The translations under genes and the position numbers were made by a program. Below, in pieces: positions 1-64,000 of a stretch of DNA of 64,000 nucleotides. How positions within the stretch are numbered: the first letter of the stretch is position 1; the number at the start of each line of letters is the position of its first letter. The stretch is from Comamonadaceae bacterium (GTDB lineage Bacteria > Pseudomonadota > Gammaproteobacteria > Burkholderiales > Burkholderiaceae_C), in NCBI GenBank assembly GCA_947448735.1, contig CANFOS010000006.1, positions 62,001-126,000 of the forward strand, read 5' to 3'. The notes below the pieces were generated by a model. It had not been told where the DNA came from, ran no database searches, and saw nothing but the letters and a program-made list of their open reading frames with translations.

Positions 1-520
1 GGTTCTTGCCGCTGCCAATGCTGCATTTGCCGCCAAACTGGAACTGATTGGTGAAGAAAACTTTTTGCAGTTTGAGCGCATGGTGCTGCTGCAAAGTATC
101 GATACCCACTGGCGTGAGCATTTGAGCGCACTCGACTACCTGCGTCAGGGCATTCACCTGCGCGGCTATGCCCAAAAGCAGCCCAAGCAGGAATACAAGC
201 GCGAAGCATTTGAGCTCTTCGGTCAGCTGCTGGACAGCGTGAAAAACGAAGTGACCAAGACGTTGATGACCGTCAAGATCCAGTCCAGCGAAGAACTCAA
301 CCAGGCCGCTGAAGCGATTGAAAATCGCGGCGAGAACATTTCCAACGTGACCTACACAGCGCCCACGGAAGGCGGCGACGTTGAAGTGCGGACGAAAGAA
401 GCTGCACAGCTTGAGTCGCCCGGCTTGTCGGCGGAGTTGATGCAGCGCACCGGACGCAACGACCCTTGCCCTTGTGGGTCGGGTAAAAAATTCAAACAGT
501 GCCACGGCAAGTTGAGCTGA
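1..520 (+). CDS. secA: Protein translocase ATPase SecA, C-terminal part (cut by window start)
   Basis: This is the 3' end of secA, whose reading frame is open from base 2. SecA is the cytoplasmic ATPase that drives preproteins through SecYEG. The visible part holds the end of the helical scaffold/wing region ([20 protein letters not shown]), an acidic linker, and the C-terminal zinc tail [14 protein letters not shown]. The Cys-x-Cys-x8-Cys-His tail binds Zn and docks SecB, and secB itself lies at 57.4 kb. argJ follows 37 bases downstream on the same strand. Identification is secure; the N-terminal part lies outside the window. Confidence 0.97.
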
Positions 521-557
521 AGTCAATCAGGTTTTTTGGTTTTTTGGAAGGTCAGTG

Positions 558-1799
558 ATGCCTGTGAATTTTGTTGCCACGCCCTCGGCGGACCTGTTTC
601 CTGTTCCCGGCACGCGCTGGGGAATCACGCAAGCAGGTATTCGCAAGGCCAATCGCAAAGACTTGAGCGTCTTGCTGCTCGATGAGGGCGCATCCGTCGG
701 TGCCGTCTTCACGCAAAACAGGTTTTGCGCCGCACCGGTGCAAATCTGTCGCGAGCATCTGGCCCGAAACAGCGGCCAAAGTTTGGGTATTCGCGCCATG
801 GTCATCAACACGGGCAACGCCAATGCGGGCACGGGTGAAGACGGCTTGACCAGAGCTCAGGCCACCTGCATTGCATTGGCGCGCGAGTTGAACTTGTCGC
901 CTGAGCAAATCCTGCCGTTTTCAACCGGCGTGATCATGGAGCCGCTGCCTTACGAACGCATTGAAGCGGGTTTGCCCGCCGCTATTGCCGATGCCAAGGC
1001 TGACAACTGGGGCCATGCTGCTGAAGCCATCATGACTACCGACACGGTGGCCAAAGCATTTTCAAAGCGCATCACCTTGGGCGGCGTTGCGGTCACCATC
1101 ACCGGCATCAGCAAGGGCGCTGGCATGATTCGCCCCAACATGGCCACCATGCTGGGTTTCATGGCCACCGATGCCTGCGTTTCCCAATCCATCATGGGAC
1201 AACTGGCGCATGAACTGGCTGAAGGCTCTTTTAACCGTGTCACTGTCGACGGCGACACGTCCACCAACGACTCGTTTGTGGTGATTGCCAGCAACCATGC
1301 CAAACACACGCCCATCACCTCGCTTGCCAGTGCCGATGGTCAGGTATTGCGCGCAGCCATGATGGCCGTCGCCCAGCAGTTGGCTCAAGCCATCGTGCGC
1401 GACGGCGAAGGCGCGACCAAGTTCATCACGGTTTGTGTAGAAGGCGGCAAGACCGGCGACGAGTGCCGCAAGGTCGCCTATGCCATCGCCCATTCTCCGC
1501 TTGTGAAAACGGCTTTCTTTGCCAGTGACCCCAACCTGGGCCGTATCCTTGCTGCCGTCGGCTATGCAGGTCTAGACGATCTGGACCAGACCCAAATCGA
1601 TTTGTATCTGGACGATGTGATGGTTGCCAAAAACGGCGGCAGACATCCTGACTACGCGGAGGCTGATGGCCAGCGCGTGATGAAGCAAAGCGAAATCACC
1701 GTGCGCGTCGTTTTGGGCCGAGGCGCGGCGGTGGACACCGTCTGGACATGCGATTTGTCTTACGACTACGTGAAAATCAATGCAGACTACAGAAGCTGA
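558..1799 (+). CDS. argJ: Bifunctional glutamate N-acetyltransferase / ornithine acetyltransferase ArgJ
   Basis: ArgJ transfers acetyl from N-acetylornithine to glutamate and, in bifunctional forms, also acetylates glutamate from acetyl-CoA, giving the cyclic arginine pathway. The precursor cleaves itself before a conserved Thr, seen here in [11 protein letters not shown] (about residue 200), yielding alpha and beta chains. The length of 413 residues is normal. ATG 558 is preferred over GTG 555 because GGAAGG ends about seven bases before it. The C-terminus ([15 protein letters not shown]) is typical of the family. It sits between secA and an AAA ATPase, an order I recall from Betaproteobacteria. 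Whether it is mono- or bifunctional cannot be read from the sequence. Confidence 0.96.
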
Positions 1800-1807
1800 T
1801 ACCCGAT

Positions 1808-2674
1808 ATGAACGAACATTTTGAACGCCTGATGGTCCGTGCCGAAGCGCTGATCTCCCGCATCGAATCGGTCTTGCCACAGCCACTTACCGCGCCTGAC
1901 TGGTCAAGCTCGGTTGCTTTTCGCTACCGCAAGCGCAGCTCAGGCCACGGCAGTCTGGAGCCAGTCAGACACGTCGGCCATATGGCACTGGGTGACCTGA
2001 AAGAAATTGACGATCAAAAAGACAAAATCCAGCGCAACACAGAACAGTTTGTCAGTGGCAAACCTGCCAACAATGTCCTTCTGACAGGTTCACGCGGCAC
2101 CGGCAAGTCATCACTGATCAGGGCTTGTCTTAACGCTTATTCAGCACGCGGTTTGAGGCTGATCGAAGTCGACAAAGCCGACTTGACTGATCTGCCCGAT
2201 ATCGTGGATGTGGTCAGTGACTTGCCCGAAAAATTCATTATTTTTTGCGATGACCTGAGCTTTGAAGAAGGCGAGCCTGGCTACAAGGCCCTCAAGTCGA
2301 TTCTGGACGGCTCTGTTGCCGCTGCCACGCCCAATGTGCTGATTTATGCCACCAGCAACCGCCGCCATTTGCTGCCCGAATACATGACGGAAAACCTCAC
2401 TTACACCCATACCGAAGACGGTGAAGTGCACCCTGGCGAGGTGGTGGAAGAGAAAATCTCGCTGTCCGAGCGCTTTGGCCTGTGGGTCAGTTTTTACCCC
2501 TTTAGCCAGGACGAATACCTGACCATCGTGGCGCAATGGTTGTCATCGTTTGGCGTTGAGCCGTCTGCCATCGAAGCGGCGCGTCCCGCATCGCTGGTTT
2601 GGGCTTTGGAGCGAGGCTCGCGCAGTGGACGCGTGGCTTACCAGTTCGCCCGCGATTTCGCTGGAAAACATTAG
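1808..2674 (+). CDS. AAA-family ATPase of the DUF815 type
   Basis: This is a cytoplasmic P-loop ATPase of about 288 residues. The Walker A motif is GSRGTGKSS (about residue 97) and a Walker B-like FIIFCDDLSF follows about 50 residues later. A sensor-like ATSNRRHLLPEYM segment is also present. These are the marks of the DUF815 family, whose role is unknown. An upstream in-frame ATG at 1748 lies inside argJ and would add 20 unconvincing residues, so ATG 1808 was chosen. The gene lies nine bases after argJ and ten before a Nudix gene, so co-transcription is likely. No substrate can be inferred. Confidence 0.85.
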   Translation: MNEHFERLMVRAEALISRIESVLPQPLTAPDWSSSVAFRYRKRSSGHGSLEPVRHVGHMALGDLKEIDDQKDKIQRNTEQFVSGKPANNVLLTGSRGTGKSSLIRACLNAYSARGLRLIEVDKADLTDLPDIVDVVSDLPEKFIIFCDDLSFEEGEPGYKALKSILDGSVAAATPNVLIYATSNRRHLLPEYMTENLTYTHTEDGEVHPGEVVEEKISLSERFGLWVSFYPFSQDEYLTIVAQWLSSFGVEPSAIEAARPASLVWALERGSRSGRVAYQFARDFAGKH

Positions 2675-2683
2675 GATTTCAGC

Positions 2684-3154
2684 GTGACAGTTCTTGTTGC
2701 CGACGGCGATCGACCCCGTGAAGGCGGTACAGACCGAAAAACGGTCGACGTGGCGGTCGGCGTATTGATCAAACCGAATGGCGACTTTTTGCTCACCAGC
2801 CGGCCGCCGGGCAAGGTGTATGAAGGCTATTGGGAGTTCCCAGGCGGCAAGCTGGAAGCCGGCGAAACCGTCGAGCAAGCGCTGCGCCGCGAACTGATCG
2901 AAGAAATCGGCATCACCATTGGTTCAGTTCATGTTTGGAAAGTCGAGCTGGTTGACTATCCCCACGCTTTTGTGCGTTTGAACTTTTGCAAGGTTTTTGA
3001 ATGGACAGGCGAACTGCAGATGCGTGAAGGCCAGTCGTTTGCCTGGCAGAGCCTGCCGGTTGCGGTAGAGCCGGTGCTGCCAGGCACGATTCCGGTATTG
3101 GCTTGGTTTGCCGCTGAGCGCGGCTTGACAGCGTCAACACAAAGCACCGTGTAA
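2684..3154 (+). CDS. mutT: Nudix hydrolase, MutT-like 8-oxo-dGTP diphosphatase
   Basis: The complete Nudix box GGKLEAGETVEQ...RRELIEEIGI (about residues 53-75) binds Mg and hydrolyses nucleoside diphosphate-X bonds. The core looks MutT-like, with WEFPGGKLE before the box and hydrophobic strands after it. MutT removes 8-oxo-dGTP from the nucleotide pool and so prevents A:T to C:G mutations. The start is GTG 2684, ten bases after the ATPase gene. The length of 156 residues is a little above the usual 130; the extra residues are an N-terminal leader of about 20. Other Nudix substrates cannot be excluded, but the position after the secA-argJ block supports mutT. Confidence 0.85.
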   Translation: MTVLVADGDRPREGGTDRKTVDVAVGVLIKPNGDFLLTSRPPGKVYEGYWEFPGGKLEAGETVEQALRRELIEEIGITIGSVHVWKVELVDYPHAFVRLNFCKVFEWTGELQMREGQSFAWQSLPVAVEPVLPGTIPVLAWFAAERGLTASTQSTV

Positions 3155-3188
3155 ACAGGCCGTCATCCGTTCTTGCTGTAATTCAGCC

Positions 3189-3875
3189 ATGAACTGGACC
3201 GCCTACATCGACAACTACTGTGAGCGTTTGTTGCCCGGCTTTTGGGATGAGCCGCTGAACGCCATCAGCAATCTGGCGTTCTGGCTGGCAGCCTGGCTAG
3301 TTTGGCGCTGGCGGCAGCGCGAGTCACCCGGGCGCATGCTGCGCGGCAGTTCAGACATCCATGGCTTGCTGGTCATGCTGGTGCTGATCGGCGCGGGCAG
3401 CTTTGCTTTTCATACCCTTGCCACCCGCTGGGCGGGGGCGCTCGATGTGCTTTTCATAGCGGTCTATTTGCACTTTTATCTGGCGGTGTATCTGCACCGT
3501 GCACTGGGTTGGCGCTGGTCGGTCGCATGGCTGGGTGTGCCGATGTTTTTTCTGGCCAGCCGGGTGCTGTCTTTGCTGTGGGTGCAGGTTCCAAGTGCTG
3601 CCGCGGGTTATTTGTCTGCTTGGACGGTTTTGCTGCTGCTGTGCGCCCATAGCGCCTGGCAACAACTGCCTTCAACCCGGGCGCTGACAGCCGCTGCGGC
3701 CTGCTTTGCCGTCAGCTTGAGCCTGCGCCAGCTCGACATGCCGCTGTGCAGCAACTGGCCTTGGGGTACCCACTTTGCATGGCATCTGCTGAACGCCGTC
3801 ACCCTGAGCCTGACGACCTGGGCCGCGGTGCAGCTGCAATGGGTCCAAGTCCGAGGCAAATCAGATGCTACATAA
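3189..3875 (+). CDS. Ceramidase-like (CREST superfamily) integral membrane protein
   Basis: This is a multi-pass membrane protein of 228 residues with about seven hydrophobic segments. The opening YCERLLPGFWDEPLNAISNL matches the alkaline ceramidase domain. Candidate metal/catalytic residues lie in GAGSFAFHTLATRW (Ser/His, about residues 77-90) and GTHFAWHLLNA (two His near residue 200). CREST enzymes are metal-dependent membrane hydrolases. Bacterial members are mostly unstudied and the lipid substrate here is unknown. The final codons (gct aca taa) are the first bases of a dispersed repeat copy at 3867, so the stop codon is repeat-derived. Family call is fairly firm; substrate is not. Confidence 0.8.
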   Translation: MNWTAYIDNYCERLLPGFWDEPLNAISNLAFWLAAWLVWRWRQRESPGRMLRGSSDIHGLLVMLVLIGAGSFAFHTLATRWAGALDVLFIAVYLHFYLAVYLHRALGWRWSVAWLGVPMFFLASRVLSLLWVQVPSAAAGYLSAWTVLLLLCAHSAWQQLPSTRALTAAAACFAVSLSLRQLDMPLCSNWPWGTHFAWHLLNAVTLSLTTWAAVQLQWVQVRGKSDAT

Positions 3876-3950
3876 TAAATAGCTGCTCTCCCTTATATCT
3901 ATTGGGATAAAGCCTGATTTGACCCTCTAAATCGGCTTAAAAACGAGGTA
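3867..3950 (+). repeat. Family A dispersed repeat, copy 1 (ends the ceramidase-like gene)
   Basis: The copy starts GCTACATAATAAATAGCTGC and runs through CTTATATCTATTGGG, GCCTGATTTGACC and CTTAAAAACGAGG, all shared with other copies in the window. It supplies the last residues and the TAA stop of the ceramidase-like gene. In the frame that is open in the three protein-coding copies this one carries stops (tag, taa). The rest of the 150-base gap before the TRAP receptor gene shows nothing else clear. Confidence 0.8.
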
Positions 3951-4024
3951 TCTTGCTTGAGTAACCTTGTTTTTTGGCATTCGTCTTGCTATCGGTTTGA
4001 CCTCATCATCAACGAGGCAACCCC

Positions 4025-5116
4025 ATGAACAAGCGGCAACTTCTTAAATCCAGCTTCGCAGCCACGGCAGCTGTCAGCGTGGCGGCTCCGGCGCTGGCGC
4101 AAACCAGTCCCAATGTGCGTTGGCGCATGGCCTCCAGCTTCCCCAAAAGCCTGGACACGATCTACGGTGGTGCCGAGGTGCTGGCCAAGCGGGTAGCGGC
4201 TATCACTGGTGGCAAGTTCCAGATTTCGGTGCACGCTGCTGGTGAATTGGTGCCCGCTTTTGGTGTGGTCGATGCCGTGCAAAACGCCTCCGTCGATTGC
4301 GGCCACACGGCCAGCTACTACTTCGTGGGCAAAAACAAGGCTTTCGGTTTTGAAACCACCCTGCCTTTCGGCATGAACCAGCGCCAGCAGAATGCCTGGA
4401 TGTATTACGGCGGCGGCTTGGAGCTTGTGCGCGAGTTCATGCGTGACTATGGGATTGTCAACTTCCCAGGCGGCAATACCGGGGTGCAGATGGGCGGCTG
4501 GTTTCGCAAGGAAATTAAAACACTCAATGATTTGAAAGGACTGAAAATTCGGATTGCGGGTCTGGGCGGCGAGGTGATGACCCGACTTGGTGCAGTTCCA
4601 TTGCAATTGCCGGGTGGCGAGATTTACCAGGCGCTTGAAAAGGGCAATATCGACGCCGCCGAATGGGTGGGCCCTTACGACGATGAAAAACTGGGTTTTT
4701 ACAAAGTCGCGCCGCATTACTACTATCCCGGTTGGTGGGAAAGCAATTCGATGTACTCGTTTTACGTCAACAGCAAGACCTGGGACGCGCTGCCCAAAGA
4801 CTACCAGGCCGCTTTCGAAGCTGCCGCCGCTGAGGCCAATGGCGACATGATGGCCGAATACGACTTTAAAAACCCGCCCGCCTTGAAGCGGCTGGTCGGC
4901 AACGGCGTCAAACTCCACGCCTATCCAACTGAAATGATGAAGGCGGCGCAAAACGCAGCCTTTGAGTTGTACGCTGAAGAGGCCAACAAAAACCCGGCCT
5001 TCCGCAAAATGTACGAGCCGTGGAAGAAATTCCGTGCGGACGTGATGCTCTGGCACCGCTTTGCCGAGCAGACCTACTCCAACTTTGTCTACAACAACCC
5101 GCCCACAAAGGGTTGA
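4025..5116 (+). CDS. TRAP transporter periplasmic solute receptor, DctP/TakP type
   Basis: This is a 363-residue periplasmic binding protein. It begins with a signal peptide of about 25 residues (MNKRQLLKSS...ALAQ); the KR pair makes it only weakly Tat-like. The body is typical of the DctP superfamily: WRMASSFPKSLD, a central QMGGWFRKEI...DLKGLKIRI segment that includes the usual carboxylate-binding Arg region, and GGEIYQALEKGNIDAAEWVGPYDD. These features resemble the TakP-like 2-oxoacid/monocarboxylate receptors. No DctQ or DctM membrane subunits lie beside it, so it must use components encoded elsewhere or bind ligand for another purpose. The ligand is inferred only as an organic acid. Confidence 0.9.
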   Translation: MNKRQLLKSSFAATAAVSVAAPALAQTSPNVRWRMASSFPKSLDTIYGGAEVLAKRVAAITGGKFQISVHAAGELVPAFGVVDAVQNASVDCGHTASYYFVGKNKAFGFETTLPFGMNQRQQNAWMYYGGGLELVREFMRDYGIVNFPGGNTGVQMGGWFRKEIKTLNDLKGLKIRIAGLGGEVMTRLGAVPLQLPGGEIYQALEKGNIDAAEWVGPYDDEKLGFYKVAPHYYYPGWWESNSMYSFYVNSKTWDALPKDYQAAFEAAAAEANGDMMAEYDFKNPPALKRLVGNGVKLHAYPTEMMKAAQNAAFELYAEEANKNPAFRKMYEPWKKFRADVMLWHRFAEQTYSNFVYNNPPTKG

Positions 5117-5265
5117 GGCAAGTGTTTAGCTGGCGAGCTATTCAAAAGCGCGCCGCATCTGTAAGGTTCATATCGGGGCATTGCCACCTTTTCACGATGG
5201 TTCGAGCCCCGGTCACACACGTTTCATCATGATCAGCACAGCAGCCCCGACAATGCTGGAGTCCG

Positions 5266-5895
5266 TCAGCCATTGAACTCCCACATTCTGCGGGCACCCA
5301 GCACCGCATCAGGGTAGGGCGCCTTGCCGCGTGAGCCGTTGTAGCGGCCCAGGCCCATGAACAGGTCGCCTTTTTCACGGTCCAGGTAGTGGCGCAGGAT
5401 CACGCAGCCAAAGCGCAGGTTGGTCTGCATGTGAAAAAGCTTGCTCGCATCGCCGTCGCCTATCAGGCGGACCCAAAACGGCATGACCTGCATGTAGCCG
5501 CGCGCGCCCACCACGCTGATGGCGAATTTGCGAAAGTTGCTCTCCACCTGAATCAGACCCAGGACCAAAGCGGTGTCCAATCCGGCGCGTTTACTTTCGT
5601 ACCAAACGGTTTGCAAAAATTCCTTGCGGATTTGCAGCTCGGATTTTTTGCTCCGCAGGCGGTCGCTCATGGCAGCCAGCCAGCGCAGGTAGGCCAGCCG
5701 GCTGTCGGTGTCCTTGAACTCGGGTACCGGTGGAGCTTGATTGGCGATGGCCGAACTCAGCGCTGTTCGCACCGAGTCGATCAGCGGCTCTTCAACTTGG
5801 GCCCCAGCGTTGGATTGCTCTGAAAAAAGGAGCTGCCCGCATATTAAAACAGTGGACTGCAAGGCTTTTCTGCGGTTAAAAAAGCTCTCGGACAC
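5266..5895 (-). CDS. Lytic transglycosylase (SLT domain), exported
   Basis: This protein of 209 residues has an SLT-type lysozyme-like fold in its C-terminal half. The catalytic Glu is in LIQVESNFRKFA, followed by GARGYMQVMPFW and GRYNGSRG, the usual three motifs. It would cleave peptidoglycan glycan strands to 1,6-anhydromuropeptides in the periplasm. The N-terminus MSESFFNRRKALQS carries a twin Arg before a hydrophobic stretch, so Tat or Sec export is possible. It starts five bases after the proS stop on the same strand, so it is probably co-transcribed with proS. The exact subfamily was not resolved. Confidence 0.88.
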   Translation of the reverse strand: MSESFFNRRKALQSTVLICGQLLFSEQSNAGAQVEEPLIDSVRTALSSAIANQAPPVPEFKDTDSRLAYLRWLAAMSDRLRSKKSELQIRKEFLQTVWYESKRAGLDTALVLGLIQVESNFRKFAISVVGARGYMQVMPFWVRLIGDGDASKLFHMQTNLRFGCVILRHYLDREKGDLFMGLGRYNGSRGKAPYPDAVLGARRMWEFNG

Positions 5896-5899
5896 GGTT

Positions 5900-7642
5900 T
5901 TACAGCCTCAGTTTTCCCTTGATGAAGGCCAATGCACCAGCAACTGGAACCTGGGTCGATTCGGTATCACGGCGATGCTGGTATTCCAAGTGGCCTTCTT
6001 TCAGGCCCCGGTCGCCAATCGTCACGCGGTGCGGCACGCCGATGAGTTCCCAGTCGGCAAACATGGCGCCCGGCCGCTCGTTGCGGTCGTCCAGAATCAC
6101 GTCAATACCCGCAGCCATCAGTTCGGCGTACAAGTTGTCGGCAGCCGCTTTGACATCTGCAAAACGGTCCGGACTGATGGGGCACAGAACCACTGTGAAA
6201 GGCGCAATCGCGTCCGGCCAAATGATCCCTTTGGCGTCGTGGTTCTGCTCAATCGCAGCGGCGGGCAGGCGTGTGATGCCAATGCCGTAACAACCCATTT
6301 CTAAAAACTGCGGCTTGCCGTTTTCACCCAGAAAGGTGGCGTTCATGGCTTTGCTGTATTTGGTGCCGAGGTAAAACACGTGGCCGACTTCAATGCCGCG
6401 CTCGATGGCAAGAACGCCCTTGCCGTCGGGGGAGGCATCGCCTTGGACGACATTTCGGATGTCTGCGATCACGTCCGGCTCGGGCAGGTCGCGCCCCCAG
6501 TTGACACCGGTGAGGTGGAAGCCGATTTCATTGGCGCCGCACACCCAGTCGGCCATGGCAGCAACTTCGCGGTCAACCACCAGCTTGGCGGGCTTGTGCA
6601 TGCCGAGCGGGCCAAGGTAGCCGGGCTTGCAGCCGAAGTGGTCTTCAATCTCGGGCAGGGTTGCAAAACGAAAGCCAGCCATGCCAGCTACCTTGCCGAC
6701 TTTCACTTCATTCATGTCATGGTCACCGCGCAGCAGCAACAGCCAAACCTGAGTTTTGGCGACTTCATTTTTGTCGTTTAGCGTGTCGGTGGCCAGTACC
6801 AAGGATTTGACGGTCGATGCCAGCGGTATGCCCAAAAGTTCTGCCACGTCCGCACAGGTCGATCGACCCGGCGTGGCCGTCTTGGTCATGGCCTGTGTTG
6901 CAGCTTTGCGCTCGCCTTGTGGTGCCAGTGCTTCGGCTTTCTCAATGTTGGCGGCATAGTCGCTCGTCGGGCAGTACACGATGGCGTCTTCACCGGTCGC
7001 AGCAATCACCTGAAACTCCTGGCTCAAGTCGCCACCAATCGCCCCGCTGTCGGCGGCCACGGCGCGGTAGCTCAGGCCAAAGCGGTCAAAAATCCTGCGG
7101 TAGGCGTCGGACATGTTCTGGTAGCTGACTTTGGCTGCCGCCTCGTCGCGGTCAAAGCTGTAAGCGTCCTTCATGATGAACTCGCGCCCGCGCATCAGGC
7201 CGAATCGGGGCCGGCGTTCGTCCCTGAATTTGGTTTGAATCTGGTACAGATTCTTGGGCAACTGTTTGTAGCTTTTGACGTCCTGGCGCATCACGTCGGT
7301 CACCACTTCTTCGCTGGTGGGCTGAACGATGAAGTCGCGGCCATGGCGGTCCTGTATGCGCAGCAGCTCTGGCCCCATTTTTTCAAAGCGGCCGGTCTCC
7401 TGCCACAGCTCGGCGGGTTGAATGACAGGCATCGTCATTTCAATGGCACCGGCTTTGTTCATCTCGTCGCGCACGATCGCTTCGACCTTGCGAATCACGC
7501 GCAGCCCCATCGGCATGTAGTTATAGATGCCTGCGCCGAGTTTTTTGATCAGCCCGGCGCGGGTCATCAACTGGTGGCTGGCAATTTCTGCGTCAGCAGG
7601 CGCTTCTTTGAGGGTGGAAATGTAAAACTGCGAGGCTTTCAT
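5900..7642 (-). CDS. proS: Prolyl-tRNA synthetase, bacterial type with editing insertion
   Basis: ProS charges tRNA-Pro with proline in the cytoplasm. At 580 residues it is the long bacterial type. The class II motif 2 region appears as [20 protein letters not shown] and motif 3 in the stretch ending [10 protein letters not shown]. Between them lies the roughly 180-residue INS editing domain that hydrolyses Ala-tRNA-Pro, and the C-terminus is a normal anticodon-binding domain ([13 protein letters not shown]). Its start lies 126 bases from the divergent rppH. No anomalies were noted. Confidence 0.98.
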
Positions 7643-7708
7643 GGGCTGATTTCTGATGAATTCTGAATGATTTTTTGAGTCTGGGCGAGCAGCTCAGGCG
7701 TCTTGCAC

Positions 7709-7737
7709 TTGGCTTTGCTGAGTTCGCTGTGCATAAT
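7709..7737 (+). promoter_or_regulatory. Candidate sigma-70 promoter for rppH
   Basis: A -35-like TTGGCT (7709-7714) and a -10-like CATAAT (7732-7737) are separated by exactly 17 bases and lie about 31 bases before the rppH start. The -10 sits in a 13-base palindrome, GTGCATAATGCAC (7729-7741), which could also bind a regulator. This is by-eye evidence only. Confidence 0.45.
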
Positions 7738-7768
7738 GCACTCAGTTTAAAAAATTTGAGGTTTGATT

Positions 7769-8428
7769 ATGCTTGACCGGGACGGCTTTAGGCCCAACGT
7801 CGGCATCATCTTGCTCAACCATAAAAGTCAGGTTTTTTGGGGCAAGCGTATTCGCACCCACTCGTGGCAGTTTCCACAGGGCGGCATTGATCGGGGTGAA
7901 AATCCCGAACAGGCGATGTTCAGGGAATTGCATGAAGAAGTGGGGCTGATGCCGCATCACGTGCAGGTGCTGGCCCGAACCCGAGACTGGTTGCGCTATG
8001 AGGTGCCTGACCGGTTCATCCGCCGCGATGCGCGTGGACATTACAAAGGCCAGAAACAAATATGGTTTCTGTTGCAACTGGTCGGTCACGACTGGGATTT
8101 GAACCTGCGCGCCACCGACCACCCAGAGTTTGATGCCTGGCGCTGGAACGATTACTGGGTGCCGCTTGATGTGGTGGTCGAGTTCAAACGTGGTGTGTAT
8201 GAAATGGCGTTGACTGAACTGGCGCGCTTTGTGCCGCATCTGGACTGGCGCGGTGATGGGCGGCCCGACAACCATGGGAATCACAACCGCCATGAGCGCG
8301 GCCATGGCCAGAGATCAGAGCAGGGCCATTTTTCAAGATCTGGCGTGGCGCTTGAGCTGCCGCCAGGAGCCAGTTTTGAGCCCGACCCCCAAACCAGCCA
8401 GCCAGTGAACGGGGAAGGAAAAAAATGA
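7769..8428 (+). CDS. rppH: RNA pyrophosphohydrolase RppH
   Basis: RppH removes pyrophosphate from the 5' end of triphosphorylated mRNA and so triggers RNase E-dependent decay. The N-terminus [17 protein letters not shown] is diagnostic, and the Nudix box is [20 protein letters not shown] (residues about 37-56), followed by VGL. RNA-binding residues are likely in the [13 protein letters not shown] and GQKQIWFLL segments. After about residue 160 there is a low-complexity His/Arg/Gly-rich tail ([20 protein letters not shown]) that is extra to the enzymatic core. The start is ATG 7769; a TTG six bases upstream is less likely. The stop overlaps the next gene's ATG. Confidence 0.95.
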
Positions 8429-8946
8429 ACATGAAAAAGACCCCTTTCCTTCGGGTGATGGTGTTCTGTCTGTTGGCATGCGCAGCTCAGCTGCAGGCGC
8501 AGCAAATTTTCGCGAACGATGCCGAGTGGAAGGAAACGGACGCGCCGCCCCCGCCGGCGTTTGATCTCAACAAATTGATCTTGTTTGATGTTCCGACCAG
8601 CATGTCACTGGTCTATGGGGTGGACCCTGCAACCGTCAGTATTTCAAAAAGCGACAGTCTGGTGCGATATGTGGTGGTGGCCACCAGCGCCAGCGGCGTG
8701 CGAAACGTGATGTACGAGGCATTGCGCTGCTCAACCGGTGAGTTCAAGACCTATGCCCGCTATTTGCCAAATGGCAAGTGGAGTCTGGTCAGCAATCCGC
8801 AGTGGCGCTCGGTGTTTGACCACATGCCGTCTAAACATCCGCTGCTCCTGGCCAAGGCCGGCGCGTGCGACCATGCTGCGCCAGCGGGCTCGGTCGCTGA
8901 GCTGGTGAACAAGCTGAAGAATCCGCCGCGATTCCTGGACCAGTAG
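8425..8946 (+). CDS. CNP1-like family exported protein
   Basis: This is a 173-residue protein of unknown function with a clear Sec signal peptide ([18 protein letters not shown], cleavage near residue 25). The mature part contains [32 protein letters not shown] and a late Cys in [10 protein letters not shown], which I recognise as the CNP1-like family of Betaproteobacteria. Its ATG overlaps the rppH stop (ATGA), so translation is probably coupled to rppH, although no functional link is known. It is predicted periplasmic. No catalytic residues can be assigned. Confidence 0.75.
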
Positions 8947-8968
8947 ACGAAGAGTCCAGCCCTGGGCC

Positions 8969-10105
8969 TCAGCGCATCAAGACGAGGTTGGTCCGATGCA
9001 CCATTTCTGGCTCGCCGGTATAGCCCAGCAGCTTTTCAAACTCGGTGGAAGCCTTGCGGCAAATCAGCCGCGCCTCAGCGCTGGAGTAGTTGGCCAGGCC
9101 GCGGGCAATTTCCAGATCCTCTGTGCTTTTGATGGCGATCACGTCACCGCGTGAAAATTCGCCCGACACGGCGGTCATGCCAATCGGCAGCAGGCTCTTG
9201 CCCTCGCGCGCCACTTTGACCGCAGCGCCGGCGTCCACCGTGACTGAGCCGCGCATTTGCAGATGGTCGGCCATCCATTGTTTTCGGGCCTGATTTTTGG
9301 CCGTTTGCGCCACCAGCAGCGTGCCAATCGCTTCGCCCTGGCTGAGTCGAATCAGCACCGAGGGCTCACGGCCCCAGGCAATCACGGTGGATGCCCCCGA
9401 ACCAGCAGCGCGCTTGGCGGCGAGGATTTTGGTGATCATCCCGCCGCTGCCAATGCTGGAGCCCACGCCGCCGGCCATCGCCTCAAGCGCTGCGTCGCCG
9501 GCCTTGCCCACATGCACAAACTGCGCAGCAGGGTCTTTGCGCGGGTCAGCGGTGTACAGGCCCTTTTGATCGGTCAGGATCACGAGCGCATCGGCTTCGA
9601 CAAGATTGGCCACCAGCGATCCCAGGGTGTCGTTGTCACCAAACTTGATCTCGTCGTTGACAACGGTGTCGTTCTCATTGATAACTGGCACCACACCCAG
9701 ACTCAGCAGCGTCAGCAAGGTCGACCGCGCATTCAGGTAGCGCTCCCGGTCGGCCAGGTCGGCATGCGTGAGCAAAACCTGCGCACTGCCAATGCCGTTT
9801 TGCCGTAATTGCGTTTCGTACACCTGAACCAAACCCATCTGCCCCACCGCCGCCGCCGCCTGCAGCTCGTGGATGGCTTTGGGGCGACTGGCCCAACCCA
9901 GGCGTTTCATGCCCTCGGCAATCGCGCCGCTGCTGACCATGATGACCTCACGCCCGTCCTTGACCAAAGCCGCCAGCTGCTCACACCACTGGCCAATCGC
10001 CGCGGCATCCAGGCCACGCCCTTCATCGGTGACCAGGCTGGAACCGACCTTGACCACGATGCGTTTGGCGTGGCGAAGAACGTGGGCGTGGGTTTTTTCT
10101 TGCAT
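8969..10105 (-). CDS. proB: Glutamate 5-kinase (with PUA domain)
   Basis: ProB phosphorylates glutamate in the first step of proline synthesis. The amino-acid kinase domain shows [17 protein letters not shown] at the start, [15 protein letters not shown] and [10 protein letters not shown]. The C-terminal part (about residues 285-378) is a PUA domain. The length of 378 residues is normal. The reading frame stays open for 20 codons upstream, but those run towards a dispersed repeat (10158-10200), and ATG 10105 ([21 protein letters not shown]) fits the family. It lies downstream of obgE on the same strand, the common obgE-proB order, and is convergent with the CNP1-like gene. Confidence 0.95.
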
Positions 10106-10157
10106 GTTCAGGGTGTGGGAAGCAGTTCTGCGTGATTGTGAGACGTTTTCAGGGTTG

Positions 10158-10200
10158 CATGTCAATGGATACTTGGGTTGGCAGCTCCTGAATAAATAGC
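10158..10200 (-). repeat. Family A dispersed repeat, copy 2 (proB-obgE gap, partial)
   Basis: On the plus strand this reads caatggatacttggg, then gcagctcctgaataaatagc. That aligns without gaps to the nuclease copy at 45154 (caatggatatgtggg, then gaagctattcatttgatagc). The frame that is open in the coding copies is interrupted here by TAA. It is shorter and more degraded than the others and fills the gap between obgE and proB. Confidence 0.6.
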
Positions 10201-10207
10201 AGCCAGC

Positions 10208-11278
10208 CTACTCTGGCGGTAATTCCACAAAACGCGGATCGACTTCTTCCACTGGCTGCTCACTTTTTTGTACCTTTTTGACGTGCTGGTAAATTGTCTT
10301 GATCAGGTGTTCGCAGCCTTCGCGTGTGAGAGCCGATATTTCAAACACAGGGCCTTTGAACTTAAAGCGCTTGACGAAATCCTTGACGATTTCTGCGCGC
10401 TTGTCACCGTCCACCATATCCAGCTTGTTGAGCACCAGCCAGCGCGGTTTTTTAAACAGCGCTTCATCGTATTTTTTCAGCTCGCCCACAATCGCCTTGG
10501 CCTGCGCAACCGGGTCAACGCTCTCGTCAAACGGTGCCAAATCAACAATATGCAGCAGCAGGCGGGTGCGTTCCAGATGGCGCAAAAACAGATGACCCAA
10601 GCCAGCGCCTTCAGAGGCTCCTTCAATCAGGCCGGGCAGGTCTGCCACCACAAAGCTTTGCTCAGGCGCGACGCGCACCACACCCAAGTTGGGGTGCAGG
10701 GTGGTGAAAGGGTAGTCAGCAATGCGTGGCCGCGCATTTGAAACAGCGGTAATAAAAGTGGATTTGCCCGCATTGGGCATGCCCAGCAAACCAACATCGG
10801 CCAACACTTTCAGTTCCAGTTTTAGACTTTTGCGCTCACCGGGCCAGCCCGGCGTTTTGCTGCGCGGCGCACGGTTGGTCGAGCTTTTAAAGCGCAGGTT
10901 GCCAAAGCCACCGTCGCCGCCTTTGGCGATCAAAACCTGCTCGCCTGGCTCCATCAGCTCGAACAGCACCTCGCCCGTTTCGGCATCACTCAAAATGCTG
11001 CCGACTGGCATTTTCAAGATCACGTCGTCGCCCTTGGCGCCGAACATGTCTGAACCCATGCCGTGTCCGCCATTTTTAGCATCGTGGCGGCGTGAAAAAC
11101 GAAAATCAACCAGCGTGTTCAGGTTGATGTCGGCCACCGCGTAAACATGGCCACCGCGCCCGCCGTCACCGCCGTTGGGGCCACCAAACTCTTTGTATTT
11201 TTCATGGCTGAACGAGACGCAGCCCGCCCCGCCATCGCCAGCGGCAATGTCAATAAAGGCTTCGTCAACAAATTTCAT
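10208..11278 (-). CDS. obgE: Obg-family GTPase ObgE/CgtA
   Basis: This is an essential GTPase of 356 residues that binds the 50S subunit and links ribosome assembly to growth control. The glycine-rich Obg fold occupies about residues 1-158 ([25 protein letters not shown]). The G domain follows with G1 [10 protein letters not shown]3 DLPGLIEGA and G4 NKLDMVD. The C-terminal acidic tail is short. It is the third gene of the minus-strand rplU-rpmA-obgE-proB set, and a terminator separates it from rpmA. Confidence 0.97.
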
Positions 11279-11320
11279 GGTGTGGCTCTCATCAGATCAC
11301 TCAAGAGAAGTAGTCTACAA

Positions 11321-11348
11321 ATAAAAAAGCCCCGACAGGTCGGGGCTT
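11321..11348 (-). terminator. Rho-independent terminator after rpmA
   Basis: A perfect 10-bp stem AAGCCCCGAC / GTCGGGGCTT with a 2-base loop is followed on the minus strand by a T run (TTTTTTAT). It would end or attenuate rplU-rpmA transcripts before obgE, so obgE expression would need read-through or its own promoter. Confidence 0.88.
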
Positions 11349-11383
11349 CGAGGGTGTCACAAGGACTTGTCGAAGTAATAGAC

Positions 11384-11653
11384 TTATGCCGGGGTGGCAA
11401 CAGCCGTCACGCTGACAGTTTGCTTGGACAACGCACCTTTGATCGCAAATGAGACTTGACCGTCTATCAGCGCAAACAGGGTGTGGTCCTTGCCGATACC
11501 GACATTGGTGCCAGGGTGAAACCGGGTGCCGCGCTGGCGAACAATGATGCTGCCTGCGTTGATGACTTCGCCGCCAAATTTTTTGACGCCAAGCATTTTG
11601 GGCTGTGAGTCGCGCCCGTTTCGCGTAGAGCCGCCGCCTTTTTTCTGTGCCAT
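11384..11653 (-). CDS. rpmA: 50S ribosomal protein L27
   Basis: L27 lies near the peptidyl transferase centre of the large subunit. The N-terminus [20 protein letters not shown] and the core [20 protein letters not shown] are diagnostic, and 89 residues is a normal length. It has no cleavable N-terminal extension of the Firmicutes type. It follows rplU by 28 bases and is followed by a strong terminator. Confidence 0.98.
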
Positions 11654-11681
11654 GTTTCAGTTACTCCTGATGGTGCCGGGC

Positions 11682-11993
11682 TTAGCCAGCAATCGCGCCA
11701 ATTTGCAGTTCTGTGTAGTTCTGCCGATGGCCCTGGCGTTTTTGGTAGTGCTTGCGCCTGCGCATTTTGAAAATGCGAATCTTGTCGCCTCTGCCGTGAG
11801 AGATGACTGTCACAGTAACACTGGCACCTAGCACCAAGGGCGTACCAACTTTGATATCAGCGCCGTTTCCGACAGCCAACACCTGGTCAATAACGATCTC
11901 TTGGCCTACGTCCGCAGCAATCTGTTCTACTTTAATTTTTTCACCGGCGGCAACCTTGTATTGTTTGCCGCCGGTTTTTATGACCGCGTACAT
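11682..11993 (-). CDS. rplU: 50S ribosomal protein L21
   Basis: L21 binds 23S rRNA in the large subunit. [20 protein letters not shown] at the start and [20 protein letters not shown] near the end identify it. The length is 103 residues. It is the first gene of the rplU-rpmA pair. About 50 bases of leader separate it from a candidate extended -10 promoter, and the leader holds a hairpin (12016-12037). Confidence 0.98.
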
Positions 11994-12015
11994 GTAAGAC
12001 CTCTTAATATTGAGT

Positions 12016-12037
12016 TCTGCAGACGGATTTCTGCAGA
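12016..12037 (-). promoter_or_regulatory. Hairpin in the rplU leader
   Basis: Arms TCTGCAG (12016-12022) and CTGCAGA (12031-12037) flank an 8-base loop between the inferred rplU start site and its ATG. Ribosomal protein leaders are often autoregulated by their own product; that this one is controlled by L21 is inference. Confidence 0.4.
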
Positions 12038-12044
12038 GCCCAGT

Positions 12045-12053
12045 ATTCTAGCA
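12045..12053 (-). promoter_or_regulatory. Candidate extended -10 promoter for rplU-rpmA
   Basis: The minus strand reads TGCTAGAAT, an extended -10 (TGn plus TAGAAT), about 52 bases upstream of the rplU ATG. No good -35 hexamer is seen, which is typical of extended -10 promoters. Confidence 0.45.
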
Positions 12054-12124
12054 TGGAGGGGCATGAATAACCACGGCGGCCCAATACGGATCAAAGGGCT
12101 GGCTCTTGATGCCATCCGACTTCC

Positions 12125-12130
12125 TATAAT
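12125..12130 (+). promoter_or_regulatory. Candidate -10 element for the polyprenyl synthase gene
   Basis: A perfect TATAAT lies 31 bases before TTG 12162. A start site near 12137 would leave ATG 12064 outside the transcript, which favours the TTG start. The -35 region is weak. Confidence 0.4.
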
Positions 12131-12161
12131 CGAGCACCTACATCCTCGGGATTTGCCTCTT

Positions 12162-13145
12162 TTGTCTGCCAATTCATCCAGCACCGCTGCTGCTCTTACT
12201 CTGATTGCTGACGACATGCGCGGCATGGATTCAGTCATTGCCACACGTTTGCAGTCGGATGTGCCGCTGGTCAGCCAGGTGTCCCAGTACATCATTGCCG
12301 CCGGCGGCAAGCGCCTGCGGCCGGCGCTGCTGCTTCTGATGTGCGGGGCGCTCGGTTATCGGGGCGAACAGCGCTTCAACATGGCGGCTGTGGTTGAATT
12401 TATCCACACCGCCACCTTGCTCCACGACGACGTGGTCGATGAGTCCACCTTGCGCCGTGGTCGCGCCACGGCCAACGAGGCATTTGGCAATCCGGCCAGC
12501 GTGCTGGTGGGCGATTTTTTGTATTCGCGGGCGTTTCAAATGATGGTGGACGCAGCTGACATGCGCATCATGCAGACCCTGGCCGAAGCCACCAATGTGA
12601 TTGCTGAAGGTGAGGTGCTCCAGCTGATGAACATGCACAACGCCAGCCTGACGCAAGAAGATTACCTGCTGGTCATACGCTCCAAAACGGCCAAACTTTT
12701 TGAGGCCAGCGCCCGACTGGCTGCCTTGCTGGCCAAGTCACCCGTGGCAATTGAGAAATGTTGCGCTGATTACGGTCAGGCATTGGGGACAGCGTTTCAG
12801 GTGATCGACGATGTGCTCGACTATGACGGCGACGTCCAGGTGATGGGTAAAAACCTGGGTGACGATTTGCGCGAAGGCAAGGCGACCTTGCCGTTGATCA
12901 TCGCCATGCAGCGCGGCTCGCCGCAGGAATGCAGTGTTATCCGGGAGGCCATAGAAACTGGCGGCACAGCCAGTATGGCCAAAATCATCGGCATCGTGGA
13001 AAAAACAGGCGCCCTGACAGCCACCCGTGACGCAGCAGCAGCCGAGGCACAGCGCGCTCTGGACGCCCTGCAAAATCTGCCCGGCAATGTCTTCAGCGAC
13101 GCCCTGCGCCTGTTGGCGTCTCAGTTGCTGGGTCGGCGCTCTTGA
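12162..13145 (+). CDS. ispB: Octaprenyl (all-trans polyprenyl) diphosphate synthase
   Basis: IspB chains isopentenyl diphosphate units to make the ubiquinone side chain. Both Asp-rich motifs are present (LLHDDVVDES and QVIDDVLDYDGD), with GGKRLRPALLLL before the first. From TTG 12162 the protein has 327 residues, matching the family. A longer version from ATG 12064 adds 33 residues (MNNHGGPIRIKG...) that look untypical and would span the candidate TATAAT. The start is therefore chosen but not certain. It is transcribed divergently from rplU, a common arrangement. It fits with ubiE, ubiJ and ubiB later in the window. Confidence 0.88.
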   Translation: MSANSSSTAAALTLIADDMRGMDSVIATRLQSDVPLVSQVSQYIIAAGGKRLRPALLLLMCGALGYRGEQRFNMAAVVEFIHTATLLHDDVVDESTLRRGRATANEAFGNPASVLVGDFLYSRAFQMMVDAADMRIMQTLAEATNVIAEGEVLQLMNMHNASLTQEDYLLVIRSKTAKLFEASARLAALLAKSPVAIEKCCADYGQALGTAFQVIDDVLDYDGDVQVMGKNLGDDLREGKATLPLIIAMQRGSPQECSVIREAIETGGTASMAKIIGIVEKTGALTATRDAAAAEAQRALDALQNLPGNVFSDALRLLASQLLGRRS

Positions 13146-13197
13146 ACCTGCCAGAGCCCTTGGCGACGCCTGGGCCGTCTTAGCCCACACCCTTCAC

Positions 13198-13220
13198 AAA
13201 ACCCGCTACCTTGCGGTTTT
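13198..13220 (+). terminator. Weak terminator-like hairpin after ispB
   Basis: AAAAC(C)CGC and GCGGTTTT form a stem with a one-base bulge around a 6-base loop, ending in TTTT. It is much weaker than the other terminators listed, but correctly placed 53 bases after the ispB stop. Confidence 0.35.
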
Positions 13221-13322
13221 ATCAGCGGCCCTACGCACGGGCACGGCTGCGCGGGGCGCGCGCATTTGAAATTAAAAAAGTTGTTTTTTGGTAACACACC
13301 GCGGTGCGGTATTGCTAGATTT

Positions 13323-13352
13323 TTGGCTTTTACTTATTAAATTGAGTATATT
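13323..13352 (+). promoter_or_regulatory. Candidate promoter for the outer-membrane barrel gene
   Basis: TTGGCT (13323-13328) and TATATT (13347-13352) are 18 bases apart in a markedly AT-rich stretch (about 13265-13390) ahead of the ATG at 13387. No clear operator was seen. Confidence 0.4.
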
Positions 13353-13386
13353 GATGTTTCTGATAACTATCAATCTGAACTCCAGT

Positions 13387-14040
13387 ATGAAAAAACTTCT
13401 CCTTTCCTCCCTTGTCCTCGTCTCAGCCTCGGCTTTTGCGCAGTCTAAAAACTTTGAAGGCTTCAGCGCCTCGGTGGCTATTGCCGGCGGCAGCAGAACC
13501 GTGACCGGTGGTCCCATCCTTTTAACCAACAACAACTCTGCTGGTGCAACGATGTTGGATGGATCCAAAAGCGCTACGGGACTTGCGCTGGGTGTGGCTT
13601 ATGGGCTTACCACGGGTCCTTTGCTGACAACGGTCGGTGTTGACTACGTTTCGGGCAAATCAACGGTTGTAAATCCAGCCACGCCGGCAGCCGTTGGCTC
13701 GACCAGTTTCGATGTTGGTCAGCGCATGGACGTGTATGTGGCGCCGGGCTTTATGCTGACGAATGAGGCGCTGGCTTATGTCAAGCTGGGCTACGCTTCT
13801 TTCAGTGGCACTGCAATATCGGCTGGGCAAGGCGCCGTTGGTGGCCCTGGAAAATCGGGCGTGCTGTGGGGTCTTGGCTTCAAGCAGAAATTTGGCCAAG
13901 GCTCACCTTTTCATTTCTTTGCTGACTACACCGCTGGCACCACGGGTTCCGGCCGCAGCAGCAGCGTTCCCGCCCTGCTGTATGTGGACAACAAAGTCAA
14001 GTTTTCCACCTTGTCGATTGGCGTGGGCTACTCGTTCTAA
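13387..14040 (+). CDS. Small outer-membrane beta-barrel protein of unknown function
   Basis: The 217-residue product has a Sec signal peptide (MKKLLLSSLVLVSASAFAQ). The mature protein is rich in Gly, Ser and Thr with alternating hydrophobic strands and ends LSIGVGYSF. A terminal Phe is the usual Bam recognition signal, so an eight-stranded outer-membrane barrel is likely. The frame is open upstream from 13288, but that part runs through the AT-rich promoter region, so ATG 13387 was taken. A strong terminator follows. It is not in an evident operon. The function (structural, receptor or adhesin-like) cannot be assigned. Confidence 0.75.
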   Translation: MKKLLLSSLVLVSASAFAQSKNFEGFSASVAIAGGSRTVTGGPILLTNNNSAGATMLDGSKSATGLALGVAYGLTTGPLLTTVGVDYVSGKSTVVNPATPAAVGSTSFDVGQRMDVYVAPGFMLTNEALAYVKLGYASFSGTAISAGQGAVGGPGKSGVLWGLGFKQKFGQGSPFHFFADYTAGTTGSGRSSSVPALLYVDNKVKFSTLSIGVGYSF

Positions 14041-14060
14041 GCCGCTGCTCTGCCAGCCAA

Positions 14061-14088
14061 AAGCCTGCTCAAAGAGCAGGCTTTTTTT
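14061..14088 (+). terminator. Rho-independent terminator after the barrel gene
   Basis: A perfect 10-bp stem AAGCCTGCTC / GAGCAGGCTT with an AAA loop is followed by a run of T. It lies 20 bases after the stop codon. Confidence 0.92.
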
Positions 14089-14134
14089 CATTTATTACGC
14101 CTGTTTCAGGGGGCTGAGGGGTTAACATCACACC

Positions 14135-14488
14135 ATGACTTCAGATGATCGCTCTGCAACCTATTTCAAGTTTCTCAACCTGCTCAATGCCGTCCGGGAC
14201 CTGTCGAGCTTCCCGTCACTGGATGCGCTTGAAGAAAGACTCCTCAACACCTTAGCTGCCGCCTGGCACACGAACAGACGCATCACTGTGGTGGAGGCCA
14301 TGGGCATCTTGCCTGACACGTCGACTGCAACGGTTTACCGGCGCCTGAAAACATTGCGGAAAAAAGGTCTGCTCGCGATTCAGCTCGACGATACCGATCA
14401 CCGGGTTAAATACGTGTTGCCGACCGAGGCGGCCACAGAGTATTTCAGTCAGCTGGCGGATTGCCTGGTAAAGGCGCGCCGTCGGTGA
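14135..14488 (+). CDS. Winged-helix DNA-binding protein
   Basis: This is a 117-residue protein with a probable winged helix-turn-helix. ITVVEAMGILPDTSTATVYR forms helix-turn-helix with a recognition helix, followed by RLKTLRKKGLLAIQLDDTDH as the wing. The pattern resembles MarR/PadR-type regulators, but no specific family was recognised. Its stop overlaps GTG 14485 of the next gene, so the pair is probably translated together. It lies just upstream of the pil cluster, which may or may not be a target. No ligand or metal site is apparent. Confidence 0.65.
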   Translation: MTSDDRSATYFKFLNLLNAVRDLSSFPSLDALEERLLNTLAAAWHTNRRITVVEAMGILPDTSTATVYRRLKTLRKKGLLAIQLDDTDHRVKYVLPTEAATEYFSQLADCLVKARRR

Positions 14489-15051
14489 GTTTGGGTGGGG
14501 CTGGCCGCGCGCTTGAAATGCCGCAGATTGTCCCAGCGCTTCTGATTGCGATCGCTTGGATCGTGCTTTACAAAGCCAACTCTTGGCTCTTTGCTTCCGC
14601 GGAGGTGAACAGTCACATCAGCTGGATTTTCCTACCTGCTTGCCTTCGCATCGTCGCCGTGATGGTTTGGCGAGGCGCCGGTGCAGCGGGCCTTTGGATG
14701 GGTGCGCTGTTCACAAGTTCTATCTGGTCGGGCGGCCCGGTGGTCAACGAGTTGCTCGGCGCCACCATATCGGCGCTCGCGCCTGTGCTTGCTGTGACTT
14801 TTTGCACCGAGTGGCTGGGTTTGAACGCCCGCCTTGAGGGCCTGAAGGCTCGTCACGTGCTGCAGTTTGCGCTGACCGGTGCCTTGGTCAATACCCTTTT
14901 GCAAAACTTTTACTTTTATATGAGCGGGATGCAGCCGTCTTTCATGGAAGGCATGTTGCCCATGCTGATCGGCGACCTTGCGGGCACCCTGGTGGTTTTG
15001 TATGGGGTCTCGGCGGTGCTCCAGCTGGTTTCTAGTCGCAAGCGCCAATAG
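14485..15051 (+). CDS. Multi-pass inner-membrane protein of unknown function
   Basis: About 188 residues are dominated by five or six hydrophobic helices (IVPALLIAIAWIVLYKA, ISWIFLPACLRIVAVMVW, TISALAPVLAVTFCTEWLG, GDLAGTLVVLYGVSAVLQ). The general look is of a membrane sensor module such as MASE1, but I cannot assign a family. GTG 14485 overlaps the stop of the winged-helix gene. ATG 14518 is an alternative with no better ribosome binding site. The coupling suggests a regulator plus membrane partner, which is inference. Confidence 0.55.
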   Translation: MSLGGAGRALEMPQIVPALLIAIAWIVLYKANSWLFASAEVNSHISWIFLPACLRIVAVMVWRGAGAAGLWMGALFTSSIWSGGPVVNELLGATISALAPVLAVTFCTEWLGLNARLEGLKARHVLQFALTGALVNTLLQNFYFYMSGMQPSFMEGMLPMLIGDLAGTLVVLYGVSAVLQLVSSRKRQ

Positions 15052-15215
15052 ACACCCCGAATTGATCCCCGCAGTGGCGGCTTCTGTCTGCAAGAAACCG
15101 GTTTGCCCCAGCGCTTGGTCAGCCGCTCATGGCATTGATACAATCAGTAACATATTGGTTTACAAACGCAGAGCGATGCGCGATCATCAGGCCTTTGCGC
15201 GGGACTTGAGGGACT

Positions 15216-16949
15216 ATGGTTGCTGTTTTGAACGCGTTCGGTGATGCCGCTCAGATGTCGTTGCCGGGGCTGGGCAGAGCCTTGGTCTTGGCCGGAAAAC
15301 TGGGCCAAAAAGCCGCCGAAGACATTTTCAGCAAAGCCAAGACGGGGCGCACCAGTTTTATTGCGGAGCTAACGGGCTCCGGCGCGGTCTCACCCTTCGA
15401 CCTGGCGCACACCATGTCGTCGGCCTTTTCAGCGCCCCTGCTCGACCTCGAAGCCATCGACACCCAGCGGCTGCCCAAAGGCCTGCTGGATGCCAAAATT
15501 TGCAACACTTATCGAATTGTTGTCCTGGGCAAGCGCAACAACCGCCTGATCGTTGCCACCGCTGACCCCTCAGACCAGGAAGCGGCTGAAAAAATCAAGT
15601 TTTCGACCCAGATGGGGGTGGACTGGGTTATCGCGGAGTACGACAAGCTCTCAAAACTGGTAGAAGCCACCACGACCACCGCCTCGAAAGCGATGGAAAG
15701 CATCATCGCCGATGACTTTGGGTTCGATGAGGTCAGCGCCCTGATGCAAATCGAGAGCCCCGACGCAGCAGTGTCTGAGGTTGAGGATGCACCGGTCGTC
15801 AGGTTCTTGCAAAAAATGCTGCTCGACGCGTTCAGCATGCGGGCATCTGACCTGCACTTTGAGCCCTTTGAGCACAGCTATCGCGTGCGCTTTCGGGTCG
15901 ATGGCGAATTGCGCGAGATTGCCTCACCACCTGTCGCCATCAAGGAAAAACTAGCCGCCCGTATCAAGGTGATTTCAAAACTCGATATTTCGGAAAGGCG
16001 CGTGCCCCAGGATGGCAAGATGAAACTGAAAATCGCCCCGGACCGGGTGATTGATTTTCGCGTCAGCACGCTGCCCACCATGTTCGGTGAAAAAATCGTG
16101 ATCCGTATTCTTGACCCGAGCAGTGCCAAGCTGGGCATTGATGCGCTCGGATACGAGCCCGCAGAAAAAGAACGCTTGCTGGCGGCTATCGGCAGGCCTT
16201 ACGGCATGGTGCTGGTGACCGGACCCACTGGCTCAGGCAAAACCGTGTCCCTGTACACCTGTCTGAATATTTTGAACAAACCAGGCATCAACATCGCCAC
16301 GGCTGAAGACCCGGCCGAGATCACTTTGCCAGGCGTGAACCAGGTCAGTATGAATGACAAGGCCGGCATGACCTTTCCAGTCGCGCTCAAGGCTTTTTTA
16401 CGGCAGGACCCAGACATCATCATGGTCGGTGAGATCCGTGATCTTGAAACGGCCGACATCTCCATCAAAGCGGCGCAAACCGGCCACTTGGTCCTGTCAA
16501 CGCTGCACACCAATGACGCACCAACAACGCTGACTCGCATGCGCAACATGGGCATTGCGCCGTTCAACATCGCGTCCAGCGTGATTTTGATCACCGCCCA
16601 GCGTCTGGCCAGACGCCTTTGCCCCAACTGCAAGAAACCAACGGACATTCCGCGTGAAACGTTGATCGATGCAGGTTTCAAAGAAGACGACATTGACGGC
16701 AGCTGGACCACGTACCGCCCGGTGGGTTGCGCCATGTGCACCAACGGTTACAAGGGTCGGGTAGGTATTTATCAGGTGATGCCGATCACCGAAGAAATTC
16801 AGCGGATTATTTTGCGCGACGGTACTGCTTTGGAAATTGCCGAGCAGGCTCAGAGCGAAGGCGTCAACAGCCTGCGTCAGTCTGGCCTTTACAAAGTTAA
16901 ACTCGGCATGACTTCCCTCGAAGAAGTGCTCAGCTGTACAAATGTCTGA
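15216..16949 (+). CDS. pilB: Type IV-A pilus assembly ATPase PilB
   Basis: PilB is the hexameric cytoplasmic motor that powers pilus extension. At 577 residues it has the N-terminal MshEN-type domain and a secretion ATPase core with Walker A GPTGSGKT (about residue 335), Asp box and Walker B (DPDIIMVGEIRDLETAD) and His box (TGHLVLSTLHTNDAP). A four-Cys zinc site follows (CPNC at about 469 and CAMC at about 506). It is first in pilB-pilC-pilD, so the organism probably makes type IV pili for twitching, adhesion or DNA uptake. The pilin and secretin genes are elsewhere. Confidence 0.97.
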   Translation: MVAVLNAFGDAAQMSLPGLGRALVLAGKLGQKAAEDIFSKAKTGRTSFIAELTGSGAVSPFDLAHTMSSAFSAPLLDLEAIDTQRLPKGLLDAKICNTYRIVVLGKRNNRLIVATADPSDQEAAEKIKFSTQMGVDWVIAEYDKLSKLVEATTTTASKAMESIIADDFGFDEVSALMQIESPDAAVSEVEDAPVVRFLQKMLLDAFSMRASDLHFEPFEHSYRVRFRVDGELREIASPPVAIKEKLAARIKVISKLDISERRVPQDGKMKLKIAPDRVIDFRVSTLPTMFGEKIVIRILDPSSAKLGIDALGYEPAEKERLLAAIGRPYGMVLVTGPTGSGKTVSLYTCLNILNKPGINIATAEDPAEITLPGVNQVSMNDKAGMTFPVALKAFLRQDPDIIMVGEIRDLETADISIKAAQTGHLVLSTLHTNDAPTTLTRMRNMGIAPFNIASSVILITAQRLARRLCPNCKKPTDIPRETLIDAGFKEDDIDGSWTTYRPVGCAMCTNGYKGRVGIYQVMPITEEIQRIILRDGTALEIAEQAQSEGVNSLRQSGLYKVKLGMTSLEEVLSCTNV

Positions 16950-17003
16950 TGTCATGTTCGATTCCCTGTCATTGCAACCGCACCTGTAAAACGAGAAAGC
17001 GCC

Positions 17004-18218
17004 ATGGCAATTGCATCCAAAGGTATTCATGAATTCGTGTTTGAGTGGGAGGGCAAGGATCGGGGCGGCAAACAAGTCAAGGGTGAAATTCGCGCTGCAG
17101 GTGAAAACCAGGTCAAATCCGCCTTACGGCGCCAAGGCGTACTTCCGACCAAGATTAAAAAGCGCCGCATGCGCTCGGGCAAGTCCATCAAGCCCAGAGA
17201 TATTGCGATCTTTACCCGTCAGCTCGCCACCATGATGAAAGCTGGCGTACCGCTGCTGCAGTCGTTTGATATCGTGGGCCGTGGCAATGCCAACGCAAGT
17301 GTGACCAAATTGCTCAATGATGTGCGCGCGGACGTAGAGACGGGGACATCCCTGAGCGCTGCTTTCCGCAAATATCCTCTTTACTTCAGTGCCTTGTATT
17401 GCAACCTGGTTGAGGCGGGTGAAACCGCAGGTATTTTGGAAGCTTTGCTGGACCGCCTTGCCGTTTACATGGAAAAAACCGAGGCGATCAAGTCCAAAAT
17501 CAAATCTGCCTTGATGTACCCCATCTCGGTCGTGGTTGTGGCTTTTGTGGTGGTGGCAGTGATCATGATTTTTGTGATTCCGGCATTCAAAAGCGTGTTT
17601 TCATCGTTCGGAGCCGACCTGCCTGCGCCTACGCTGTTCGTGATCGCTATCAGCGAATTTTTTGTTGCTTACTGGTGGCTGATTTTTGGCGGCATCGGTG
17701 GCGGGTTGTACTTCTTTTTTCAGGCCTGGCAGCGCAATGAAAAAGTCCAGCGTTTCATGGACAGAGCCTTGCTGAAAGTCCCGGTGTTTGGCGTATTGAT
17801 CGAAAAGTCCTGCATTGCCCGATGGACCCGAACCCTGTCCACCATGTTTGCTGCAGGCGTGCCTTTGGTGGAAGCGCTGGACTCGGTTGGCGGCGCATCA
17901 GGCAATTCGTTATACGCGGACGCGACTGAAAAAATCCAGCAGGAGGTCTCTACTGGCACCAGCCTGACGGCTGCCATGACCAACGCCAACCTGTTTCCGA
18001 GCATGGTCTTGCAAATGTGTGCGATCGGCGAAGAGTCCGGCTCGGTTGACCACATGCTGGGAAAGGCGGCAGATTTTTACGAAGCTGAAGTCGATGAAAT
18101 GGTGGCGGGTTTGTCCAGCCTGATGGAGCCTATCATCATTGTATTTTTGGGCAGTCTGATTGGCGGCATCGTCGTGGCCATGTATCTGCCCATTTTCAAA
18201 CTGGGCCAAGTCGTTTGA
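17004..18218 (+). CDS. pilC: Type IV pilus inner-membrane platform protein PilC
   Basis: PilC (404 residues) is the polytopic platform on which pilins are extracted and assembled, in contact with PilB. Two T2SSF repeats are evident (IAIFTRQLATMMKAGVPLLQ and IARWTRTLSTMFAAGVPLVE), each followed by helical and hydrophobic segments. Membrane helices are seen near residues 170-195, 210-240 and 375-395. It starts 54 bases after pilB, and its TGA overlaps the pilD ATG by one base. Confidence 0.97.
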   Translation: MAIASKGIHEFVFEWEGKDRGGKQVKGEIRAAGENQVKSALRRQGVLPTKIKKRRMRSGKSIKPRDIAIFTRQLATMMKAGVPLLQSFDIVGRGNANASVTKLLNDVRADVETGTSLSAAFRKYPLYFSALYCNLVEAGETAGILEALLDRLAVYMEKTEAIKSKIKSALMYPISVVVVAFVVVAVIMIFVIPAFKSVFSSFGADLPAPTLFVIAISEFFVAYWWLIFGGIGGGLYFFFQAWQRNEKVQRFMDRALLKVPVFGVLIEKSCIARWTRTLSTMFAAGVPLVEALDSVGGASGNSLYADATEKIQQEVSTGTSLTAAMTNANLFPSMVLQMCAIGEESGSVDHMLGKAADFYEAEVDEMVAGLSSLMEPIIIVFLGSLIGGIVVAMYLPIFKLGQVV

Positions 18219-19087
18219 TGCTCGATGCTTTGCCTCCTTACGCGCTGGTTGCCCTGACAGGTTTGTTGGGCCTGCTGGTCGGCAGCTTTTTGAATGTGGT
18301 GATTTACCGCCTGCCCAAAATGATGGAGCAGCAATGGGCTGCCGAATGTAACGAGCTGTCAGGCCAAGTGCACAACCCGGCGGCAGACACCCCTGCGACA
18401 GAAAAACTCAGTTTGACGTCGCCCCGATCACGCTGCTCCAGCTGTGGCCACCTGATAGCCTGGTACGAAAATATTCCGTTGCTCAGCTATGTTTTTTTGC
18501 GCGGTAAATGCTCGGTTTGTGGCACGCCTTTTGGTGTTCGTTATCCGGTCACTGAGCTCATCACAGGTCTGCTGTTCGCTTTTTGTGCTTGGCGCTGGGG
18601 CAACACGCCAACGACTCTGGCCTGGTGCGGTTTCTCGGCAGCTTTACTGGCTCTTGCCGTGATTGACTGGGACACCACACTGCTGCCAGACGACATCACA
18701 CTGCCGCTGCTGTGGGCCGGGCTGCTGTGTTCAGCTTTGCAGTTCAACCCGGCAGTCAGCCTGCCTGATGCTTTATGGGGTGTTGTGGCGGGCTACCTGT
18801 CACTTTGGTTGGTTTACTGGGCCTTTAAGCTGGTCACAGGCAAGGAAGGCATGGGCTACGGAGACTTCAAATTATTTGCTGCGCTGGGTGCCTGGTTTGG
18901 CTGGTCTGCTTTGGTGCCCATCATCTTGATGGCTTCGTTGATGGGTGCTGTTGTTGGCATGGCGATGAAGTTTTCAAGCCGCCTGCGCGAAGGTGGCTAC
19001 GTGCCTTTTGGCCCTTTTTTGGCGGGCGCGGGTTTTACCGCCATGGTTTTTGGGCCCCAGGTCCTTCTTCATGCGGTGGGCCTGTAG
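18218..19087 (+). CDS. pilD: Prepilin leader peptidase / N-methyltransferase PilD
   Basis: PilD cleaves type IV prepilin leaders and methylates the new N-terminus. The cytoplasmic zinc domain shows CSSC and CSVC pairs (about residues 72-100), a mark of the bifunctional form. The catalytic Asp residues of this membrane aspartyl protease lie in VIDWDTTLLPDD (about 149) and MGYGDFKLF (about 212). About eight membrane helices are present. The start ATG 18218 shares a base with the pilC stop; translation is likely coupled. Confidence 0.97.
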   Translation: MLDALPPYALVALTGLLGLLVGSFLNVVIYRLPKMMEQQWAAECNELSGQVHNPAADTPATEKLSLTSPRSRCSSCGHLIAWYENIPLLSYVFLRGKCSVCGTPFGVRYPVTELITGLLFAFCAWRWGNTPTTLAWCGFSAALLALAVIDWDTTLLPDDITLPLLWAGLLCSALQFNPAVSLPDALWGVVAGYLSLWLVYWAFKLVTGKEGMGYGDFKLFAALGAWFGWSALVPIILMASLMGAVVGMAMKFSSRLREGGYVPFGPFLAGAGFTAMVFGPQVLLHAVGL

Positions 19088-19711
19088 GTGATTCGCGTGG
19101 GCTTGACAGGCGGTATTGGCAGCGGCAAAAGTACCGTCGCGCGCATGCTGACGGACCATGGTGCAGCACTGATTGATGCAGATGCCATATCACGCGCAAC
19201 AACAGCGCCGGGCGGCGCGGCTATTGCTGCCATCGCTGCGCAATTTGGCCCGGATGCCATCGACGCATACGGTGCCATGAACCGCGATGTCATGCGCCAA
19301 CGGGTCTTTGATGACCCAACTGCCAAAAAGCAACTCGAAGCCATCATTCACCCGCTGGTCAGCCACGAAGCCTCCCGGCAAGCCGAGGCGGCACGTCAGG
19401 CAGGTCGCCGTTGTGTGGTGTTTGATATTCCCTTGCTGGTCGAGTCCGCCCGGTGGCAACAGCAGCTCGACAAGGTGCTTGTGGTTGATTGCGAGGAGGC
19501 CACGCAAATCAGCCGCGTCATGACGCGTGAAAGTACCGAACATGGCAACAGCAAAGGCTGGACGCGCGACGCCATTGAAAAAGTCATCGCCCAACAGGCC
19601 AGCCGTGCCCAGCGCCGCGCGGCCGCAGACTGGGTGATCTACAACGATGGTGCAGACCTGACCGATCTGGCTGAACAGGTTCAAAAAATGGCAGGTCGCA
19701 TCACGCTATGA
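19088..19711 (+). CDS. coaE: Dephospho-CoA kinase
   Basis: CoaE phosphorylates dephospho-CoA in the last step of coenzyme A synthesis. The P-loop GGIGSGKST is at residues 8-16, followed by LIDADAISR and VVFDIPLLVES, all typical. The length is 207 residues. The GTG start directly follows the pilD TAG, and the pilD-coaE order is widely conserved. With panB and panC at 59-61 kb, the window holds three pantothenate/CoA genes. Confidence 0.97.
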   Translation: MIRVGLTGGIGSGKSTVARMLTDHGAALIDADAISRATTAPGGAAIAAIAAQFGPDAIDAYGAMNRDVMRQRVFDDPTAKKQLEAIIHPLVSHEASRQAEAARQAGRRCVVFDIPLLVESARWQQQLDKVLVVDCEEATQISRVMTRESTEHGNSKGWTRDAIEKVIAQQASRAQRRAAADWVIYNDGADLTDLAEQVQKMAGRITL

Positions 19712-19753
19712 TTCGTGATCGTCTACAGTGCTTTCGCTGACAGAAACCCCGCC

Positions 19754-20509
19754 GTGATCCTTTACGAATACCCTTTCAACGAACGCATACGCACCTATTT
19801 GCGGCTTGAGCAGCTGTTTCGCCGATTGGGCGAACTGATGGTGCGTGAACACCCACTGGATCATCACTACGCCATCACCACGATCTTTGAGGTGATGGAC
19901 GTTGCTGCCAGAGCCGATTTGAAAACCGACGTGCTCAAAGATCTGGAGAAGCAAAAACATGTCCTGAACGGTTATCGCGGCAACCCTGCCATCGCCGAGG
20001 GCGTACTGGATGAGGTGACCAGCCAGCTCGATGGCTGCTTTTCAAACCTCAATGCGCTGGCTGGCAAGGCGGGCCAGTCGTTGACAGAAAACGACTGGCT
20101 GATGAGCATCAGAAGCCGTGTGGGCATACCGGGCGGCACCTGTGAGTTTGACTTACCTGCCTACTATGCCTGGCAGCACCGGTCCGCCAGCTCGCGCCAG
20201 CACGACTTGCAGCGCTGGATCGCCTCGCTGATGCCCTTGGCTGAGGCGGTTCGCCTTTTGCTGCAGTTGCTACGTGACTCTGGTGCACCGCAAATGGTGA
20301 CCGCGCCCGACGGTGTGTACCAGCAAAACCTGCCTCAAGGCCGCACGTTTCAGTTGCTCCGCCTGCGCATTGACCCGGCACCTGGCCTGATTCCGGAGAT
20401 CAGTGGCAACCGGTTGATCGTGTCGGTGCGGTTGATGAATCACGGCAGTGATGATCGCTTGCATGCGGCCGGTGTGGATGCGTCGTTTGAATTGACACTT
20501 TGCTCCTGA
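19754..20509 (+). CDS. zapD: Cell division protein ZapD
   Basis: ZapD (YacF, DUF1342) cross-links FtsZ filaments in the Z ring. The N-terminus VILYEYPFNERIRTYLRLEQ and the following all-helical part then beta-rich C-terminal half are characteristic. GTG 19754 gives 251 residues, the family length; an earlier GTG (19715) would add 13 atypical residues. It is part of the coaE-zapD-yacG order. Confidence 0.95.
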   Translation: MILYEYPFNERIRTYLRLEQLFRRLGELMVREHPLDHHYAITTIFEVMDVAARADLKTDVLKDLEKQKHVLNGYRGNPAIAEGVLDEVTSQLDGCFSNLNALAGKAGQSLTENDWLMSIRSRVGIPGGTCEFDLPAYYAWQHRSASSRQHDLQRWIASLMPLAEAVRLLLQLLRDSGAPQMVTAPDGVYQQNLPQGRTFQLLRLRIDPAPGLIPEISGNRLIVSVRLMNHGSDDRLHAAGVDASFELTLCS

Positions 20510-20530
20510 AGCAGGTTGGAGGCTGCGGGC

Positions 20531-20737
20531 ATGGCTGTTGATTCGTTCAAACCCAAAATCGTGGTGTGTCCCGCATGTCAGGGTGACGCGCTGTATGCCG
20601 CGAGTAACCCCTTCAGGCCATTTTGCAGCGAGCGCTGTAAGAACCACGACTTTGGTGCCTGGGCCAGTGAAGGGTTTCGTGTACCGACGGAAGGCCCGCC
20701 AGATGATGAAAACTATGGTGACCCGAAACTTCAATAA
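20531..20737 (+). CDS. yacG: DNA gyrase inhibitor YacG
   Basis: This is a 68-residue zinc protein with CPAC at about residues 13-16 and CSER-C after about 17 residues, the YacG four-Cys zinc site. In E. coli YacG binds GyrB and blocks DNA binding by gyrase. The C-terminal tail is acidic and flexible, as expected. ATG 20531 is preceded by GGAGG at good spacing, so an upstream TTG was not used. Confidence 0.93.
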
Positions 20738-20752
20738 CGCAGAAAGAAACGC

Positions 20753-21007
20753 ATGATGCCCAACAAAATTTTGTGGATCCTGGCGGTGACTGTTTTTTTA
20801 TGGGCGACTGCTGCTCAAGCGCAAGCACCTGAGGTGTTGAATCCGCCTGTCAAAACCACCAAGAAGAAGAGCAAGAAGCTCAAGGCAGGAGCCAAAACAA
20901 AGTTCATGGCCGGCTCACAAGAAACCAAAAAAGAACGCAGCACCCGCCTGAAGAGAGAATGCAAGGACGGCGTAGACGCCGGGGCTTGCACGGGCTACAC
21001 CAAGTAG
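20753..21007 (+). CDS. Small Lys-rich exported protein of unknown function
   Basis: The product has 84 residues. A signal peptide (ILWILAVTVFLWATAAQAQ) precedes a very basic segment (KTTKKKSKKLKAGAKTK) and a C-terminal part with two Cys (RECKDGVDAGACTGYTK) that could form a disulfide. I recall similar small proteins in Comamonadaceae but know no function. It follows yacG by 15 bases on the same strand and is convergent with grxD. ATG 20753 or 20756 could be the start. Confidence 0.6.
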   Translation: MMPNKILWILAVTVFLWATAAQAQAPEVLNPPVKTTKKKSKKLKAGAKTKFMAGSQETKKERSTRLKRECKDGVDAGACTGYTK

Positions 21008-21022
21008 CCTCTATCAGTTGTT

Positions 21023-21343
21023 TCAGGCTGCCGGTGCGCCCAGCATTTGCTGCAACTCGCCGTTTTCATACATTTCCATCATGATGTCCGAGCCGCCCAC
21101 AAACTCGCCTTTGACATACAACTGCGGAATCGTCGGCCAGTTGCTGTATTCCTTGATGCCCTGACGGATTTCGCCGTCTTCCAGCACGTTGACGGTCACA
21201 GGTTTTGACACACCGCATGCCTTGAGAACCGCAATCGCCTTGCCCGAAAAACCGCACTGCGGAAAGTTGGCATTGCCCTTCATAAACAGCACCACGTCGC
21301 TGGATTTAACGATCTGGTCGATACGTGCTTGGGTTTCATCCAT
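21023..21343 (-). CDS. grxD: Monothiol glutaredoxin, Grx4 family
   Basis: The CGFS active site (Cys30 in PQCGFSGKA) marks the monothiol class that carries 2Fe-2S clusters rather than reducing disulfides. [20 protein letters not shown] and [17 protein letters not shown] complete the thioredoxin fold and the glutathione site. The length is 106 residues. It is last in the minus-strand hemA-prfA-prmC-grxD series, an order I recall from Betaproteobacteria. Confidence 0.96.
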
Positions 21344-21370
21344 GGTTTTGTCCTTTTAACAATCTGGCCT

Positions 21371-22198
21371 TCAATTATCCCATTGTCCGCCAGAACAGCG
21401 CTCAATTCCCGCCAAGTCCATGCGGCTTTGTACCTTTGCAAAGCCGCGGCTGGTCAGCAGTCCCCGCACGGCAGCGGCCTGCTCGTGACCGTGTTCGAGC
21501 AGCAGCCATCCGCCCGGTAGCAAGCGCTCGGGCGCGTGCTTGACGATTTGCAGGATGTCTCCCAGGCCATTCTGCTCTGCCACCAAGGCATTCAAAGGCT
21601 CATGCGTCAATGCCACCAGATGGGGGTCGGCGTGGGCAATATAAGGCGGATTACTGGCGATGACCTGATGCTGCCCACTGACTTTTTCGAGCCAGTTGCT
21701 ATGGATGAATTGCACATCTGCCCCCAACTGCGCCGCGTTTTGTGAGGCAACGGCCAGGGCGTCTGTGCTGAAGTCAGTGGCAGTCACCCGGCACTTCAAA
21801 TGGTGCGCAATGGCAATTCCCACCGCGCCGCTGCCTGTGCCCAGGTCCAGAACATCTGGCGAAACGATGCCTTGGGTCACATCCAATACCCACTGCACCA
21901 GGGTTTCAGTGTCGGGCCGGGGCACCAGCACCCGCGCATCCACATTCAAGCGCAAGCCAAAAAAATCTTTGTAGCCGACGATATAGGCCAGCGGCTCACC
22001 AGCCGCCCTGCGCAGGCTGACATGGCGAAAAGCTTGCACCGTTGCCTGGGTCAGCGCATCTGCGTCATGGGCCAGCAGCCAGGCGCGTTCTGTATCGGGC
22101 TTGCCCAGGGCGTGCAGTAGCAATAACTGGGCGTCCAGCCTGTCCAGGCCCAAGGTCCGCGCGTCCGAGAGGGCCTGGCTGACGGTGATTGGGGTCAA
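21371..22198 (-). CDS. prmC: Release factor glutamine methyltransferase PrmC
   Basis: PrmC methylates the Gln of the GGQ motif in release factors 1 and 2. The S-adenosylmethionine site is DLGTGSGAVGIAIA, and the NPPY motif that holds the Gln side chain is at about residue 183 (VIASNPPYIAHAD). The N-terminal helical domain is present; the length is 275. Its substrate gene prfA lies immediately upstream, separated by a repeat copy of about 60 bases. Confidence 0.96.
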   Translation of the reverse strand: MTPITVSQALSDARTLGLDRLDAQLLLLHALGKPDTERAWLLAHDADALTQATVQAFRHVSLRRAAGEPLAYIVGYKDFFGLRLNVDARVLVPRPDTETLVQWVLDVTQGIVSPDVLDLGTGSGAVGIAIAHHLKCRVTATDFSTDALAVASQNAAQLGADVQFIHSNWLEKVSGQHQVIASNPPYIAHADPHLVALTHEPLNALVAEQNGLGDILQIVKHAPERLLPGGWLLLEHGHEQAAAVRGLLTSRGFAKVQSRMDLAGIERCSGGQWDN

Positions 22199-22215
22199 AA
22201 GGGAACCTGATAATT

Positions 22216-22275
22216 GCTATTAAAAAAGGAGCTGCATCCAAAGGCTTTAATTGGGCTAGAGGCCAATTTTATGGA
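22216..22275 (-). repeat. Family A dispersed repeat, copy 3 (prfA-prmC gap)
   Basis: On the plus strand it begins GCTATTAAAAAAGGAGCTGC and continues through TTTAATTGGGCTAGAGGCC. It fills most of the 112-base gap between prfA and prmC. On the minus strand the frame used by the coding copies is also open here (cct cta gcc caa tta aag...), so it could have been taken from, or be ready for, a coding position. Confidence 0.8.
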
Positions 22276-22310
22276 TAAATAAGGTATGTTCAGGCACATG
22301 TTGACGCTTT

Positions 22311-23429
22311 TCAGCCTTGCGACGTGGCTTCCAACTCGGCCAGTTGCTCCGCACCGCGCGCCACTTGCAGGGCCGTGACCACGTCGTCCAGGTCGCCTTC
22401 CATGATGGTTAGCAGCTTGTACAGCGTCAGGTTGATGCGGTGATCTGTCAGGCGGCCCTGTGGGAAGTTGTAGGTCCTAATGCGGTCGCTGCGGTCACCT
22501 GTGCCGACCAGGCCCTTGCGCATGGCAGCGTCCACGGCGGCCCGTTCTGATCGGTCTTTTTCATGAATCCGTGCGGTCAGCACTTTCAGGGCCTGCGCCT
22601 TGTTGCCATGCTGGCTGCGGCCGTCCTGGCATTCGGCCACGATGCCGGTCGGCAGGTGGGTAATCCGCACCGCCGAGTCGGTCTTGTTGATGTGTTGGCC
22701 GCCCGCGCCACTGGCCCGGTAGGTGTCAATGCGCAGGTCCGATGGGTTGATTTTGATCGCCTCCAGTTCGTCCGGCTCGGGCAGCACGGCCACGGTGCAG
22801 GCGCTGGTGTGAATACGGCCTTGGGTCTCTGTGGCGGGCACACGCTGCACCCGGTGGCCACCCGACTCAAAGCGCAGCTTGCCGTACACGCCCACGCCTT
22901 GCGCGTCGGGTGTCCCTTCAATGCGCAGCACCACCTCCTTGTAGCCGCCGAGCTCGCTGCTTGATTCGCTGATGATTTCGGTGCGCCAGCCGCTGCGCTC
23001 GGCAAAGCGGGTGTACAGCCGAAACAAATCTGCCGCAAACAGGGCCGATTCATCGCCTCCTGTGCCTGCGCGGATCTCGACAAAAGCGGGCCGCACATCG
23101 TCCGGGTCTTTGGGGATCAGCATGAGCTGGAGCGCATCGTCAATCTGGGTGATGTCGGCTTTGGCCGCGTCAATTTCTTCTTCGGCCATGACCGTCATGT
23201 CCGCATCGCCCTTGCTGGCTGCCAGCAACTCCAGAGCACCGGCCAGGTCGGCCTCGCGTGAGGTGAGTTTGCGGTATTGCTCGGCCACCACACTGACTTC
23301 AGAATGCTCGCGGCTCAGGGCGCGAAAGCGCTCCATGTTGCTGACAACGTCACTGGCCGACAGCAGGGCGTCCAGCTCATGGAGCCGGAGCAGCTGGCGT
23401 TCCAGGGTTTGTCTTAAAAAGGGCTTCAT
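22311..23429 (-). CDS. prfA: Peptide chain release factor 1
   Basis: RF1 terminates translation at UAA and UAG. The PAT anticodon-like tripeptide is at residues 198-200 ([11 protein letters not shown]) and the catalytic GGQ is at 243-245 ([14 protein letters not shown]). The length of 372 residues is slightly above the E. coli value of 360. It is preceded by hemA and followed by prmC, which modifies this GGQ. Confidence 0.98.
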
Positions 23430-23519
23430 GTGCGAAATCTCAATATCGCCCTGTACCGATGTTGACAGGCAGGGGGCAGGGGATGGGTGGGGGAAGGCAG
23501 GCGCGACTGAACGCCGGAG

Positions 23520-24806
23520 CTAACGCTCGGCGTCGTCGGTTTTGGACCTGGCTTGGCCACGCAAAAACAGTTTCGACACGGTTTGCGCTGTCGCCTCACG
23601 ACGCTCTGCATCTCCGGTGTGCAGCTCGGCCAGTGTGCCGTGCAGCATTTTTTGGCTCATGCCGCGGGCCAGGGCTTCCAGCACACTGTCAATTGACTCG
23701 CCTTTGGCCAGCAGCTTTTTGGCTCTGGTGATTTCCAGTGCTCGCCATTCGTCGGCCTGGGCATGGAGCTGCTGAATCAAGGGGACGGTACCGCGCTGGT
23801 TCAACCAGTGCATGAAGTTTTGAACGCCCGCGTCAATGATGACTTCAGCCTCAGCCACCGCCGCCTGGCGGCTGTCCCGGCCGGTTTGCACCACCTGGGC
23901 CAGGTCATCAACGGTGTACAGATAGATATCGGGCAGGGCCTTGACCTCAGGCTCAATGTCGCGCGGCACAGCCAGGTCAATCATGAAAATTGGCCGGCGT
24001 TTGCGCAGCTTGACGGCCCGCTCAACAGCGCCCAGGCCGATGATGGGCAGCACGCTGGCGGTGCAGCTGATGACCGCATCAAACTCGTGCAAACGCATTG
24101 GCAAATCAGACAGCGGCATGGTTTGTGCGCCAAATTTTTGCGCAAGCGATTCACCTCGTTCCATGGTGCGGTTGGCAATCACCATCAGTGCCGGGTTTTT
24201 GGCTGCGAAATGGGTGGCGGCCAGGTCAATCATCTCGCCCGCGCCAACAAACAAAATTTTGATCTTTGCCAGATCCTCAAACAACTGACCCGCCAGCCGC
24301 ACGCTGGCCGCCGCCATGCTGATGCTGTGCGCGCCAATCTCGGTCGAGCTGCGCACCTCTTTGGCCACCGCAAAGGTGCGCTGAAACAGCTGGTGCAGGG
24401 TGCTGCCCATCGCGCCTGCGCCTTCAGCGGCGCGCACCGCGTCTTTCATCTGGCCCAGGATTTGGGGCTCGCCCAGCACCATCGAGTCCAGCCCGCTGGC
24501 CACGCGAAACACATGGCGCGCCGCCTGGTCGCCTTGCAGGGTGTAGGTGTGGGCACGCAGTAAATCAGGCGACACCCCCCCGCTGCTTGCCAGCCAGGCC
24601 AGCGTGTGCTCCAGCGCTGGCGCATCGCTGGCGCAGTACACCTCGGTGCGGTTGCAGGTTGACAAGATGGTGGCTTCCGGGTGCCTGGCATGGGACTCGC
24701 GCAAGCCCTTGAGGGTAGGCGCCATCTGCTCAATGGAGAACGCAAAACGCCCGCGCAGATCCAGCGGTGCAGTGTTATGGTTTAGCCCCAGGGCCCAGAC
24801 AGACAT
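23520..24806 (-). CDS. hemA: Glutamyl-tRNA reductase
   Basis: HemA reduces glutamyl-tRNA to glutamate semialdehyde, the committed step of tetrapyrrole synthesis. The catalytic Cys is residue 51 in STCNRTEVYC. The NADPH-binding part shows FVGAGEMIDLAATHF and the C-terminal dimer helix is present. ATG 24806 (MSVWALGLNHNTAPLDLRG) matches the family; the open frame upstream overlaps the divergent membrane-protein gene and was not used. The length is 428 residues. Confidence 0.97.
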   Translation of the reverse strand: MSVWALGLNHNTAPLDLRGRFAFSIEQMAPTLKGLRESHARHPEATILSTCNRTEVYCASDAPALEHTLAWLASSGGVSPDLLRAHTYTLQGDQAARHVFRVASGLDSMVLGEPQILGQMKDAVRAAEGAGAMGSTLHQLFQRTFAVAKEVRSSTEIGAHSISMAAASVRLAGQLFEDLAKIKILFVGAGEMIDLAATHFAAKNPALMVIANRTMERGESLAQKFGAQTMPLSDLPMRLHEFDAVISCTASVLPIIGLGAVERAVKLRKRRPIFMIDLAVPRDIEPEVKALPDIYLYTVDDLAQVVQTGRDSRQAAVAEAEVIIDAGVQNFMHWLNQRGTVPLIQQLHAQADEWRALEITRAKKLLAKGESIDSVLEALARGMSQKMLHGTLAELHTGDAERREATAQTVSKLFLRGQARSKTDDAER

Positions 24807-24872
24807 GACCGGATTATAAAATTGAAGTGAGGCATTGTTGGCCTGCCCCGCGAAACTCCCCATAAAACACCC

Positions 24873-25163
24873 ATGACCGCCTATTTGCTGCTGGATCACG
24901 TTCTTAATTTCTTGGCTCCCGCCGCTGGTACGGCACTGCTTTTGATGCTTTTGAGCCGCTTTTTTAGCCGATTTTTGGGATCAAAAAAGCCTCTAGGCCA
25001 ATCAATATATGTACAAGCAGCTATTATTTTTATAGTGAATGTGCTGGTGCTGGCTGCTGGTATGGTGCTTTTGGGCAACGATGGCAAGATGGCCACCTAC
25101 GCGTCCATGGTGCTGGCCTCTGCCGTTTGCCAGTGGGTGTTGTGGCGGGGCTGGCGCGTCTGA
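24873..25163 (+). CDS. Small inner-membrane protein containing repeat-derived residues
   Basis: The 96-residue protein has about three hydrophobic helices (FLAPAAGTALLLMLLSRFF, AAIIFIVNVLVLAAGMVLL, MVLASAVCQWVLW). No family was recognised. Residues 37-55 (SKKPLGQSIYVQAAIIFIV) are encoded by a copy of dispersed repeat A, which also builds the first half of the second membrane helix. Outer residues look like a normal small membrane protein, so the repeat was probably inserted into, or tolerated within, an existing gene. The gene is divergent from hemA (66 bases apart). Its role is unknown. Confidence 0.6.
   Translation: MTAYLLLDHVLNFLAPAAGTALLLMLLSRFFSRFLGSKKPLGQSIYVQAAIIFIVNVLVLAAGMVLLGNDGKMATYASMVLASAVCQWVLWRGWRV
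24975..25036 (-). repeat. Family A dispersed repeat, copy 4 (inside a membrane-protein gene)
   Basis: The plus strand reads aaaaaagcctctaggccaat, then atatatgtacaagcagctat, then tatttttatag, the reverse complement of the usual repeat orientation. It is read in frame without stops by the 24873 gene. The upstream stretch gcttttgagccgctttttta (24943-24962) may be the rest of a longer copy. Confidence 0.8.
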
Positions 25164-25327
25164 GCCGGGTTTTTACAGCCCGTCTTGCGCAGCCAAGCAT
25201 GGAGCGGCTCGCTCCACAACTTGTCACCGCGTTGCCGTAAGTTGTGACCGCCAGTGTCCCGATAGGCTTGCAGCACGGGTGCGACGACCGCATAGCCCTT
25301 GGTCAGCCAATAACGCACATGACCCAA
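25097..25327 (-). pseudogene. Possible relic of an alpha/beta hydrolase gene
   Basis: One minus-strand frame encodes YWLTKGYAVVAPVLQAYRDT, which resembles the region after the oxyanion hole in dienelactone-hydrolase-like proteins (x-GYAVVAPxxxGYGxTGG). It then runs into unrelated-looking sequence, and no nucleophile elbow or catalytic His context is seen. The flanking 281-base gap (25164-25444) holds no other candidate gene. The evidence is weak; it could be a chance open frame. Confidence 0.3.
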
Positions 25328-25444
25328 CCCAACGCAACCGGGCCTGCTGGCTGGGTCATTTGAGTCCCTGCAGGGGCCAGCAGCACATCGCCGCTCCTGT
25401 CGTGCGCATGATGAAAACCCGGAAAGACCTCGTCTTTTGGATGA

Positions 25445-26179
25445 TCAGGGTTTGAAAAATTCCACCCGGTCGGTGACGATGCCGTCGATCCCCAGGGCCA
25501 GCAGCCGCTGCACATCGGCTTCGTCGTTGACGGTGTAACTCAACAGTTTAAAACCTGCGCTTTTGGCTTGGGTGACGCTGGAGGTGTCCCACAGCTTGTG
25601 GTTGCCAACGACGGCAACGCAGCCGAGCATCAAAGCCGTTTCCAGCCAGCCCGTCCACAGCTCGTGCAGCAGGAGGCCGCGCGGCAGCTCGGGTGCCATA
25701 TCAAGAGCTGCTTGCAGGGCGTCGGGTTGGAAGGACGACAAAAGTGGCTTGCGTGATTCGTTTTGCCAGAGCCGTGCGGCGTGCTCGGCCACCACGGTGC
25801 CCGTTTGCTCACTCGTGCCGGCGGTGGGTTTGATTTCAATGTTCAGGTCAAAGCCGTTGCTGATGCAATACCGCGCAATGGCGTCCAGGCTGGGGATAGG
25901 CTCACCTTCGTAGGGGGCTGAATGCCAGTGGCCTGCATCGAGTTGGGATAGGGCTTGCCAGGTCTGCTGGCCGGCGATGCCTTGGTCGTTGGTGGTCCGC
26001 TCCAGCGTGTCGTCATGCAGTAAAAAAGGCACGCCGTCGCTGCTCAGTTTCACGTCGCATTCAAACATGCGGTAGCCGTAGCTGGCGCCCATCCTGAAGG
26101 CGGCCAGTGTGTTTTCAGGGGCTAACTGGCCGGCGCCGCGGTGCGCTATCCATGGCGGGAAATACCAATGGTTCATCAA
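25445..26179 (-). CDS. ugpQ: Glycerophosphodiester phosphodiesterase
   Basis: GDPD enzymes release glycerol-3-phosphate and an alcohol from deacylated phospholipids. The signature HRGAGQLAPENTLAAF with the following MFECDVKLSSDG and LLHDDTLERTT gives the catalytic His pair and the metal-binding Glu/Asp residues. The length of 244 residues and absence of a signal peptide point to the cytoplasmic UgpQ type. No transporter genes lie nearby. It is divergent from the large flavoprotein at 26531. Confidence 0.93.
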   Translation of the reverse strand: MMNHWYFPPWIAHRGAGQLAPENTLAAFRMGASYGYRMFECDVKLSSDGVPFLLHDDTLERTTNDQGIAGQQTWQALSQLDAGHWHSAPYEGEPIPSLDAIARYCISNGFDLNIEIKPTAGTSEQTGTVVAEHAARLWQNESRKPLLSSFQPDALQAALDMAPELPRGLLLHELWTGWLETALMLGCVAVVGNHKLWDTSSVTQAKSAGFKLLSYTVNDEADVQRLLALGIDGIVTDRVEFFKP

Positions 26180-26299
26180 ATCCTACGCTTTTTAGTCGCC
26201 ACATCGGGTTACCGGCACCATCGCCCTCGCCCTGGCCCTCATTCGACCATCATCGCGGCGATACGGGCTGCAAGGCGGGCCATCCATGTTGTTTGCCAA

Positions 26300-26341
26300 G
26301 GTGGCCGAGGCCACCTGCATGAACGACCATCCGTTCATGCA
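26300..26341. promoter_or_regulatory. Two adjacent perfect inverted repeats
   Basis: GGTGGCC-GA-GGCCACC (26300-26315) directly abuts TGCATGAACG-N6-CGTTCATGCA (26316-26341). Neither is followed by a T run, so a terminator is unlikely. They lie in the 351-base gap between divergent ugpQ and the flavoprotein gene, where no small gene is evident. They could be regulator sites or a structured 5' leader. Confidence 0.5.
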
Positions 26342-26530
26342 TGGCCACTATAAATGCGCATGAGCAGAAAAAGTTGCATTTTTGTGGTCACGGTTTCAGC
26401 TTTGAGCCCAAGCGTCTGCCAGCGGCGCTTCGCATGAGGGCATCTGGCGCGCCGCTGCAACAAACCGCTCCCCTGCGTTAACATTCTGAGTTGCCTGGGG
26501 TATCGCCCCCAAAGTCACTGAACGCCTACG

Positions 26531-29500
26531 ATGAACGCACCCACCCCACTTGAAGAACTGAACGTTTTTGCGCTTGACGCAAAGACGCAAGAAGACCGCA
26601 TCCGCGAAATCCCGTACAACTACACGTCATTTTCTGACCGTGAAGTGGTCATCCGCTTGCTGGGGGAGCGCGCTTGGGAACTGCTCAACCAGCTGCGTGG
26701 CGAGCGTCAGACCGGCCGGTCGGCTCGCATGCTTTACGAGGTGCTGGGCGATGTGTGGGTGGTGCAGCGCAACCCTTATTTGCAAGACGACATGCTGGAC
26801 AACCCCAAGCGCCGCAAGCTGCTGATCGATGCCTTGCAGCATCGCCTGGGTGAGGTTGAAAAGCGTCGCACGCCAGGCGTGTACCCCCAGCGCGATGCCG
26901 TGGTGGGCGAGCTGCTTGAAGCCGCGCGCGATGCGGTCACCCGTTTTGCCACCTCGTTTGAAGAAATCTACGACCTGCGTCGCTTGGCCAGTCGCAAACT
27001 GGGAAGGTTAACGCAGAAGGACAACATCAAGTTCGACGGCTTGTCGCGTGTCTCCCACGTAACAGACGCGACCGACTGGCGGGTCGAATACCCTTTTGTG
27101 GTGCTCACGCCCGACACCGAAGTCGAAATGGCGGGCTTGGTCAAAGGCTGTATTGACCTGGGGCTGACGATCGTCCCGCGTGGTGGCGGCACCGGTTACA
27201 CGGGCGGCGCGATTCCCCTGACCTGGAAATCAGCCGTCATCAACACCGAAAAACTTGAAGCCATGACCGAGGTCGAAATGGTCCTGCTGCCGGGCTTGGA
27301 CCAGCCAGTGGCCACTGTGTGGACCGAAGCAGGTGTTGTCACCCAGCGCGTGGCCGATGCGGCTGACCGGGGCGGTTATGTGTTCGCGGTAGACCCCACC
27401 TCAGCCGAAGCATCTTGCATTGGCGGCAACATCGCCATGAATGCAGGCGGCAAAAAAGCGGTGCTGTGGGGCACGGCGCTGGACAACCTGGCCAGCTGGC
27501 GCATGGTCACGCCAGATTCGCAGTGGCTTGAAGTCACTCGGGTCAACCACAACCTCGGCAAAATTCACGATGCCGAACTCGCCAGCTTTGAGCTGAAGTA
27601 TTTTGAAGCTGACGGCACAACATTTGTTCGGCAAGAGCGGCTGGACATTCCCGGCAAAAGCTTTCGCAAAGAAGGCCTCGGCAAAGACGTGACCGACAAG
27701 TTTTTGAGCGGCCTGCCCGGCATTCAAAAAGAAGGCTGCGACGGGTTGATCACCAGCGCCCGCTGGATCGTCCATCGCATGCCGGTGCACACCCGCACCG
27801 TCTGCATGGAGTTTTTTGGCAACGCCAAAGACGCAGTGCCCAGCATTGTCGAGATCAAGGACTTCATGTTTGCCGAGCAAAGGCGCAGCCAGGCTGCCGG
27901 CTCACCTGTGTTGCTGGCAGGGCTGGAGCACCTGGACGACCGCTACCTGCGTGCTGTGGGCTACGCCACCAAATCCAAGCGCGGCGGCTTGCCCAAGATG
28001 GTGTTGATTGGCGACATAGCCGGTGATGATGCTGACGCAGTGGCCCGTGCCACCAGTGAAGTCGTGCGCATCGCCAACTCGCGCAGTGGCGAAGGCTTTA
28101 TTGCCATCAGCCCGGAAGCACGCAAGAAGTTCTGGCTGGACCGTAAAAAAACCGCTGCGATTTCGCGCCACACCAACGCCTTCAAAATCAACGAAGACGT
28201 GGTGATCCCGTTGCCGCGCATGGCCGAATACACCGACGGCATCGAGCGCATCAACATTGAGCTGAGCCTGGCCAACAAAATCAAGCTGTGCGACGCGCTG
28301 GAGGCTTTTTTAAGCAAAGGCAATTTGCCCTTGGGCAAAGCAGAAGACGCGAGCGACGTGCCTTCCCCCGACATGCTGGAAGGCCGGGTTACACAGGCAC
28401 TTGCTTTGGTAGCCGAGGCGCGTGGTGTGTGGGCTGGTTGGTTGCAAAACGTCGATGCCTTGTTCCCCGAATTGCAAGACCACACCTTGCGCGCCAGCTG
28501 GAAGTTGCAGCTCAAGGCGCCGTTACAAGCCATTTTTACGGGTGGTGCCTTCTTGCCAATTTTTAACGAGTGCGTGGCGATTCACAAACGCGTGCTCAAG
28601 GGCCGCGTGTGGGCTGCGCTGCACATGCATGCAGGCGACGGCAACGTGCACACCAACCTGCCAGTCAACAGCGACGATTACGAGATGCTGCAAACTGCAC
28701 GCCATGCGGTCGAACGCATCATGGTGCTGGCACGGTCGCTCGACGGAGTGATTTCTGGCGAGCATGGCATTGGGATCACCAAGCTGGAGTTTTTGACCGA
28801 CGCCGAGCTCAAGCCGTTTGCTGACTACAAGGCCAAAGTGGATCCCGAGGGGCGTTTCAACAAAGGCAAGCTGCTGCGAAATCAGGAGCTGAAAACCCAG
28901 GCATCCATTGGCCGTGAGGCTAAAGGCAAAGCTAAAAATGACTTGCAAGAGCCTTTTCTGGCAGATTTGACCAACGCCTACACGCCCAGTTTTGGCCTCA
29001 TGGGGCATGAGTCATTGATCATGCAGCAGTCCGATATTGGCGCGATTGCCGACAGCGTCAAGGACTGCCTGCGTTGCGGCAAATGCAAGCCAGTGTGTGC
29101 CACCCACGTGCCGCGTGCCAACCTGCTGTACAGCCCGCGCAACAAGATTTTGGCGACATCGCTGCTGGTCGAAGCGTTTTTGTACGAAGAGCAGACCCGG
29201 CGCGGCGTGAGCATCAAGCACTGGCAAGAGTTTGAAGACGTGGCCGACCATTGCACGGTTTGCCACAAGTGTTTGAGCCCTTGCCCCGTCGATATTGACT
29301 TTGGTGAAGTCTCGATGAACATGCGCAACCTGCTGCGCAAAATGGGCCAAAAAACCTTCCGCCCCGGCAATGCCGCGGCGATGGTGTTTTTGAATGCAAC
29401 GAACCCGCAAACCATCAAGTTCATGCGCAGCGCGATGGTTGATGTGGGTTTCAAAGCCCAGCGCCTGGCCAACAAGCTGTTCACGAGGCTGGCGCGCAAG

Positions 29501-30490
29501 CAAACTGAAAAGCCCCCGGCAACAAAGGGTGCTGCGCCGATCAAAGAGCAGGTGATTCACTTCATCAATAAAAAAATGCCGGGCGGCCTGCCCAAGAAAA
29601 CCGCGCGCGCCTTGCTCGACATTGAAGACAAAGACTACGTGCCCATCATTCGCAACCCGAAAGCCACCACGGCTGAGACGGAAGCGGTGTTTTACTTTCC
29701 TGGTTGCGGCTCTGAGCGTCTCTTTAGCCAGGTCGGTTTGGCCACCCAGGCCATGCTCTGGCATGCGGGCGTGCAAACCGTGTTGCCGCCGGGCTATTTA
29801 TGCTGCGGTTATCCGCAAAAAGGCAGCGGCCAGTTTGACAAGGCCGACAAAATCATCACCGACAACCGGGTTCTGTTTCACCGTGTGGCCAATACGCTGA
29901 ACTACCTCGACATCAAAACCGTGGTGGTCAGTTGCGGTACCTGCTATGACCAGTTGCAGGGTTACGAGTTTGGCAAAATTTTTCCCGGCAGCCGAATCAT
30001 TGACATTCACGAATATCTGCTTGAAAAAGGTATCACGCTGCGGCCTGAAGACGGTGCGGGGAAGGGGTACTTGTTTCATGACCCCTGCCACAGCCCGATG
30101 AAGCTGCAAGAGCCGATGAAAACCGTCAAGGCGCTGCTGGGCGACAACGTCTTGAAAAACGAGCGCTGCTGCGGTGAATCCGGCACGCTGGGCGTGACGC
30201 GGCCTGACATTTCAACCCAGGTGCGCTTCAGAAAAGAAGAAGAACTGCAAAAGGGCGAGGCTGCGCTGAGAGCTTCGGGTGCCGTTGCAGACAAGGAGAA
30301 CGTCAAAATTTTGACCAGTTGCCCAAGCTGCCTGCAAGGCCTGTCACGCTACCAGGACGACATGAAAAATGGCTTGCTTCAAGCCGACTACATCGTGGTT
30401 GAAATGGCTAACCAGATACTGGGCAAAGACTGGTTGCAGACCTATGTGGACTCAGCCAACCACGGCGGCATTGAAAGAGTCTTGGTATGA
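26531..30490 (+). CDS. Large FAD/Fe-S oxidoreductase (DUF3683, FAD-linked oxidase, ferredoxin and CCG domains)
   Basis: This 1319-residue protein joins parts that are separate in glycolate or D-lactate oxidases. An N-terminal DUF3683-like part (about 1-180) is followed by a PCMH-type FAD domain ([17 protein letters not shown], about 217-233) and a FAD-oxidase C-terminal domain with [14 protein letters not shown] (about 698) and [13 protein letters not shown] (about 742). Two 4Fe-4S motifs follow ([11 protein letters not shown] at about 847, [11 protein letters not shown] at about 911). Two CCG domains end it ([10 protein letters not shown]...CCGYP; SCGTCYD...HDPCHSP...CCGESG). It should oxidise a 2-hydroxy acid and pass electrons on through Fe-S and the heterodisulfide-reductase-like part. 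Substrate and acceptor are unknown. Its stop overlaps the HIT gene. Confidence 0.9.
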
Positions 30491-30915
30491 CACAAGAAGG
30501 CTGCCCACTGTGTGAAGCGGACGGCGGCCTGCTGATTTTCAAAAACGATCAGCTTCGTGTCATTCAGGCCCAGGAAGAAGGCTTTCCCGCTTTTTACCGG
30601 GTGGTTTGGAATTCGCACGTGGCTGAGTTTTCTGATCTGACCCACGAGGAACGCCTCACCTGCATGCAGGCTGTGGTGTCGGTTGAAAAAACCCTGCGCG
30701 AACAATTGCGGCCAAGCAAAATTAACTTGGCCTCCTTGGGCAATGCCGTGCCGCATGTGCACTGGCATGTGATGGCCCGCTTTGACTGGGATAGCCACTT
30801 TCCGGGGTCGGTGTGGGCTGCTGCGCAGCGTCCCAAGAACCCTGAAAGACTGGCGCAACTTGCCTCGCAATGTGCTCAGATTAACCGTTTGTTGGCTGAA
30901 ACGCTGGCATCCTGA
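30487..30915 (+). CDS. HIT-family nucleotide hydrolase/transferase
   Basis: The histidine triad HVHWHVM (about residue 97) is present with the upstream [11 protein letters not shown] segment, in a 142-residue protein starting [12 protein letters not shown] proteins act on nucleotide phosphoramidates or dinucleotides. The ATG overlaps the stop of the large oxidoreductase (ATGA), so the two are probably co-translated. The specific substrate cannot be told from the sequence. Confidence 0.93.
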
Positions 30916-30936
30916 CGCTTCAGAAAGCAACACCAC

Positions 30937-31350
30937 ATGGCCGGCCTGCAAGCAGATTCACCCACTCCGACGGCGCTCACAGTGCATGGCACCTCACGTT
31001 TGCTGGAAGTGGTTTTTTCAGACGGTGCGGCATTCAGCATTCCGTTGGAGCTGATGCGCGTATATTCGCCCTCGGCAGAGGTGCAGGGCCATGGCCCAGG
31101 TCAGGAAGTACTGCAAACCGGCAAGCGTGAGGTGGGCGTGCTGGCGCTCGAGCCGATTGGCAATTACGCGGTCAAGCCCGTTTTTTCGGACGGCCACGAA
31201 AGCGGCCTGTTTTCCTGGGAATACCTTTACCACCTGGGCGCCAACCAGGCGCAGTTATGGAGCGACTACAACCGTCGCCTGGAAGCTGCTGGCTTATCGC
31301 GTGACGCCCCCATGGTGGCGGCGGGCGGCCACAGTTGTAGCAGCCACTGA
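30937..31350 (+). CDS. DUF971-domain protein
   Basis: This is a 137-residue protein with the small fold found at the N-terminus of gamma-butyrobetaine hydroxylases (LLEVVFSDGAAFSIPLELMR, YAVKPVFSDGHESGLFSWEY). Stand-alone DUF971 proteins are often near ubiquinone or Fe-S genes, and ubiE follows here by 119 bases. The C-terminus HSCSSH could bind metal. The role is unknown. No catalytic residues of the hydroxylase are present. Confidence 0.85.
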   Translation: MAGLQADSPTPTALTVHGTSRLLEVVFSDGAAFSIPLELMRVYSPSAEVQGHGPGQEVLQTGKREVGVLALEPIGNYAVKPVFSDGHESGLFSWEYLYHLGANQAQLWSDYNRRLEAAGLSRDAPMVAAGGHSCSSH

Positions 31351-31450
31351 CGCTTAGATGCCTGTCAGTGTTGTTTTTGCATCATAAAAGGCAACAAACA
31401 ATGCAAAGCCCCGTATGCGACTAGGGTTGTAGCCCTGCATTTCCCCGCGC

Positions 31451-31469
31451 GCCCTCTAGCATGGAGGGC
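31451..31469 (+). promoter_or_regulatory. Hairpin masking the ubiE ribosome binding site
   Basis: GCCCTC (31451-31456) and GAGGGC (31464-31469) are perfect complements around a 7-base loop. The right arm with the base before it (GGAGGG) is the Shine-Dalgarno and touches ATG 31470. Folding would block ribosome access. Use of ATG 31461, which lies in the loop, is the alternative reading. Confidence 0.55.
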
Positions 31470-32201
31470 ATGACAAGTACCCATTTCGGTTTCCAATCCG
31501 TCGACGAAAAAGACAAGGCCAAAGCCGTGCGCGGCGTCTTTGATTCGGTCGCGTCCAAATACGACGTGATGAACGATCTGATGTCGGTCGGCATGCACCG
31601 GGCCTGGAAGGCTTACACAGTGCTGGTCGCCAACGTCAAGGACGGCCAGCGTGTGCTCGACATTGCCGGCGGCACGGGTGACCTGGCGCTGGCATTCGCA
31701 CCCAAGGTGGGCTCCACTGGGCAAGTGGTACACACCGATATCAACGAGGCCATGCTGCGTGAGGGCCGTAACCGTTTGCTCGACGCCGGCGTGATCTTGC
31801 CCACTCTGGCCTGTGATGCAGAACATTTACCTTTCGCCGATGCTCACTTTGACCTGGTCACCGTCGCCTTCGGGCTGCGCAACATGACGCACAAGGACGC
31901 GGCCCTGCTGGAAATGAACCGCGTGCTCAAACCCGGCGGCAAGCTTTTGGTGTTGGAGTTTTCGAAGGTGGCCAAGCCCCTGACGAAAATCTACGACTGG
32001 TACTCGTTCAAGGTGCTGCCCAAACTGGGCAAGCTGGTGGCCAACGACGATGCCAGCTATCAGTACCTGGCCGAGTCCATTCGCATGCATCCCGACCAGG
32101 ACACGCTAAAAGCCATGATGCTCAAAGGCGGCTTTGGTCATGTGGACTATCACAACCTTTCTGGCGGGGTGGTGGCATTGCATGTTGGAATCAAGTGCTG
32201 A
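31470..32201 (+). CDS. ubiE: Ubiquinone/menaquinone C-methyltransferase UbiE
   Basis: UbiE methylates the demethoxy-ubiquinol ring (and demethylmenaquinol) using S-adenosylmethionine. [17 protein letters not shown] at the start, [20 protein letters not shown], the cofactor site [15 protein letters not shown] and the late [20 protein letters not shown] are diagnostic. ATG 31470 gives 243 residues and the usual MTSTHFGFQ start; ATG 31461 lacks a ribosome binding site. Translation may be controlled by the hairpin directly upstream. ubiJ and ubiB follow after one gene. Confidence 0.96.
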
Positions 32202-32249
32202 TGTTTTATTTTTCATTTGCATATCGGTGTTTTGTATAAAGGAGACGTT

Positions 32250-33200
32250 ATGAAGATCTGGTCCATTGTTTTTTCTGCTGTGATGGCGCTGGGCGTCGGC
32301 TTTGCCGCAACCAGTGCTGAGGCGGCCCGTTTGGGCGGCGGTAAATCGGCTGGCAAGCAGTCGTCGAACGTGACGCAGCGCGAGGCAGCCAAGCCCACAA
32401 CGCCAGCGGCGCCACCGGCCGCTGCGCCCGCCGCTGCACCTAAAAAGCCTTGGGGCGCCATGCTCGGTGGTTTGGCCGCTGGCCTGGGCCTGGCTTGGCT
32501 GGCATCGTCGCTTGGCTTGGGCGGCGCGATGGCCAACATCATGATGTTTGCGTTACTGGCACTGGTGGCTGTGCTGGCCATTGGCTTTGTGATGCGCAAA
32601 ATGAAAGGCGGTGGCGCCAGCCAAGGGCAATCACCGTATGCGATGCAAGGCGCCGGCAACGTGGCCACGCCCCGAAGCTACAGCCCTGAAAATGTGGGTA
32701 ACGATTCGTCCGCGCGACCCTGGGAACGCAACACCACGGCCTTCGATAACAGCAATGGCGCCGGCACTGGCTCGATGATTGGCTCGGGTTTGTCGGGATC
32801 ACAGGCTTGGGGCGTTCCCGCCGGTTTTGACGCGGAAGGCTTTTTGTCAGCCTGTAAAGCCAACTTCCTGACGCTGCAAGACGCGTGGGATCGTTCAGAC
32901 ATCAACAACCTGCGCGCCATGATGACAGACGACATGCTGGGCGAAATCAAAACCCAGTTGGCCGAGCGCGAATCACACACCGGTGTGGGCGTGAACAAGA
33001 CCGACGTGCAAATGCTCGATGCCAAGCTGCTGGGTATTGAAGAGCTGGCTGATGTTTACATGGCCAGCGTCGAGTTCTCGGGCATGATCCGTGAAGATGC
33101 ATCGGCAGGCGCCAGCCCGTTCCGCGAGGTGTGGAACATGACCAAGCCGCGAGATGGCAGTGGTGGCTGGCTGGTGGCTGGCGTACAAGCGCTTCAGTGA
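32250..33200 (+). CDS. Tim44-like domain protein with N-terminal membrane anchor
   Basis: This is a 316-residue protein. A signal peptide or anchor (IVFSAVMALGVGFAATSAEA) is followed by a low-complexity Ala/Pro/Lys stretch, a Gly/Ala-rich double hydrophobic region (about residues 68-120), a Ser/Gly linker, and a C-terminal Tim44-like domain (about 195-316; FLSACKANFLTLQDAWDRSD, LRAMMTDDMLGEIKTQLAER). Bacterial Tim44-like proteins are of uncertain function. A clear AAAGGAG precedes ATG 32250. It lies between ubiE and ubiJ, and its stop abuts a family B repeat. Confidence 0.85.
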   Translation: MKIWSIVFSAVMALGVGFAATSAEAARLGGGKSAGKQSSNVTQREAAKPTTPAAPPAAAPAAAPKKPWGAMLGGLAAGLGLAWLASSLGLGGAMANIMMFALLALVAVLAIGFVMRKMKGGGASQGQSPYAMQGAGNVATPRSYSPENVGNDSSARPWERNTTAFDNSNGAGTGSMIGSGLSGSQAWGVPAGFDAEGFLSACKANFLTLQDAWDRSDINNLRAMMTDDMLGEIKTQLAERESHTGVGVNKTDVQMLDAKLLGIEELADVYMASVEFSGMIREDASAGASPFREVWNMTKPRDGSGGWLVAGVQALQ

Positions 33201-33293
33201 GCCCCCACGGTCGCTCACTTCGTGTAGCTTCCTGCCCCCCGAGGGGGCCGCTGCGCCTGCAGCCCGGCAGAGCCGGTTCTGCGGCCCCTGCTT
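33201..33293 (+). repeat. Family B dispersed repeat, copy 1
   Basis: It begins GCCCCCACGGTCGCTCACTT and continues cgtgtagcttcctgcccccc, then gagggggc, with a GC-rich second half. The start matches the reverse complement of the copy inside the exonuclease gene at 40797-40890. It occupies most of the gap between the Tim44-like gene and ubiJ. Confidence 0.75.
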
Positions 33294-33366
33294 GATGGGA
33301 TCATGACCTTCAAATTGAGTGGATCAACGCGGCAAGTTTTCTAATCTGAGTCAAAATCGGGAACGT

Positions 33367-33924
33367 ATGAATAACACGTTCCCTTTTTCTTTTCTGGAGT
33401 CCATCGCCACCCGTTTTCAGCCACCCGCATGGGTGGTCGGCGAGACGCAGCAGCGGCTGGTGCTTTTTTTAAACCATGTCCTGATGCAGGAAAAAGAGGC
33501 GCAGGATCGCCTGGCCCGCAAAAAGGGCAGTGTGCTGCACATCCGCTGGGGCCTGTTTGAGCTTGATCTGCTCATCACGCCGGCAGGCCTGCTCGACAAG
33601 GCCACCCCTGCCGCCAAGCCTGATTTGTCGATCGCGATAGCGGCCGATTCGCCCATGGCGCTGATGCAGTCAGTGATGGCGGGCAAGTCCCCCCCCGTCA
33701 AAATTGAAGGCGATGTTCAGTTGGCGGCGGAGCTGGGCTGGCTGGCTGAAAACCTTCGCTGGGATTTTGAAGAAGATTTGTCACGGGTGGTGGGCGACAT
33801 ACCTGCCCATGCCATGGCTGACGCTGCCAGGCGCGTGGGGCAGGCCGTGAAATCGTTTTTGGTCACCGCACCCGGCAGTCCTTTTCAGCCGACAGGCGAC
33901 AACCCGGCGAAAGCTGCTTCATGA
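33367..33924 (+). CDS. ubiJ: Ubiquinone biosynthesis accessory factor UbiJ
   Basis: UbiJ is an SCP2-fold lipid-binding protein that organises ubiquinone enzymes in the cytoplasm. The 185-residue product has the SCP2 core ([20 protein letters not shown]) and the C-terminal helical part ([20 protein letters not shown]) seen in UbiJ/YigP. Its position directly before ubiB, with which it overlaps (ATGA), and after ubiE supports the assignment. ATG 33367 was chosen; the upstream open frame is non-homologous. Confidence 0.88.
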
Positions 33925-35474
33925 GCCGTATCTTCAGAGGCATTTTTATTGTCTGGACGGTGCTGCGGTTTGGTCTGGATGAACTGGTCTTGTCGGGCTT
34001 TGAAAAGCCGTGGATCAAGCTGATCCGGCGCGTGGTGTCAGTAGGCCGCAATTTGCGGGCACCGCGCGGCGAGCGGTTGCGCGAAGCGCTGGAAAGTCTG
34101 GGGCCGATTTTCGTCAAGTTTGGCCAGGTCATGTCGACTCGCCGTGATCTGTTGCCGCCTGACATTGCCGACGAATTGGCCCGCCTGCAAGACCGTGTGC
34201 CGCCGTTTGATTCCGCTTTGGCGATTGCCAGGATCGAAAAGTCATTTGGCCGCCCGCTGGAGAAAATCTTTGCCAGCTTTGACCACACGCCGATCGCCAG
34301 TGCATCGATTGCCCAGGTTCACTTTGCGGTGTTGCCCAATGGCCGTGAAGTCGCTGTCAAGGTACTGCGCCCCAATATGCTGCCGGCCATTGAAAAAGAC
34401 CTGGCGCTGATGCACATGATGGCAGGCTGGGTGGAGGGCGCGTCCGCTGACGGTAAGCGCCTCAAGCCGCGCGAGGTGGTGGGTGAGTTTGACAAGTATC
34501 TGCACGACGAACTCGACCTGGTGCGTGAAGCCGCAAGCGCTGCCCAACTGCGGCGCAATATGGCCGGTCTTGACCTGGTGATGATTCCGGAGATGATCTG
34601 GGACTACTGCATGCCCGACGTGATGGTGATGGAGCGCATGAAGGGCGTGCCCATCAGCCAGACCCAGCGTTTGCGCGATGCCGGCGTTGACATGAAAAAA
34701 CTCGCACGCGATGGCGTGACGATATTTTTTACCCAGGTGTTTCGCGATGGTTTTTTCCATGGCGACATGCACCCTGGAAACATCCAGGTCAGCCTGGAGC
34801 CTGAGACTTTTGGCCGTTATATCTCGCTCGATTTCGGCATTGTGGGCACGCTCACCGAGATTGACAAGGAATACCTGGCACAAAATTTCAGTGCGTTTTT
34901 CAGGCGCGACTACAAACGCGTGGCAGAGCTGCACATTGAATCAGGCTGGGTACCCGCAACCACAAGGGTTGACGAGCTGGAGTCCGCCATTCGCGCCTGC
35001 TGCGAGCCTTACTTTGACAGGCCGCTGAAAGAAATATCGCTGGGCCTGGTGCTGATGCGCCTGTTTCAGACCTCACGCCGCTTTCATGTCGAGATCCAGC
35101 CCCAACTGGTGTTGCTGCAAAAAACGCTGCTGAACATCGAAGGTCTGGGCCGCGATCTGGACCCTGATCTCGATTTGTGGAGCACTGCCAAGCCATTTTT
35201 GGAAAAATGGATGCTGGAGCAAATCGGCCCTGAAAAGCTGCTGGCCCAGCTCAAGGCAGAAGCACCGGCGTACGCCAAGCTGTTGCCGCTTTTGCCGCGG
35301 CTTTTGTCGGACTACCTCAAGCGTCCGTCAGATGCCAATCAGCGCGGCCTGGTGGAACTGCTGGCCGAGCAAAAACGTACCAACAAGCTGCTCCAGGGCA
35401 TTATTTATGGCGGCGCTGGTTTTGTGCTGGGCCTGATCGCCATGCAAGTACTCCTCAGGATCAGTCTTTTTTAG
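33921..35474 (+). CDS. ubiB: Ubiquinone biosynthesis regulatory ATPase UbiB
   Basis: UbiB is an atypical protein-kinase-like membrane ATPase needed for ubiquinone synthesis. The KxGQ motif is in [20 protein letters not shown], the Ala-rich loop in [12 protein letters not shown], and the metal-binding GIVG in [12 protein letters not shown]. The HGDMHPGN catalytic loop is intact. One or two hydrophobic helices at the C-terminus anchor it. The length is 517 residues. Confidence 0.97.
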
Positions 35475-35483
35475 GTGACCGTT

Positions 35484-35489
35484 TATAAT
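35484..35489 (+). promoter_or_regulatory. Candidate -10 element before fmdB-like gene
   Basis: A perfect TATAAT lies in the gap after ubiB, 61 bases before ATG 35550. The -35 region is poor. It may drive the zinc-ribbon, DUF502 and aspS genes. Confidence 0.35.
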
Positions 35490-35549
35490 CAATGGCTTTG
35501 CCGCCTGGAGCGATCTGAGGCGCTTTCCACTGAAAACTCCCCCAAAATC

Positions 35550-35909
35550 ATGCCAATTTACGCTTACAAATGCGAATCCTGCGGACACAGCAAAGATGTT
35601 TTGCAAAAAATGTCTGATGCGCCGCTGACGGACTGCCCGCAATGCGGCGCCGCCACATTTAGAAAGCAACTGACCGCCGCTGGTTTTCAGCTCAAGGGTT
35701 CCGGTTGGTATGTCACGGACTTTCGGGGTGGAGATCAGGCCAAAGGCGCCGAATCCGGCAGCACCGAGAAAACCGTCGCGCCCGTCAGCAGCGGTGCTGA
35801 TGCGACCGCCAAGCCTGCCAAGTCAGAAACGACTGCACCTGCGGTTGCGTCTGCTCCGGCTGCAAGCCCTTCACCTGCGCCCAATCCTGCGCCCAAGACC
35901 ACGCCATGA
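35550..35909 (+). CDS. FmdB-family zinc-ribbon protein
   Basis: The 119-residue protein starts MPIYAYKCESCGHSKDVLQK with a second pair CPQCG, giving a four-Cys zinc ribbon of the FmdB/CxxC_CXXC_SSSS family. After about residue 68 the sequence is a low-complexity Ala/Pro/Ser/Lys tail, probably disordered. Its function is unknown; it may be regulatory. The stop overlaps the next ATG. It is regularly found before DUF502 and aspS in this order. Confidence 0.88.
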   Translation: MPIYAYKCESCGHSKDVLQKMSDAPLTDCPQCGAATFRKQLTAAGFQLKGSGWYVTDFRGGDQAKGAESGSTEKTVAPVSSGADATAKPAKSETTAPAVASAPAASPSPAPNPAPKTTP

Positions 35910-36529
35910 TGGCTGCAATCCGCAAATGGCTGCTCGCCGGTTTGCTGGTTCTGGTGCCGCTGGCCATCACGGTCTGGCTGCTCAACTGGTTTATTGCCAC
36001 GCTCGACCAAACCCTGCAAATCCTGCCTGGCAACTGGCACCCTGACAAGCTGATCGGTGTTCATATCCCTGGTTTTGGCGTGTTGCTGGCGTTGGCCATT
36101 GTGCTGCTCATCGGTGCGGTTGCCAGCAATTTTTTTGGCAAAAAACTGGTCAGCTGGTGGAACTTGCTGCTCAATCGCATCCCCATCGTTCGCTCGATCT
36201 ACTCCAGTGTCAAGCAGGTGTCTGACACGCTGTTTTCAGAAAACGGCAACGCTTTTCGCAAGGCTTTGCTGGTGCAGTGGCCACGCGCGGGCGTGTGGAC
36301 GATTGGGTTTCAAACCGGCACACCTGGTGGCGACGTGGTCAACCATCTGCCAGGCGACTATTTGAGCGTTTATGTGCCGACCACGCCGAACCCGACAGGC
36401 GGCTACTTTGTGATGCTCAAGCGTGAAGACTGTATCGAACTCAAGATGAGCGTTGACGAAGCCCTGACCTACGTGATTTCCATGGGTGTTGTGGTGCCAG
36501 GCAGTGCGGCCACCTACAAGCCCAAATAA
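35906..36529 (+). CDS. DUF502 inner-membrane protein
   Basis: The 207-residue protein has two membrane helices near the N-terminus ([19 protein letters not shown] and [20 protein letters not shown]), followed by a cytoplasmic domain with [14 protein letters not shown] and [20 protein letters not shown]. These motifs mark DUF502, a conserved family without known function. ATG 35906 or 35909 may be used. It is 16 bases upstream of aspS. Confidence 0.9.
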
Positions 36530-36545
36530 TTTTCAAACCCTATTT

Positions 36546-38345
36546 ATGTCCTCTCAAATGCGTTCCAACTATTGCGGTCTGGTGACCGAAGCCCTGATGG
36601 GTCAAACTGTTTCCCTGTGCGGCTGGGTCAACCGCAGGCGTGACCATGGCGGCGTGATTTTTGTCGACCTGCGCGACCGCGAAGGCTATGTGCAAGTGGT
36701 GTGCGACCCAGACCGCGCCGACATGTTTGCAACCGCTGAAGGCGTGCGTAACGAGTTTTGTATTCAGGTCAAAGGTGTGGTGCGTGCCCGCCCTGAAGGG
36801 ACAGTCAATGAAGGCCTGAAAAGCGGCAAGATAGAAGTGCTCTGCCACGAGATGACGACGCTCAACCCCAGTGTTACGCCGCCATTTCAGCTGGACGACG
36901 ACAACCTGTCAGAAACCACGCGCCTGACGCACCGCGTGCTTGATTTGCGCCGCCCCTACATGCAAAACAACCTGATGCTGCGCTATCGTGTGGCGATGGA
37001 AACCCGCAAGTTTCTGGACGCCAACGGTTTCATTGACATTGAAACGCCCATGCTGACCAAAAGCACACCCGAAGGCGCGCGCGATTATCTGGTGCCAAGC
37101 CGCGTCAATGAAGGACAGTTTTTCGCGTTGCCGCAAAGCCCGCAATTGTTCAAGCAATTGCTGATGGTGGCGGGTTTTGACCGCTACTACCAGATCACCA
37201 AATGCTTTCGCGACGAAGACCTGCGCGCTGACCGTCAGCCCGAATTCACGCAGATTGATATCGAAACATCCTTCATGGGCGAGCAGGACATTCGCGACAT
37301 GTTCCAGGGCATGATCAGCAATATTTTCAAAACAGTACTGAACACAGATCTGGGCGAGTTCCCCGTGATGGCCTACGCCGATGCGATGCATCGCTTTGGC
37401 TCCGACAAGCCCGATTTGCGCGTCAACATGGAGTTCACTGAACTCACCGACGTCATGGCCGATGTTGACTTCAAAGTTTTCAGCGTGCCCGCCACCACGC
37501 CCGGCGGTCGCGTGGTGGCGCTGCGTGTGGCGGGCGGCGCAGAAATGCCGCGCAGCGAGATTGATGCCTACACCGAATTCGTGAAAATTTACGGTGCCAA
37601 GGGCCTGGCCTGGATCAAGGTCAACGACATCTCCAAAGGCCGGGATGGCTTGCAAAGTCCGATTGTTAAAAACATCCACGATGCGGCGATTGCTGAGATT
37701 TTGAAGCGCACGGGTGCAGCTAACGGCGACCTGCTGTTCTTTGGTGCCGACAAAGCCAAAATTGTCAACGACAGCATAGGCGCACTGCGTTTGAAAATCG
37801 GCCTGAGCCCTCTTGGCAAAAAGTTGGGCCTGTTCGCGCCGGGCTGGAAACCGTTGTGGGTGGTCGACTTCCCGATGTTTGAACACGACGAAGCCAACAA
37901 CCGCTGGAGCGCGGTGCACCACCCGTTTACCGCCCCCAAGGACGGTCACGAGGACTGGATGGACACCGATCCCGGCAAATGCATTGCCAAGGCCTACGAC
38001 ATGGTGCTCAACGGCTGGGAGCTCGGCGGCGGCTCGGTGCGTATCCACCGCGCTGATGTGCAAAGCAAGGTATTTGATGCCCTCAAAATTGGCCCTGAAG
38101 AAGCGCAGGAAAAGTTTGGCTTTTTGCTGGATGCTCTGCAATACGGCGCACCACCGCACGGCGGCTTGGCCTTTGGTCTGGACCGTATCGTGACCATGAT
38201 GACGGGTGCTGAATCCATCCGTGACGTGATCGCTTTCCCCAAAACGCAGCGCGCCCAGTGTCTGCTGACCCATGCACCCAGCCCAGTGGATGAAAAGCAG
38301 CTCAAGGAACTTCATATTCGTTTGCGCGCGCCTGCGGCCGCTTGA
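36546..38345 (+). CDS. aspS: Aspartyl-tRNA synthetase
   Basis: AspS charges tRNA-Asp (and in many bacteria without AsnRS also tRNA-Asn). The N-terminal OB anticodon-binding domain has [20 protein letters not shown]. The class II core contains [20 protein letters not shown], the bacterial GAD insertion domain, and the C-terminal [13 protein letters not shown]. The length from ATG 36546 is 599 residues, normal. Discriminating or not cannot be judged reliably by eye. Confidence 0.98.
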
Positions 38346-38385
38346 CGGCGCTGCTCAAGCTGGGGACGGCTGGTGGCACAAGAGC

Positions 38386-38832
38386 ATGGGCGCTTTCAAG
38401 ATACCGCAATCCGTCCTGGTTGTCGTTCACACGCCCGAGCGGCAGGTGCTGCTGATTGAGCGCACAGGTCACCCTGGCTTCTGGCAAAGCGTGACCGGTT
38501 CTAAGGACAGCCTGCACGAAGCCTTGCGGCGGACCGCTCAGCGCGAAGTGCAGGAGGAAACAGGCATCACGGCCAGCATCAGCCAGTTTGTGGATTGGTC
38601 TCTGGCCAATATTTACGACATTTACCCCGCATGGCGGGGTCGCTACGCGCCCGGCGTGACGCAAAACACCGAGCATGTTTTCAGTCTTTGCGTCGCAGCA
38701 GCTGTCCCGGTGACCCTCAGCGCACGCGAGCACACCGCTTACCAGTGGCTTCCATACCTGCAGGCGGCCGACCAGTGCTTTTCACCGTCTAACGCAGAGG
38801 CCATCTTGTTGTTACCTCAATTCATGGCATAA
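38386..38832 (+). CDS. nudB: Dihydroneopterin triphosphate diphosphatase NudB
   Basis: NudB removes pyrophosphate from dihydroneopterin triphosphate in folate synthesis. The Nudix box is GSKDSLHEALRRTAQREVQE...ETGI, preceded by GHPGFWQSVTG, typical of NudB. The length is 148 residues from ATG 38386. It follows aspS. The window also carries folE (42987), which makes the substrate. Confidence 0.93.
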   Translation: MGAFKIPQSVLVVVHTPERQVLLIERTGHPGFWQSVTGSKDSLHEALRRTAQREVQEETGITASISQFVDWSLANIYDIYPAWRGRYAPGVTQNTEHVFSLCVAAAVPVTLSAREHTAYQWLPYLQAADQCFSPSNAEAILLLPQFMA

Positions 38833-38842
38833 GCTTGCGGGC

Positions 38843-40054
38843 ATGCAAACTGCCTCGAACCGTGAAAGTCTCGACCTGCTGCAAGGCGGTCAGGCTTTCT
38901 TTCCGGCGCTGATTCGCGCGGTCGACGCAGCGACCGCTTCAGTGCAGCTGGAAACCTATATTTTTGACATGCACGGCGCAGGCGCTGATGTGGCCCAGGC
39001 GCTGCTGCGTGCTGCGCGCCGGGGCGTGGTGGTGCAGGTGCTGGTTGACGGTATCGGCTCAAAACCCCTGAGCCCCGAATGGCAACAAAAAATGGCAGAC
39101 GCGGGTGTGCAGTGGTGCGTTTACTCGCCTGTAGGGGCTGGCTTGAAGGGGCTGGGTTTGCTCATGCCCGATCGCTGGCGCAGGTTGCACCGCAAGCTGT
39201 GCGTGGTGGACCGGCAGCTTGCTTTTTGCGGCGGCATCAATATTCTGGATGATTTTTATGATCCCAACCACGGCAAGCTGGAATCGCCACGTTTTGATTT
39301 TTCTGTTCAGGTTGCCGGCCCGCTGGCGGCGCAAATGCACGAGGCGGTCAGCCTGCTCTGGTGGCGCGTTCAGGCCGGCTACAGTGCGCGAAGGCGACAT
39401 CTGGGAGTTGCCTGGGACAAATTCAAGAAGGCAGGTTATGGCGGGCGCTCGCCTCCAGCCGTGCAAAGCCCCAGCTATGGCGCGCACGCGATGCTGGTTC
39501 TGCGCGATAACCTGAGTAACCGCAGCAGTATTGAAAAGGCGTATTTGAAAGCGATTGGTAAAGCGCGTAGCGAGATCCTGATTGCCAACGCCTACTTTTT
39601 GCCCGGCCGCAAGTTACGCCGTGCACTGATGGGTGCGGCGCAGCGCGGGGTCACCGTCACGCTGCTGTTGCAGGGCACGTATGAGTACTTCATGCAGTAC
39701 CACGCGGCGCGCCCAGTCTATGACGCGCTGCTCACTTCTGGTATTGAAATCCATGAATACAAAGCCAGTTTTTTGCATGCCAAAGTCGCTGTCATTGATG
39801 GACGTTGGGCTACGGTGGGCTCGTCCAATCTGGACCCTTTGAGTCTGCTGCTGGCGCGTGAGGCCAATGTCGTGGTTGAAGACAAGGCCTTTGCCAGCCA
39901 ATTGCGCGAGCGACTCTGCGCGGCCATTGCCACCCATGGCAGCCGCATAGACCCTGCCGCCTACAGCCAGCGGCCGTTTGGCCAGCGCTTGCTCGGCCGC
40001 GTGGCTTACGCCTTGATGCGCGTTGGTATCTGGATAGCGGGCCAGCGTTATTGA
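38843..40054 (+). CDS. clsB: Cardiolipin synthase B-type phospholipase D-fold protein
   Basis: Two HKD motifs are present: HRKLCVVDRQLAFCGGIN (about residue 116) and HAKVAVIDGRWATVGSSNLD (about 312). This is the catalytic pair of the phospholipase D family, and the overall pattern fits ClsB, which makes cardiolipin. The protein has 403 residues and no N-terminal membrane helices, as for ClsB. It starts ten bases after nudB. Confidence 0.93.
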   Translation: MQTASNRESLDLLQGGQAFFPALIRAVDAATASVQLETYIFDMHGAGADVAQALLRAARRGVVVQVLVDGIGSKPLSPEWQQKMADAGVQWCVYSPVGAGLKGLGLLMPDRWRRLHRKLCVVDRQLAFCGGINILDDFYDPNHGKLESPRFDFSVQVAGPLAAQMHEAVSLLWWRVQAGYSARRRHLGVAWDKFKKAGYGGRSPPAVQSPSYGAHAMLVLRDNLSNRSSIEKAYLKAIGKARSEILIANAYFLPGRKLRRALMGAAQRGVTVTLLLQGTYEYFMQYHAARPVYDALLTSGIEIHEYKASFLHAKVAVIDGRWATVGSSNLDPLSLLLAREANVVVEDKAFASQLRERLCAAIATHGSRIDPAAYSQRPFGQRLLGRVAYALMRVGIWIAGQRY

Positions 40055-40093
40055 TGGTTCAGCCTTATCCTGACGTGATACCCCTGACGTGAC

Positions 40094-41203
40094 ATGCAAG
40101 ACCTGATTGTTCAGCGGCCCGAAGGCCTGTACTGTCCGCCTGGCGATTTTTATATTGACCCGTGGCGTGCGGTAGACCGTGCTGTCATCACCCATGCCCA
40201 TGCCGACCACGCACGCACGGGCCATGGCCACTATCTGGCCGCAGCCCCCTCGGAGGGCGTGCTGCGTTCCCGACTGGGGCAGGCCATTTCGCTTCAGGCC
40301 GTGCAATACGGCGAGGTGGTCACGCACAACGGCGTAGCGGTGTCACTGCATCCTGCCGGCCACGTGCTGGGTTCTGCGCAGGTGCGCTTGCAGCATGGCG
40401 GGCAGACCTGGGTGGCCAGCGGTGACTACAAGGTGGCCCCCGATGCCACCTGTGCGCCGTTTGAGGCCGTGCGTTGTGATGTGTTTATCACCGAGTCCAC
40501 TTTTGGTTTGCCTCTTTACCGCTGGCGACCAGATGCCGAGGTATTCGCCGAGATCAACGCATGGTGGGCGGCCAATGCGGCAGTAGGCCGTGCCAGCGTC
40601 CTGATGTGCTACAGCTTTGGTAAGGCGCAGCGCATTTTGAGTGGTGTGGACGCATCCATCGCGCCCATTGTTGTCCACAGCGCGGTTCAAACCCTCAACA
40701 CCGCTTACCGCCTGTCTGGCGTGAACCTGCCAGACACAAAACTGGTCAGCGAGGTCACTGACCCGGCTGACTTCAAACGCGCCTTGGTGCTGTGCCCGCC
40801 CAGCGCAGCGGTGCGCCGCGCTGGGCCGCCCCGAGCAAGCACAGCCCCCTTGGGGGGCAGCGAAGCACACGAAGTGGCAAGCGTGGGGGCAAATTATTCC
40901 GGCCCATGGATCAAAAGATTCGGTGACTTCAGCGACGCCTTTGCCAGCGGCTGGATGCAACTGCGCGGCGCGCGGAGAAGGGGCAGTTATGACAAAGGCT
41001 TTGTCCTGTCTGACCACGCCGACTGGCCCGGACTGATCGGTGCCATCGGTGCGACGGGCGCCAAGCGCGTCATTGTCACGCACGGCAGCGTTCCGGTCAT
41101 GGTGCGATACCTGTCTGAACAAGGCCTGGAAGCAGGGGCTTTTCAAACTGAATATGGCGACGATTCAGCGGAAGAAAAAGTTGACGTCAAGGTGGCCGCG
41201 TGA
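40094..41203 (+). CDS. Ligase-associated DNA exonuclease (metallo-beta-lactamase fold) with repeat insertion
   Basis: The HxHxDH metal motif appears as THAHADHARTGHGHYL (about residue 33), with ITESTFGLPLY and a late SDHADWPGL that complete the beta-CASP-like site. These enzymes are found next to ATP-dependent DNA ligases and are thought to process DNA ends. Residues about 237-266 (VRRAGPPRASTAPLGGSEAH and flanks) are encoded by a family B repeat and break CPPSA from SGPWIKRFGD, which should be nearly adjacent. This explains the length of 369, roughly 29 above usual. Its stop overlaps the ligase GTG. Activity with the insertion is unknown. Confidence 0.9.
   Translation: MQDLIVQRPEGLYCPPGDFYIDPWRAVDRAVITHAHADHARTGHGHYLAAAPSEGVLRSRLGQAISLQAVQYGEVVTHNGVAVSLHPAGHVLGSAQVRLQHGGQTWVASGDYKVAPDATCAPFEAVRCDVFITESTFGLPLYRWRPDAEVFAEINAWWAANAAVGRASVLMCYSFGKAQRILSGVDASIAPIVVHSAVQTLNTAYRLSGVNLPDTKLVSEVTDPADFKRALVLCPPSAAVRRAGPPRASTAPLGGSEAHEVASVGANYSGPWIKRFGDFSDAFASGWMQLRGARRRGSYDKGFVLSDHADWPGLIGAIGATGAKRVIVTHGSVPVMVRYLSEQGLEAGAFQTEYGDDSAEEKVDVKVAA
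40797..40890 (-). repeat. Family B dispersed repeat, copy 2 (inside the exonuclease gene)
   Basis: The plus strand reads gccgccccgagcaagcacag, then cccccttggggggcagcgaa, then gcacacgaagtggcaagcgt, then gggggc. Its reverse complement starts GCCCCCACGCTTGCCACTTC and matches copy 1 at 33201. The exonuclease frame passes through without a stop. Confidence 0.8.
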
Positions 41204-42894
41204 AGCACTTTGCCGCTCTGTTTACCGAGCTGGACGGCACCACCTCGACCAACGCCAAAGTCGCTGCCTTGCAGGCTTACTTTCAAGTCGTGCCCCCTGA
41301 AGATGCCGCCTGGGCGGTGTATTTCCTGTCAGGCGGCAAGCCCCGGCAGGTGGTCAAAACCGCTGCGTTGCGGGCTCTGGCTTGTGAAGCGGCAGGCATT
41401 GACGACTGGCTGTTTGAAGAGTGCTATCAGGCGGTGGGCGATCTGGCCGAGACCATTGCCTACATCTTGCCACTGGACTTTGAAGCCAGCGATGTTGGCC
41501 TGGCGGTATGGATCCAAGAACGCCTCCTGCCCTTGCGCGGCTTGCATGAAGACGAGATTGCCCAGCGCATTCAACGCTATTGGCGTGAACTCGATTCACG
41601 CGGGCGGTTTTTGCTGATCAAGCTGGTGGGCGGTGGCTTTCGTGTGGGTGTCAGCAAACTGCTGGTGCAACGTGCGCTGGCGGCCCATTCGGGGATAGAC
41701 GCCAAGCGCATTGCCCAGCGCATGATGGGCTATGTGGATGCCAAGGCTTTGCCGACGGCCAGCAAGTTTGAAGCACTGACGGCGCGTTCTGAAGACGGCG
41801 TTCTTGATCTGATGGATGCTGGGCAACCGTATCCGTTTTTTCTGGCGCATCAGCTCGATGCAAGGCTTGCAGACTTCGACAGCAAGCTGGGTCCGGTCAG
41901 TGACTGGCAGGTCGAGTGGAAGTACGACGGCATTCGCGGGCAAGTCGTCAAGCGGGCAGGGCAGGTGTGGGTCTGGTCGCGCGGCGAAGAACTGGTGACC
42001 GAACGTTTTCCAGAAATTGTGGCGCTGGCATCTTTGCTGCCCGATGGAACCGTGCTGGATGGCGAGATCATGGTGTGGGCTGACAACGCACCCGCTCCGT
42101 TTGCCCTGCTACAGCAGCGCATTGGCCGCAAAACACTGGGTAAAAAAATCCTTGCAGATGCGCCAGTGACCTTCATGGCCTATGACCTCCTCGAAGCAGG
42201 CGGCCAGGACGTCCGGGCCTTGCCACAACATGCGCGGCGCTTGCAGCTTGAGCAAGTTCTTGTCAGCACCCAATTGAAGCTGTCACCGATTGAGCGTCTT
42301 GCGTCTTGGGCTGACTTTGCCGCCTTGCGAACGCAGTCGCGCGCACGCGGCGTTGAGGGCTTCATACTCAAACGCATCGATGCTGCCTATGGAACGGGTC
42401 GAACAAAGGCTGACGGTTTGTGGTGGAAGTGGAAAATCGAACCCATGACCACCGACTGCGTGCTGATCTACGCACAAGCCGGTCACGGCAGGCGTGCATC
42501 GCTCTACACCGACTACACCTTTGCCGTCTGGAATCGTCCACCGCTCGACGCTCAGGAGGCAGACGCTGTTGTCAAGGCGATTGAAAAACGCGAATCTGCC
42601 AAGCCCGGTGGACTACAACTGGTGGCTTTCGCCAAAGCCTACTCGGGCCTGACGGATGAAGAGTTCAAACAAATCGACAGCGTGATACGCAAAACCACGC
42701 TGGAAAAGTTTGGCCCGGTGCGCAGCGTCAAGCCAACACTGGTGTTTGAGCTCGGTTTTGAAGGCATCAACCTGAGCCCGCGCCACAAAAGTGGCATTGC
42801 GGTGCGCTTTCCGCGCATGTTGCGTATCCGCACTGACAAGCCGCTGCACGAGGCCAACACGCTGGATGACCTCAAATTGCTATTAAAAAAGTAG
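41200..42894 (+). CDS. ATP-dependent DNA ligase
   Basis: The nucleotidyl-transferase motif I is EWKYDGIRGQVVKR with the adenylated Lys near residue 241, followed by DGTVLDGEIM and EGFILKRIDAAYGTGR. An N-terminal helical DNA-binding domain (about 1-200) and C-terminal OB fold are present; the length is 564 residues. It is the bacterial type that pairs with the exonuclease encoded directly upstream. No Lhr-type helicase or phosphoesterase partner lies next to it. The start is GTG 41200. The last codons and TAG lie in a family A repeat. Confidence 0.95.
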   Translation: MKHFAALFTELDGTTSTNAKVAALQAYFQVVPPEDAAWAVYFLSGGKPRQVVKTAALRALACEAAGIDDWLFEECYQAVGDLAETIAYILPLDFEASDVGLAVWIQERLLPLRGLHEDEIAQRIQRYWRELDSRGRFLLIKLVGGGFRVGVSKLLVQRALAAHSGIDAKRIAQRMMGYVDAKALPTASKFEALTARSEDGVLDLMDAGQPYPFFLAHQLDARLADFDSKLGPVSDWQVEWKYDGIRGQVVKRAGQVWVWSRGEELVTERFPEIVALASLLPDGTVLDGEIMVWADNAPAPFALLQQRIGRKTLGKKILADAPVTFMAYDLLEAGGQDVRALPQHARRLQLEQVLVSTQLKLSPIERLASWADFAALRTQSRARGVEGFILKRIDAAYGTGRTKADGLWWKWKIEPMTTDCVLIYAQAGHGRRASLYTDYTFAVWNRPPLDAQEADAVVKAIEKRESAKPGGLQLVAFAKAYSGLTDEEFKQIDSVIRKTTLEKFGPVRSVKPTLVFELGFEGINLSPRHKSGIAVRFPRMLRIRTDKPLHEANTLDDLKLLLKK

Positions 42895-42962
42895 CATTTA
42901 ACCCTTGTATTTGTTGGCTCATAGCCCTAAAACATACACCTCAAAGGGCTAAAACGAGGTTT
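42879..42962 (+). repeat. Family A dispersed repeat, copy 5 (ends the DNA ligase gene)
   Basis: It begins GCTATTAAAAAAGTAGCATT and ends with aaagggctaaaacgaggttt, which matches the end of copy 1 (cggcttaaaaacgaggt). Its first bases encode the ligase C-terminus (LLKK) and supply its TAG stop. It fills nearly the whole gap to folE, and its middle differs from other copies by small indels. Confidence 0.75.
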
Positions 42963-42986
42963 TGGGCGGTTTGGTAACATCCAAGC

Positions 42987-43706
42987 ATGCTTATGACATC
43001 AAATCCTTCCTTACCCAACACCACAGACGAAGGCACCCCGGTATCGGTCAAGATCCGCGAGCGCCTGGCAGTTGCCAAAAAGCGCTTTAATGCCAACGAC
43101 AATATCGCCCAGTTCATCGAGCCGGGCGAGCTGGAAAAGCTGCTCGACGAGGTGGAAGTCAAGATGCAGGGCGTTTTGGACAGCATGGTGATTGACACCG
43201 AAAACGACCACAACACCAACAACACGGCGCGCCGCGTGGCCAAAATGTATCTGAACGAGGTGTTCAAGGGCCGCTATGTGCCGGCCCCTGCGGTGACCGA
43301 GTTCCCGAACGCCGAGCACCTCAACGAGCTGATGATCGTCGGCCCCATCACGGTACGCAGCGCCTGCTCACACCACTTTTGCCCGGTGATTGGCCAGGTC
43401 TGGATCGGTGTTTTGCCCAACGAACACACCAATGTGATCGGTCTGTCCAAATATGCGCGCCTGGCCGAGTGGGTGATGGGACGGCCACAGATCCAGGAAG
43501 AGGCGGTCGTGCAACTGGCCGATTTGATCATGGAAAAAACAACGCCTGATGGCTTGGCCATCGTGATGGAAGCGAGCCACTTCTGCATGGGCTGGCGCGG
43601 CGTCAAAGACCTCGATAGCAAAATGATCAATTCGGTCATGCGCGGCGTGTTCCTGAAGGACTCCAACCTGCGCCGTGAGTTTTTATCGCTGATTCCAAAG
43701 TCATAG
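42987..43706 (+). CDS. folE: GTP cyclohydrolase I
   Basis: FolE converts GTP to dihydroneopterin triphosphate, the first step of folate synthesis. Zinc ligands lie in VRSACSHHFCPV and EASHFCMGWRG; the NNTARRVAKMYLNEVF segment is conserved. The length is 239 residues. A possible riboswitch was looked for upstream, but that gap is repeat A. nudB, acting on its product, is 4 kb upstream. Confidence 0.97.
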   Translation: MLMTSNPSLPNTTDEGTPVSVKIRERLAVAKKRFNANDNIAQFIEPGELEKLLDEVEVKMQGVLDSMVIDTENDHNTNNTARRVAKMYLNEVFKGRYVPAPAVTEFPNAEHLNELMIVGPITVRSACSHHFCPVIGQVWIGVLPNEHTNVIGLSKYARLAEWVMGRPQIQEEAVVQLADLIMEKTTPDGLAIVMEASHFCMGWRGVKDLDSKMINSVMRGVFLKDSNLRREFLSLIPKS

Positions 43707-43764
43707 CACTGACCTCGCCGTCAAGCCTTTCATTCATCACTGTCAGTAACCCGAGTACATCCCC

Positions 43765-44190
43765 ATGTTGGTCCGCCTTTTATATGCCAGTCGTCTGGCT
43801 GATACTGAATCCGCAACAGCCACCGAGTCCATCCTGGCGCAGTCGCGAAACCACAATCCGGCCAGCGGGATCACTGGCATTCTTTGCTACGGCGGCGGTA
43901 TTTTTTTGCAGGCGCTCGAGGGCGGCCGCCAACAGGTGAGCGCGCTGTATGGCCATATTCAAAAAGATGTGCGTCACAAAGACGTGGTGCTGCTGCACTA
44001 TGAAGAAATCATGGAGCGCCGCTTTGGTGGCTGGACCATGGGCCAGGTCAATGTGGCCAAGCTCAACACGTCCATCCTGCTGAAGTATTCTGAAAAGCCG
44101 GAGTTCAATCCGTATTCGGTGTCAGGCAATGTGTCTTTGGCCCTGCTGGAAGAGCTGATGGCAACAGCGTCCATCATGGGCAGATCCTGA
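43765..44190 (+). CDS. BLUF-domain blue-light photoreceptor (single domain)
   Basis: This is a 141-residue FAD-binding blue-light sensor. Tyr7, Asn31, Gln49, Trp90 and Met92 lie at exactly the spacing of the photoactive residues in AppA (+24, +42, +83, +85 from the Tyr), so it should be photochemically competent. SRNHNPASGITGILCYGGGI and LQALEGGRQQVSALYGHIQK are typical of the family. There is only a short C-terminal extension and no output domain, so it probably acts on a partner protein. It lies 58 bases after folE; no partner is evident next to it. Confidence 0.93.
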   Translation: MLVRLLYASRLADTESATATESILAQSRNHNPASGITGILCYGGGIFLQALEGGRQQVSALYGHIQKDVRHKDVVLLHYEEIMERRFGGWTMGQVNVAKLNTSILLKYSEKPEFNPYSVSGNVSLALLEELMATASIMGRS

Positions 44191-44205
44191 CGCGAGCCGC
44201 TTCAA

Positions 44206-45018
44206 TTGACCCTGCTTCTGGGCTGCGACTTTTCCAGTAGCCCCACCCGTCAAAAACCAATTATTCTGGCCCTTGGTGCCGCGCACGGGGGATGTGTCCA
44301 GCTCTCCAAACTTGAGCATATCGCTTCGCTTGATGCGTTTGGCGCATGGCTGGTACAGCCGCAAAGCTGGCTGGGCGTTTTTGACTTGCCGTTTAGTCTG
44401 CCCCGCGGACTGGTCGAGTGTCTGCAATGGCCCTCCAACTGGCCAGATCTGATCAAACACTACGCCGCGTTAAGTCGTGACGAGATTCGCGCCACCTTTG
44501 CCGCGTTTTGCGACTCACGACCGGTGGGTGGCAAGTTCGCGCACCGCGCAGCAGACAGGCCCGCCGGCTCCAGTCCGTCAATGAAGTGGGTCAACCCGCC
44601 GGTGGCCTTCATGCTGCATGCGGGTGTGCCGCGTTTGCTCGACTCTGGCGCGCATTTGCCGGGTCTTCATGAGGGCGACAAAACCCGCGTGGCATTGGAG
44701 GGCTATCCCGGCCTGCTGGCGCGTGAGGTGCTGGGCAGCCGCAGTTACAAAAGCGATGACAAATCCAAGCAAACGTCAGAGCGCTTGATCGCCCGCAAAG
44801 ATTTGATCACCGCGCTGGAACTGGGCCAAACCCGCCTCAAGTTGCGGCTCAAACTGACGCACGCCCAACGCGACATGCTGGTGGGCGATGCCAAAGGCGA
44901 CAGTCTGGACGCGGTGCTGTGCCTGATGCAAGCGGCGTGGGCACAGGAGCGCGGTGCGCCTGGCTACGGATTACCACCGGACGTTGACCCGCTCGAAGGA
45001 TGGATCATCACAGCCTGA
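44206..45018 (+). CDS. DUF429-family protein (predicted nuclease-like)
   Basis: This is a 270-residue protein that opens TLLLGCDFSSSPT, an RNase H-like first strand with Asp, and contains LGVFDLPFSLPRGL, RVALEGYPGLLAREVLG and GDAKGDSLDAVLCLMQAAWA. These are DUF429 features. The acidic residues could form a metal site. The start is TTG 44206; no better codon is near. It lies 15 bases after the BLUF gene, so co-transcription is possible. The true activity is not known. Confidence 0.75.
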   Translation: MTLLLGCDFSSSPTRQKPIILALGAAHGGCVQLSKLEHIASLDAFGAWLVQPQSWLGVFDLPFSLPRGLVECLQWPSNWPDLIKHYAALSRDEIRATFAAFCDSRPVGGKFAHRAADRPAGSSPSMKWVNPPVAFMLHAGVPRLLDSGAHLPGLHEGDKTRVALEGYPGLLAREVLGSRSYKSDDKSKQTSERLIARKDLITALELGQTRLKLRLKLTHAQRDMLVGDAKGDSLDAVLCLMQAAWAQERGAPGYGLPPDVDPLEGWIITA

Positions 45019-45118
45019 TGGGAGGGCACGCGAATCTTTTTGTCAACACAGTACGGGGCGTTGATGTCTGCTCGCACCTTCACCTCCATGTCCGTGGTCG
45101 CGCGCTGATAACCATGAA

Positions 45119-45688
45119 ATGCCTTTAGAAATGACGAAAATTATTCGTTTTCAGGTGCCATTTAAGTCTCTAGGTCAATGGATATGTGGGCAAGAAGCTA
45201 TTCATTTGATAGCATTTACCGTGCTGGTCTGTGTCTGTATCCAGGCATCGGCGGGGCCCCGTTCTGTGCAGACTGGCGTGGTCATGCGGGTGGTCGATGG
45301 CGACACGGTATGGGTCCAAACCAGCCCCAGCCAACCCCTCTTAAAGGTGCGCATTCAGGGCATCGACGCACCAGAAATTTGTCAGACGGGTGGTTTGCAG
45401 GCGCAAGAAGCACTCCAAAACCGGGTGCTGGGACAAGGCGTGACGGTCACCTCGGGCGCGCATGACGACTATGGCCGCACTGTGGGCAAGCTTTACTGGC
45501 AAGGCCAGGACGTGGGCCGCTGGCTGGTGGCCCACGGCCACGCGTGGGTGTACAGCTTTCGCCACAAAAAGGGGCCGTACGCCGATGACTTCGCCCAGGC
45601 GCAGGCGCAGCGGCGCGGGGTGTTCAGCCAAGCCGCCGAAGAACCCCGGTTGTTTCGCCAACGCCATGGCAGTTGTTATAAAAACTGA
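45119..45688 (+). CDS. Exported thermonuclease-family (SNase-like) nuclease with repeat-derived leader
   Basis: The Staphylococcal-nuclease fold is clear: GVVMRVVDGDTVWVQ, VRIQGIDAPEICQTGGLQAQ, DYGRTVGKLYWQGQDVGRWL and AWVYSFRHKKGPYADDFAQA supply the catalytic Arg, Asp and Glu positions. The protein has 189 residues. A hydrophobic leader (HLIAFTVLVCVCIQASA) points to export. Residues about 12-32 (QVPFKSLGQWICGQEAIHLI) are read from a family A repeat, which therefore forms the first half of the signal sequence. An original start may have been lost. Substrate range is not predicted. Confidence 0.88.
   Translation: MPLEMTKIIRFQVPFKSLGQWICGQEAIHLIAFTVLVCVCIQASAGPRSVQTGVVMRVVDGDTVWVQTSPSQPLLKVRIQGIDAPEICQTGGLQAQEALQNRVLGQGVTVTSGAHDDYGRTVGKLYWQGQDVGRWLVAHGHAWVYSFRHKKGPYADDFAQAQAQRRGVFSQAAEEPRLFRQRHGSCYKN
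45154..45213 (-). repeat. Family A dispersed repeat, copy 6 (5' end of the nuclease gene)
   Basis: The plus strand reads ggtgccatttaagtctctag, then gtcaatggatatgtgggcaa, then gaagctattcatttgatagc. The terminal GCTAT-N7-ATAGC is a small hairpin. The copy is open in the nuclease frame and aligns codon by codon with the copies in the 24873 gene and gpsA. Confidence 0.85.
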
Positions 45689-45812
45689 CTGTCATCCTAC
45701 AAAAAAAGCGGCCGCTTCTGACCTTGTTGTCTGGGTTGCGTGACTACAGTGAATCGACAGCTTGCCGCATGAGCAAGCCGCTCGCCGTGTTTCACTTTTT
45801 AAAGGACGCATC

Positions 45813-46010
45813 ATGAACAAAGACCAAATCAAGGGCCGTGTCGAACAGGCCAAGGGAAACCTCAAGAAAGCCTCTGGCAAGATCGTCGGCAACGACAGGC
45901 TGCAAACGCAAGGCGTGGCAGACCAGCTCAAAGGCACCGTGCAGGCGGGTTACGGCGATGCCAAGCAAAACACCAAAGACATGGCGCAACACCTCGTTGA
46001 CAACATCTAA
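45813..46010 (+). CDS. CsbD-family stress protein
   Basis: This is a 65-residue hydrophilic protein (MNKDQIKGRVEQAKGNLKKA...GKIVGNDRLQTQGVADQL) of the CsbD family, which is induced by general stress in several bacteria but has no known activity. A good AAAGGA precedes ATG 45813. It opens a group of small stress/envelope genes and is followed after nine bases by a BON lipoprotein gene. Confidence 0.95.
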   Translation: MNKDQIKGRVEQAKGNLKKASGKIVGNDRLQTQGVADQLKGTVQAGYGDAKQNTKDMAQHLVDNI

Positions 46011-46019
46011 GGATCACAG

Positions 46020-46517
46020 ATGACCGTTTATTTAACTTCCCCAACGCCTGACCGCATGAAGGCGCGGGTGCTGGCTTGCGCACTGGCAGCCGTTGCTGGT
46101 ATCTCAGCTTGCGGCAAAAAAGATGACAGCCAGACGGCCGGCCAAAAGCTGGACGCTGCGGTGACCAGTACGCAGCAGGCTGCTGCCGAGGCCAAGACCA
46201 AAGCAGAAACCTCGATGGCCAAGGCCGGCGACGCGATGAAGGATGCGGCTCAAAAGGCGCAAGCATCAGGCAGCCAAACCGCCACGTCCATGGCCGGAAC
46301 GGTGGAAGATGTTGCCATCACGGCATCGGTTGCAGCCGGCTTTGCCAAAGACGCAGATTTAAGTGCGATCAAAATTGATGTAGACACCAAAAACGGCAAG
46401 GTGACGCTTTACGGCCCAGTGCCAAGTAGCGCTGCACGCGACCGCGCCACGACCATTGCCAAAAGCATCAAGGGTGTGAACGCTGTGGACAACAAACTGG
46501 TCGTCAAACCGGGTTGA
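46020..46517 (+). CDS. BON-domain lipoprotein
   Basis: This is a 165-residue protein. A lipoprotein-type signal (VLACALAAVAGISAC) ends in Cys, followed by an Ala/Lys/Thr-rich, probably coiled-coil spacer (about residues 40-95) and one BON domain (VEDVAITASVAAGFAKDADL... NAVDNKLVV). BON domains bind membranes or lipids in the periplasm, as in OsmY. ATG 46020 has AAGGA ahead of it; ATG 46056 would give a more usual signal length. It probably shares a transcript with the csbD-like gene and ends at a two-way terminator. Confidence 0.88.
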   Translation: MTVYLTSPTPDRMKARVLACALAAVAGISACGKKDDSQTAGQKLDAAVTSTQQAAAEAKTKAETSMAKAGDAMKDAAQKAQASGSQTATSMAGTVEDVAITASVAAGFAKDADLSAIKIDVDTKNGKVTLYGPVPSSAARDRATTIAKSIKGVNAVDNKLVVKPG

Positions 46518-46552
46518 GTCAGTCTCAGTGCGTCAAGATCGACGCACACAAC

Positions 46553-46578
46553 AAAAAACCTCCCGTGGGAGGTTTTTT
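46553..46578. terminator. Bidirectional terminator between convergent BON genes
   Basis: Fully symmetric AAAAAACCTCCC-gt-GGGAGGTTTTTT lies between the BON lipoprotein gene (+) and the second BON gene (-) and can end transcription from both sides. Confidence 0.93.
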
Positions 46579-46617
46579 CATACCTGAACATCAGGTCGTG
46601 ACGGGGTCAAACGGTGA

Positions 46618-46956
46618 TCAAGGACGCACGACGATGTCGTTACGCACCGAGCGCACATTCTTGACGTTGCGTGCAATCGATTCGGCTTGTGATTTTTCGG
46701 CCGTCGATTTGGCAAAACCTGACAGCTGCACTGTGCCGTTGAGTGTTTCAACGCTGATGGACGATGCCGAAACCGTTTTGTCTTCAACCATTTTGGCTTT
46801 GACCGCGGTGGTGATGCCAGCGTCATCAACATAGGCACCGGTTGTTTCCTGGCCGCGCACGACAGCGCAACCGGTGGACAGAACCGTCACGGCCGCCAGC
46901 GCGGCAAAAGCGCAAACAAGGACTGTGGTGCGGGCGGTATGGGAAGCTGTTTTCAT
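46618..46956 (-). CDS. BON-domain lipoprotein, OsmY-like
   Basis: The 112-residue protein has a signal ending VLSTGC (lipobox) and a single BON domain (DDAGITTAVKAKMVEDKTVS... VRNDIVV). It resembles the BON protein 100 bases away, which lies in opposite orientation. AGAGGA precedes ATG 46956; the open frame upstream has no homology to the family. It is likely an envelope-stress protein in the periplasm. Confidence 0.9.
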   Translation of the reverse strand: MKTASHTARTTVLVCAFAALAAVTVLSTGCAVVRGQETTGAYVDDAGITTAVKAKMVEDKTVSASSISVETLNGTVQLSGFAKSTAEKSQAESIARNVKNVRSVRNDIVVRP

Positions 46957-47048
46957 GATAATTCCTCTGAGTTGGTTTAATTGAATTGGTGCAAAGTTTA
47001 AAAAGCCTGCCAGCCAGCGGCACCACGCTGGCAAGCCTGCGCTTGTGT

Positions 47049-47516
47049 TCAAGTCGTCTCCGGTGGGCTTTGCGGCCGACCGTTCAGTTCAGACTGCGCC
47101 GAAAGCAGTGACAGCAAAGTCGTGGTCAGACCAGATGATTTGAAGGTGGCGAGCAGCAAGCCGGTCATCGACACCAAACGCCAGGGCCGCACCACAACCA
47201 GAGCGGCACCCAAGGCAGCAGCCACACCTAGCAATTGCACCGGTTTGTCATGCGCATACCTGTCCAAAACAGGATTGGCCATGCCAGCCGCGACATCAAG
47301 AGCGGTATGGACAGGGTGGTGCCGCCACCAGGCCTGTACTGTGCGCCTGACGGTTTTCCATAAATGGATTCGCCCGCCTGCAAGTGTTTTGTCTGGCACT
47401 GGGCCCGATGCGGGGCTCGTTGCCATATCCTCACCGCTGCGCGCCATGTAGCCGACCAAGGCTTGACGGCTGTTGGCTAGCCTTTGCTGTGGCGACAGCT
47501 TGTCTGGCGTTGTCAT
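47049..47516 (-). CDS. Unknown protein with hydrophobic C-terminal half, third in YqjD/YqjE-like operon
   Basis: No family was recognised for this 155-residue product. The N-terminal 60 residues are hydrophilic; residues about 95-140 hold two hydrophobic stretches (VQLLGVAAALGAALVVVRPW, LVSMTGLLLATFKSSGL) likely to be a membrane hairpin. It starts nine bases after the YqjE-like gene and follows the DUF883 gene on the same strand. This is the position of YqjK in enterobacteria, but sequence similarity to YqjK was not seen. Confidence 0.6.
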   Translation of the reverse strand: MTTPDKLSPQQRLANSRQALVGYMARSGEDMATSPASGPVPDKTLAGGRIHLWKTVRRTVQAWWRHHPVHTALDVAAGMANPVLDRYAHDKPVQLLGVAAALGAALVVVRPWRLVSMTGLLLATFKSSGLTTTLLSLLSAQSELNGRPQSPPETT

Positions 47517-47525
47517 GTCAAACCA

Positions 47526-47891
47526 TCAGGCCGCAAGCCGCAATGCGTCTGCATCGCCGTGCAATTGCGCTTTCAACTCGGAAAAGTGTTCGGCGCTCAG
47601 CGGCTTGTTCGCTTGTATCAGTGCAATCACTGTGGCCAGCATGGCCAGGCACGGCACGCCCACCAAAATCCAATGGAACTGATTGTTTAAAAAACCCAGC
47701 ATCAGTGCGATGCCGGTCATGGAAAAGAAAACCGACCCACAGACCACGGCCAGCAACCAGGCCATCGCCCGCCGCGCAAGCTCTGCCCCTGCAGTCTTGG
47801 CCTCCTGGCCCACAAGAGCGCCATAGGCAGAAAGATGCACCATGACCAGATCGGGGCGCTGGATGACAGTTGAAAAAATCGGGTGCAGCAT
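47526..47891 (-). CDS. YqjE/holin-like inner-membrane protein
   Basis: This is a 121-residue protein with two central membrane helices (AMAWLLAVVCGSVFFSMTGIA and WILVGVPCLAMLATVIALI) flanked by charged ends. The layout and location next to a DUF883 (YqjD/ElaB-like) gene fit the phage-holin superfamily III/YqjE group. The function is unknown; in E. coli the set is linked to stationary phase and ribosome hibernation at the membrane. Confidence 0.7.
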   Translation of the reverse strand: MLHPIFSTVIQRPDLVMVHLSAYGALVGQEAKTAGAELARRAMAWLLAVVCGSVFFSMTGIALMLGFLNNQFHWILVGVPCLAMLATVIALIQANKPLSAEHFSELKAQLHGDADALRLAA

Positions 47892-47924
47892 CGGCCATCA
47901 GTCCTGTGTCAAAAATGGCGTGGA

Positions 47925-48314
47925 TTAACGTGAATCACGGCCATACGCAGCAGACACCAGCAACGCAACTGCTGCGCCAACTGCTGCCGCCATCAATACG
48001 GACTGCACAGGCTTGTCAGACACGTAACGGCTGGTCGCCGCGGTGGCTCGCGACATCGACTCTTTGGCTTTGTCTTTGGCTTGCCCGGCCATGTCCAGGC
48101 TCTGCTGCGCCATTGCTTGCGCCTTGCTGGCCAGCCGGTCCAATGCAGGCTCAACCTTGTTTTGGAAGGCGTGTATTTTTTCGTCGGCTGCGTCGAGCGC
48201 ATGGTTGGCGTAGCTGCGGCTTGCGTCAATGGCTTTGTCTGCCGAATTCATCAGGCCATCGGCGACTTGACGGGTGCTTTGTTGAACTGTTGCGGCATTG
48301 GAGGGGGTGATCAT
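47925..48314 (-). CDS. DUF883-like (YqjD/ElaB family) membrane-anchored protein
   Basis: The 129-residue protein is a long amphipathic helix (about residues 15-95, rich in Ala, Lys, Asp and Gln) followed by one C-terminal membrane helix (VQSVLMAAAVGAAVALLVSA) and a basic end, GRDSR. This matches YqjD/ElaB, which tether ribosomes to the inner membrane in stationary phase in E. coli. It is the first gene of a three-gene minus-strand set. Confidence 0.82.
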   Translation of the reverse strand: MITPSNAATVQQSTRQVADGLMNSADKAIDASRSYANHALDAADEKIHAFQNKVEPALDRLASKAQAMAQQSLDMAGQAKDKAKESMSRATAATSRYVSDKPVQSVLMAAAVGAAVALLVSAAYGRDSR

Positions 48315-48387
48315 GATGGATTCCTTGGAGGTAAAAAAGGGAGGTGAAAAAGTGTGAAAAAGTGTCAGAGCGTGGGGTGTGAGAACG

Positions 48388-48570
48388 TCAGGTGCGTGCT
48401 GAGACGCAGCGCTTGTTGGCCGGTCTCGTCACAAAACCGACGACGGCCATGACGGCGAAAATGGCGACAAGGATCTTGGCGATTCCGACTGCGCCGGTGG
48501 CGATGCCGCCAAATCCAAAAACTGCCGCCATCAGCGCAATGACGAAAAAAACGACGCAATCGTGCAGCAT
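48388..48570 (-). CDS. DUF1328 (YtjA-like) small membrane protein
   Basis: This is a 60-residue two-helix membrane protein, [20 protein letters not shown] then [20 protein letters not shown], typical of DUF1328. The family is known only as a small inner-membrane protein. ATG 48570 was taken; the longer frame upstream is non-homologous. The 205-base gap to the histidine kinase gene holds no evident gene. Confidence 0.9.
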
Positions 48571-48775
48571 GTTCAGCTCCTGAGCTTCAAAAGTAAGAGA
48601 GATCCACCTGTAAAGCGAGGTCAGCAAAGGGCTTTGCAAGTGTGTGCTGCAAGCTTAAGACGGGCAAAGCCCGGACCTCATCGGCTGTTGCCCCTGCCGC
48701 CTGTCAGCCAGACCGTGCGACGGGGGTAGGCCCTGTCTGACAGTTGCACTGGCACCCACCAGGAACGAAAGCGGT

Positions 48776-50125
48776 TCAGTCCTGGGGCATCACCGCAGAA
48801 ATAGTGGTTCCCTGGCCTGGGGCGCTGGTGATGGTCAGTTTGCCGCCTGCAGCTTCCACCCTGTGCCGCATGCCGCTGATGCCGTGACTGGTCGCCGCTA
48901 TGCTCTGGGTGTCAAAACCTGTGCCGTTGTCCTCAACTTCAATCACAGCGAAACCTTCTCGGTTGTGCAGGCTGATGATGATATGTGTGGCCTCTGCATA
49001 TTTGCCAATGTTGGTGAGCGATTCCTGCACCAACCGGTAAGCCGTCAGTTGCGCCGAGCCACCCAGCTCGACGTACTCCAAATTTGTGGTCAGCGGCACA
49101 CCCGAGCGTTCTTCAAACTCCCGCGCCAAAATTTCAAGGGATGCCACCAAGCCCAGGTGTGACAGCGATGACGGTCTGAGGTCTTCCACAATCCTGCGTT
49201 TCAGCGCAATGCCGCTGTTCAGGATACTGGTCAGGTGGGTGATGCGCTCCAGAGCTTCTGGTTGCGAGCTGCCCAGCCGTGACTTGAGCCGCGCCACATC
49301 CAGCTTGGCTGCCGTCAGCAAGGCACCCAGTTCGTCGTGCAGTTCACGTGCCAGATGGCCACGTTCATCTTCTCGTACGTTTTGCAGGTGGGTGGCCAGC
49401 TCAGCCAGATTGGCTGTGCGTTCGCGCACCTGCAAATCAAGCTGGTCACGTTCGCGCTGCAGCGATTCCTGCGCCCGAGTGCCTGAATTGAGCAAGGCCC
49501 GCGTTTGCAGCAGATACATGTAAAAAGCCAGCAACCCGCTCAGCGCCATGACCGCGATGCCGATACGCGACAGTTGCAGCGTGCGCATGACTTGTGCCTG
49601 CCCCAGCGCCATGTTGCGCACGCTGGTGGCGGACAGCTTGTCCGCCTGGGTGCGAATGCCGTCCATTTGATCCTTGCCCACGTCGGTGGTCAGCACAAAA
49701 CGCCAGGCGTCTTCCTGTCCCGCGTCACGCATCTTGATCGACAGGTCCATTTCTGCCATCTTGCGAGAAATATGGCGTGACATCACGGTGAAGTCGCCGA
49801 GCTGATCTTGAGAAGATGTAAAGGTGATGCGCAACTGGTCGAGTTGACGGTTGATGGTCTTCAGTGTGTCGTCATAAGGCTCCAGGTAGGCCTTGTTGCC
49901 TGTCAGCAAATAGCCGCGCTGGCCAGTCTCGGCATCCAGCATGGCCTGCATCAGTTCATTCAGCGCGCTGCGTGTGTTTTCTGCCTGCTCCATGTCGCGG
50001 ACTGATGTGACCGTGTTGCGGTAACTTGCTTCATTCATGAAGACCACCAGCGCGGTTGCCAGAACTGCCATGAGCAGACCAACGGCGAGGTCTGAAAACT
50101 TGAGGGACCACTTAAAAAACGTCAC
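48776..50125 (-). CDS. CHASE3-domain sensor histidine kinase (NarX/HisKA_3 type)
   Basis: This is a 449-residue membrane kinase. The first membrane helix (about residues 13-30), a CHASE3 extracellular domain (about 30-170; MLDAETGQRGYLLTGNKAYL), a second helix and a coiled coil lead to a HisKA_3 domain with the phospho-His in GHLARELHDELGALL. The ATPase domain has LTNIGKYAEA, VEDNGTGFD and GISGMRHRVEAAGG. GTG 50125 has GGAGG eight bases before it, so earlier starts (ATG 50146) are less likely. It is divergent from a LuxR-type regulator, the obvious partner. The stimulus is unknown. Confidence 0.92.
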   Translation of the reverse strand: MTFFKWSLKFSDLAVGLLMAVLATALVVFMNEASYRNTVTSVRDMEQAENTRSALNELMQAMLDAETGQRGYLLTGNKAYLEPYDDTLKTINRQLDQLRITFTSSQDQLGDFTVMSRHISRKMAEMDLSIKMRDAGQEDAWRFVLTTDVGKDQMDGIRTQADKLSATSVRNMALGQAQVMRTLQLSRIGIAVMALSGLLAFYMYLLQTRALLNSGTRAQESLQRERDQLDLQVRERTANLAELATHLQNVREDERGHLARELHDELGALLTAAKLDVARLKSRLGSSQPEALERITHLTSILNSGIALKRRIVEDLRPSSLSHLGLVASLEILAREFEERSGVPLTTNLEYVELGGSAQLTAYRLVQESLTNIGKYAEATHIIISLHNREGFAVIEVEDNGTGFDTQSIAATSHGISGMRHRVEAAGGKLTITSAPGQGTTISAVMPQD

Positions 50126-50203
50126 GGGCAATCCTCCTACAGTCATTTCGGGCAATCGCGCCAATAATCACGAACAAACAACACTCCGCACAAGGCTAGC
50201 ATC

Positions 50204-50836
50204 ATGATCAAAATCGGCATCGTTGACGACCACGCCATCGTGCGTTCGGGACTCAAACAGTTTTTCTCTGAGCACGTGGATCTGCGTGTGGCAGGTGAGG
50301 CAGCCAGCGGCCGGGAAGCGATCGACCTGGTGCGCAATACCGAACTGGATATTCTGGTGATGGACCTGTCCATGCCCGGTCAAAGCGGTATTGATGCATT
50401 GGCCATGATTCGCGCCAAAGCCCCGGATGTGGGCATTCTGATCCTCAGCGGCTACCCTGAAGAACATTACGCGGTCAGCCTGATTCGCCAGGGTGCCAGT
50501 GGGTACCTGAACAAGGAATGCGACCCGCAAGAAATTGTCAACGCCATACGCGTTATTTCTTTGGGCAAGCGCTACATCACGCCAAGTGTTGCCGAGCTGC
50601 TGGCGCAACAGCTGAACCGTCCGCAAGACATGGCATCGCACGAGCAGTTGTCCGAACGCGAGTTTCAAGTTTTCCTGAAACTGGCCAAAGGTGAAACCGC
50701 AGGCGACATTGCCAAGGCCTTGTCGCTGAGTGTCAAAACCGTCAGCACCTACCGCACCCGTGTGATGGAAAAGATGAGCCTGTCTTCCAACAGCGACCTG
50801 ACGTATTACGCGCTCAAAAACAAATTGATCGACTGA
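50204..50836 (+). CDS. NarL/FixJ-family response regulator
   Basis: This is a 210-residue two-domain regulator. The receiver has DD near residue 8, phospho-acceptor Asp54 (ILVMDLSMPGQ), Ser and Lys104 (GYLNKE). A LuxR-type helix-turn-helix follows (LSEREFQVFLKLAKGETAGD... KTVSTYRTRVMEKM, about 145-205). It should bind DNA as a dimer when phosphorylated by the divergently encoded kinase. The nearby stress genes are possible targets, which is inference. Confidence 0.95.
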   Translation: MIKIGIVDDHAIVRSGLKQFFSEHVDLRVAGEAASGREAIDLVRNTELDILVMDLSMPGQSGIDALAMIRAKAPDVGILILSGYPEEHYAVSLIRQGASGYLNKECDPQEIVNAIRVISLGKRYITPSVAELLAQQLNRPQDMASHEQLSEREFQVFLKLAKGETAGDIAKALSLSVKTVSTYRTRVMEKMSLSSNSDLTYYALKNKLID

Positions 50837-50903
50837 ACGATTGATGGGCGCAAGGATTTTGGTTCCTGTCATGCCAGCTGGTTGAAGGCCGCACACAGGC
50901 ACT

Positions 50904-51284
50904 TCAGTCCAGCGCGCCGCTTTGCACGCGGCAATAGTCGACCAGGGCCTCGATTTCATTGGACTTGTCGAACACCGCATCGACACCGAGTTGCGCGCAA
51001 CGCTGTCGAATGTCTGCCGTTGCGTAGTTGCTGAGCACCACCACTTTTTGCGTGGGCCGTCTGTCGCGGCAAGCAGCCAGGACGCCCAAGCCGCTGCCCT
51101 GTTTCAAAAACAGATCCAGAATGGCCAGGTCCCACAGCTGGGGGTTTTTCAACAGCCATTCCTTGCCATCGTTTTCGTTGTCCGCGGTGCCCACGGCGTC
51201 CACGCTTGCAAGTTCTTCAAGCGTTGCAATCAGGTTATCGCGAATGGTGGGGTTATCTTCAACAAGGTAGGTTTTGAGGATCAC
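50904..51284 (-). CDS. Single-domain response regulator (receiver only)
   Basis: This is a receiver domain of 126 residues without output domain. From GTG 51284, LKTYLVEDNPTIRDNL gives the acidic pocket, Asp57 is the acceptor (LAILDLFLKQG), and VVVLSNYATADIRQ and VFDKSNE give the conserved Ser and Lys. A longer version from GTG 51335 adds 17 non-homologous residues; neither has a strong ribosome binding site. It is convergent with the LuxR-type regulator and may compete for phosphate from the CHASE3 kinase. Confidence 0.88.
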   Translation of the reverse strand: MILKTYLVEDNPTIRDNLIATLEELASVDAVGTADNENDGKEWLLKNPQLWDLAILDLFLKQGSGLGVLAACRDRRPTQKVVVLSNYATADIRQRCAQLGVDAVFDKSNEIEALVDYCRVQSGALD

Positions 51285-51368
51285 GAGTGAAGTCCAGGTC
51301 GTCTGTGGCTTGATGGGAGCGATATGAAAGGTCACGTGGCATTTTGCACTTGACCAGAAATTATTTTT

Positions 51369-51384
51369 GTAGGAGGGCGCCTAC
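51369..51384. promoter_or_regulatory. Inverted repeat GTAGG-N6-CCTAC upstream of the AsmA gene
   Basis: A perfect 5-bp inverted repeat with 6-base spacing lies between the receiver gene and the AsmA gene. TGTAGGAGG at its left also occurs upstream of the kinase gene (minus strand near 50140), where it doubles as ribosome binding site. It might be a regulator site; this is tentative. Confidence 0.3.
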
Positions 51385-51504
51385 TGTTTGATCTTATTGC
51401 CCTAGTGTAGACATCTGCTGACAGTGCCCCCAAGTACTTGCCGATGGTGTGACAAATGTGATCTGCTGAAAATCAAATAGTTAATTTCACGGGGCAGACC
51501 ACTT

Positions 51505-53502
51505 ATGAACCAAGCGTTTTTTCAGTCTGTGAACGCCAGGCGCTGGCTGATGGGTGTGGCAGCAGCCTTGCTGGTGTTGATGGGCGCGGTGTATTTTTTT
51601 CCTTGGGACATGCTGCGTGGACCGATCAATCGCTACGTGTCAGACCACCTGGGCAGGCGTTTTGAGATCACCCAGCGGTTGACCGTGCATCTGGGCAGAA
51701 CCACCACCGTACGTGCTGACGGCCTCGAAGTTGCCAACCCCAACTGGGCCAGCGAGCCATATCTTGTAACGGCCAAAGCCGCCGAGTTTGACATCAGGCT
51801 GTGGCCCCTTTTAAGGGGCCAGGTGGTATTGCCCCGAATTGCCTTGTTCGAGCCTCTGATCGGCTTGCAAATGCAGCCCGATGGCAGGCGTACCTGGGCC
51901 TTGTCACGAGACACATCCGACGTCAATGCCACGCCCGCCATCGGGACGGTGACTGTCGACCAGGGCGTTTTGAAATATCGGGCCGATCGGGACGGTGCGG
52001 ATATCACCGCCCGATTCTCAATGGCGACCGAGGACACTGCGACCCTGCCGCTGCGCTATCAGGTCAGTGGCAAATGGAAAAACGAAACCTTCGCAGCCCA
52101 TGGGCGCACTGGGGGCGCTCTGGCTTTGAGCCGGGACATTCGCGCGTCCTTCCCGATCGAGGTCAATGCCCAGTCTGGTCACACCCTGCTGAACGCCAAA
52201 GGAACGGTTGAAAACATCACGGAATTTGCCGGACTGTCAGCCACCTTTGACATTCAGGGGAATAACCTGGACGAGCTATACAAGCTGTCAGGGTTGGTGC
52301 TCCCGTCGACGCCACCCTACAAGCTGCGCGGCCTGTTGGACAAGCAGGGCCAGGTGTGGTCGGTCCGCCAGATGCGTGGTGTTTTGGGCCGGTCGGACAT
52401 CAACGGCGAGCTGGATTTTGACGCATCACAAGCCACGCCCATGCTGACCGGCAAGGTGCAGTCCAATGAACTGGACTTTGAAGACTTGCGGCCTGTCATC
52501 GGCTTGCCGGTGAAGGCGGCGAAGACTGTTGCCAGAACTGTCAGCGCCAAGGTGGCTGGCGCCAAGACCGCGGTGCCCGTGTCGACGCGCAGGGTGCTGC
52601 CCACCGCCACGCTGGATCTGGTGCGTCTGAGGTTCATGAATGCCGATGTGATCTACCGTGCGCTGGACATTCGCCACGTCGAGCAACTGCCGCTGGACAA
52701 AGGCAGTGTGCGTGTCAGGCTGAAAAACGGCATCTTGCAGCTTGACCCTTTGGCGTTGGGGGTGGCGGGTGGTTTACTGGCAGGCCGCATCACCATTGAC
52801 GTGAATGGGGCGCTCGCTGTTTATGACACCCGTTTTGAATTGCGGGCCGTTCAGCTTAACCGCTTGTTTCCGACGATTCAAAACACCAAATCGGCACTGG
52901 GAAAAATCAGCGGTCAGGTCGCCTTGAAGGGGCGTGGCAATTCAGTGGCGCAAATGCTGGGCTCTGCCTCGGGCAACGTGGCTGTGCTGATGGGCAAGGG
53001 TCAGATCAGCAATATCTTGCTGGAATTCCTGGGACTTGATGGCGGTGAAATCATCAAGTTCTTACTGCGCGGTGACCGTAACGTGCCGCTGCTGTGCGCG
53101 GCGGCGGCCTTTGATGTCAAGCAAGGGCTGATGAACAGTCAAGTGATTGTGCTGGACACCACCGACACCGTGATCCATGGCAACGGACAGATCAGCCTGG
53201 CTGACGAAACGCTCGATATTCTGCTCAAGCCTGAACCGAAGGACACCAGCATGTTGAGCCTGCGTTCACCACTCAGAATGGCCGGTACTTTTGCCGCACC
53301 CACGGCTGGCCCCGACAAGGTGGCGCTGGCTGCAAGGGCTGGCCTGGCGATTGCGCTCGGCGTGGTCAATCCGTTTTTGGCCTTGCTCGCAACCATTGAA
53401 ACCGGCCCTGGTCAGGATGCTGACTGCGCGGGTACGCTGGCCATCGCTGCAAAAGCAGCCAGCCCTGCATCCAAAGCCGGGGCCAAGCCAGCAGGTCAAT
53501 GA
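51505..53502 (+). CDS. AsmA-family envelope protein
   Basis: This is a 665-residue protein with one N-terminal membrane helix (LMGVAAALLVLMGAVYFFPW) and a long periplasmic part. RRFEITQRLTVHLGRTTTVR and DGLEVANPNWASEPYLVTAK are typical AsmA beginnings, and the end (TLDILLKPEPKDTSMLSLRS) matches the AsmA-like C-terminal domain. AsmA-like proteins are thought to bridge the periplasm and move phospholipids to the outer membrane. No operon partner is evident. Confidence 0.9.
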   Translation: MNQAFFQSVNARRWLMGVAAALLVLMGAVYFFPWDMLRGPINRYVSDHLGRRFEITQRLTVHLGRTTTVRADGLEVANPNWASEPYLVTAKAAEFDIRLWPLLRGQVVLPRIALFEPLIGLQMQPDGRRTWALSRDTSDVNATPAIGTVTVDQGVLKYRADRDGADITARFSMATEDTATLPLRYQVSGKWKNETFAAHGRTGGALALSRDIRASFPIEVNAQSGHTLLNAKGTVENITEFAGLSATFDIQGNNLDELYKLSGLVLPSTPPYKLRGLLDKQGQVWSVRQMRGVLGRSDINGELDFDASQATPMLTGKVQSNELDFEDLRPVIGLPVKAAKTVARTVSAKVAGAKTAVPVSTRRVLPTATLDLVRLRFMNADVIYRALDIRHVEQLPLDKGSVRVRLKNGILQLDPLALGVAGGLLAGRITIDVNGALAVYDTRFELRAVQLNRLFPTIQNTKSALGKISGQVALKGRGNSVAQMLGSASGNVAVLMGKGQISNILLEFLGLDGGEIIKFLLRGDRNVPLLCAAAAFDVKQGLMNSQVIVLDTTDTVIHGNGQISLADETLDILLKPEPKDTSMLSLRSPLRMAGTFAAPTAGPDKVALAARAGLAIALGVVNPFLALLATIETGPGQDADCAGTLAIAAKAASPASKAGAKPAGQ

Positions 53503-53523
53503 TCGTTGATGGTGGCTTGTTGA

Positions 53524-54273
53524 TCAGCGAGGATGACAAACCGCGCAGACGCTGTTGCGCGGCATCCGCACTTCATTGAAGCTCATACTGCGGCCATCGA
53601 GCATCAGCAGCCGGCCCTTGAGCGGCTCGCCTGTCTGGGTCAGCAGCTTCAAAGCTTCGGCCGCCTGCACGCTGCCAATGATGCCGACCAGCGGCGCAAA
53701 AACGCCCATGGTGGCGCACTGTGTTTCTTCAAATGTGCTGGATTCGGGGAACACACAGGCATAGCAGGGCGAAAGCACGTCGCGCGGGTCAAACACTGTC
53801 ACTTGCCCGTCAAAGCGAATGGCAGCGCCAGAGACCAAGGGCTTTCGGTGTTTGACGCAAGCCCGGTTGATCGCGTGACGGGTCTTGAAGTTGTCGGTAC
53901 AGTCGAGCACCACATCGGCCAGCATCACTTGCTCATTGAGCAGCGCATCGCCTGCGCGCTCGGTGATGACGGTCACCTGAACGTCCGGGTTGATGTCGGC
54001 GATGGCTTGCTCAATGGACTGCGCTTTAGGCTTGCCGATGTCAGCCAGTGTGTGGGCTATTTGCCGTTGCAAATTGGTGGCGTCTACCGTGTCATGGTCT
54101 ATCACGGTGATGTGCCCGACCCCCGCGCTGCCCAGGTACAAGGCTGCAGGTGAGCCCAAACCGCCCGCACCAATGATCAGCGCATGCGAGGCCAGCAGTT
54201 GTTGCTGGCCTTCGATACCGATTTCATCTAGAAGAATGTGGCGCGAGTAGCGCAGCAGCTGGTCGTCGTTCAA
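53524..54273 (-). CDS. moeB: MoeB/ThiF-family sulfur-carrier adenylyltransferase
   Basis: The 249-residue protein adenylates the C-terminus of a ubiquitin-like sulfur carrier (MoaD or ThiS). It has IIGAGGLGSPAALYLGSAGV, IDHDTVDATNLQRQIAH and two CxxC pairs (CYAC at about 172, CAVC near the end) for structural zinc. A central DCTDNF loop and a Cys in ETQCATMG are present. MoeB and ThiF cannot be separated by eye, and neither moaD nor thiS lies nearby. It is 18 bases downstream of ctpA. Confidence 0.88.
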   Translation of the reverse strand: MNDDQLLRYSRHILLDEIGIEGQQQLLASHALIIGAGGLGSPAALYLGSAGVGHITVIDHDTVDATNLQRQIAHTLADIGKPKAQSIEQAIADINPDVQVTVITERAGDALLNEQVMLADVVLDCTDNFKTRHAINRACVKHRKPLVSGAAIRFDGQVTVFDPRDVLSPCYACVFPESSTFEETQCATMGVFAPLVGIIGSVQAAEALKLLTQTGEPLKGRLLMLDGRSMSFNEVRMPRNSVCAVCHPR

Positions 54274-54291
54274 GAAGCATCCAAGAAAAAA

Positions 54292-55731
54292 TCAATTTTC
54301 TTTTTTCTCGTTCTTGTTTTCGACCACCGCAGTTTTACTCACAATCACTGGCCGGCCTTTGAGCTGATTGATCGCTTGCGCCAGCGGGAAGTCTTTGTCG
54401 CTGCCCAGCTCAGGTGGGCGACGCTGTTCAGGTGTCTTTTTATTCTCTTCTTCCAGCCGTTTGAGCGCCAGTTCACGTGCTTTTTCGCGGTTTGCGTCTT
54501 TGACTTCTGCGCCCTGGCCACTGCCCAGGTGTTTTTCAAGGTCAGCCTCGCGGGTGCGCAGGGCGGCAAATGGGCTGCCTTCCAGGGTCTCGTCCACCAT
54601 CACGTCAGGAATGATGCCTTTGGCCTGAATCGACTTGCCGCTTGGCGTGTAGTAGCGGGCGGTCGTGAGTTTGATACCCGTGTCGGGCCCTAATGGCCGC
54701 ACGGTTTGCACCGAGCCTTTGCCGAAAGTCTGGTTGCCCATGATGGTGGCGCGTTTGTGGTCTTGCAGCGCACCCGCCACGATTTCGCTGGCAGAAGCCG
54801 AGCCCTCATTGACCAGCACCACCAAGGGCACCGTTTTCATGGCTGCTGGCAGTTTCTTCAGGGGGTCATTGCCCGCACGGCGCAGATAAAACTCGGGTGC
54901 GGCTTTGTAGGTGAACTTGCTTTCAGCCAACTGCCCGTTGGTCGACACCACCGTCACGTTTTCTGGCAAAAACGCGGCTGAAATAGCCACTGCTGCATCC
55001 AGCAAACCGCCTGGGTCGTTGCGCAAGTCCAGTACCAAGCCTTTGAGGTTGGGCTCCTGCTTGTAAATGGCTTCCATCTTGGTGGCAAAGTCGTCCACCG
55101 TGCGCTCCTGGAACTGGCTCAGGCGAATCCAGGCGTAACCCGGCTCCATGACCTTGCTGCGCACCGACTGGGTACGAATTTCTTCGCGGATGATGGTGAC
55201 CGGGAACGTGCGGCTTTCGTCCTTGCGGAAAATCGTCAGCACAACCTTGCTTTTGGGCTCGCCGCGCATTTTTTTGACGGCGTCATTCAGCGACAGTCCC
55301 TTGACCATCGTGTCATCAATTTTGGTGATCAGGTCGTTCGGTTTGAGGCCCGCCCGGTCGGCAGGCGAGCCTTCAATCGGGGAGACCACTTTGACCAGTC
55401 CGTCTTCCTGGCTGATCTCAATGCCGACCCCCACAAAGCGGCCAGTGGTGCCTTCGCGAAATTCCTTGAAGGATTTCTTGTCAAAGTAGGCAGAGTGGGG
55501 GTCCAGGCTGGCCACCATGCCGGTGATGGCGTCTGAAATGAGCTTTTTCTCATCAACAGGCTCCACATAGTCTGACTTGACCATGCCAAACACATTGGCA
55601 AGCTGCTGAAGCTCTTCAAGAGGCAGTGGTGCCAGCCCGCCGCGCGCGACGGCCTGTAGCTGCACGGTGGTCAGCGCACCGGCCACTACACCAATTGAAA
55701 CCCAGCCTGCAATTTTGAGCTTTTGACCCAT
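54292..55731 (-). CDS. ctpA: S41-family carboxyl-terminal processing protease
   Basis: This is a 479-residue periplasmic protease. An N-terminal signal or anchor is followed by a PDZ domain (about 90-175; VGVGIEISQEDGLVKVVSPI) and a catalytic core with Ser in NEGSASASEIVAGAL and Lys in QTFGKGSVQTVRPLG, the Ser/Lys dyad. A Lys/Glu-rich tail ends the protein. Such enzymes trim periplasmic proteins and regulate peptidoglycan hydrolases. It lies between gpmA and moeB on the minus strand. Confidence 0.96.
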   Translation of the reverse strand: MGQKLKIAGWVSIGVVAGALTTVQLQAVARGGLAPLPLEELQQLANVFGMVKSDYVEPVDEKKLISDAITGMVASLDPHSAYFDKKSFKEFREGTTGRFVGVGIEISQEDGLVKVVSPIEGSPADRAGLKPNDLITKIDDTMVKGLSLNDAVKKMRGEPKSKVVLTIFRKDESRTFPVTIIREEIRTQSVRSKVMEPGYAWIRLSQFQERTVDDFATKMEAIYKQEPNLKGLVLDLRNDPGGLLDAAVAISAAFLPENVTVVSTNGQLAESKFTYKAAPEFYLRRAGNDPLKKLPAAMKTVPLVVLVNEGSASASEIVAGALQDHKRATIMGNQTFGKGSVQTVRPLGPDTGIKLTTARYYTPSGKSIQAKGIIPDVMVDETLEGSPFAALRTREADLEKHLGSGQGAEVKDANREKARELALKRLEEENKKTPEQRRPPELGSDKDFPLAQAINQLKGRPVIVSKTAVVENKNEKKEN

Positions 55732-55871
55732 GAAGACACCTTAAAAAGAACTGTCAGAACAAACGATGAAAGAAATATACACCTAGGACAAAAGCCCTGT
55801 AAACCAGTTCCGTGCTGGGTGCCAGTTTCCCCGTTTTGAGCCTCTCTTTTACCTCTGGTTTACACGGACCC

Positions 55872-56567
55872 TCATCCAGCACCCAAATAAAAGTGCCTGA
55901 TCGGCTTCAAATTTGCATCCAGCTCGTACACCAGCGGTGTTCCATTGGGGATGTTCAGGCTCACAATGTCGGCGTCTGACATGTTGTCCAGATACTTGAC
56001 CAGCGCGCGTATGGAGTTGCCGTGTGCGGCCACCACCACCCGTTTGCCGGCTTTCATGGCCGGGGCGATGGCTTCGTTCCAGAACGGCAGCACCCGCTCC
56101 ACCGTGTCCTTCAGGCATTCTGTCAAAGGCACCTGGCTGGGCTGCAGCTTGGCATAGCGGCGGTCGGCCCGTTCACTGCGTTCGTCGCTGTGGTTCATGG
56201 CCGGCGGCGGCACGTCATAGCTGCGGCGCCAAAGCATGACCTGCTCGTCGCCAAATTTTTTGGCTGTCTCCGCCTTGTTCAAGCCCTGCAAGTCGCCGTA
56301 ATGCCGCTCATTGAGCCGCCAGCTGTTGACCACCGGCAGCCAGGTGCGGTCCATCGCGTCCAGCGTGTGCCACAGGGTATGGGTGGCGCGTTTGAGCACG
56401 CTGGTGTAGGCCACGTCAAAGTCATAACCAGCTTCCTTGAGGAGTTTGCCGGCATTTTTGGCTTGGGCAATACCGGTGTCGGTCAGCGGCACGTCAGCCC
56501 AGCCAGTAAAGCGGTTCTCTAGGTTCCAGGTGGATTCTCCGTGGCGTATCAAGACGAGTTTGGGCAT
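55872..56567 (-). CDS. gpmA: 2,3-bisphosphoglycerate-dependent phosphoglycerate mutase
   Basis: GpmA interconverts 3- and 2-phosphoglycerate in glycolysis. The phospho-His motif [20 protein letters not shown] is at the N-terminus and the second His in [23 protein letters not shown] and [11 protein letters not shown] are typical of the dPGM class. The length of 231 residues is about 17 short of E. coli, the difference being at the C-terminus. It is divergent from a rhodanese gene. Confidence 0.96.
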
Positions 56568-56692
56568 AAATAAGGCGGTTTAAAAAGGCTAAATGGGGCG
56601 GAAGTGCAGAAACTGAATCCCATCATTCTAAAATCATGGGCTTGGCACCCATTGCCCAACACTTTCTTTAAAGTTCTTTCCAAAGGCACAAC

Positions 56693-57109
56693 GTGAAATT
56701 TCTGATCGATAACTGGATGCTGATCTCCATTGCCGTGGCCTCTGGCGGCTTGTTGGTCTGGCCCATGGTGGCCAGCGGCATGAATGCAGGCGCATTGAGC
56801 GCTACGGGTGCGGTGACCCTCATCAACCGGGAAAAGGCGGTGGTCATTGATGTGAGCGAAACCGATGAATTTGCAGCAGGCCATGTGGGCGGGGCGAAAA
56901 ATGTGCCGTTTGCCGAGCTGGAAAATAAGCTGCCGCTGGCGGCAAAAAACAAGGCCTTGCCCTTGATTCTGGTCTGCGCCACCGGTGCGCGGGCCCATCG
57001 CGCTGTGGCTGTGGCCAAAAAGCTGGGTTACGACCAGGCGCAGGCCCTCCATGGCGGCCTGAAGGCCTGGAGAGAAGCCAGCCTGCCGGTTGAGAAAGCG
57101 CAGGCCTGA
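56693..57109 (+). CDS. Rhodanese-like sulfurtransferase, membrane anchored
   Basis: The 138-residue protein has an N-terminal hydrophobic helix (WMLISIAVASGGLLVWPMVA) then a rhodanese domain (INREKAVVIDVSETDEFAAG). The active Cys lies in LILVCATGARAHRA. It may supply sulfur or act in redox homeostasis. The start is GTG 56693. grxC follows after three bases and secB after a further gap; the rhodanese-grxC-secB-gpsA order is one I recall from Betaproteobacteria. Confidence 0.92.
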   Translation: MKFLIDNWMLISIAVASGGLLVWPMVASGMNAGALSATGAVTLINREKAVVIDVSETDEFAAGHVGGAKNVPFAELENKLPLAAKNKALPLILVCATGARAHRAVAVAKKLGYDQAQALHGGLKAWREASLPVEKAQA

Positions 57110-57112
57110 ACC

Positions 57113-57370
57113 ATGAACGCCGTCAAAATCTACACCACAGGCACTTGCCCCTATTGCATCGCGGCCAAGCAGCTGCTTGCCAAACGGGGCGTGACGGCGC
57201 TGAACGAAATCCGGGTCGACCTGACCCCGGGTGAGCGCGAAAAAATGATGCAAATCACCAACCGCCGCACCGTGCCGCAAATTTTCATTGGCGATACCCA
57301 TGTGGGCGGCTGCGACGACCTGGTGGCGCTGGACAACAGGGGTGGCCTGTTGCCCCTGCTCAATGCTTAG
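57113..57370 (+). CDS. grxC: Glutaredoxin 3
   Basis: The dithiol active site is CPYC at residues 12-15 in an 85-residue protein with the usual TVPQIFIGDTHVGGCDDLVA. It reduces protein disulfides and glutathione mixed disulfides in the cytoplasm. It is three bases downstream of the rhodanese gene, so co-translation is likely. Confidence 0.96.
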   Translation: MNAVKIYTTGTCPYCIAAKQLLAKRGVTALNEIRVDLTPGEREKMMQITNRRTVPQIFIGDTHVGGCDDLVALDNRGGLLPLLNA

Positions 57371-57444
57371 CGAGAACGCCGCTTTCTTGTCTGGCGTTCA
57401 TCGCATAATCCCCCCATCTTTTCATTGCAACCTGAAAGCTATTC

Positions 57445-57921
57445 ATGGCCGAAGCCAATCTTGACCCGGTGTTTCAAATTCAGCGCGTTTACCTCAAGGA
57501 TCTGTCGCTGGAGCAACCCAATTCTCCAGAAATTTTGCTCAACCAGGAGCAGCCTGGCGTCGATATCCAGCTCGGTGTGGAGGCCGCACCGGTTGCTGAC
57601 GGCCTGTTTGAAGTCACGGTGACTGCCACCATTCACGCCAAGATTGCAGACAAAACCGTGTTTTTGGTGGAAGCCAAGCAGGCCGGCATTTTTGAATTGC
57701 GCAACATGCCGCAAGAACAACTCGGTGCCGTTCTGGGCATTGCCTGCCCGCAAATTGTGTACCCCTACCTGCGCGGCAACGTGGCCGATGTGGTTCAGCG
57801 TGGCGGCTTTCCCCCCGTGCACCTGGCTGAAATCAACTTTCAGGCCATGTACGAGCAGCAGCAGGCCCAGGCCGCTGAGGCTGCCGCTGCAATGCCCGCT
57901 GCGCCACAAATCATTGTCTGA
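57445..57921 (+). CDS. secB: Protein-export chaperone SecB
   Basis: SecB is the tetrameric cytoplasmic chaperone that hands unfolded preproteins to SecA. The [19 protein letters not shown] start and [20 protein letters not shown] end are diagnostic; the length is 158 residues with an Ala/Gln-rich tail. The SecA C-terminal zinc tail that binds SecB is visible at the start of this window. Confidence 0.98.
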
Positions 57922-57943
57922 GGGGTCTCATGGTCGTTAGATC

Positions 57944-58957
57944 ATGAAAATTGCTGTTTTGGGTGCCGGTGCCTGGGGCACAGCGCTGGCCGTCAATGCT
58001 GCATCCCGCCACCAGGTGACCTTGTGGGCGCGTGATGCGTCGCATAGCAAAGCGCTGGCCGACCAGCGGGTCAACGCCCGTTATCTGCCCGACATGGCAT
58101 TGCCTGACAACCTGCGCTTGGCCGGGGGTGCCGCACTTTTACAGGACACCGTCCGGGGTCAGGACCTGATCATCATCGCTACGCCGATGTCCGGTTTGCG
58201 CGGCATGCTGTTGGCCTTGGGTGGCACGTCTGCCCCTGTTGCCTGGCTCTGCAAGGGCTTTGAAACCCCTCAAAAAACCGATAGCCAACCATCATTTGGC
58301 CTTCTAGCCCACGAAATACATAGGCGAATAGCTCCTGATTTAATAGCGGGCGTGTTGAGTGGCCCGAGCTTCGCACAAGAAGTTGCGCGCGGCCAGCCGA
58401 CGGCACTGGTCGCCGCCAGCAAGCAGGCCGCCGTGCGCGACGCACTGGTGGCCGCCTTTCACAGCCCCACGCTGCGGGTTTATGCCAACGACGACATCGT
58501 CGGCGTTGAAGTTGGCGGCGCCGTCAAAAACGTGCTGGCGATCGCGACGGGTTTGTGCGACGGTCTTCACCTGGGCCTGAACGCCCGAGCCGCGCTGATC
58601 ACCCGTGGACTGGCTGAAATGACGCGCTTAGGCGTTGCGCTGGGTGCCAGGGCGGAGACATTGACTGGCCTGTCGGGCTTGGGCGACTTGGTGCTGACGG
58701 CCACAGGTGACCTGAGCCGCAATCGCAAGGTTGGCTTGGCACTGGCCCAAGGCAAAACACTGCCAGAAGCCGTTGCCGCCCTCGGTCATGTGGCCGAAGG
58801 CGTGTACTGCGCCCGCACCGTGGTGCAGCGCGCAGACAGTCTGGGCATTGAGATGCCGATATCACAAGGCGTGGTGGCCTTGCTCGATGGGCAGATCACC
58901 CCGGACCAGGCGGTCGCTGCACTGATGGGGCGCGGACCCAAAGGCGAAGCCCTGTAG
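57944..58957 (+). CDS. gpsA: Glycerol-3-phosphate dehydrogenase GpsA with a repeat-derived internal segment
   Basis: GpsA makes glycerol-3-phosphate for phospholipids using NAD(P)H. The dinucleotide site is [12 protein letters not shown]. The conserved blocks [21 protein letters not shown] and [15 protein letters not shown] (catalytic Lys) are intact. Between WLCKGFE and GVLSGPSFA, residues about 109-135 ([20 protein letters not shown] and the following IAPDLIA) are encoded by a family A repeat. The segment is about seven residues longer than the E. coli equivalent as I recall it. It is a variable surface region, so the enzyme is probably functional. The length is 337 residues. Confidence 0.96.
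58268..58347 (-). repeat. Family A dispersed repeat, copy 7 (inside gpsA)
   Basis: The plus strand reads catttggccttctagcccac, then gaaatacataggcgaatagc, then tcctgatttaatagc. It is in the same strand and frame as in the 24873 and nuclease genes. The start near 58268 is approximate. Confidence 0.8.
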
Positions 58958-58966
58958 GCCCGCTTT

Positions 58967-59815
58967 TCAAATTTCCAGGTTGTCAATCAGCCTGGTGTTG
59001 CCCAGCTTGGCCGCACCCAACACCACCAGTGGCTGCGCGGCCAAGTCGCCCCAAGGCGGCATCAGGTCGGCGCGGCGACGTACCGTCAGATAGTCGGGCT
59101 TCCAGCCGCGTCGCGCCAAGGATTGCATGGCCTGCGCCTCCAGGAGCGGCAGGTCCTGCGGGGTGGCCTTTTTGGCGGCAGCACCCAGGGCCTGCAGGGC
59201 TTTTGACAGCTCAACCGCTTCCAGCCGCTCTGCTTCCTTGAGGTAACTGTTGCGTGACGACAGTGCCAGGCCATCGCTGGCGCGCTGGGTTTCGCCTGCC
59301 AGAATGTCAATCGGCAATGCAAACTGCTGAACCATGCGGCGCACCACCATGACCTGCTGGTAGTCCTTTTTGCCAAAGGCCGCCACGCCGCCGGGCATGC
59401 CGGCATACACGCATGAAAACAGCTTCAGCACGACGGTGCTCACGCCGATGAAAAAACCGGGCCTGAAGTGGCCTTCCAGAATGTCGCTCAGGTCGGTGGC
59501 GGGGTGGACTTTGTAGGTCTGTGGCTCGGGGTAGAGCTCTTTTTCACGCGGGGCAAACAGCACGTTGCAGCCTGCGGCCTCCAGCCGCTGCGCGTCGGCA
59601 TCGAGCGTGCGAGGGTAGCTGTCAAAGTCTTCGTGCGGTGCAAACTGCAGGCGGTTCACGAAGATGCTGGACACCGTGACATCGCCCAGCGGCTTGGCCT
59701 CTTTGACGAGGGCGATGTGTCCGTCGTGCAGGTTTCCCATGGTCGGTACAAAGGCGGGGCGTTTGAAGCCTGAGAGTTTGTCGCGCAGCTCGGCGATGGT
59801 GTGAACGATGTGCAT
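58967..59815 (-). CDS. panC: Pantothenate synthetase
   Basis: PanC joins pantoate and beta-alanine with ATP to give pantothenate. The nucleotidyl-transferase signature is [15 protein letters not shown] with [20 protein letters not shown] and [14 protein letters not shown]. The length is 282 residues from ATG 59815, which has GAGGAAA upstream; an in-frame TTG 15 bases earlier is less likely. It lies 31 bases after panB. Confidence 0.97.
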
Positions 59816-59846
59816 GTGTTGTTTCCTCAATCAACTTTATTTTTAA

Positions 59847-60734
59847 TCACCAGGCATGCAGGCTGTTGACTGGAAAGCTGCCATTTTTGACCGCTGCAAC
59901 ATACGCCTGCATCGCCCCGCGCACGCTGCCCGCGTCCGCCATGAAGTTGTGGACAAACTTCGGCATCTTGCCCAGGTTCATGCCCAGCATGTCGTGCAGC
60001 ACCAGCACCTGGCCGGCGCAGCCCTTGCCTGCGCCTATGCCGATGGTCGGGCAGTTGGTGAGCGTGGCAGTCAGCGCCGTGGCCAGCACTTCGGGCACCA
60101 TTTCAAGCACCAGCATGGCTGCGCCTGCGTCTTGCAGGGCGCTGGCTTCACGTTTGAGTTTGGCCGCGGCATCGTCGGTTTTGCCCTGCACGCGGTAGCC
60201 ACCCAGCGCGTGAACGGTTTGCGGTGTCAGTCCCAGATGTGCGCACACCGGTATGCCGCGTTCAACCAGAAAATGCACCACCTCGGTGGTCCAGCCACCG
60301 CCTTCGAGTTTGACCATGTGCGCGCCGGCCTGCATCAAGGCCGTCGCGCTGCGCATCGCCTGCTCTTTGGATTCGTGATACGAGCCAAATGGCAGGTCGC
60401 CAATCAGCCAGGCCGTGGCCTGTGAGCGGCGCAGGCCATTGGCCACGCATTCGGTGTGGTGACGCATGGTGTCCAGCGTCACGCCAACCGTGCTGGTCAG
60501 CCCCTGGCAGACCATGCCAAGAGAGTCGCCCACCAAAATGCATTCCACACCTGCGGCATCAGCCACCGCAGCAAAGGTCGCGTCGTAGGCGGTGAGCATG
60601 GTGATTTTTTCGCCCGATGCATGCATTTCGCGCAGGCGCGGCAGGCTGATGGGCTTGCGCGATGACGGGGTCGATGTGGGGCTGAGCGTGCCGTAGGGAC
60701 TGGCGGGTGTGAGTGTGGGGGTGGGTGTTGTCAT
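59847..60734 (-). CDS. panB: 3-methyl-2-oxobutanoate hydroxymethyltransferase
   Basis: PanB makes ketopantoate from 2-oxoisovalerate and methylene-tetrahydrofolate. The core shows [33 protein letters not shown] and [20 protein letters not shown]; metal-binding Asp residues are in VGDSLGM. The length of 295 residues includes an atypical Thr/Pro/Ser-rich N-terminal extension of about 25 residues, so a later start is possible. It is upstream of panC. Confidence 0.96.
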
Positions 60735-60790
60735 GGGGCGACTCCAGAAAGTGTGGAGAGTCTAACCAGCTCTGCGAAGCGAAAAATCCA

Positions 60791-61642
60791 TCAGGTCGGT
60801 GTGTAAGCCAGGCGCACATAAATCGGCGCATACGCTTCGGCCTGGGTGACTTCCAGCAAGCCTTCTTTTGACAGCTCGAGCAGTGCAATAAACGTGACCA
60901 CCAGCACAGGCATGCCGCGCGATGCTTCAAACAGGTCTTCAAACTCCAGAAACTTGCGGCCCTGCAGTTTGCGCAGCACGATGCTCATGTGCTCCCGTAC
61001 CGACAGTTCTTCACGGCTGATGACATGGTGCTGCACCAGCCGCGCGCGTTTGACGATGTCGCGCCAGGCATCTTGCAAATCGACCACATGCACGTCAGGA
61101 AAGCGTGGCTGCAGCGACTGCTCCACATACACCTGAGCGCGCAAAAAATCGCGGCCAAACTGGGGCATGGCATTTAGCGTGTGGGCAGCCAGCTTGATTT
61201 GTTCGTACTCCAGCAGGCGGCGCACCAGCTCGGCTCTGGGGTCTTCTGCTTCCTGGCCTTCTGCCACCTTTTTTGGCGGCAGCAGCATGCGCGATTTGAT
61301 CTCAATCAGCATCGCGGCCATCAGCAGGTACTCAGCCGCCAGCTCGAGGTTGGTGGCACGAATCTCGTCAACGTAGACCAAATATTGGCGCGTGACGGCG
61401 GCCATCGGAATGTCCAGAATATTGAAATTCTGTTTGCGGATCAAGTACAGCAGCAGGTCGAGCGGGCCTTCAAACGCCTCCAGAAACACCTGCAGCGCAT
61501 CTGGCGGAATGTACAGGTCGTGCGGCATCGCAAACAGCGGCTCACCGTACAGGCGAGCCAGCGCCACCTGGTCGATCACAGCCGGCATGTCCGGGCTGGG
61601 CCCTGCGGAGAATTCGCCGATCAAGGTGAGGTCAGTCGTCAC
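60791..61642 (-). CDS. scpA: Segregation and condensation protein A
   Basis: ScpA is the kleisin subunit that joins SMC heads in chromosome condensation. FLEAFEGPLDLLLYLIRKQN, NILDIPMAAVTRQYLVYVDE and LAAEYLLMAAMLIEIKSRML are its conserved N-terminal helices. The C-terminal winged helix (about 220-283) is present. The start is GTG 61642; a family A repeat lies directly upstream and takes the place of an ordinary leader, so no clear ribosome binding site is visible. scpB is not in the window. Confidence 0.94.
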   Translation of the reverse strand: MTTDLTLIGEFSAGPSPDMPAVIDQVALARLYGEPLFAMPHDLYIPPDALQVFLEAFEGPLDLLLYLIRKQNFNILDIPMAAVTRQYLVYVDEIRATNLELAAEYLLMAAMLIEIKSRMLLPPKKVAEGQEAEDPRAELVRRLLEYEQIKLAAHTLNAMPQFGRDFLRAQVYVEQSLQPRFPDVHVVDLQDAWRDIVKRARLVQHHVISREELSVREHMSIVLRKLQGRKFLEFEDLFEASRGMPVLVVTFIALLELSKEGLLEVTQAEAYAPIYVRLAYTPT

Positions 61643-61650
61643 AACGAGTT

Positions 61651-61730
61651 GCTATTAAATAAGGAGCTGTTCGCAAAGCTGTTTATTGGCTTAGGGGCTG
61701 TTTGACACCTAAAAAGGCTCAAAACCGCTG
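61651..61730 (+). repeat. Family A dispersed repeat, copy 8 (scpA leader)
   Basis: It reads GCTATTAAATAAGGAGCTGT, then tgtttattggcttaggggct, then gtttgacacctaaaaaggct, then caaaac. It lies between DUF3460 and scpA (minus strand), so it becomes part of the scpA leader if the two are co-transcribed. It has a TAA in the frame that is open in the coding copies. Confidence 0.8.
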
Positions 61731-61738
61731 CGTAACGC

Positions 61739-61966
61739 CTATTTGGCGTTGGGATGCTTGCCAGTGCCGTAGACATACGGCTGCTGGGCCACCCGGGCGT
61801 CCAGAAAGTCAGCCTGGTCAGCGCGGTTGAGTTTTTTGTCCCACAACAGGGCTCGGCCGGCGCGCTGTTGGGCTTCAAGTGTCGGGTTGTTCAGCTTCAG
61901 CTGTTCAATGAACTGGGTGGCGTCAGACGTGTAGTCTGCGCGGCGGAAGATGGACAAAAGATTCAT
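61739..61966 (-). CDS. DUF3460 small protein
   Basis: This is a 75-residue protein with RADYTSDATQFIEQLKLNNP then EAQQRAGRALLWDKKLN, which I recognise as DUF3460, a family restricted to Burkholderiales and relatives. No function is known. ATG 61966 was chosen over the longer open frame. It is upstream of scpA on the same strand. Confidence 0.85.
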   Translation of the reverse strand: MNLLSIFRRADYTSDATQFIEQLKLNNPTLEAQQRAGRALLWDKKLNRADQADFLDARVAQQPYVYGTGKHPNAK

Positions 61967-62028
61967 GGGCTGCTTTGCTTTAAACGTGTAGTGACCTGAT
62001 TTTACCGGGCAACAGCCACGACGCTTGA

Positions 62029-62781
62029 TCAGCTCGAATGCGGCAGCCGCGCCAGCACGTCGCGCAGGACCGGGCGCCACACCAGCAGCAGCAAGGTCAG
62101 CGCCAGCGGCAGCGTGGTCACATAGCCTAAAAACTTGAAACCCAAAGCGCCGCAGACTGCGCCCGTAAAAAAACTGCAGACCAGCAGCAAGTGCAGACGC
62201 AGCTTTTGCCGGTTGGCGCGCACCGGCTCGGCGGGGCTGGCTTGGGTGCGGTTGATGTACAGCAGCTTGCCCAGCTCTATGCCCAGGTCGGTCACCAGCC
62301 CGGTCACGTGGGTGGTGCGAATTTCAGCTTTGGATATTTTGGTGATGACCGCGTTTTGCAAGCCCATGATGAAGCAAAGCAGCAACACCGTCAGCGGCAC
62401 GAAAAAATGTGACCACAGGCTGATGGCGGCGCCAAACATGCCAAAAATCAGCAGCAGGGCGGACTCCAGCAGCAGCGGCAAGCCGTAAGCGCTGGCCAGC
62501 CTTTCGCGCAGCCCCCAATTGACCAGCCAGGCGGTCGTCATGGCACCCAGCAAAAAAGCCGCCAAGGCACCCAAACTGGCGGCTGCCAGTGCAAGATTGC
62601 CCAGCACCAGGTGATCAGCCAAGGCTGACACCACCCCCGTCATGTGCGAGGTGTAAGTGCCGACCGCTAAAAAACCGCCCGCGTTGGTGGCCCCCGCCAC
62701 AAAAGCCAGCACCGCACCCAATCGTGCGTTGGTTTGCAGCGTGCGGTTGTCAATGTCGGTCCAGCCGTGAAAGGGGTGCAT
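62029..62781 (-). CDS. DUF1275 (YoaK-like) membrane protein
   Basis: This is a 250-residue protein with about six membrane helices. The start (LGAVLAFVAGATNAGGFLAV then TSHMTGVVSALA) and a mid-region FIMGLQNAVITKISKAEIRT followed by THVTGLVTDLG are the hallmarks of DUF1275/YoaK. The function is unknown; a transport role has been suggested by topology only. It is a single gene on the minus strand. Confidence 0.92.
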   Translation of the reverse strand: MHPFHGWTDIDNRTLQTNARLGAVLAFVAGATNAGGFLAVGTYTSHMTGVVSALADHLVLGNLALAAASLGALAAFLLGAMTTAWLVNWGLRERLASAYGLPLLLESALLLIFGMFGAAISLWSHFFVPLTVLLLCFIMGLQNAVITKISKAEIRTTHVTGLVTDLGIELGKLLYINRTQASPAEPVRANRQKLRLHLLLVCSFFTGAVCGALGFKFLGYVTTLPLALTLLLLVWRPVLRDVLARLPHSS

Positions 62782-62800
62782 GGGGCTGGTCCGGCTGGGC

Positions 62801-63175
62801 TTATTCTTTTGCGTGGTAGCTCACGCCCGGCAAATCTTTGTAATCAGCATCTTGCGTCCAAAAGGTGGCTTTGAATTCTCTGGCGATGCTGTACATCACC
62901 GCGTCGGCCATGGCCAAGCGGTGTTTTTGAGCGATGTCCGAGGCTGCTATGGCTCTTTGTGCGCTTAGCTCAACGATCGTCCCACGCCGCATGAGCTCAA
63001 GACACTCGTCGCGATGTGCCGCGTCAGCGTGACGGCTTAAAAAACGATGGACTTCAAAAAAAGACAGGGCTGGCACGATGAGCAGCGCCGTCTTTTCAAT
63101 CGCCGGTGCGAAGCTGTCGGCGCTGGGGGTGTCGATGAAATATTCAATCCACCCGGAAGAGTCAACGACGTTCAT
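62801..63175 (-). CDS. vapC: VapC-type PIN-domain toxin
   Basis: The 124-residue PIN nuclease has the first acidic residue in VVDSSGWIEYF, a Glu in ALSFFEVHRFL, and Asp residues in AMADAVMYSIA and WTQDADYKDL, forming the Mg site. VapC toxins cut tRNA or rRNA. The ATG overlaps the vapB stop (TGATG), so the toxin is translated after the antitoxin, as expected. A TTG three bases earlier is possible. Confidence 0.9.
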   Translation of the reverse strand: MNVVDSSGWIEYFIDTPSADSFAPAIEKTALLIVPALSFFEVHRFLSRHADAAHRDECLELMRRGTIVELSAQRAIAASDIAQKHRLAMADAVMYSIAREFKATFWTQDADYKDLPGVSYHAKE

Positions 63176-63405
63176 CAAAACCGATCGGGCTCTTTGGGCA
63201 TGTCGGTGTTGATGTTGCCCAAGTGGCGCAGAAAGCCTCGGTAGGCGCTGACGGGCAACTCAGGTTTGAGCGTCGCCTCCTTATCGCCACAGAAAAACTT
63301 GACTTTTGAGCCTTCAACCAAACCCAGGCGGGCGCGCATGGCGGCTGGCAGGGTAATTTGCCCTTTGCTGCTGACGGTGGCGTCTAATTCGAGAATGTCT
63401 GACAT
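63175..63405 (-). CDS. vapB: VapB-type antitoxin with AbrB/SpoVT DNA-binding fold
   Basis: The 76-residue protein begins with a swapped-hairpin AbrB domain (DATVSSKGQITLPAAMRARL then GLVEGSKVKFFCGD), and the C-terminal 25 residues would wrap the toxin. AGGAG precedes the ATG. Its own promoter has paired inverted sites (see the operator entry), consistent with autoregulation. Confidence 0.92.
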   Translation of the reverse strand: MSDILELDATVSSKGQITLPAAMRARLGLVEGSKVKFFCGDKEATLKPELPVSAYRGFLRHLGNINTDMPKEPDRF

Positions 63406-63429
63406 ACAAGACTCCTGTTGCTGGAGGAG

Positions 63430-63470
63430 GTAAGTATGAACTCAAAGTAAGGAGTTGTCAAAATACTTAC
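63430..63470 (-). promoter_or_regulatory. vapBC promoter with paired operator
   Basis: On the minus strand TTGACA (63456-63461) and CATACT (63433-63438) are 17 bases apart. GTAAGTAT (63430-63437) covers the -10 and its exact complement ATACTTAC (63463-63470) lies just before the -35. VapB dimers bound at both arms would block the polymerase. Confidence 0.65.
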
Positions 63471-63483
63471 TTTTTTCGAATTA

Positions 63484-64000
63484 CTACTTAACCCGCATCC
63501 CCGGCATCGCGCCGGCTAGCGGTTCCAGCACATAAATTCCCGGTTGCGCCTTTTCATCGCCATGGCTGGCGGCTAGCACCATGCCTTCGCTGATGCCGAA
63601 TTTCATCTTGCGCGGTGCCAGATTGGCGACCATGACGGTGTGTTTGCCGATCAGGTCTTCGGGTTTGTAGGCGCTGGCGATGCCGCTGAAGACGTTACGG
63701 GTTTTGCCTTCACCCACATCCAGCGTCAGGCGCAGCAGCTTGACCGAGCCATCAACGGCTTCACAGTTGACGATTTTGGCGATCCGCAGGTCGATTTTGG
63801 TGAAGTCGTCGATGGAGATGGCGGGGGCGATGTCTTCGCCGCCGGGGATCAGTTTGACTTCGGTGGGCGCCGGAGGCTCGAACAGGGCGTCGAGTTGTTC
63901 GGGGGTGACGCGTTGCATGAGATGTTGGTAGGGCTGGATCGCCGCGACGTAACCAGTGACGGTCCAATGTTTCATGCTCGTGCCCACGAAGGCTTGGACC
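63484..64000 (-). CDS. metG: Methionyl-tRNA synthetase, C-terminal part (cut by window end)
   Basis: The frame stays open to the window edge, so this is the 3' end of metG. It contains the end of the helical anticodon region ([20 protein letters not shown]) and the C-terminal OB-fold tRNA-binding/dimer domain ([40 protein letters not shown]). A GTG at 63987 is internal, not a start. The upstream remainder, with HIGH and KMSKS motifs, is outside the window. Confidence 0.93.

Follow-up and report, generated by a model that had tools for sequence, protein, structure and literature searches.

A dispersed DNA repeat of 68 letters is present in a Polaromonas-like genome in 188 copies (profile search of 1.61 Mb, E<1e-3), about a quarter of them within protein genes, and its own bases appear to be kept there at silent positions. 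We regard the repeat as probably a fixed, putatively functional DNA site. The reading we prefer, with a probability of roughly 0.55, is that dispersed elements were inserted and then fixed, that their DNA is kept as a probable recognition site, and that the copies inside genes are tolerated.

The family is genuine and stands above chance. Ten copies lie in the window, by which we mean the whole 64-kb stretch analysed here, with profile E-values from 8e-7 to 2.5e-12 (863 kb searched), while the best hit of a reversed-sequence control has E=2; a pattern allowing up to two mismatches gives 102 hits genome-wide, against 0 when the pattern is read backwards, and an initial pattern whose spacing was wrong had given 0 matches. 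The repeat consists of blocks of approximately AAATAGGSCTNNAGSCC and AGCAGCTMYTNAATNAATAGC at constant spacing, with about 20 variable nucleotides between them; its palindromic arms GCT..AGC are nearly invariant, and its GC content is 42.5% compared with 57.9% in the genome sample. The copies in the window and their host genes are listed in Table 1.

Table 1. Repeat copies in the window and the genes that hold them (s, sense; a, antisense; s2, codons starting at model position 2).
Feature	Position	Strand	Description	Match
Repeat copy	3864..3931	-	overlaps 3' end of ORF 3189-3875	E=2.8e-11
ORF	5266..5895	-	host of s1 copy
Repeat copy	5814..5881	-	near N terminus of ORF, sense s1	E=8.3e-07
Repeat copy	10147..10202	+	intergenic	E=1.5e-09
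Repeat copy	22213..22279	-	intergenic	E=1.6e-09
ORF	24873..25163	+	host; 96 aa membrane protein, missed by gene caller
Repeat copy	24972..25038	+	in small membrane-protein ORF, sense s2	nhmmer E=2.5e-12
Gene	26531..30490	+	host; FAD-linked oxidase-like (name by eye)
Repeat copy	28871..28924	-	antisense a1 in 1319-aa gene 26531-30490	E=4.7e-07
Repeat copy	42876..42936	-	overlaps 3' end of gene 41200-42894	E=8.9e-08
ORF	45119..45688	+	host; nuclease
Repeat copy	45149..45215	+	in nuclease ORF near N terminus, signal-peptide-like region, sense s2	E=8.1e-12
gpsA	57944..58957	+	host; glycerol-3-phosphate dehydrogenase	PDB match 3k96, E=2.4e-67
Repeat copy	58289..58348	+	inside gpsA, sense s2	E=1.5e-11
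Repeat copy	61648..61714	-	intergenic	E=9.7e-09

The first-pass annotation had pointed to three genes in which the repeat is translated on one strand and in one frame, and this holds: the copies beginning at 24972, 45149 and 58289 are all read in s2, giving the peptides FLGSKKPLGQSIYVQAAIIFIV and FQVPFKSLGQWICGQEAIHLIA and, in gpsA, a peptide of 22 residues (the nuclease is, judged by eye, presumably thermonuclease-like). The stops in s2 ascribed to the non-coding copies at 3864, 10147 and 61648 are present as described, and the copy at 22213, said to be open in that frame, is so in its 3' part but has a stop in its 5' part. The copies number ten and not the eight counted earlier, those at 5814, 28871 and 42876 having been missed, and the shared frame extends to three of the five in-gene copies of the window, those at 5814 (s1) and 28871 (a1) being read differently. 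The membrane-protein ORF is credible, as all 18 further genomes of the genus in which a homologue was sought have one, and the repeat is in the same phase in 8 of 19 rows of homologues from within the genus (E<1e-3, short search); since the ORF was uncalled, its copy is tallied as intergenic in every genome-wide count. Genes were called with a purpose-written caller and not a published tool.

Across the sampled genome, 47 copies at E<1e-4 lie inside called genes (in the first sample this threshold keeps 25 of the 34 in-gene copies found at E<0.1), and 24 of these are in s2 where 8.1 are expected, with one in s0 where 10.4 are expected, the null being 109 copies classed as intergenic. The first sample of 25 in-gene copies comprised 14 in s2, seven in a2, two in a1 and two in s1 (simulated P=0.0004; null of 65 intergenic copies), and the 22 from the holdout contigs C4, C5, C7 and C8 comprised ten in s2, six in a2, two each in a1 and s1, and one each in s0 and a0 (P=0.003). 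The a2 count is explained by stop codons; the s2 excess is not, and it recurs in the holdout. The suggested comparison of intragenic with intergenic copies thus bears out a frame preference beyond the avoidance of stops, but the notion of one open frame is not supported, as 13 of the 47 copies are in a2 and ten in the other four frames (29 sense, 18 antisense overall). In G031, which belongs to another genus with another dialect of the repeat, 20 in-gene copies, called with a gene model that had just 165 kb of training sequence and a few of them doubtful, fall nine in a2, five in s2, three in a0 and one each in s0, s1 and a1; the open frames of 23 intergenic copies there are s0 (9), s2 (5), a2 (4) and a0 (3). 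A third genome, G023, has 15 in-gene copies (a2 4, a1 4, s2 3, s0 2, a0 1, s1 1), with poor gene calls and several doubtful ORFs.

The evidence for constraint on the DNA comes from the G071 branch; this genome had served neither for finding copies nor for building the repeat model. Third positions changed there in 6 of 90 high-information columns, 20 of 95 mid and 12 of 34 low ones, compared with 305 of 1064 in flanking codons (high-information columns versus flanks, Fisher P=8e-7), a test covering 19 hosts and three genomes, all from a single genus; counting synonymous changes only, the figures are 1/42 in high-information columns and 210/750 in the flanks (P=4e-5). As the repeat's own bases are held at silent third positions, its DNA, and not only the encoded peptide, appears to be conserved inside genes. 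Nor is selection on the peptide the main signal, the low-information columns changing faster than flanking codons at codon positions 1 and 2. Four pairs of shared intergenic copies differ at 8 of 72 high-information and 45 of 92 low-information columns, a comparison with some selection in it, one partner having served to find the copies, and which was redone on the detection-independent G071 branch. In TruB and GpsA, synonymous sites taken as a whole are not consistently better conserved, and the signal appears only after splitting by column information content: as a mean of all codons in the element, synonymous identity is not raised in TruB (0.561 versus 0.558), is somewhat raised in 12 Polaromonas-type GpsA sequences (0.621 versus 0.542) and is lower in 70 GpsA sequences of other relatives (0.467 versus 0.546).

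The sites are shared within the genus. Twenty of 25 hosts were compared with relatives, one orthologue being absent from G071 (hence the 19 hosts of the branch test), and the repeat occupies the same site in 17 of 19 host genes in G071 and 19 of 20 in G073, both congeners, and in 0 of 14 in the outgroup family G084. Among the window copies, those at 5814 and 45149 have the same site in G071 and G073, the intergenic copy at 61648 is common to two near relatives, and the one at 28871 is present in G073 (3e-15, short search) with no match in G084. With in-gene sites common to congeners, the copies are not recently mobile, and the earlier description of the repeat as mobile cannot be kept in any recent sense.

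How the repeat came to lie in proteins is clearest, from alignment, in glycerol kinase (GlpK), where an in-frame insertion amounts to 18 aa gained relative to two solved enzymes and 19 of 21 aligned relatives; of the exceptions, G070 carries its own insert at this point and one row does not cover the site. An insertion is likely in the gene at 26531-30490, the protein of which is 22 aa longer than its G084 counterpart at the repeat site. At most old in-gene copies (gpsA, TruB and YggS versus relatives) no insertion of 22 aa was seen, so that the proposed alignment of host proteins with orthologues lacking the repeat gives insertion in GlpK but not in those three. For gpsA, similar residues (GLLAHEIxAQVAPDLIAG and variants) occur in 31 aligned family loci, of 80 fetched, where the DNA match fades, and the stretch is present without the repeat in a solved structure and an outgroup; the residues at the repeat are mostly native, and gpsA is a weak case on grounds that the first-pass annotation had itself set against its proposal.

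A search of 60 genomes with the repeat model, scoring no more than 84 candidates in each, gave matches in at least 21, all counts being lower bounds, and 30 of 120 genomes have 10 or more pattern hits. From genus to genus the repeat changes in its middle 20 nt, the length of which stays constant. For 14 of 32 sites mapped between genera a copy lies within 80 bp, nine in the same and five in the opposite orientation; with this division a shift of dialect at orthologous sites was dropped as an idea, and common descent of such sites is unproven. At the mapped place of the copy at 22213, G031 has a copy of its own dialect in the same orientation.

We therefore envisage, as a proposal, that a family of DNA elements of about 68 bp would have entered the lineage by insertion, reading frames included, and that the inserted copies would then have become fixed in place. 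What is kept would be the DNA, two blocks at constant spacing with some 20 variable nucleotides between them, probably as a site recognised by a protein that acts on DNA, or possibly on RNA; we infer recognition by such a candidate protein from the constraint. Host proteins may accommodate the element where changes of sequence are tolerated, for instance in linkers, loops and signal peptides, and the frame bias would reflect tolerance of the peptide, in-gene copies surviving mainly in s2 (..QAAPDLIA..) and a2 (..AINLIAA..WAxAQ..), both alanine-rich and presumably harmless. A bolder form, which we put forward tentatively and hold to be improbable as it stands, would make the repeat a genome-wide motif, in a clade of Comamonadaceae type, recognised by a putative DNA-binding protein (for uptake, chromosome organisation or recombination), its wording shifting together with that protein by genus and being kept by selection in coding sequence at a cost to host proteins.

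An element like the Rickettsia palindromic elements (RPE) or REPs, which once transposed, lost its frame-breaking inserts and now decays without function as a relic, would account for the insertion in GlpK and for the patch of low GC3 at the repeat in the genus (TruB 0.45 versus 0.73, GpsA 0.43 versus 0.76), as expected from inserted AT-rich DNA. The intergenic context is also REP-like: the copies lie 3' of genes, with 36 of the 109 in convergent, 67 in tandem and 6 in divergent gaps (18.7, 67.4 and 22.9 expected by bases), and since so few are in divergent gaps the repeat is not a promoter element. The genome's single Y1 transposase match is 101 bp from a copy, but of the 29 Y1 loci taken from other genomes only 2 contain copies at E<1e-3, in one of them on either side of the gene, and the repeat is scarce or absent in many of the genomes concerned, so that mobilisation as a REP by a RAYT is an unproven link and the inconsistency counts, weakly, against a relic. 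The high-information positions held at synonymous sites, and the smaller differences of shared intergenic copies at those columns (a partly selected comparison), make decay without function unlikely. We judge equally unlikely a candidate motif spread by molecular drive, in which a competence receptor prefers DNA carrying it, so that copies build up inside and between genes and each genus has a dialect. Hundreds of copies on both strands, within and outside genes, and a middle section of 20 nt worded differently by each genus at constant length would suit such a motif, as would the orientation and location bias known for uptake sequences in genes, at least in the part of the literature consulted (PMC2346458); copies less than 1 kb apart are also rarer than in a placement null (7 versus 15.7, P=0.01), but this effect is weak, cut-offs of 500, 2000 and 3000 bp giving nothing significant, and block insertion in GlpK and the length of the repeat argue against such a motif. 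No link was seen between repeat strand and local GC skew.

An element conserved as transcript structure, acting in mRNA processing, attenuation or sRNA pairing, might explain the nearly invariant arms and the location 3' of genes, and the proposed stems (66% and 78% paired) have 72.2% of cells paired against 70.5% when shuffled (1/500 for pairing, 16/500 for covariation). Against this, the window has no Rfam match at gathering thresholds, RNAalifold predicts three pairs at -0.28 kcal/mol and none with both sides changed, and in 62 copies from other genomes (of 122, after dropping gpsA-internal copies and eight loci with other offsets) pairing is about the column expectation, 1 of 14 pairs being somewhat above it; neighbouring copies have no clear orientation preference, and genes contain both orientations. 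A structured RNA was accordingly rejected as a candidate, and we consider an RNA-level role quite improbable. Least probable of all is the view of the first-pass annotation, that one open frame of a mobile repeat was selected or targeted, if it is taken with a peptide useful in itself: it would suit the excess of s2 in this genome and of a2 in G031, and several a2 copies form signal-peptide-like N termini, but the two frames lie on opposite strands, the peptides of the element change more quickly than their flanks where column information is low, and the sites are common to congeners and not newly targeted.

Repeats within genes are usually taken as tolerated selfish DNA, and here the repeat's own bases are kept at silent positions of enzymes. 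Silent-site conservation, species-shared sites and genus wording together make it testable whether dispersed repeats are parasites or parts of a chromosome-scale recognition system, and in what way proteins absorb a DNA signal; they also warn that N-terminal or linker segments in such bacteria can be repeat-derived.

Among known systems, the repeat resembles the in-gene repeats of the RPE and REP kinds but lacks several hallmarks that we tested. RPE are palindromes folding into a strong hairpin. Like them, our repeat is short, dispersed and found in frame within unrelated housekeeping genes; in-frame insertion relative to orthologues without the element is seen in GlpK and not in gpsA, TruB or YggS, and, compared with RPE as described, the repeat has species-shared sites, two main frames on opposite strands, DNA-level constraint and, from its folding, no strong hairpin. 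The genus-specific wording resembles the dialects of DNA uptake sequences (DUS/USS), which likewise occur in hundreds of copies on both strands, in and between genes, with an orientation bias in genes, but which, as described in the part consulted, are 10-12 bp long and not bipartite over ~68 bp (PMC2346458). The truB gene hosts both our repeat and, according to the relevant part of a REP survey, RPE-1 in R. conorii; the same source describes GTAG- and CGTC-tagged REPs as tagged palindromes of 20-40 bp that lie near 3' ends where neighbouring genes are convergent or in tandem, the GTAG ones often near RAYT genes, and that occur now and then inside genes, among them truB and those for DNA ligase and tRNA synthetase (PMC3733652). 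Our repeat shares the 3' placement, the scarcity in divergent gaps and the occasional in-gene copies, but is 68 bp long, has GTAG at the comparable place (columns 23-26) in 12 of 76 copies (CTAG 12, GCAG 11, CCAG 9) and has no consistent RAYT link over the Y1 loci compared, most of which come from genomes with few copies or none; the main text of that survey does not name Polaromonas, Acidovorax, Comamonas or Rhodoferax. The Beta-proteobacterial repeat element (BRE), dispersed in Bordetella and Comamonadaceae with 29 copies in Polaromonas sp. JS666, is mostly intergenic with some copies wholly in coding sequences, and the portion of its description consulted (~90 bp, 63.7-78.9% GC in Bordetella, tandem in places) differs in length and GC content from a repeat of 68 bp and 42.5% GC (PMC3110155). 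The small enterobacterial RU repeats have open frames that turn up within annotated proteins, and a signal peptide or transmembrane portion is present in some; they are MITE-like units of 103-168 bp, and their abstract describes no constraint on the DNA of the kind that appears to hold here (PMC2759123).

The repeat is genuine and more widespread than the first-pass annotation reported. The element is about 68 nt long (consensus TTTTTAGGTATCAAATAGGGCTGTAGCCCAATAAATACATGGGCGAGCAGCTACTAAATTAATAGCAA), with two conserved blocks around a variable middle, and a profile built on copies from the organism's own genome recovered 112 copies at E<1e-3 across 863 kb made up of the window and parts of contigs C1, C2 and C3, the top match in a reversed-sequence control with the same profile and sequence having E=2. 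A further 76 copies were found in 748 kb kept out of model building, giving 188 in 1.61 Mb and, extrapolated from the sampled density, about 445 expected in the 3.83-Mb genome. Copies are diverse (pairwise identity among 76 copies: mean 0.56, maximum 0.76), and their GC content is 0.425 vs 0.579 for the sampled genome. In the copy alignment, linked block variants at columns 13-15 (AAA vs TTT) and 53-56 (CC.G vs AT.A) dominate the mutual information, which would fit flipping of short segments or the coexistence of two subfamilies.

Orthologues of 20 of the 25 host genes were sought in three genomes, with G071 and G073 as congeners and G084 as an outgroup from another family; E-values for G073 and G084 come from short searches. 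The repeat lies at the same site in 17 of 19 orthologues found in G071 (GlpK is without it and YggS has no clear match) and in 19 of 20 in G073 (GlpK again without it); none of the 14 found in G084 has a repeat match better than E=0.5. Hosts include GlpK, GpsA and YggS, named with the support of PDB matches (as is UreF, outside the 20), and those that we take to be LeuS, CinA, TruB, Pgi and UbiA.

Within genes the element appears to be constrained as DNA. Its columns were grouped by information content, and changes were scored on the G071 branch, at sites where the own genome and G073 agree, because copies had been detected in the own genome. Third positions changed at 6/90 high-, 20/95 mid- and 12/34 low-information sites, and at 305/1064 in flanking codons (P=8e-7), a constraint masked by whole-element averages; for codons with identical amino acids in all three genomes the figures were 1/42 high-information vs 210/750 flanking (P=4e-5), and the G073 branch gave 19/103 vs 426/1185. 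On the G071 branch, codon positions one and two changed faster in low-information columns (12/72 and 9/78) than in flanks (130/1597 and 73/1715), and therefore the peptide is loosely held.

The window holds ten copies. The first-pass annotation had proposed a frame shared by three window genes, and all three compared copies are indeed read in s2 (sense, codons starting at model position 2), but two overlooked in-gene copies use other frames (table). Because automatic gene calling did not pick up the ORF at 24873-25163, the copy in it is classed as intergenic in the genome-wide figures. Counting only copies wholly within called genes at E<1e-4, the 25 of sample one were distributed as s2 14, a2 (antisense) 7, a1 2 and s1 2, and the 22 of the holdout as s2 10, a2 6, a1 2, s1 2, s0 1 and a0 1. 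Against a null given by how many of 109 intergenic copies are open in each frame, pooled observed/expected values were s2 24/8.1, s0 1/10.4, a2 13/14.4, a1 4/7.4, a0 1/4.8 and s1 4/1.9 (P=5e-6 by simulation, one in 200,000; P=0.003 for the holdout by itself). Frame a2 is thus common because it is usually open, and the s2 excess and s0 deficit have some cause other than openness. In G031, from another genus, the consensus has stop codons in s2 and a2 alike; 20 of its 52 copies lie within called genes (a2 9, s2 5, a0 3, s0 1, s1 1, a1 1), and its 23 intergenic copies are open mainly in s0 (9). We infer that the frame pattern reflects peptide tolerance. In four genes, frame a2 would encode N termini resembling signal peptides (e.g., LFLIAAGLGIQGAGAQ); two copies read in s2, those of window 45119 and of C1:295775, may look similar. 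Rather than one open frame of a mobile repeat, as first proposed, this is a fixed, DNA-constrained element, tolerated by genes in two main frames, and its function is putative.

GlpK carries 18 additional residues at the repeat. Neither of the two solved glycerol kinases compared has them, nor do 19 of 21 aligned relatives; of the other two rows, one does not reach the insert site, and G070 has a 17-residue insert at that place, with only a weak block two match (E=0.15). Glycerol kinase matches L205, L210 and L211 in relatives have one internal stop codon apiece. The protein encoded at 26531-30490 is 22 amino acids longer at the repeat than that of G084 (the G073 protein: 8). No gain of such size was seen for gpsA, TruB or YggS. 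Judged by GpsA, a Comamonadaceae MAG at 98% comes closest among named records, followed by a Polaromonas MAG at 94%. Because relatives keep similar residues (31 aligned of 80 family loci) while the DNA match fades, gpsA is poor evidence for insertion. At least 22 relatives' GpsA loci have a copy at the gpsA start, where block two (AGCTATGAAAATMATAGT in many) includes the start codon.

Intergenic copies are scarce in divergent gaps (6 vs 22.9 expected by bases) and enriched in convergent ones (36 vs 18.7). Pairs less than 1 kb apart are somewhat scarce (7, with 15.7 expected under a placement null; P=0.01, and weaker results at other cut-offs), and copy strand showed no link to local GC skew in the sampled own genome. 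Only one match to a Y1 (RAYT-like) transposase turned up in the genome, separated by 101 bp from a copy.

Locations and dialects of the features discussed (C, contigs of the own genome, G000; L, loci of relatives)
Feature	Location	Strand	Detail
Overlooked in-gene copy	window 5814-5881		frame s1
Overlooked in-gene copy	window 28871-28924		antisense a1
Copy at gpsA start	L101, L082, L135 and others, 2949-3018	+	
Gene, putative a2 signal-peptide-like N terminus	G000:C2:191465		
Gene, putative a2 signal-peptide-like N terminus	G000:C2:202538		
Gene, putative a2 signal-peptide-like N terminus	G000:C3:40579	-	
Gene, putative a2 signal-peptide-like N terminus	G000:C4:136913	-	
Y1 match	G000:C3:75972-76298	-	
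Repeat copy adjacent to Y1 match	G000:C3:76399-76465	+	
Middle dialect, G031			CCGGCGTATTTATTGCCTAAG; 52 copies
Middle dialect, G023			CGCTTGT...ACCTGCGCTGG; 67 copies, looser
Middle dialect, G035			CCCATGTAAA.ACTGCTCAAG; 10 copies

A strict pattern has matches in 51 of 120 genomes sampled from the family, with at least 10 in 30 of those; reversed-pattern controls gave 0-2. The middle 20 nt are worded specifically to each genus at constant length. In the text of the open-access literature searched, we found no description of the element in Comamonadaceae. Among known systems, REPs with in-gene copies are on record in PMC3733652; BRE, according to PMC3110155, is present in Comamonadaceae with some copies within genes, but differs from the present element in length and GC.
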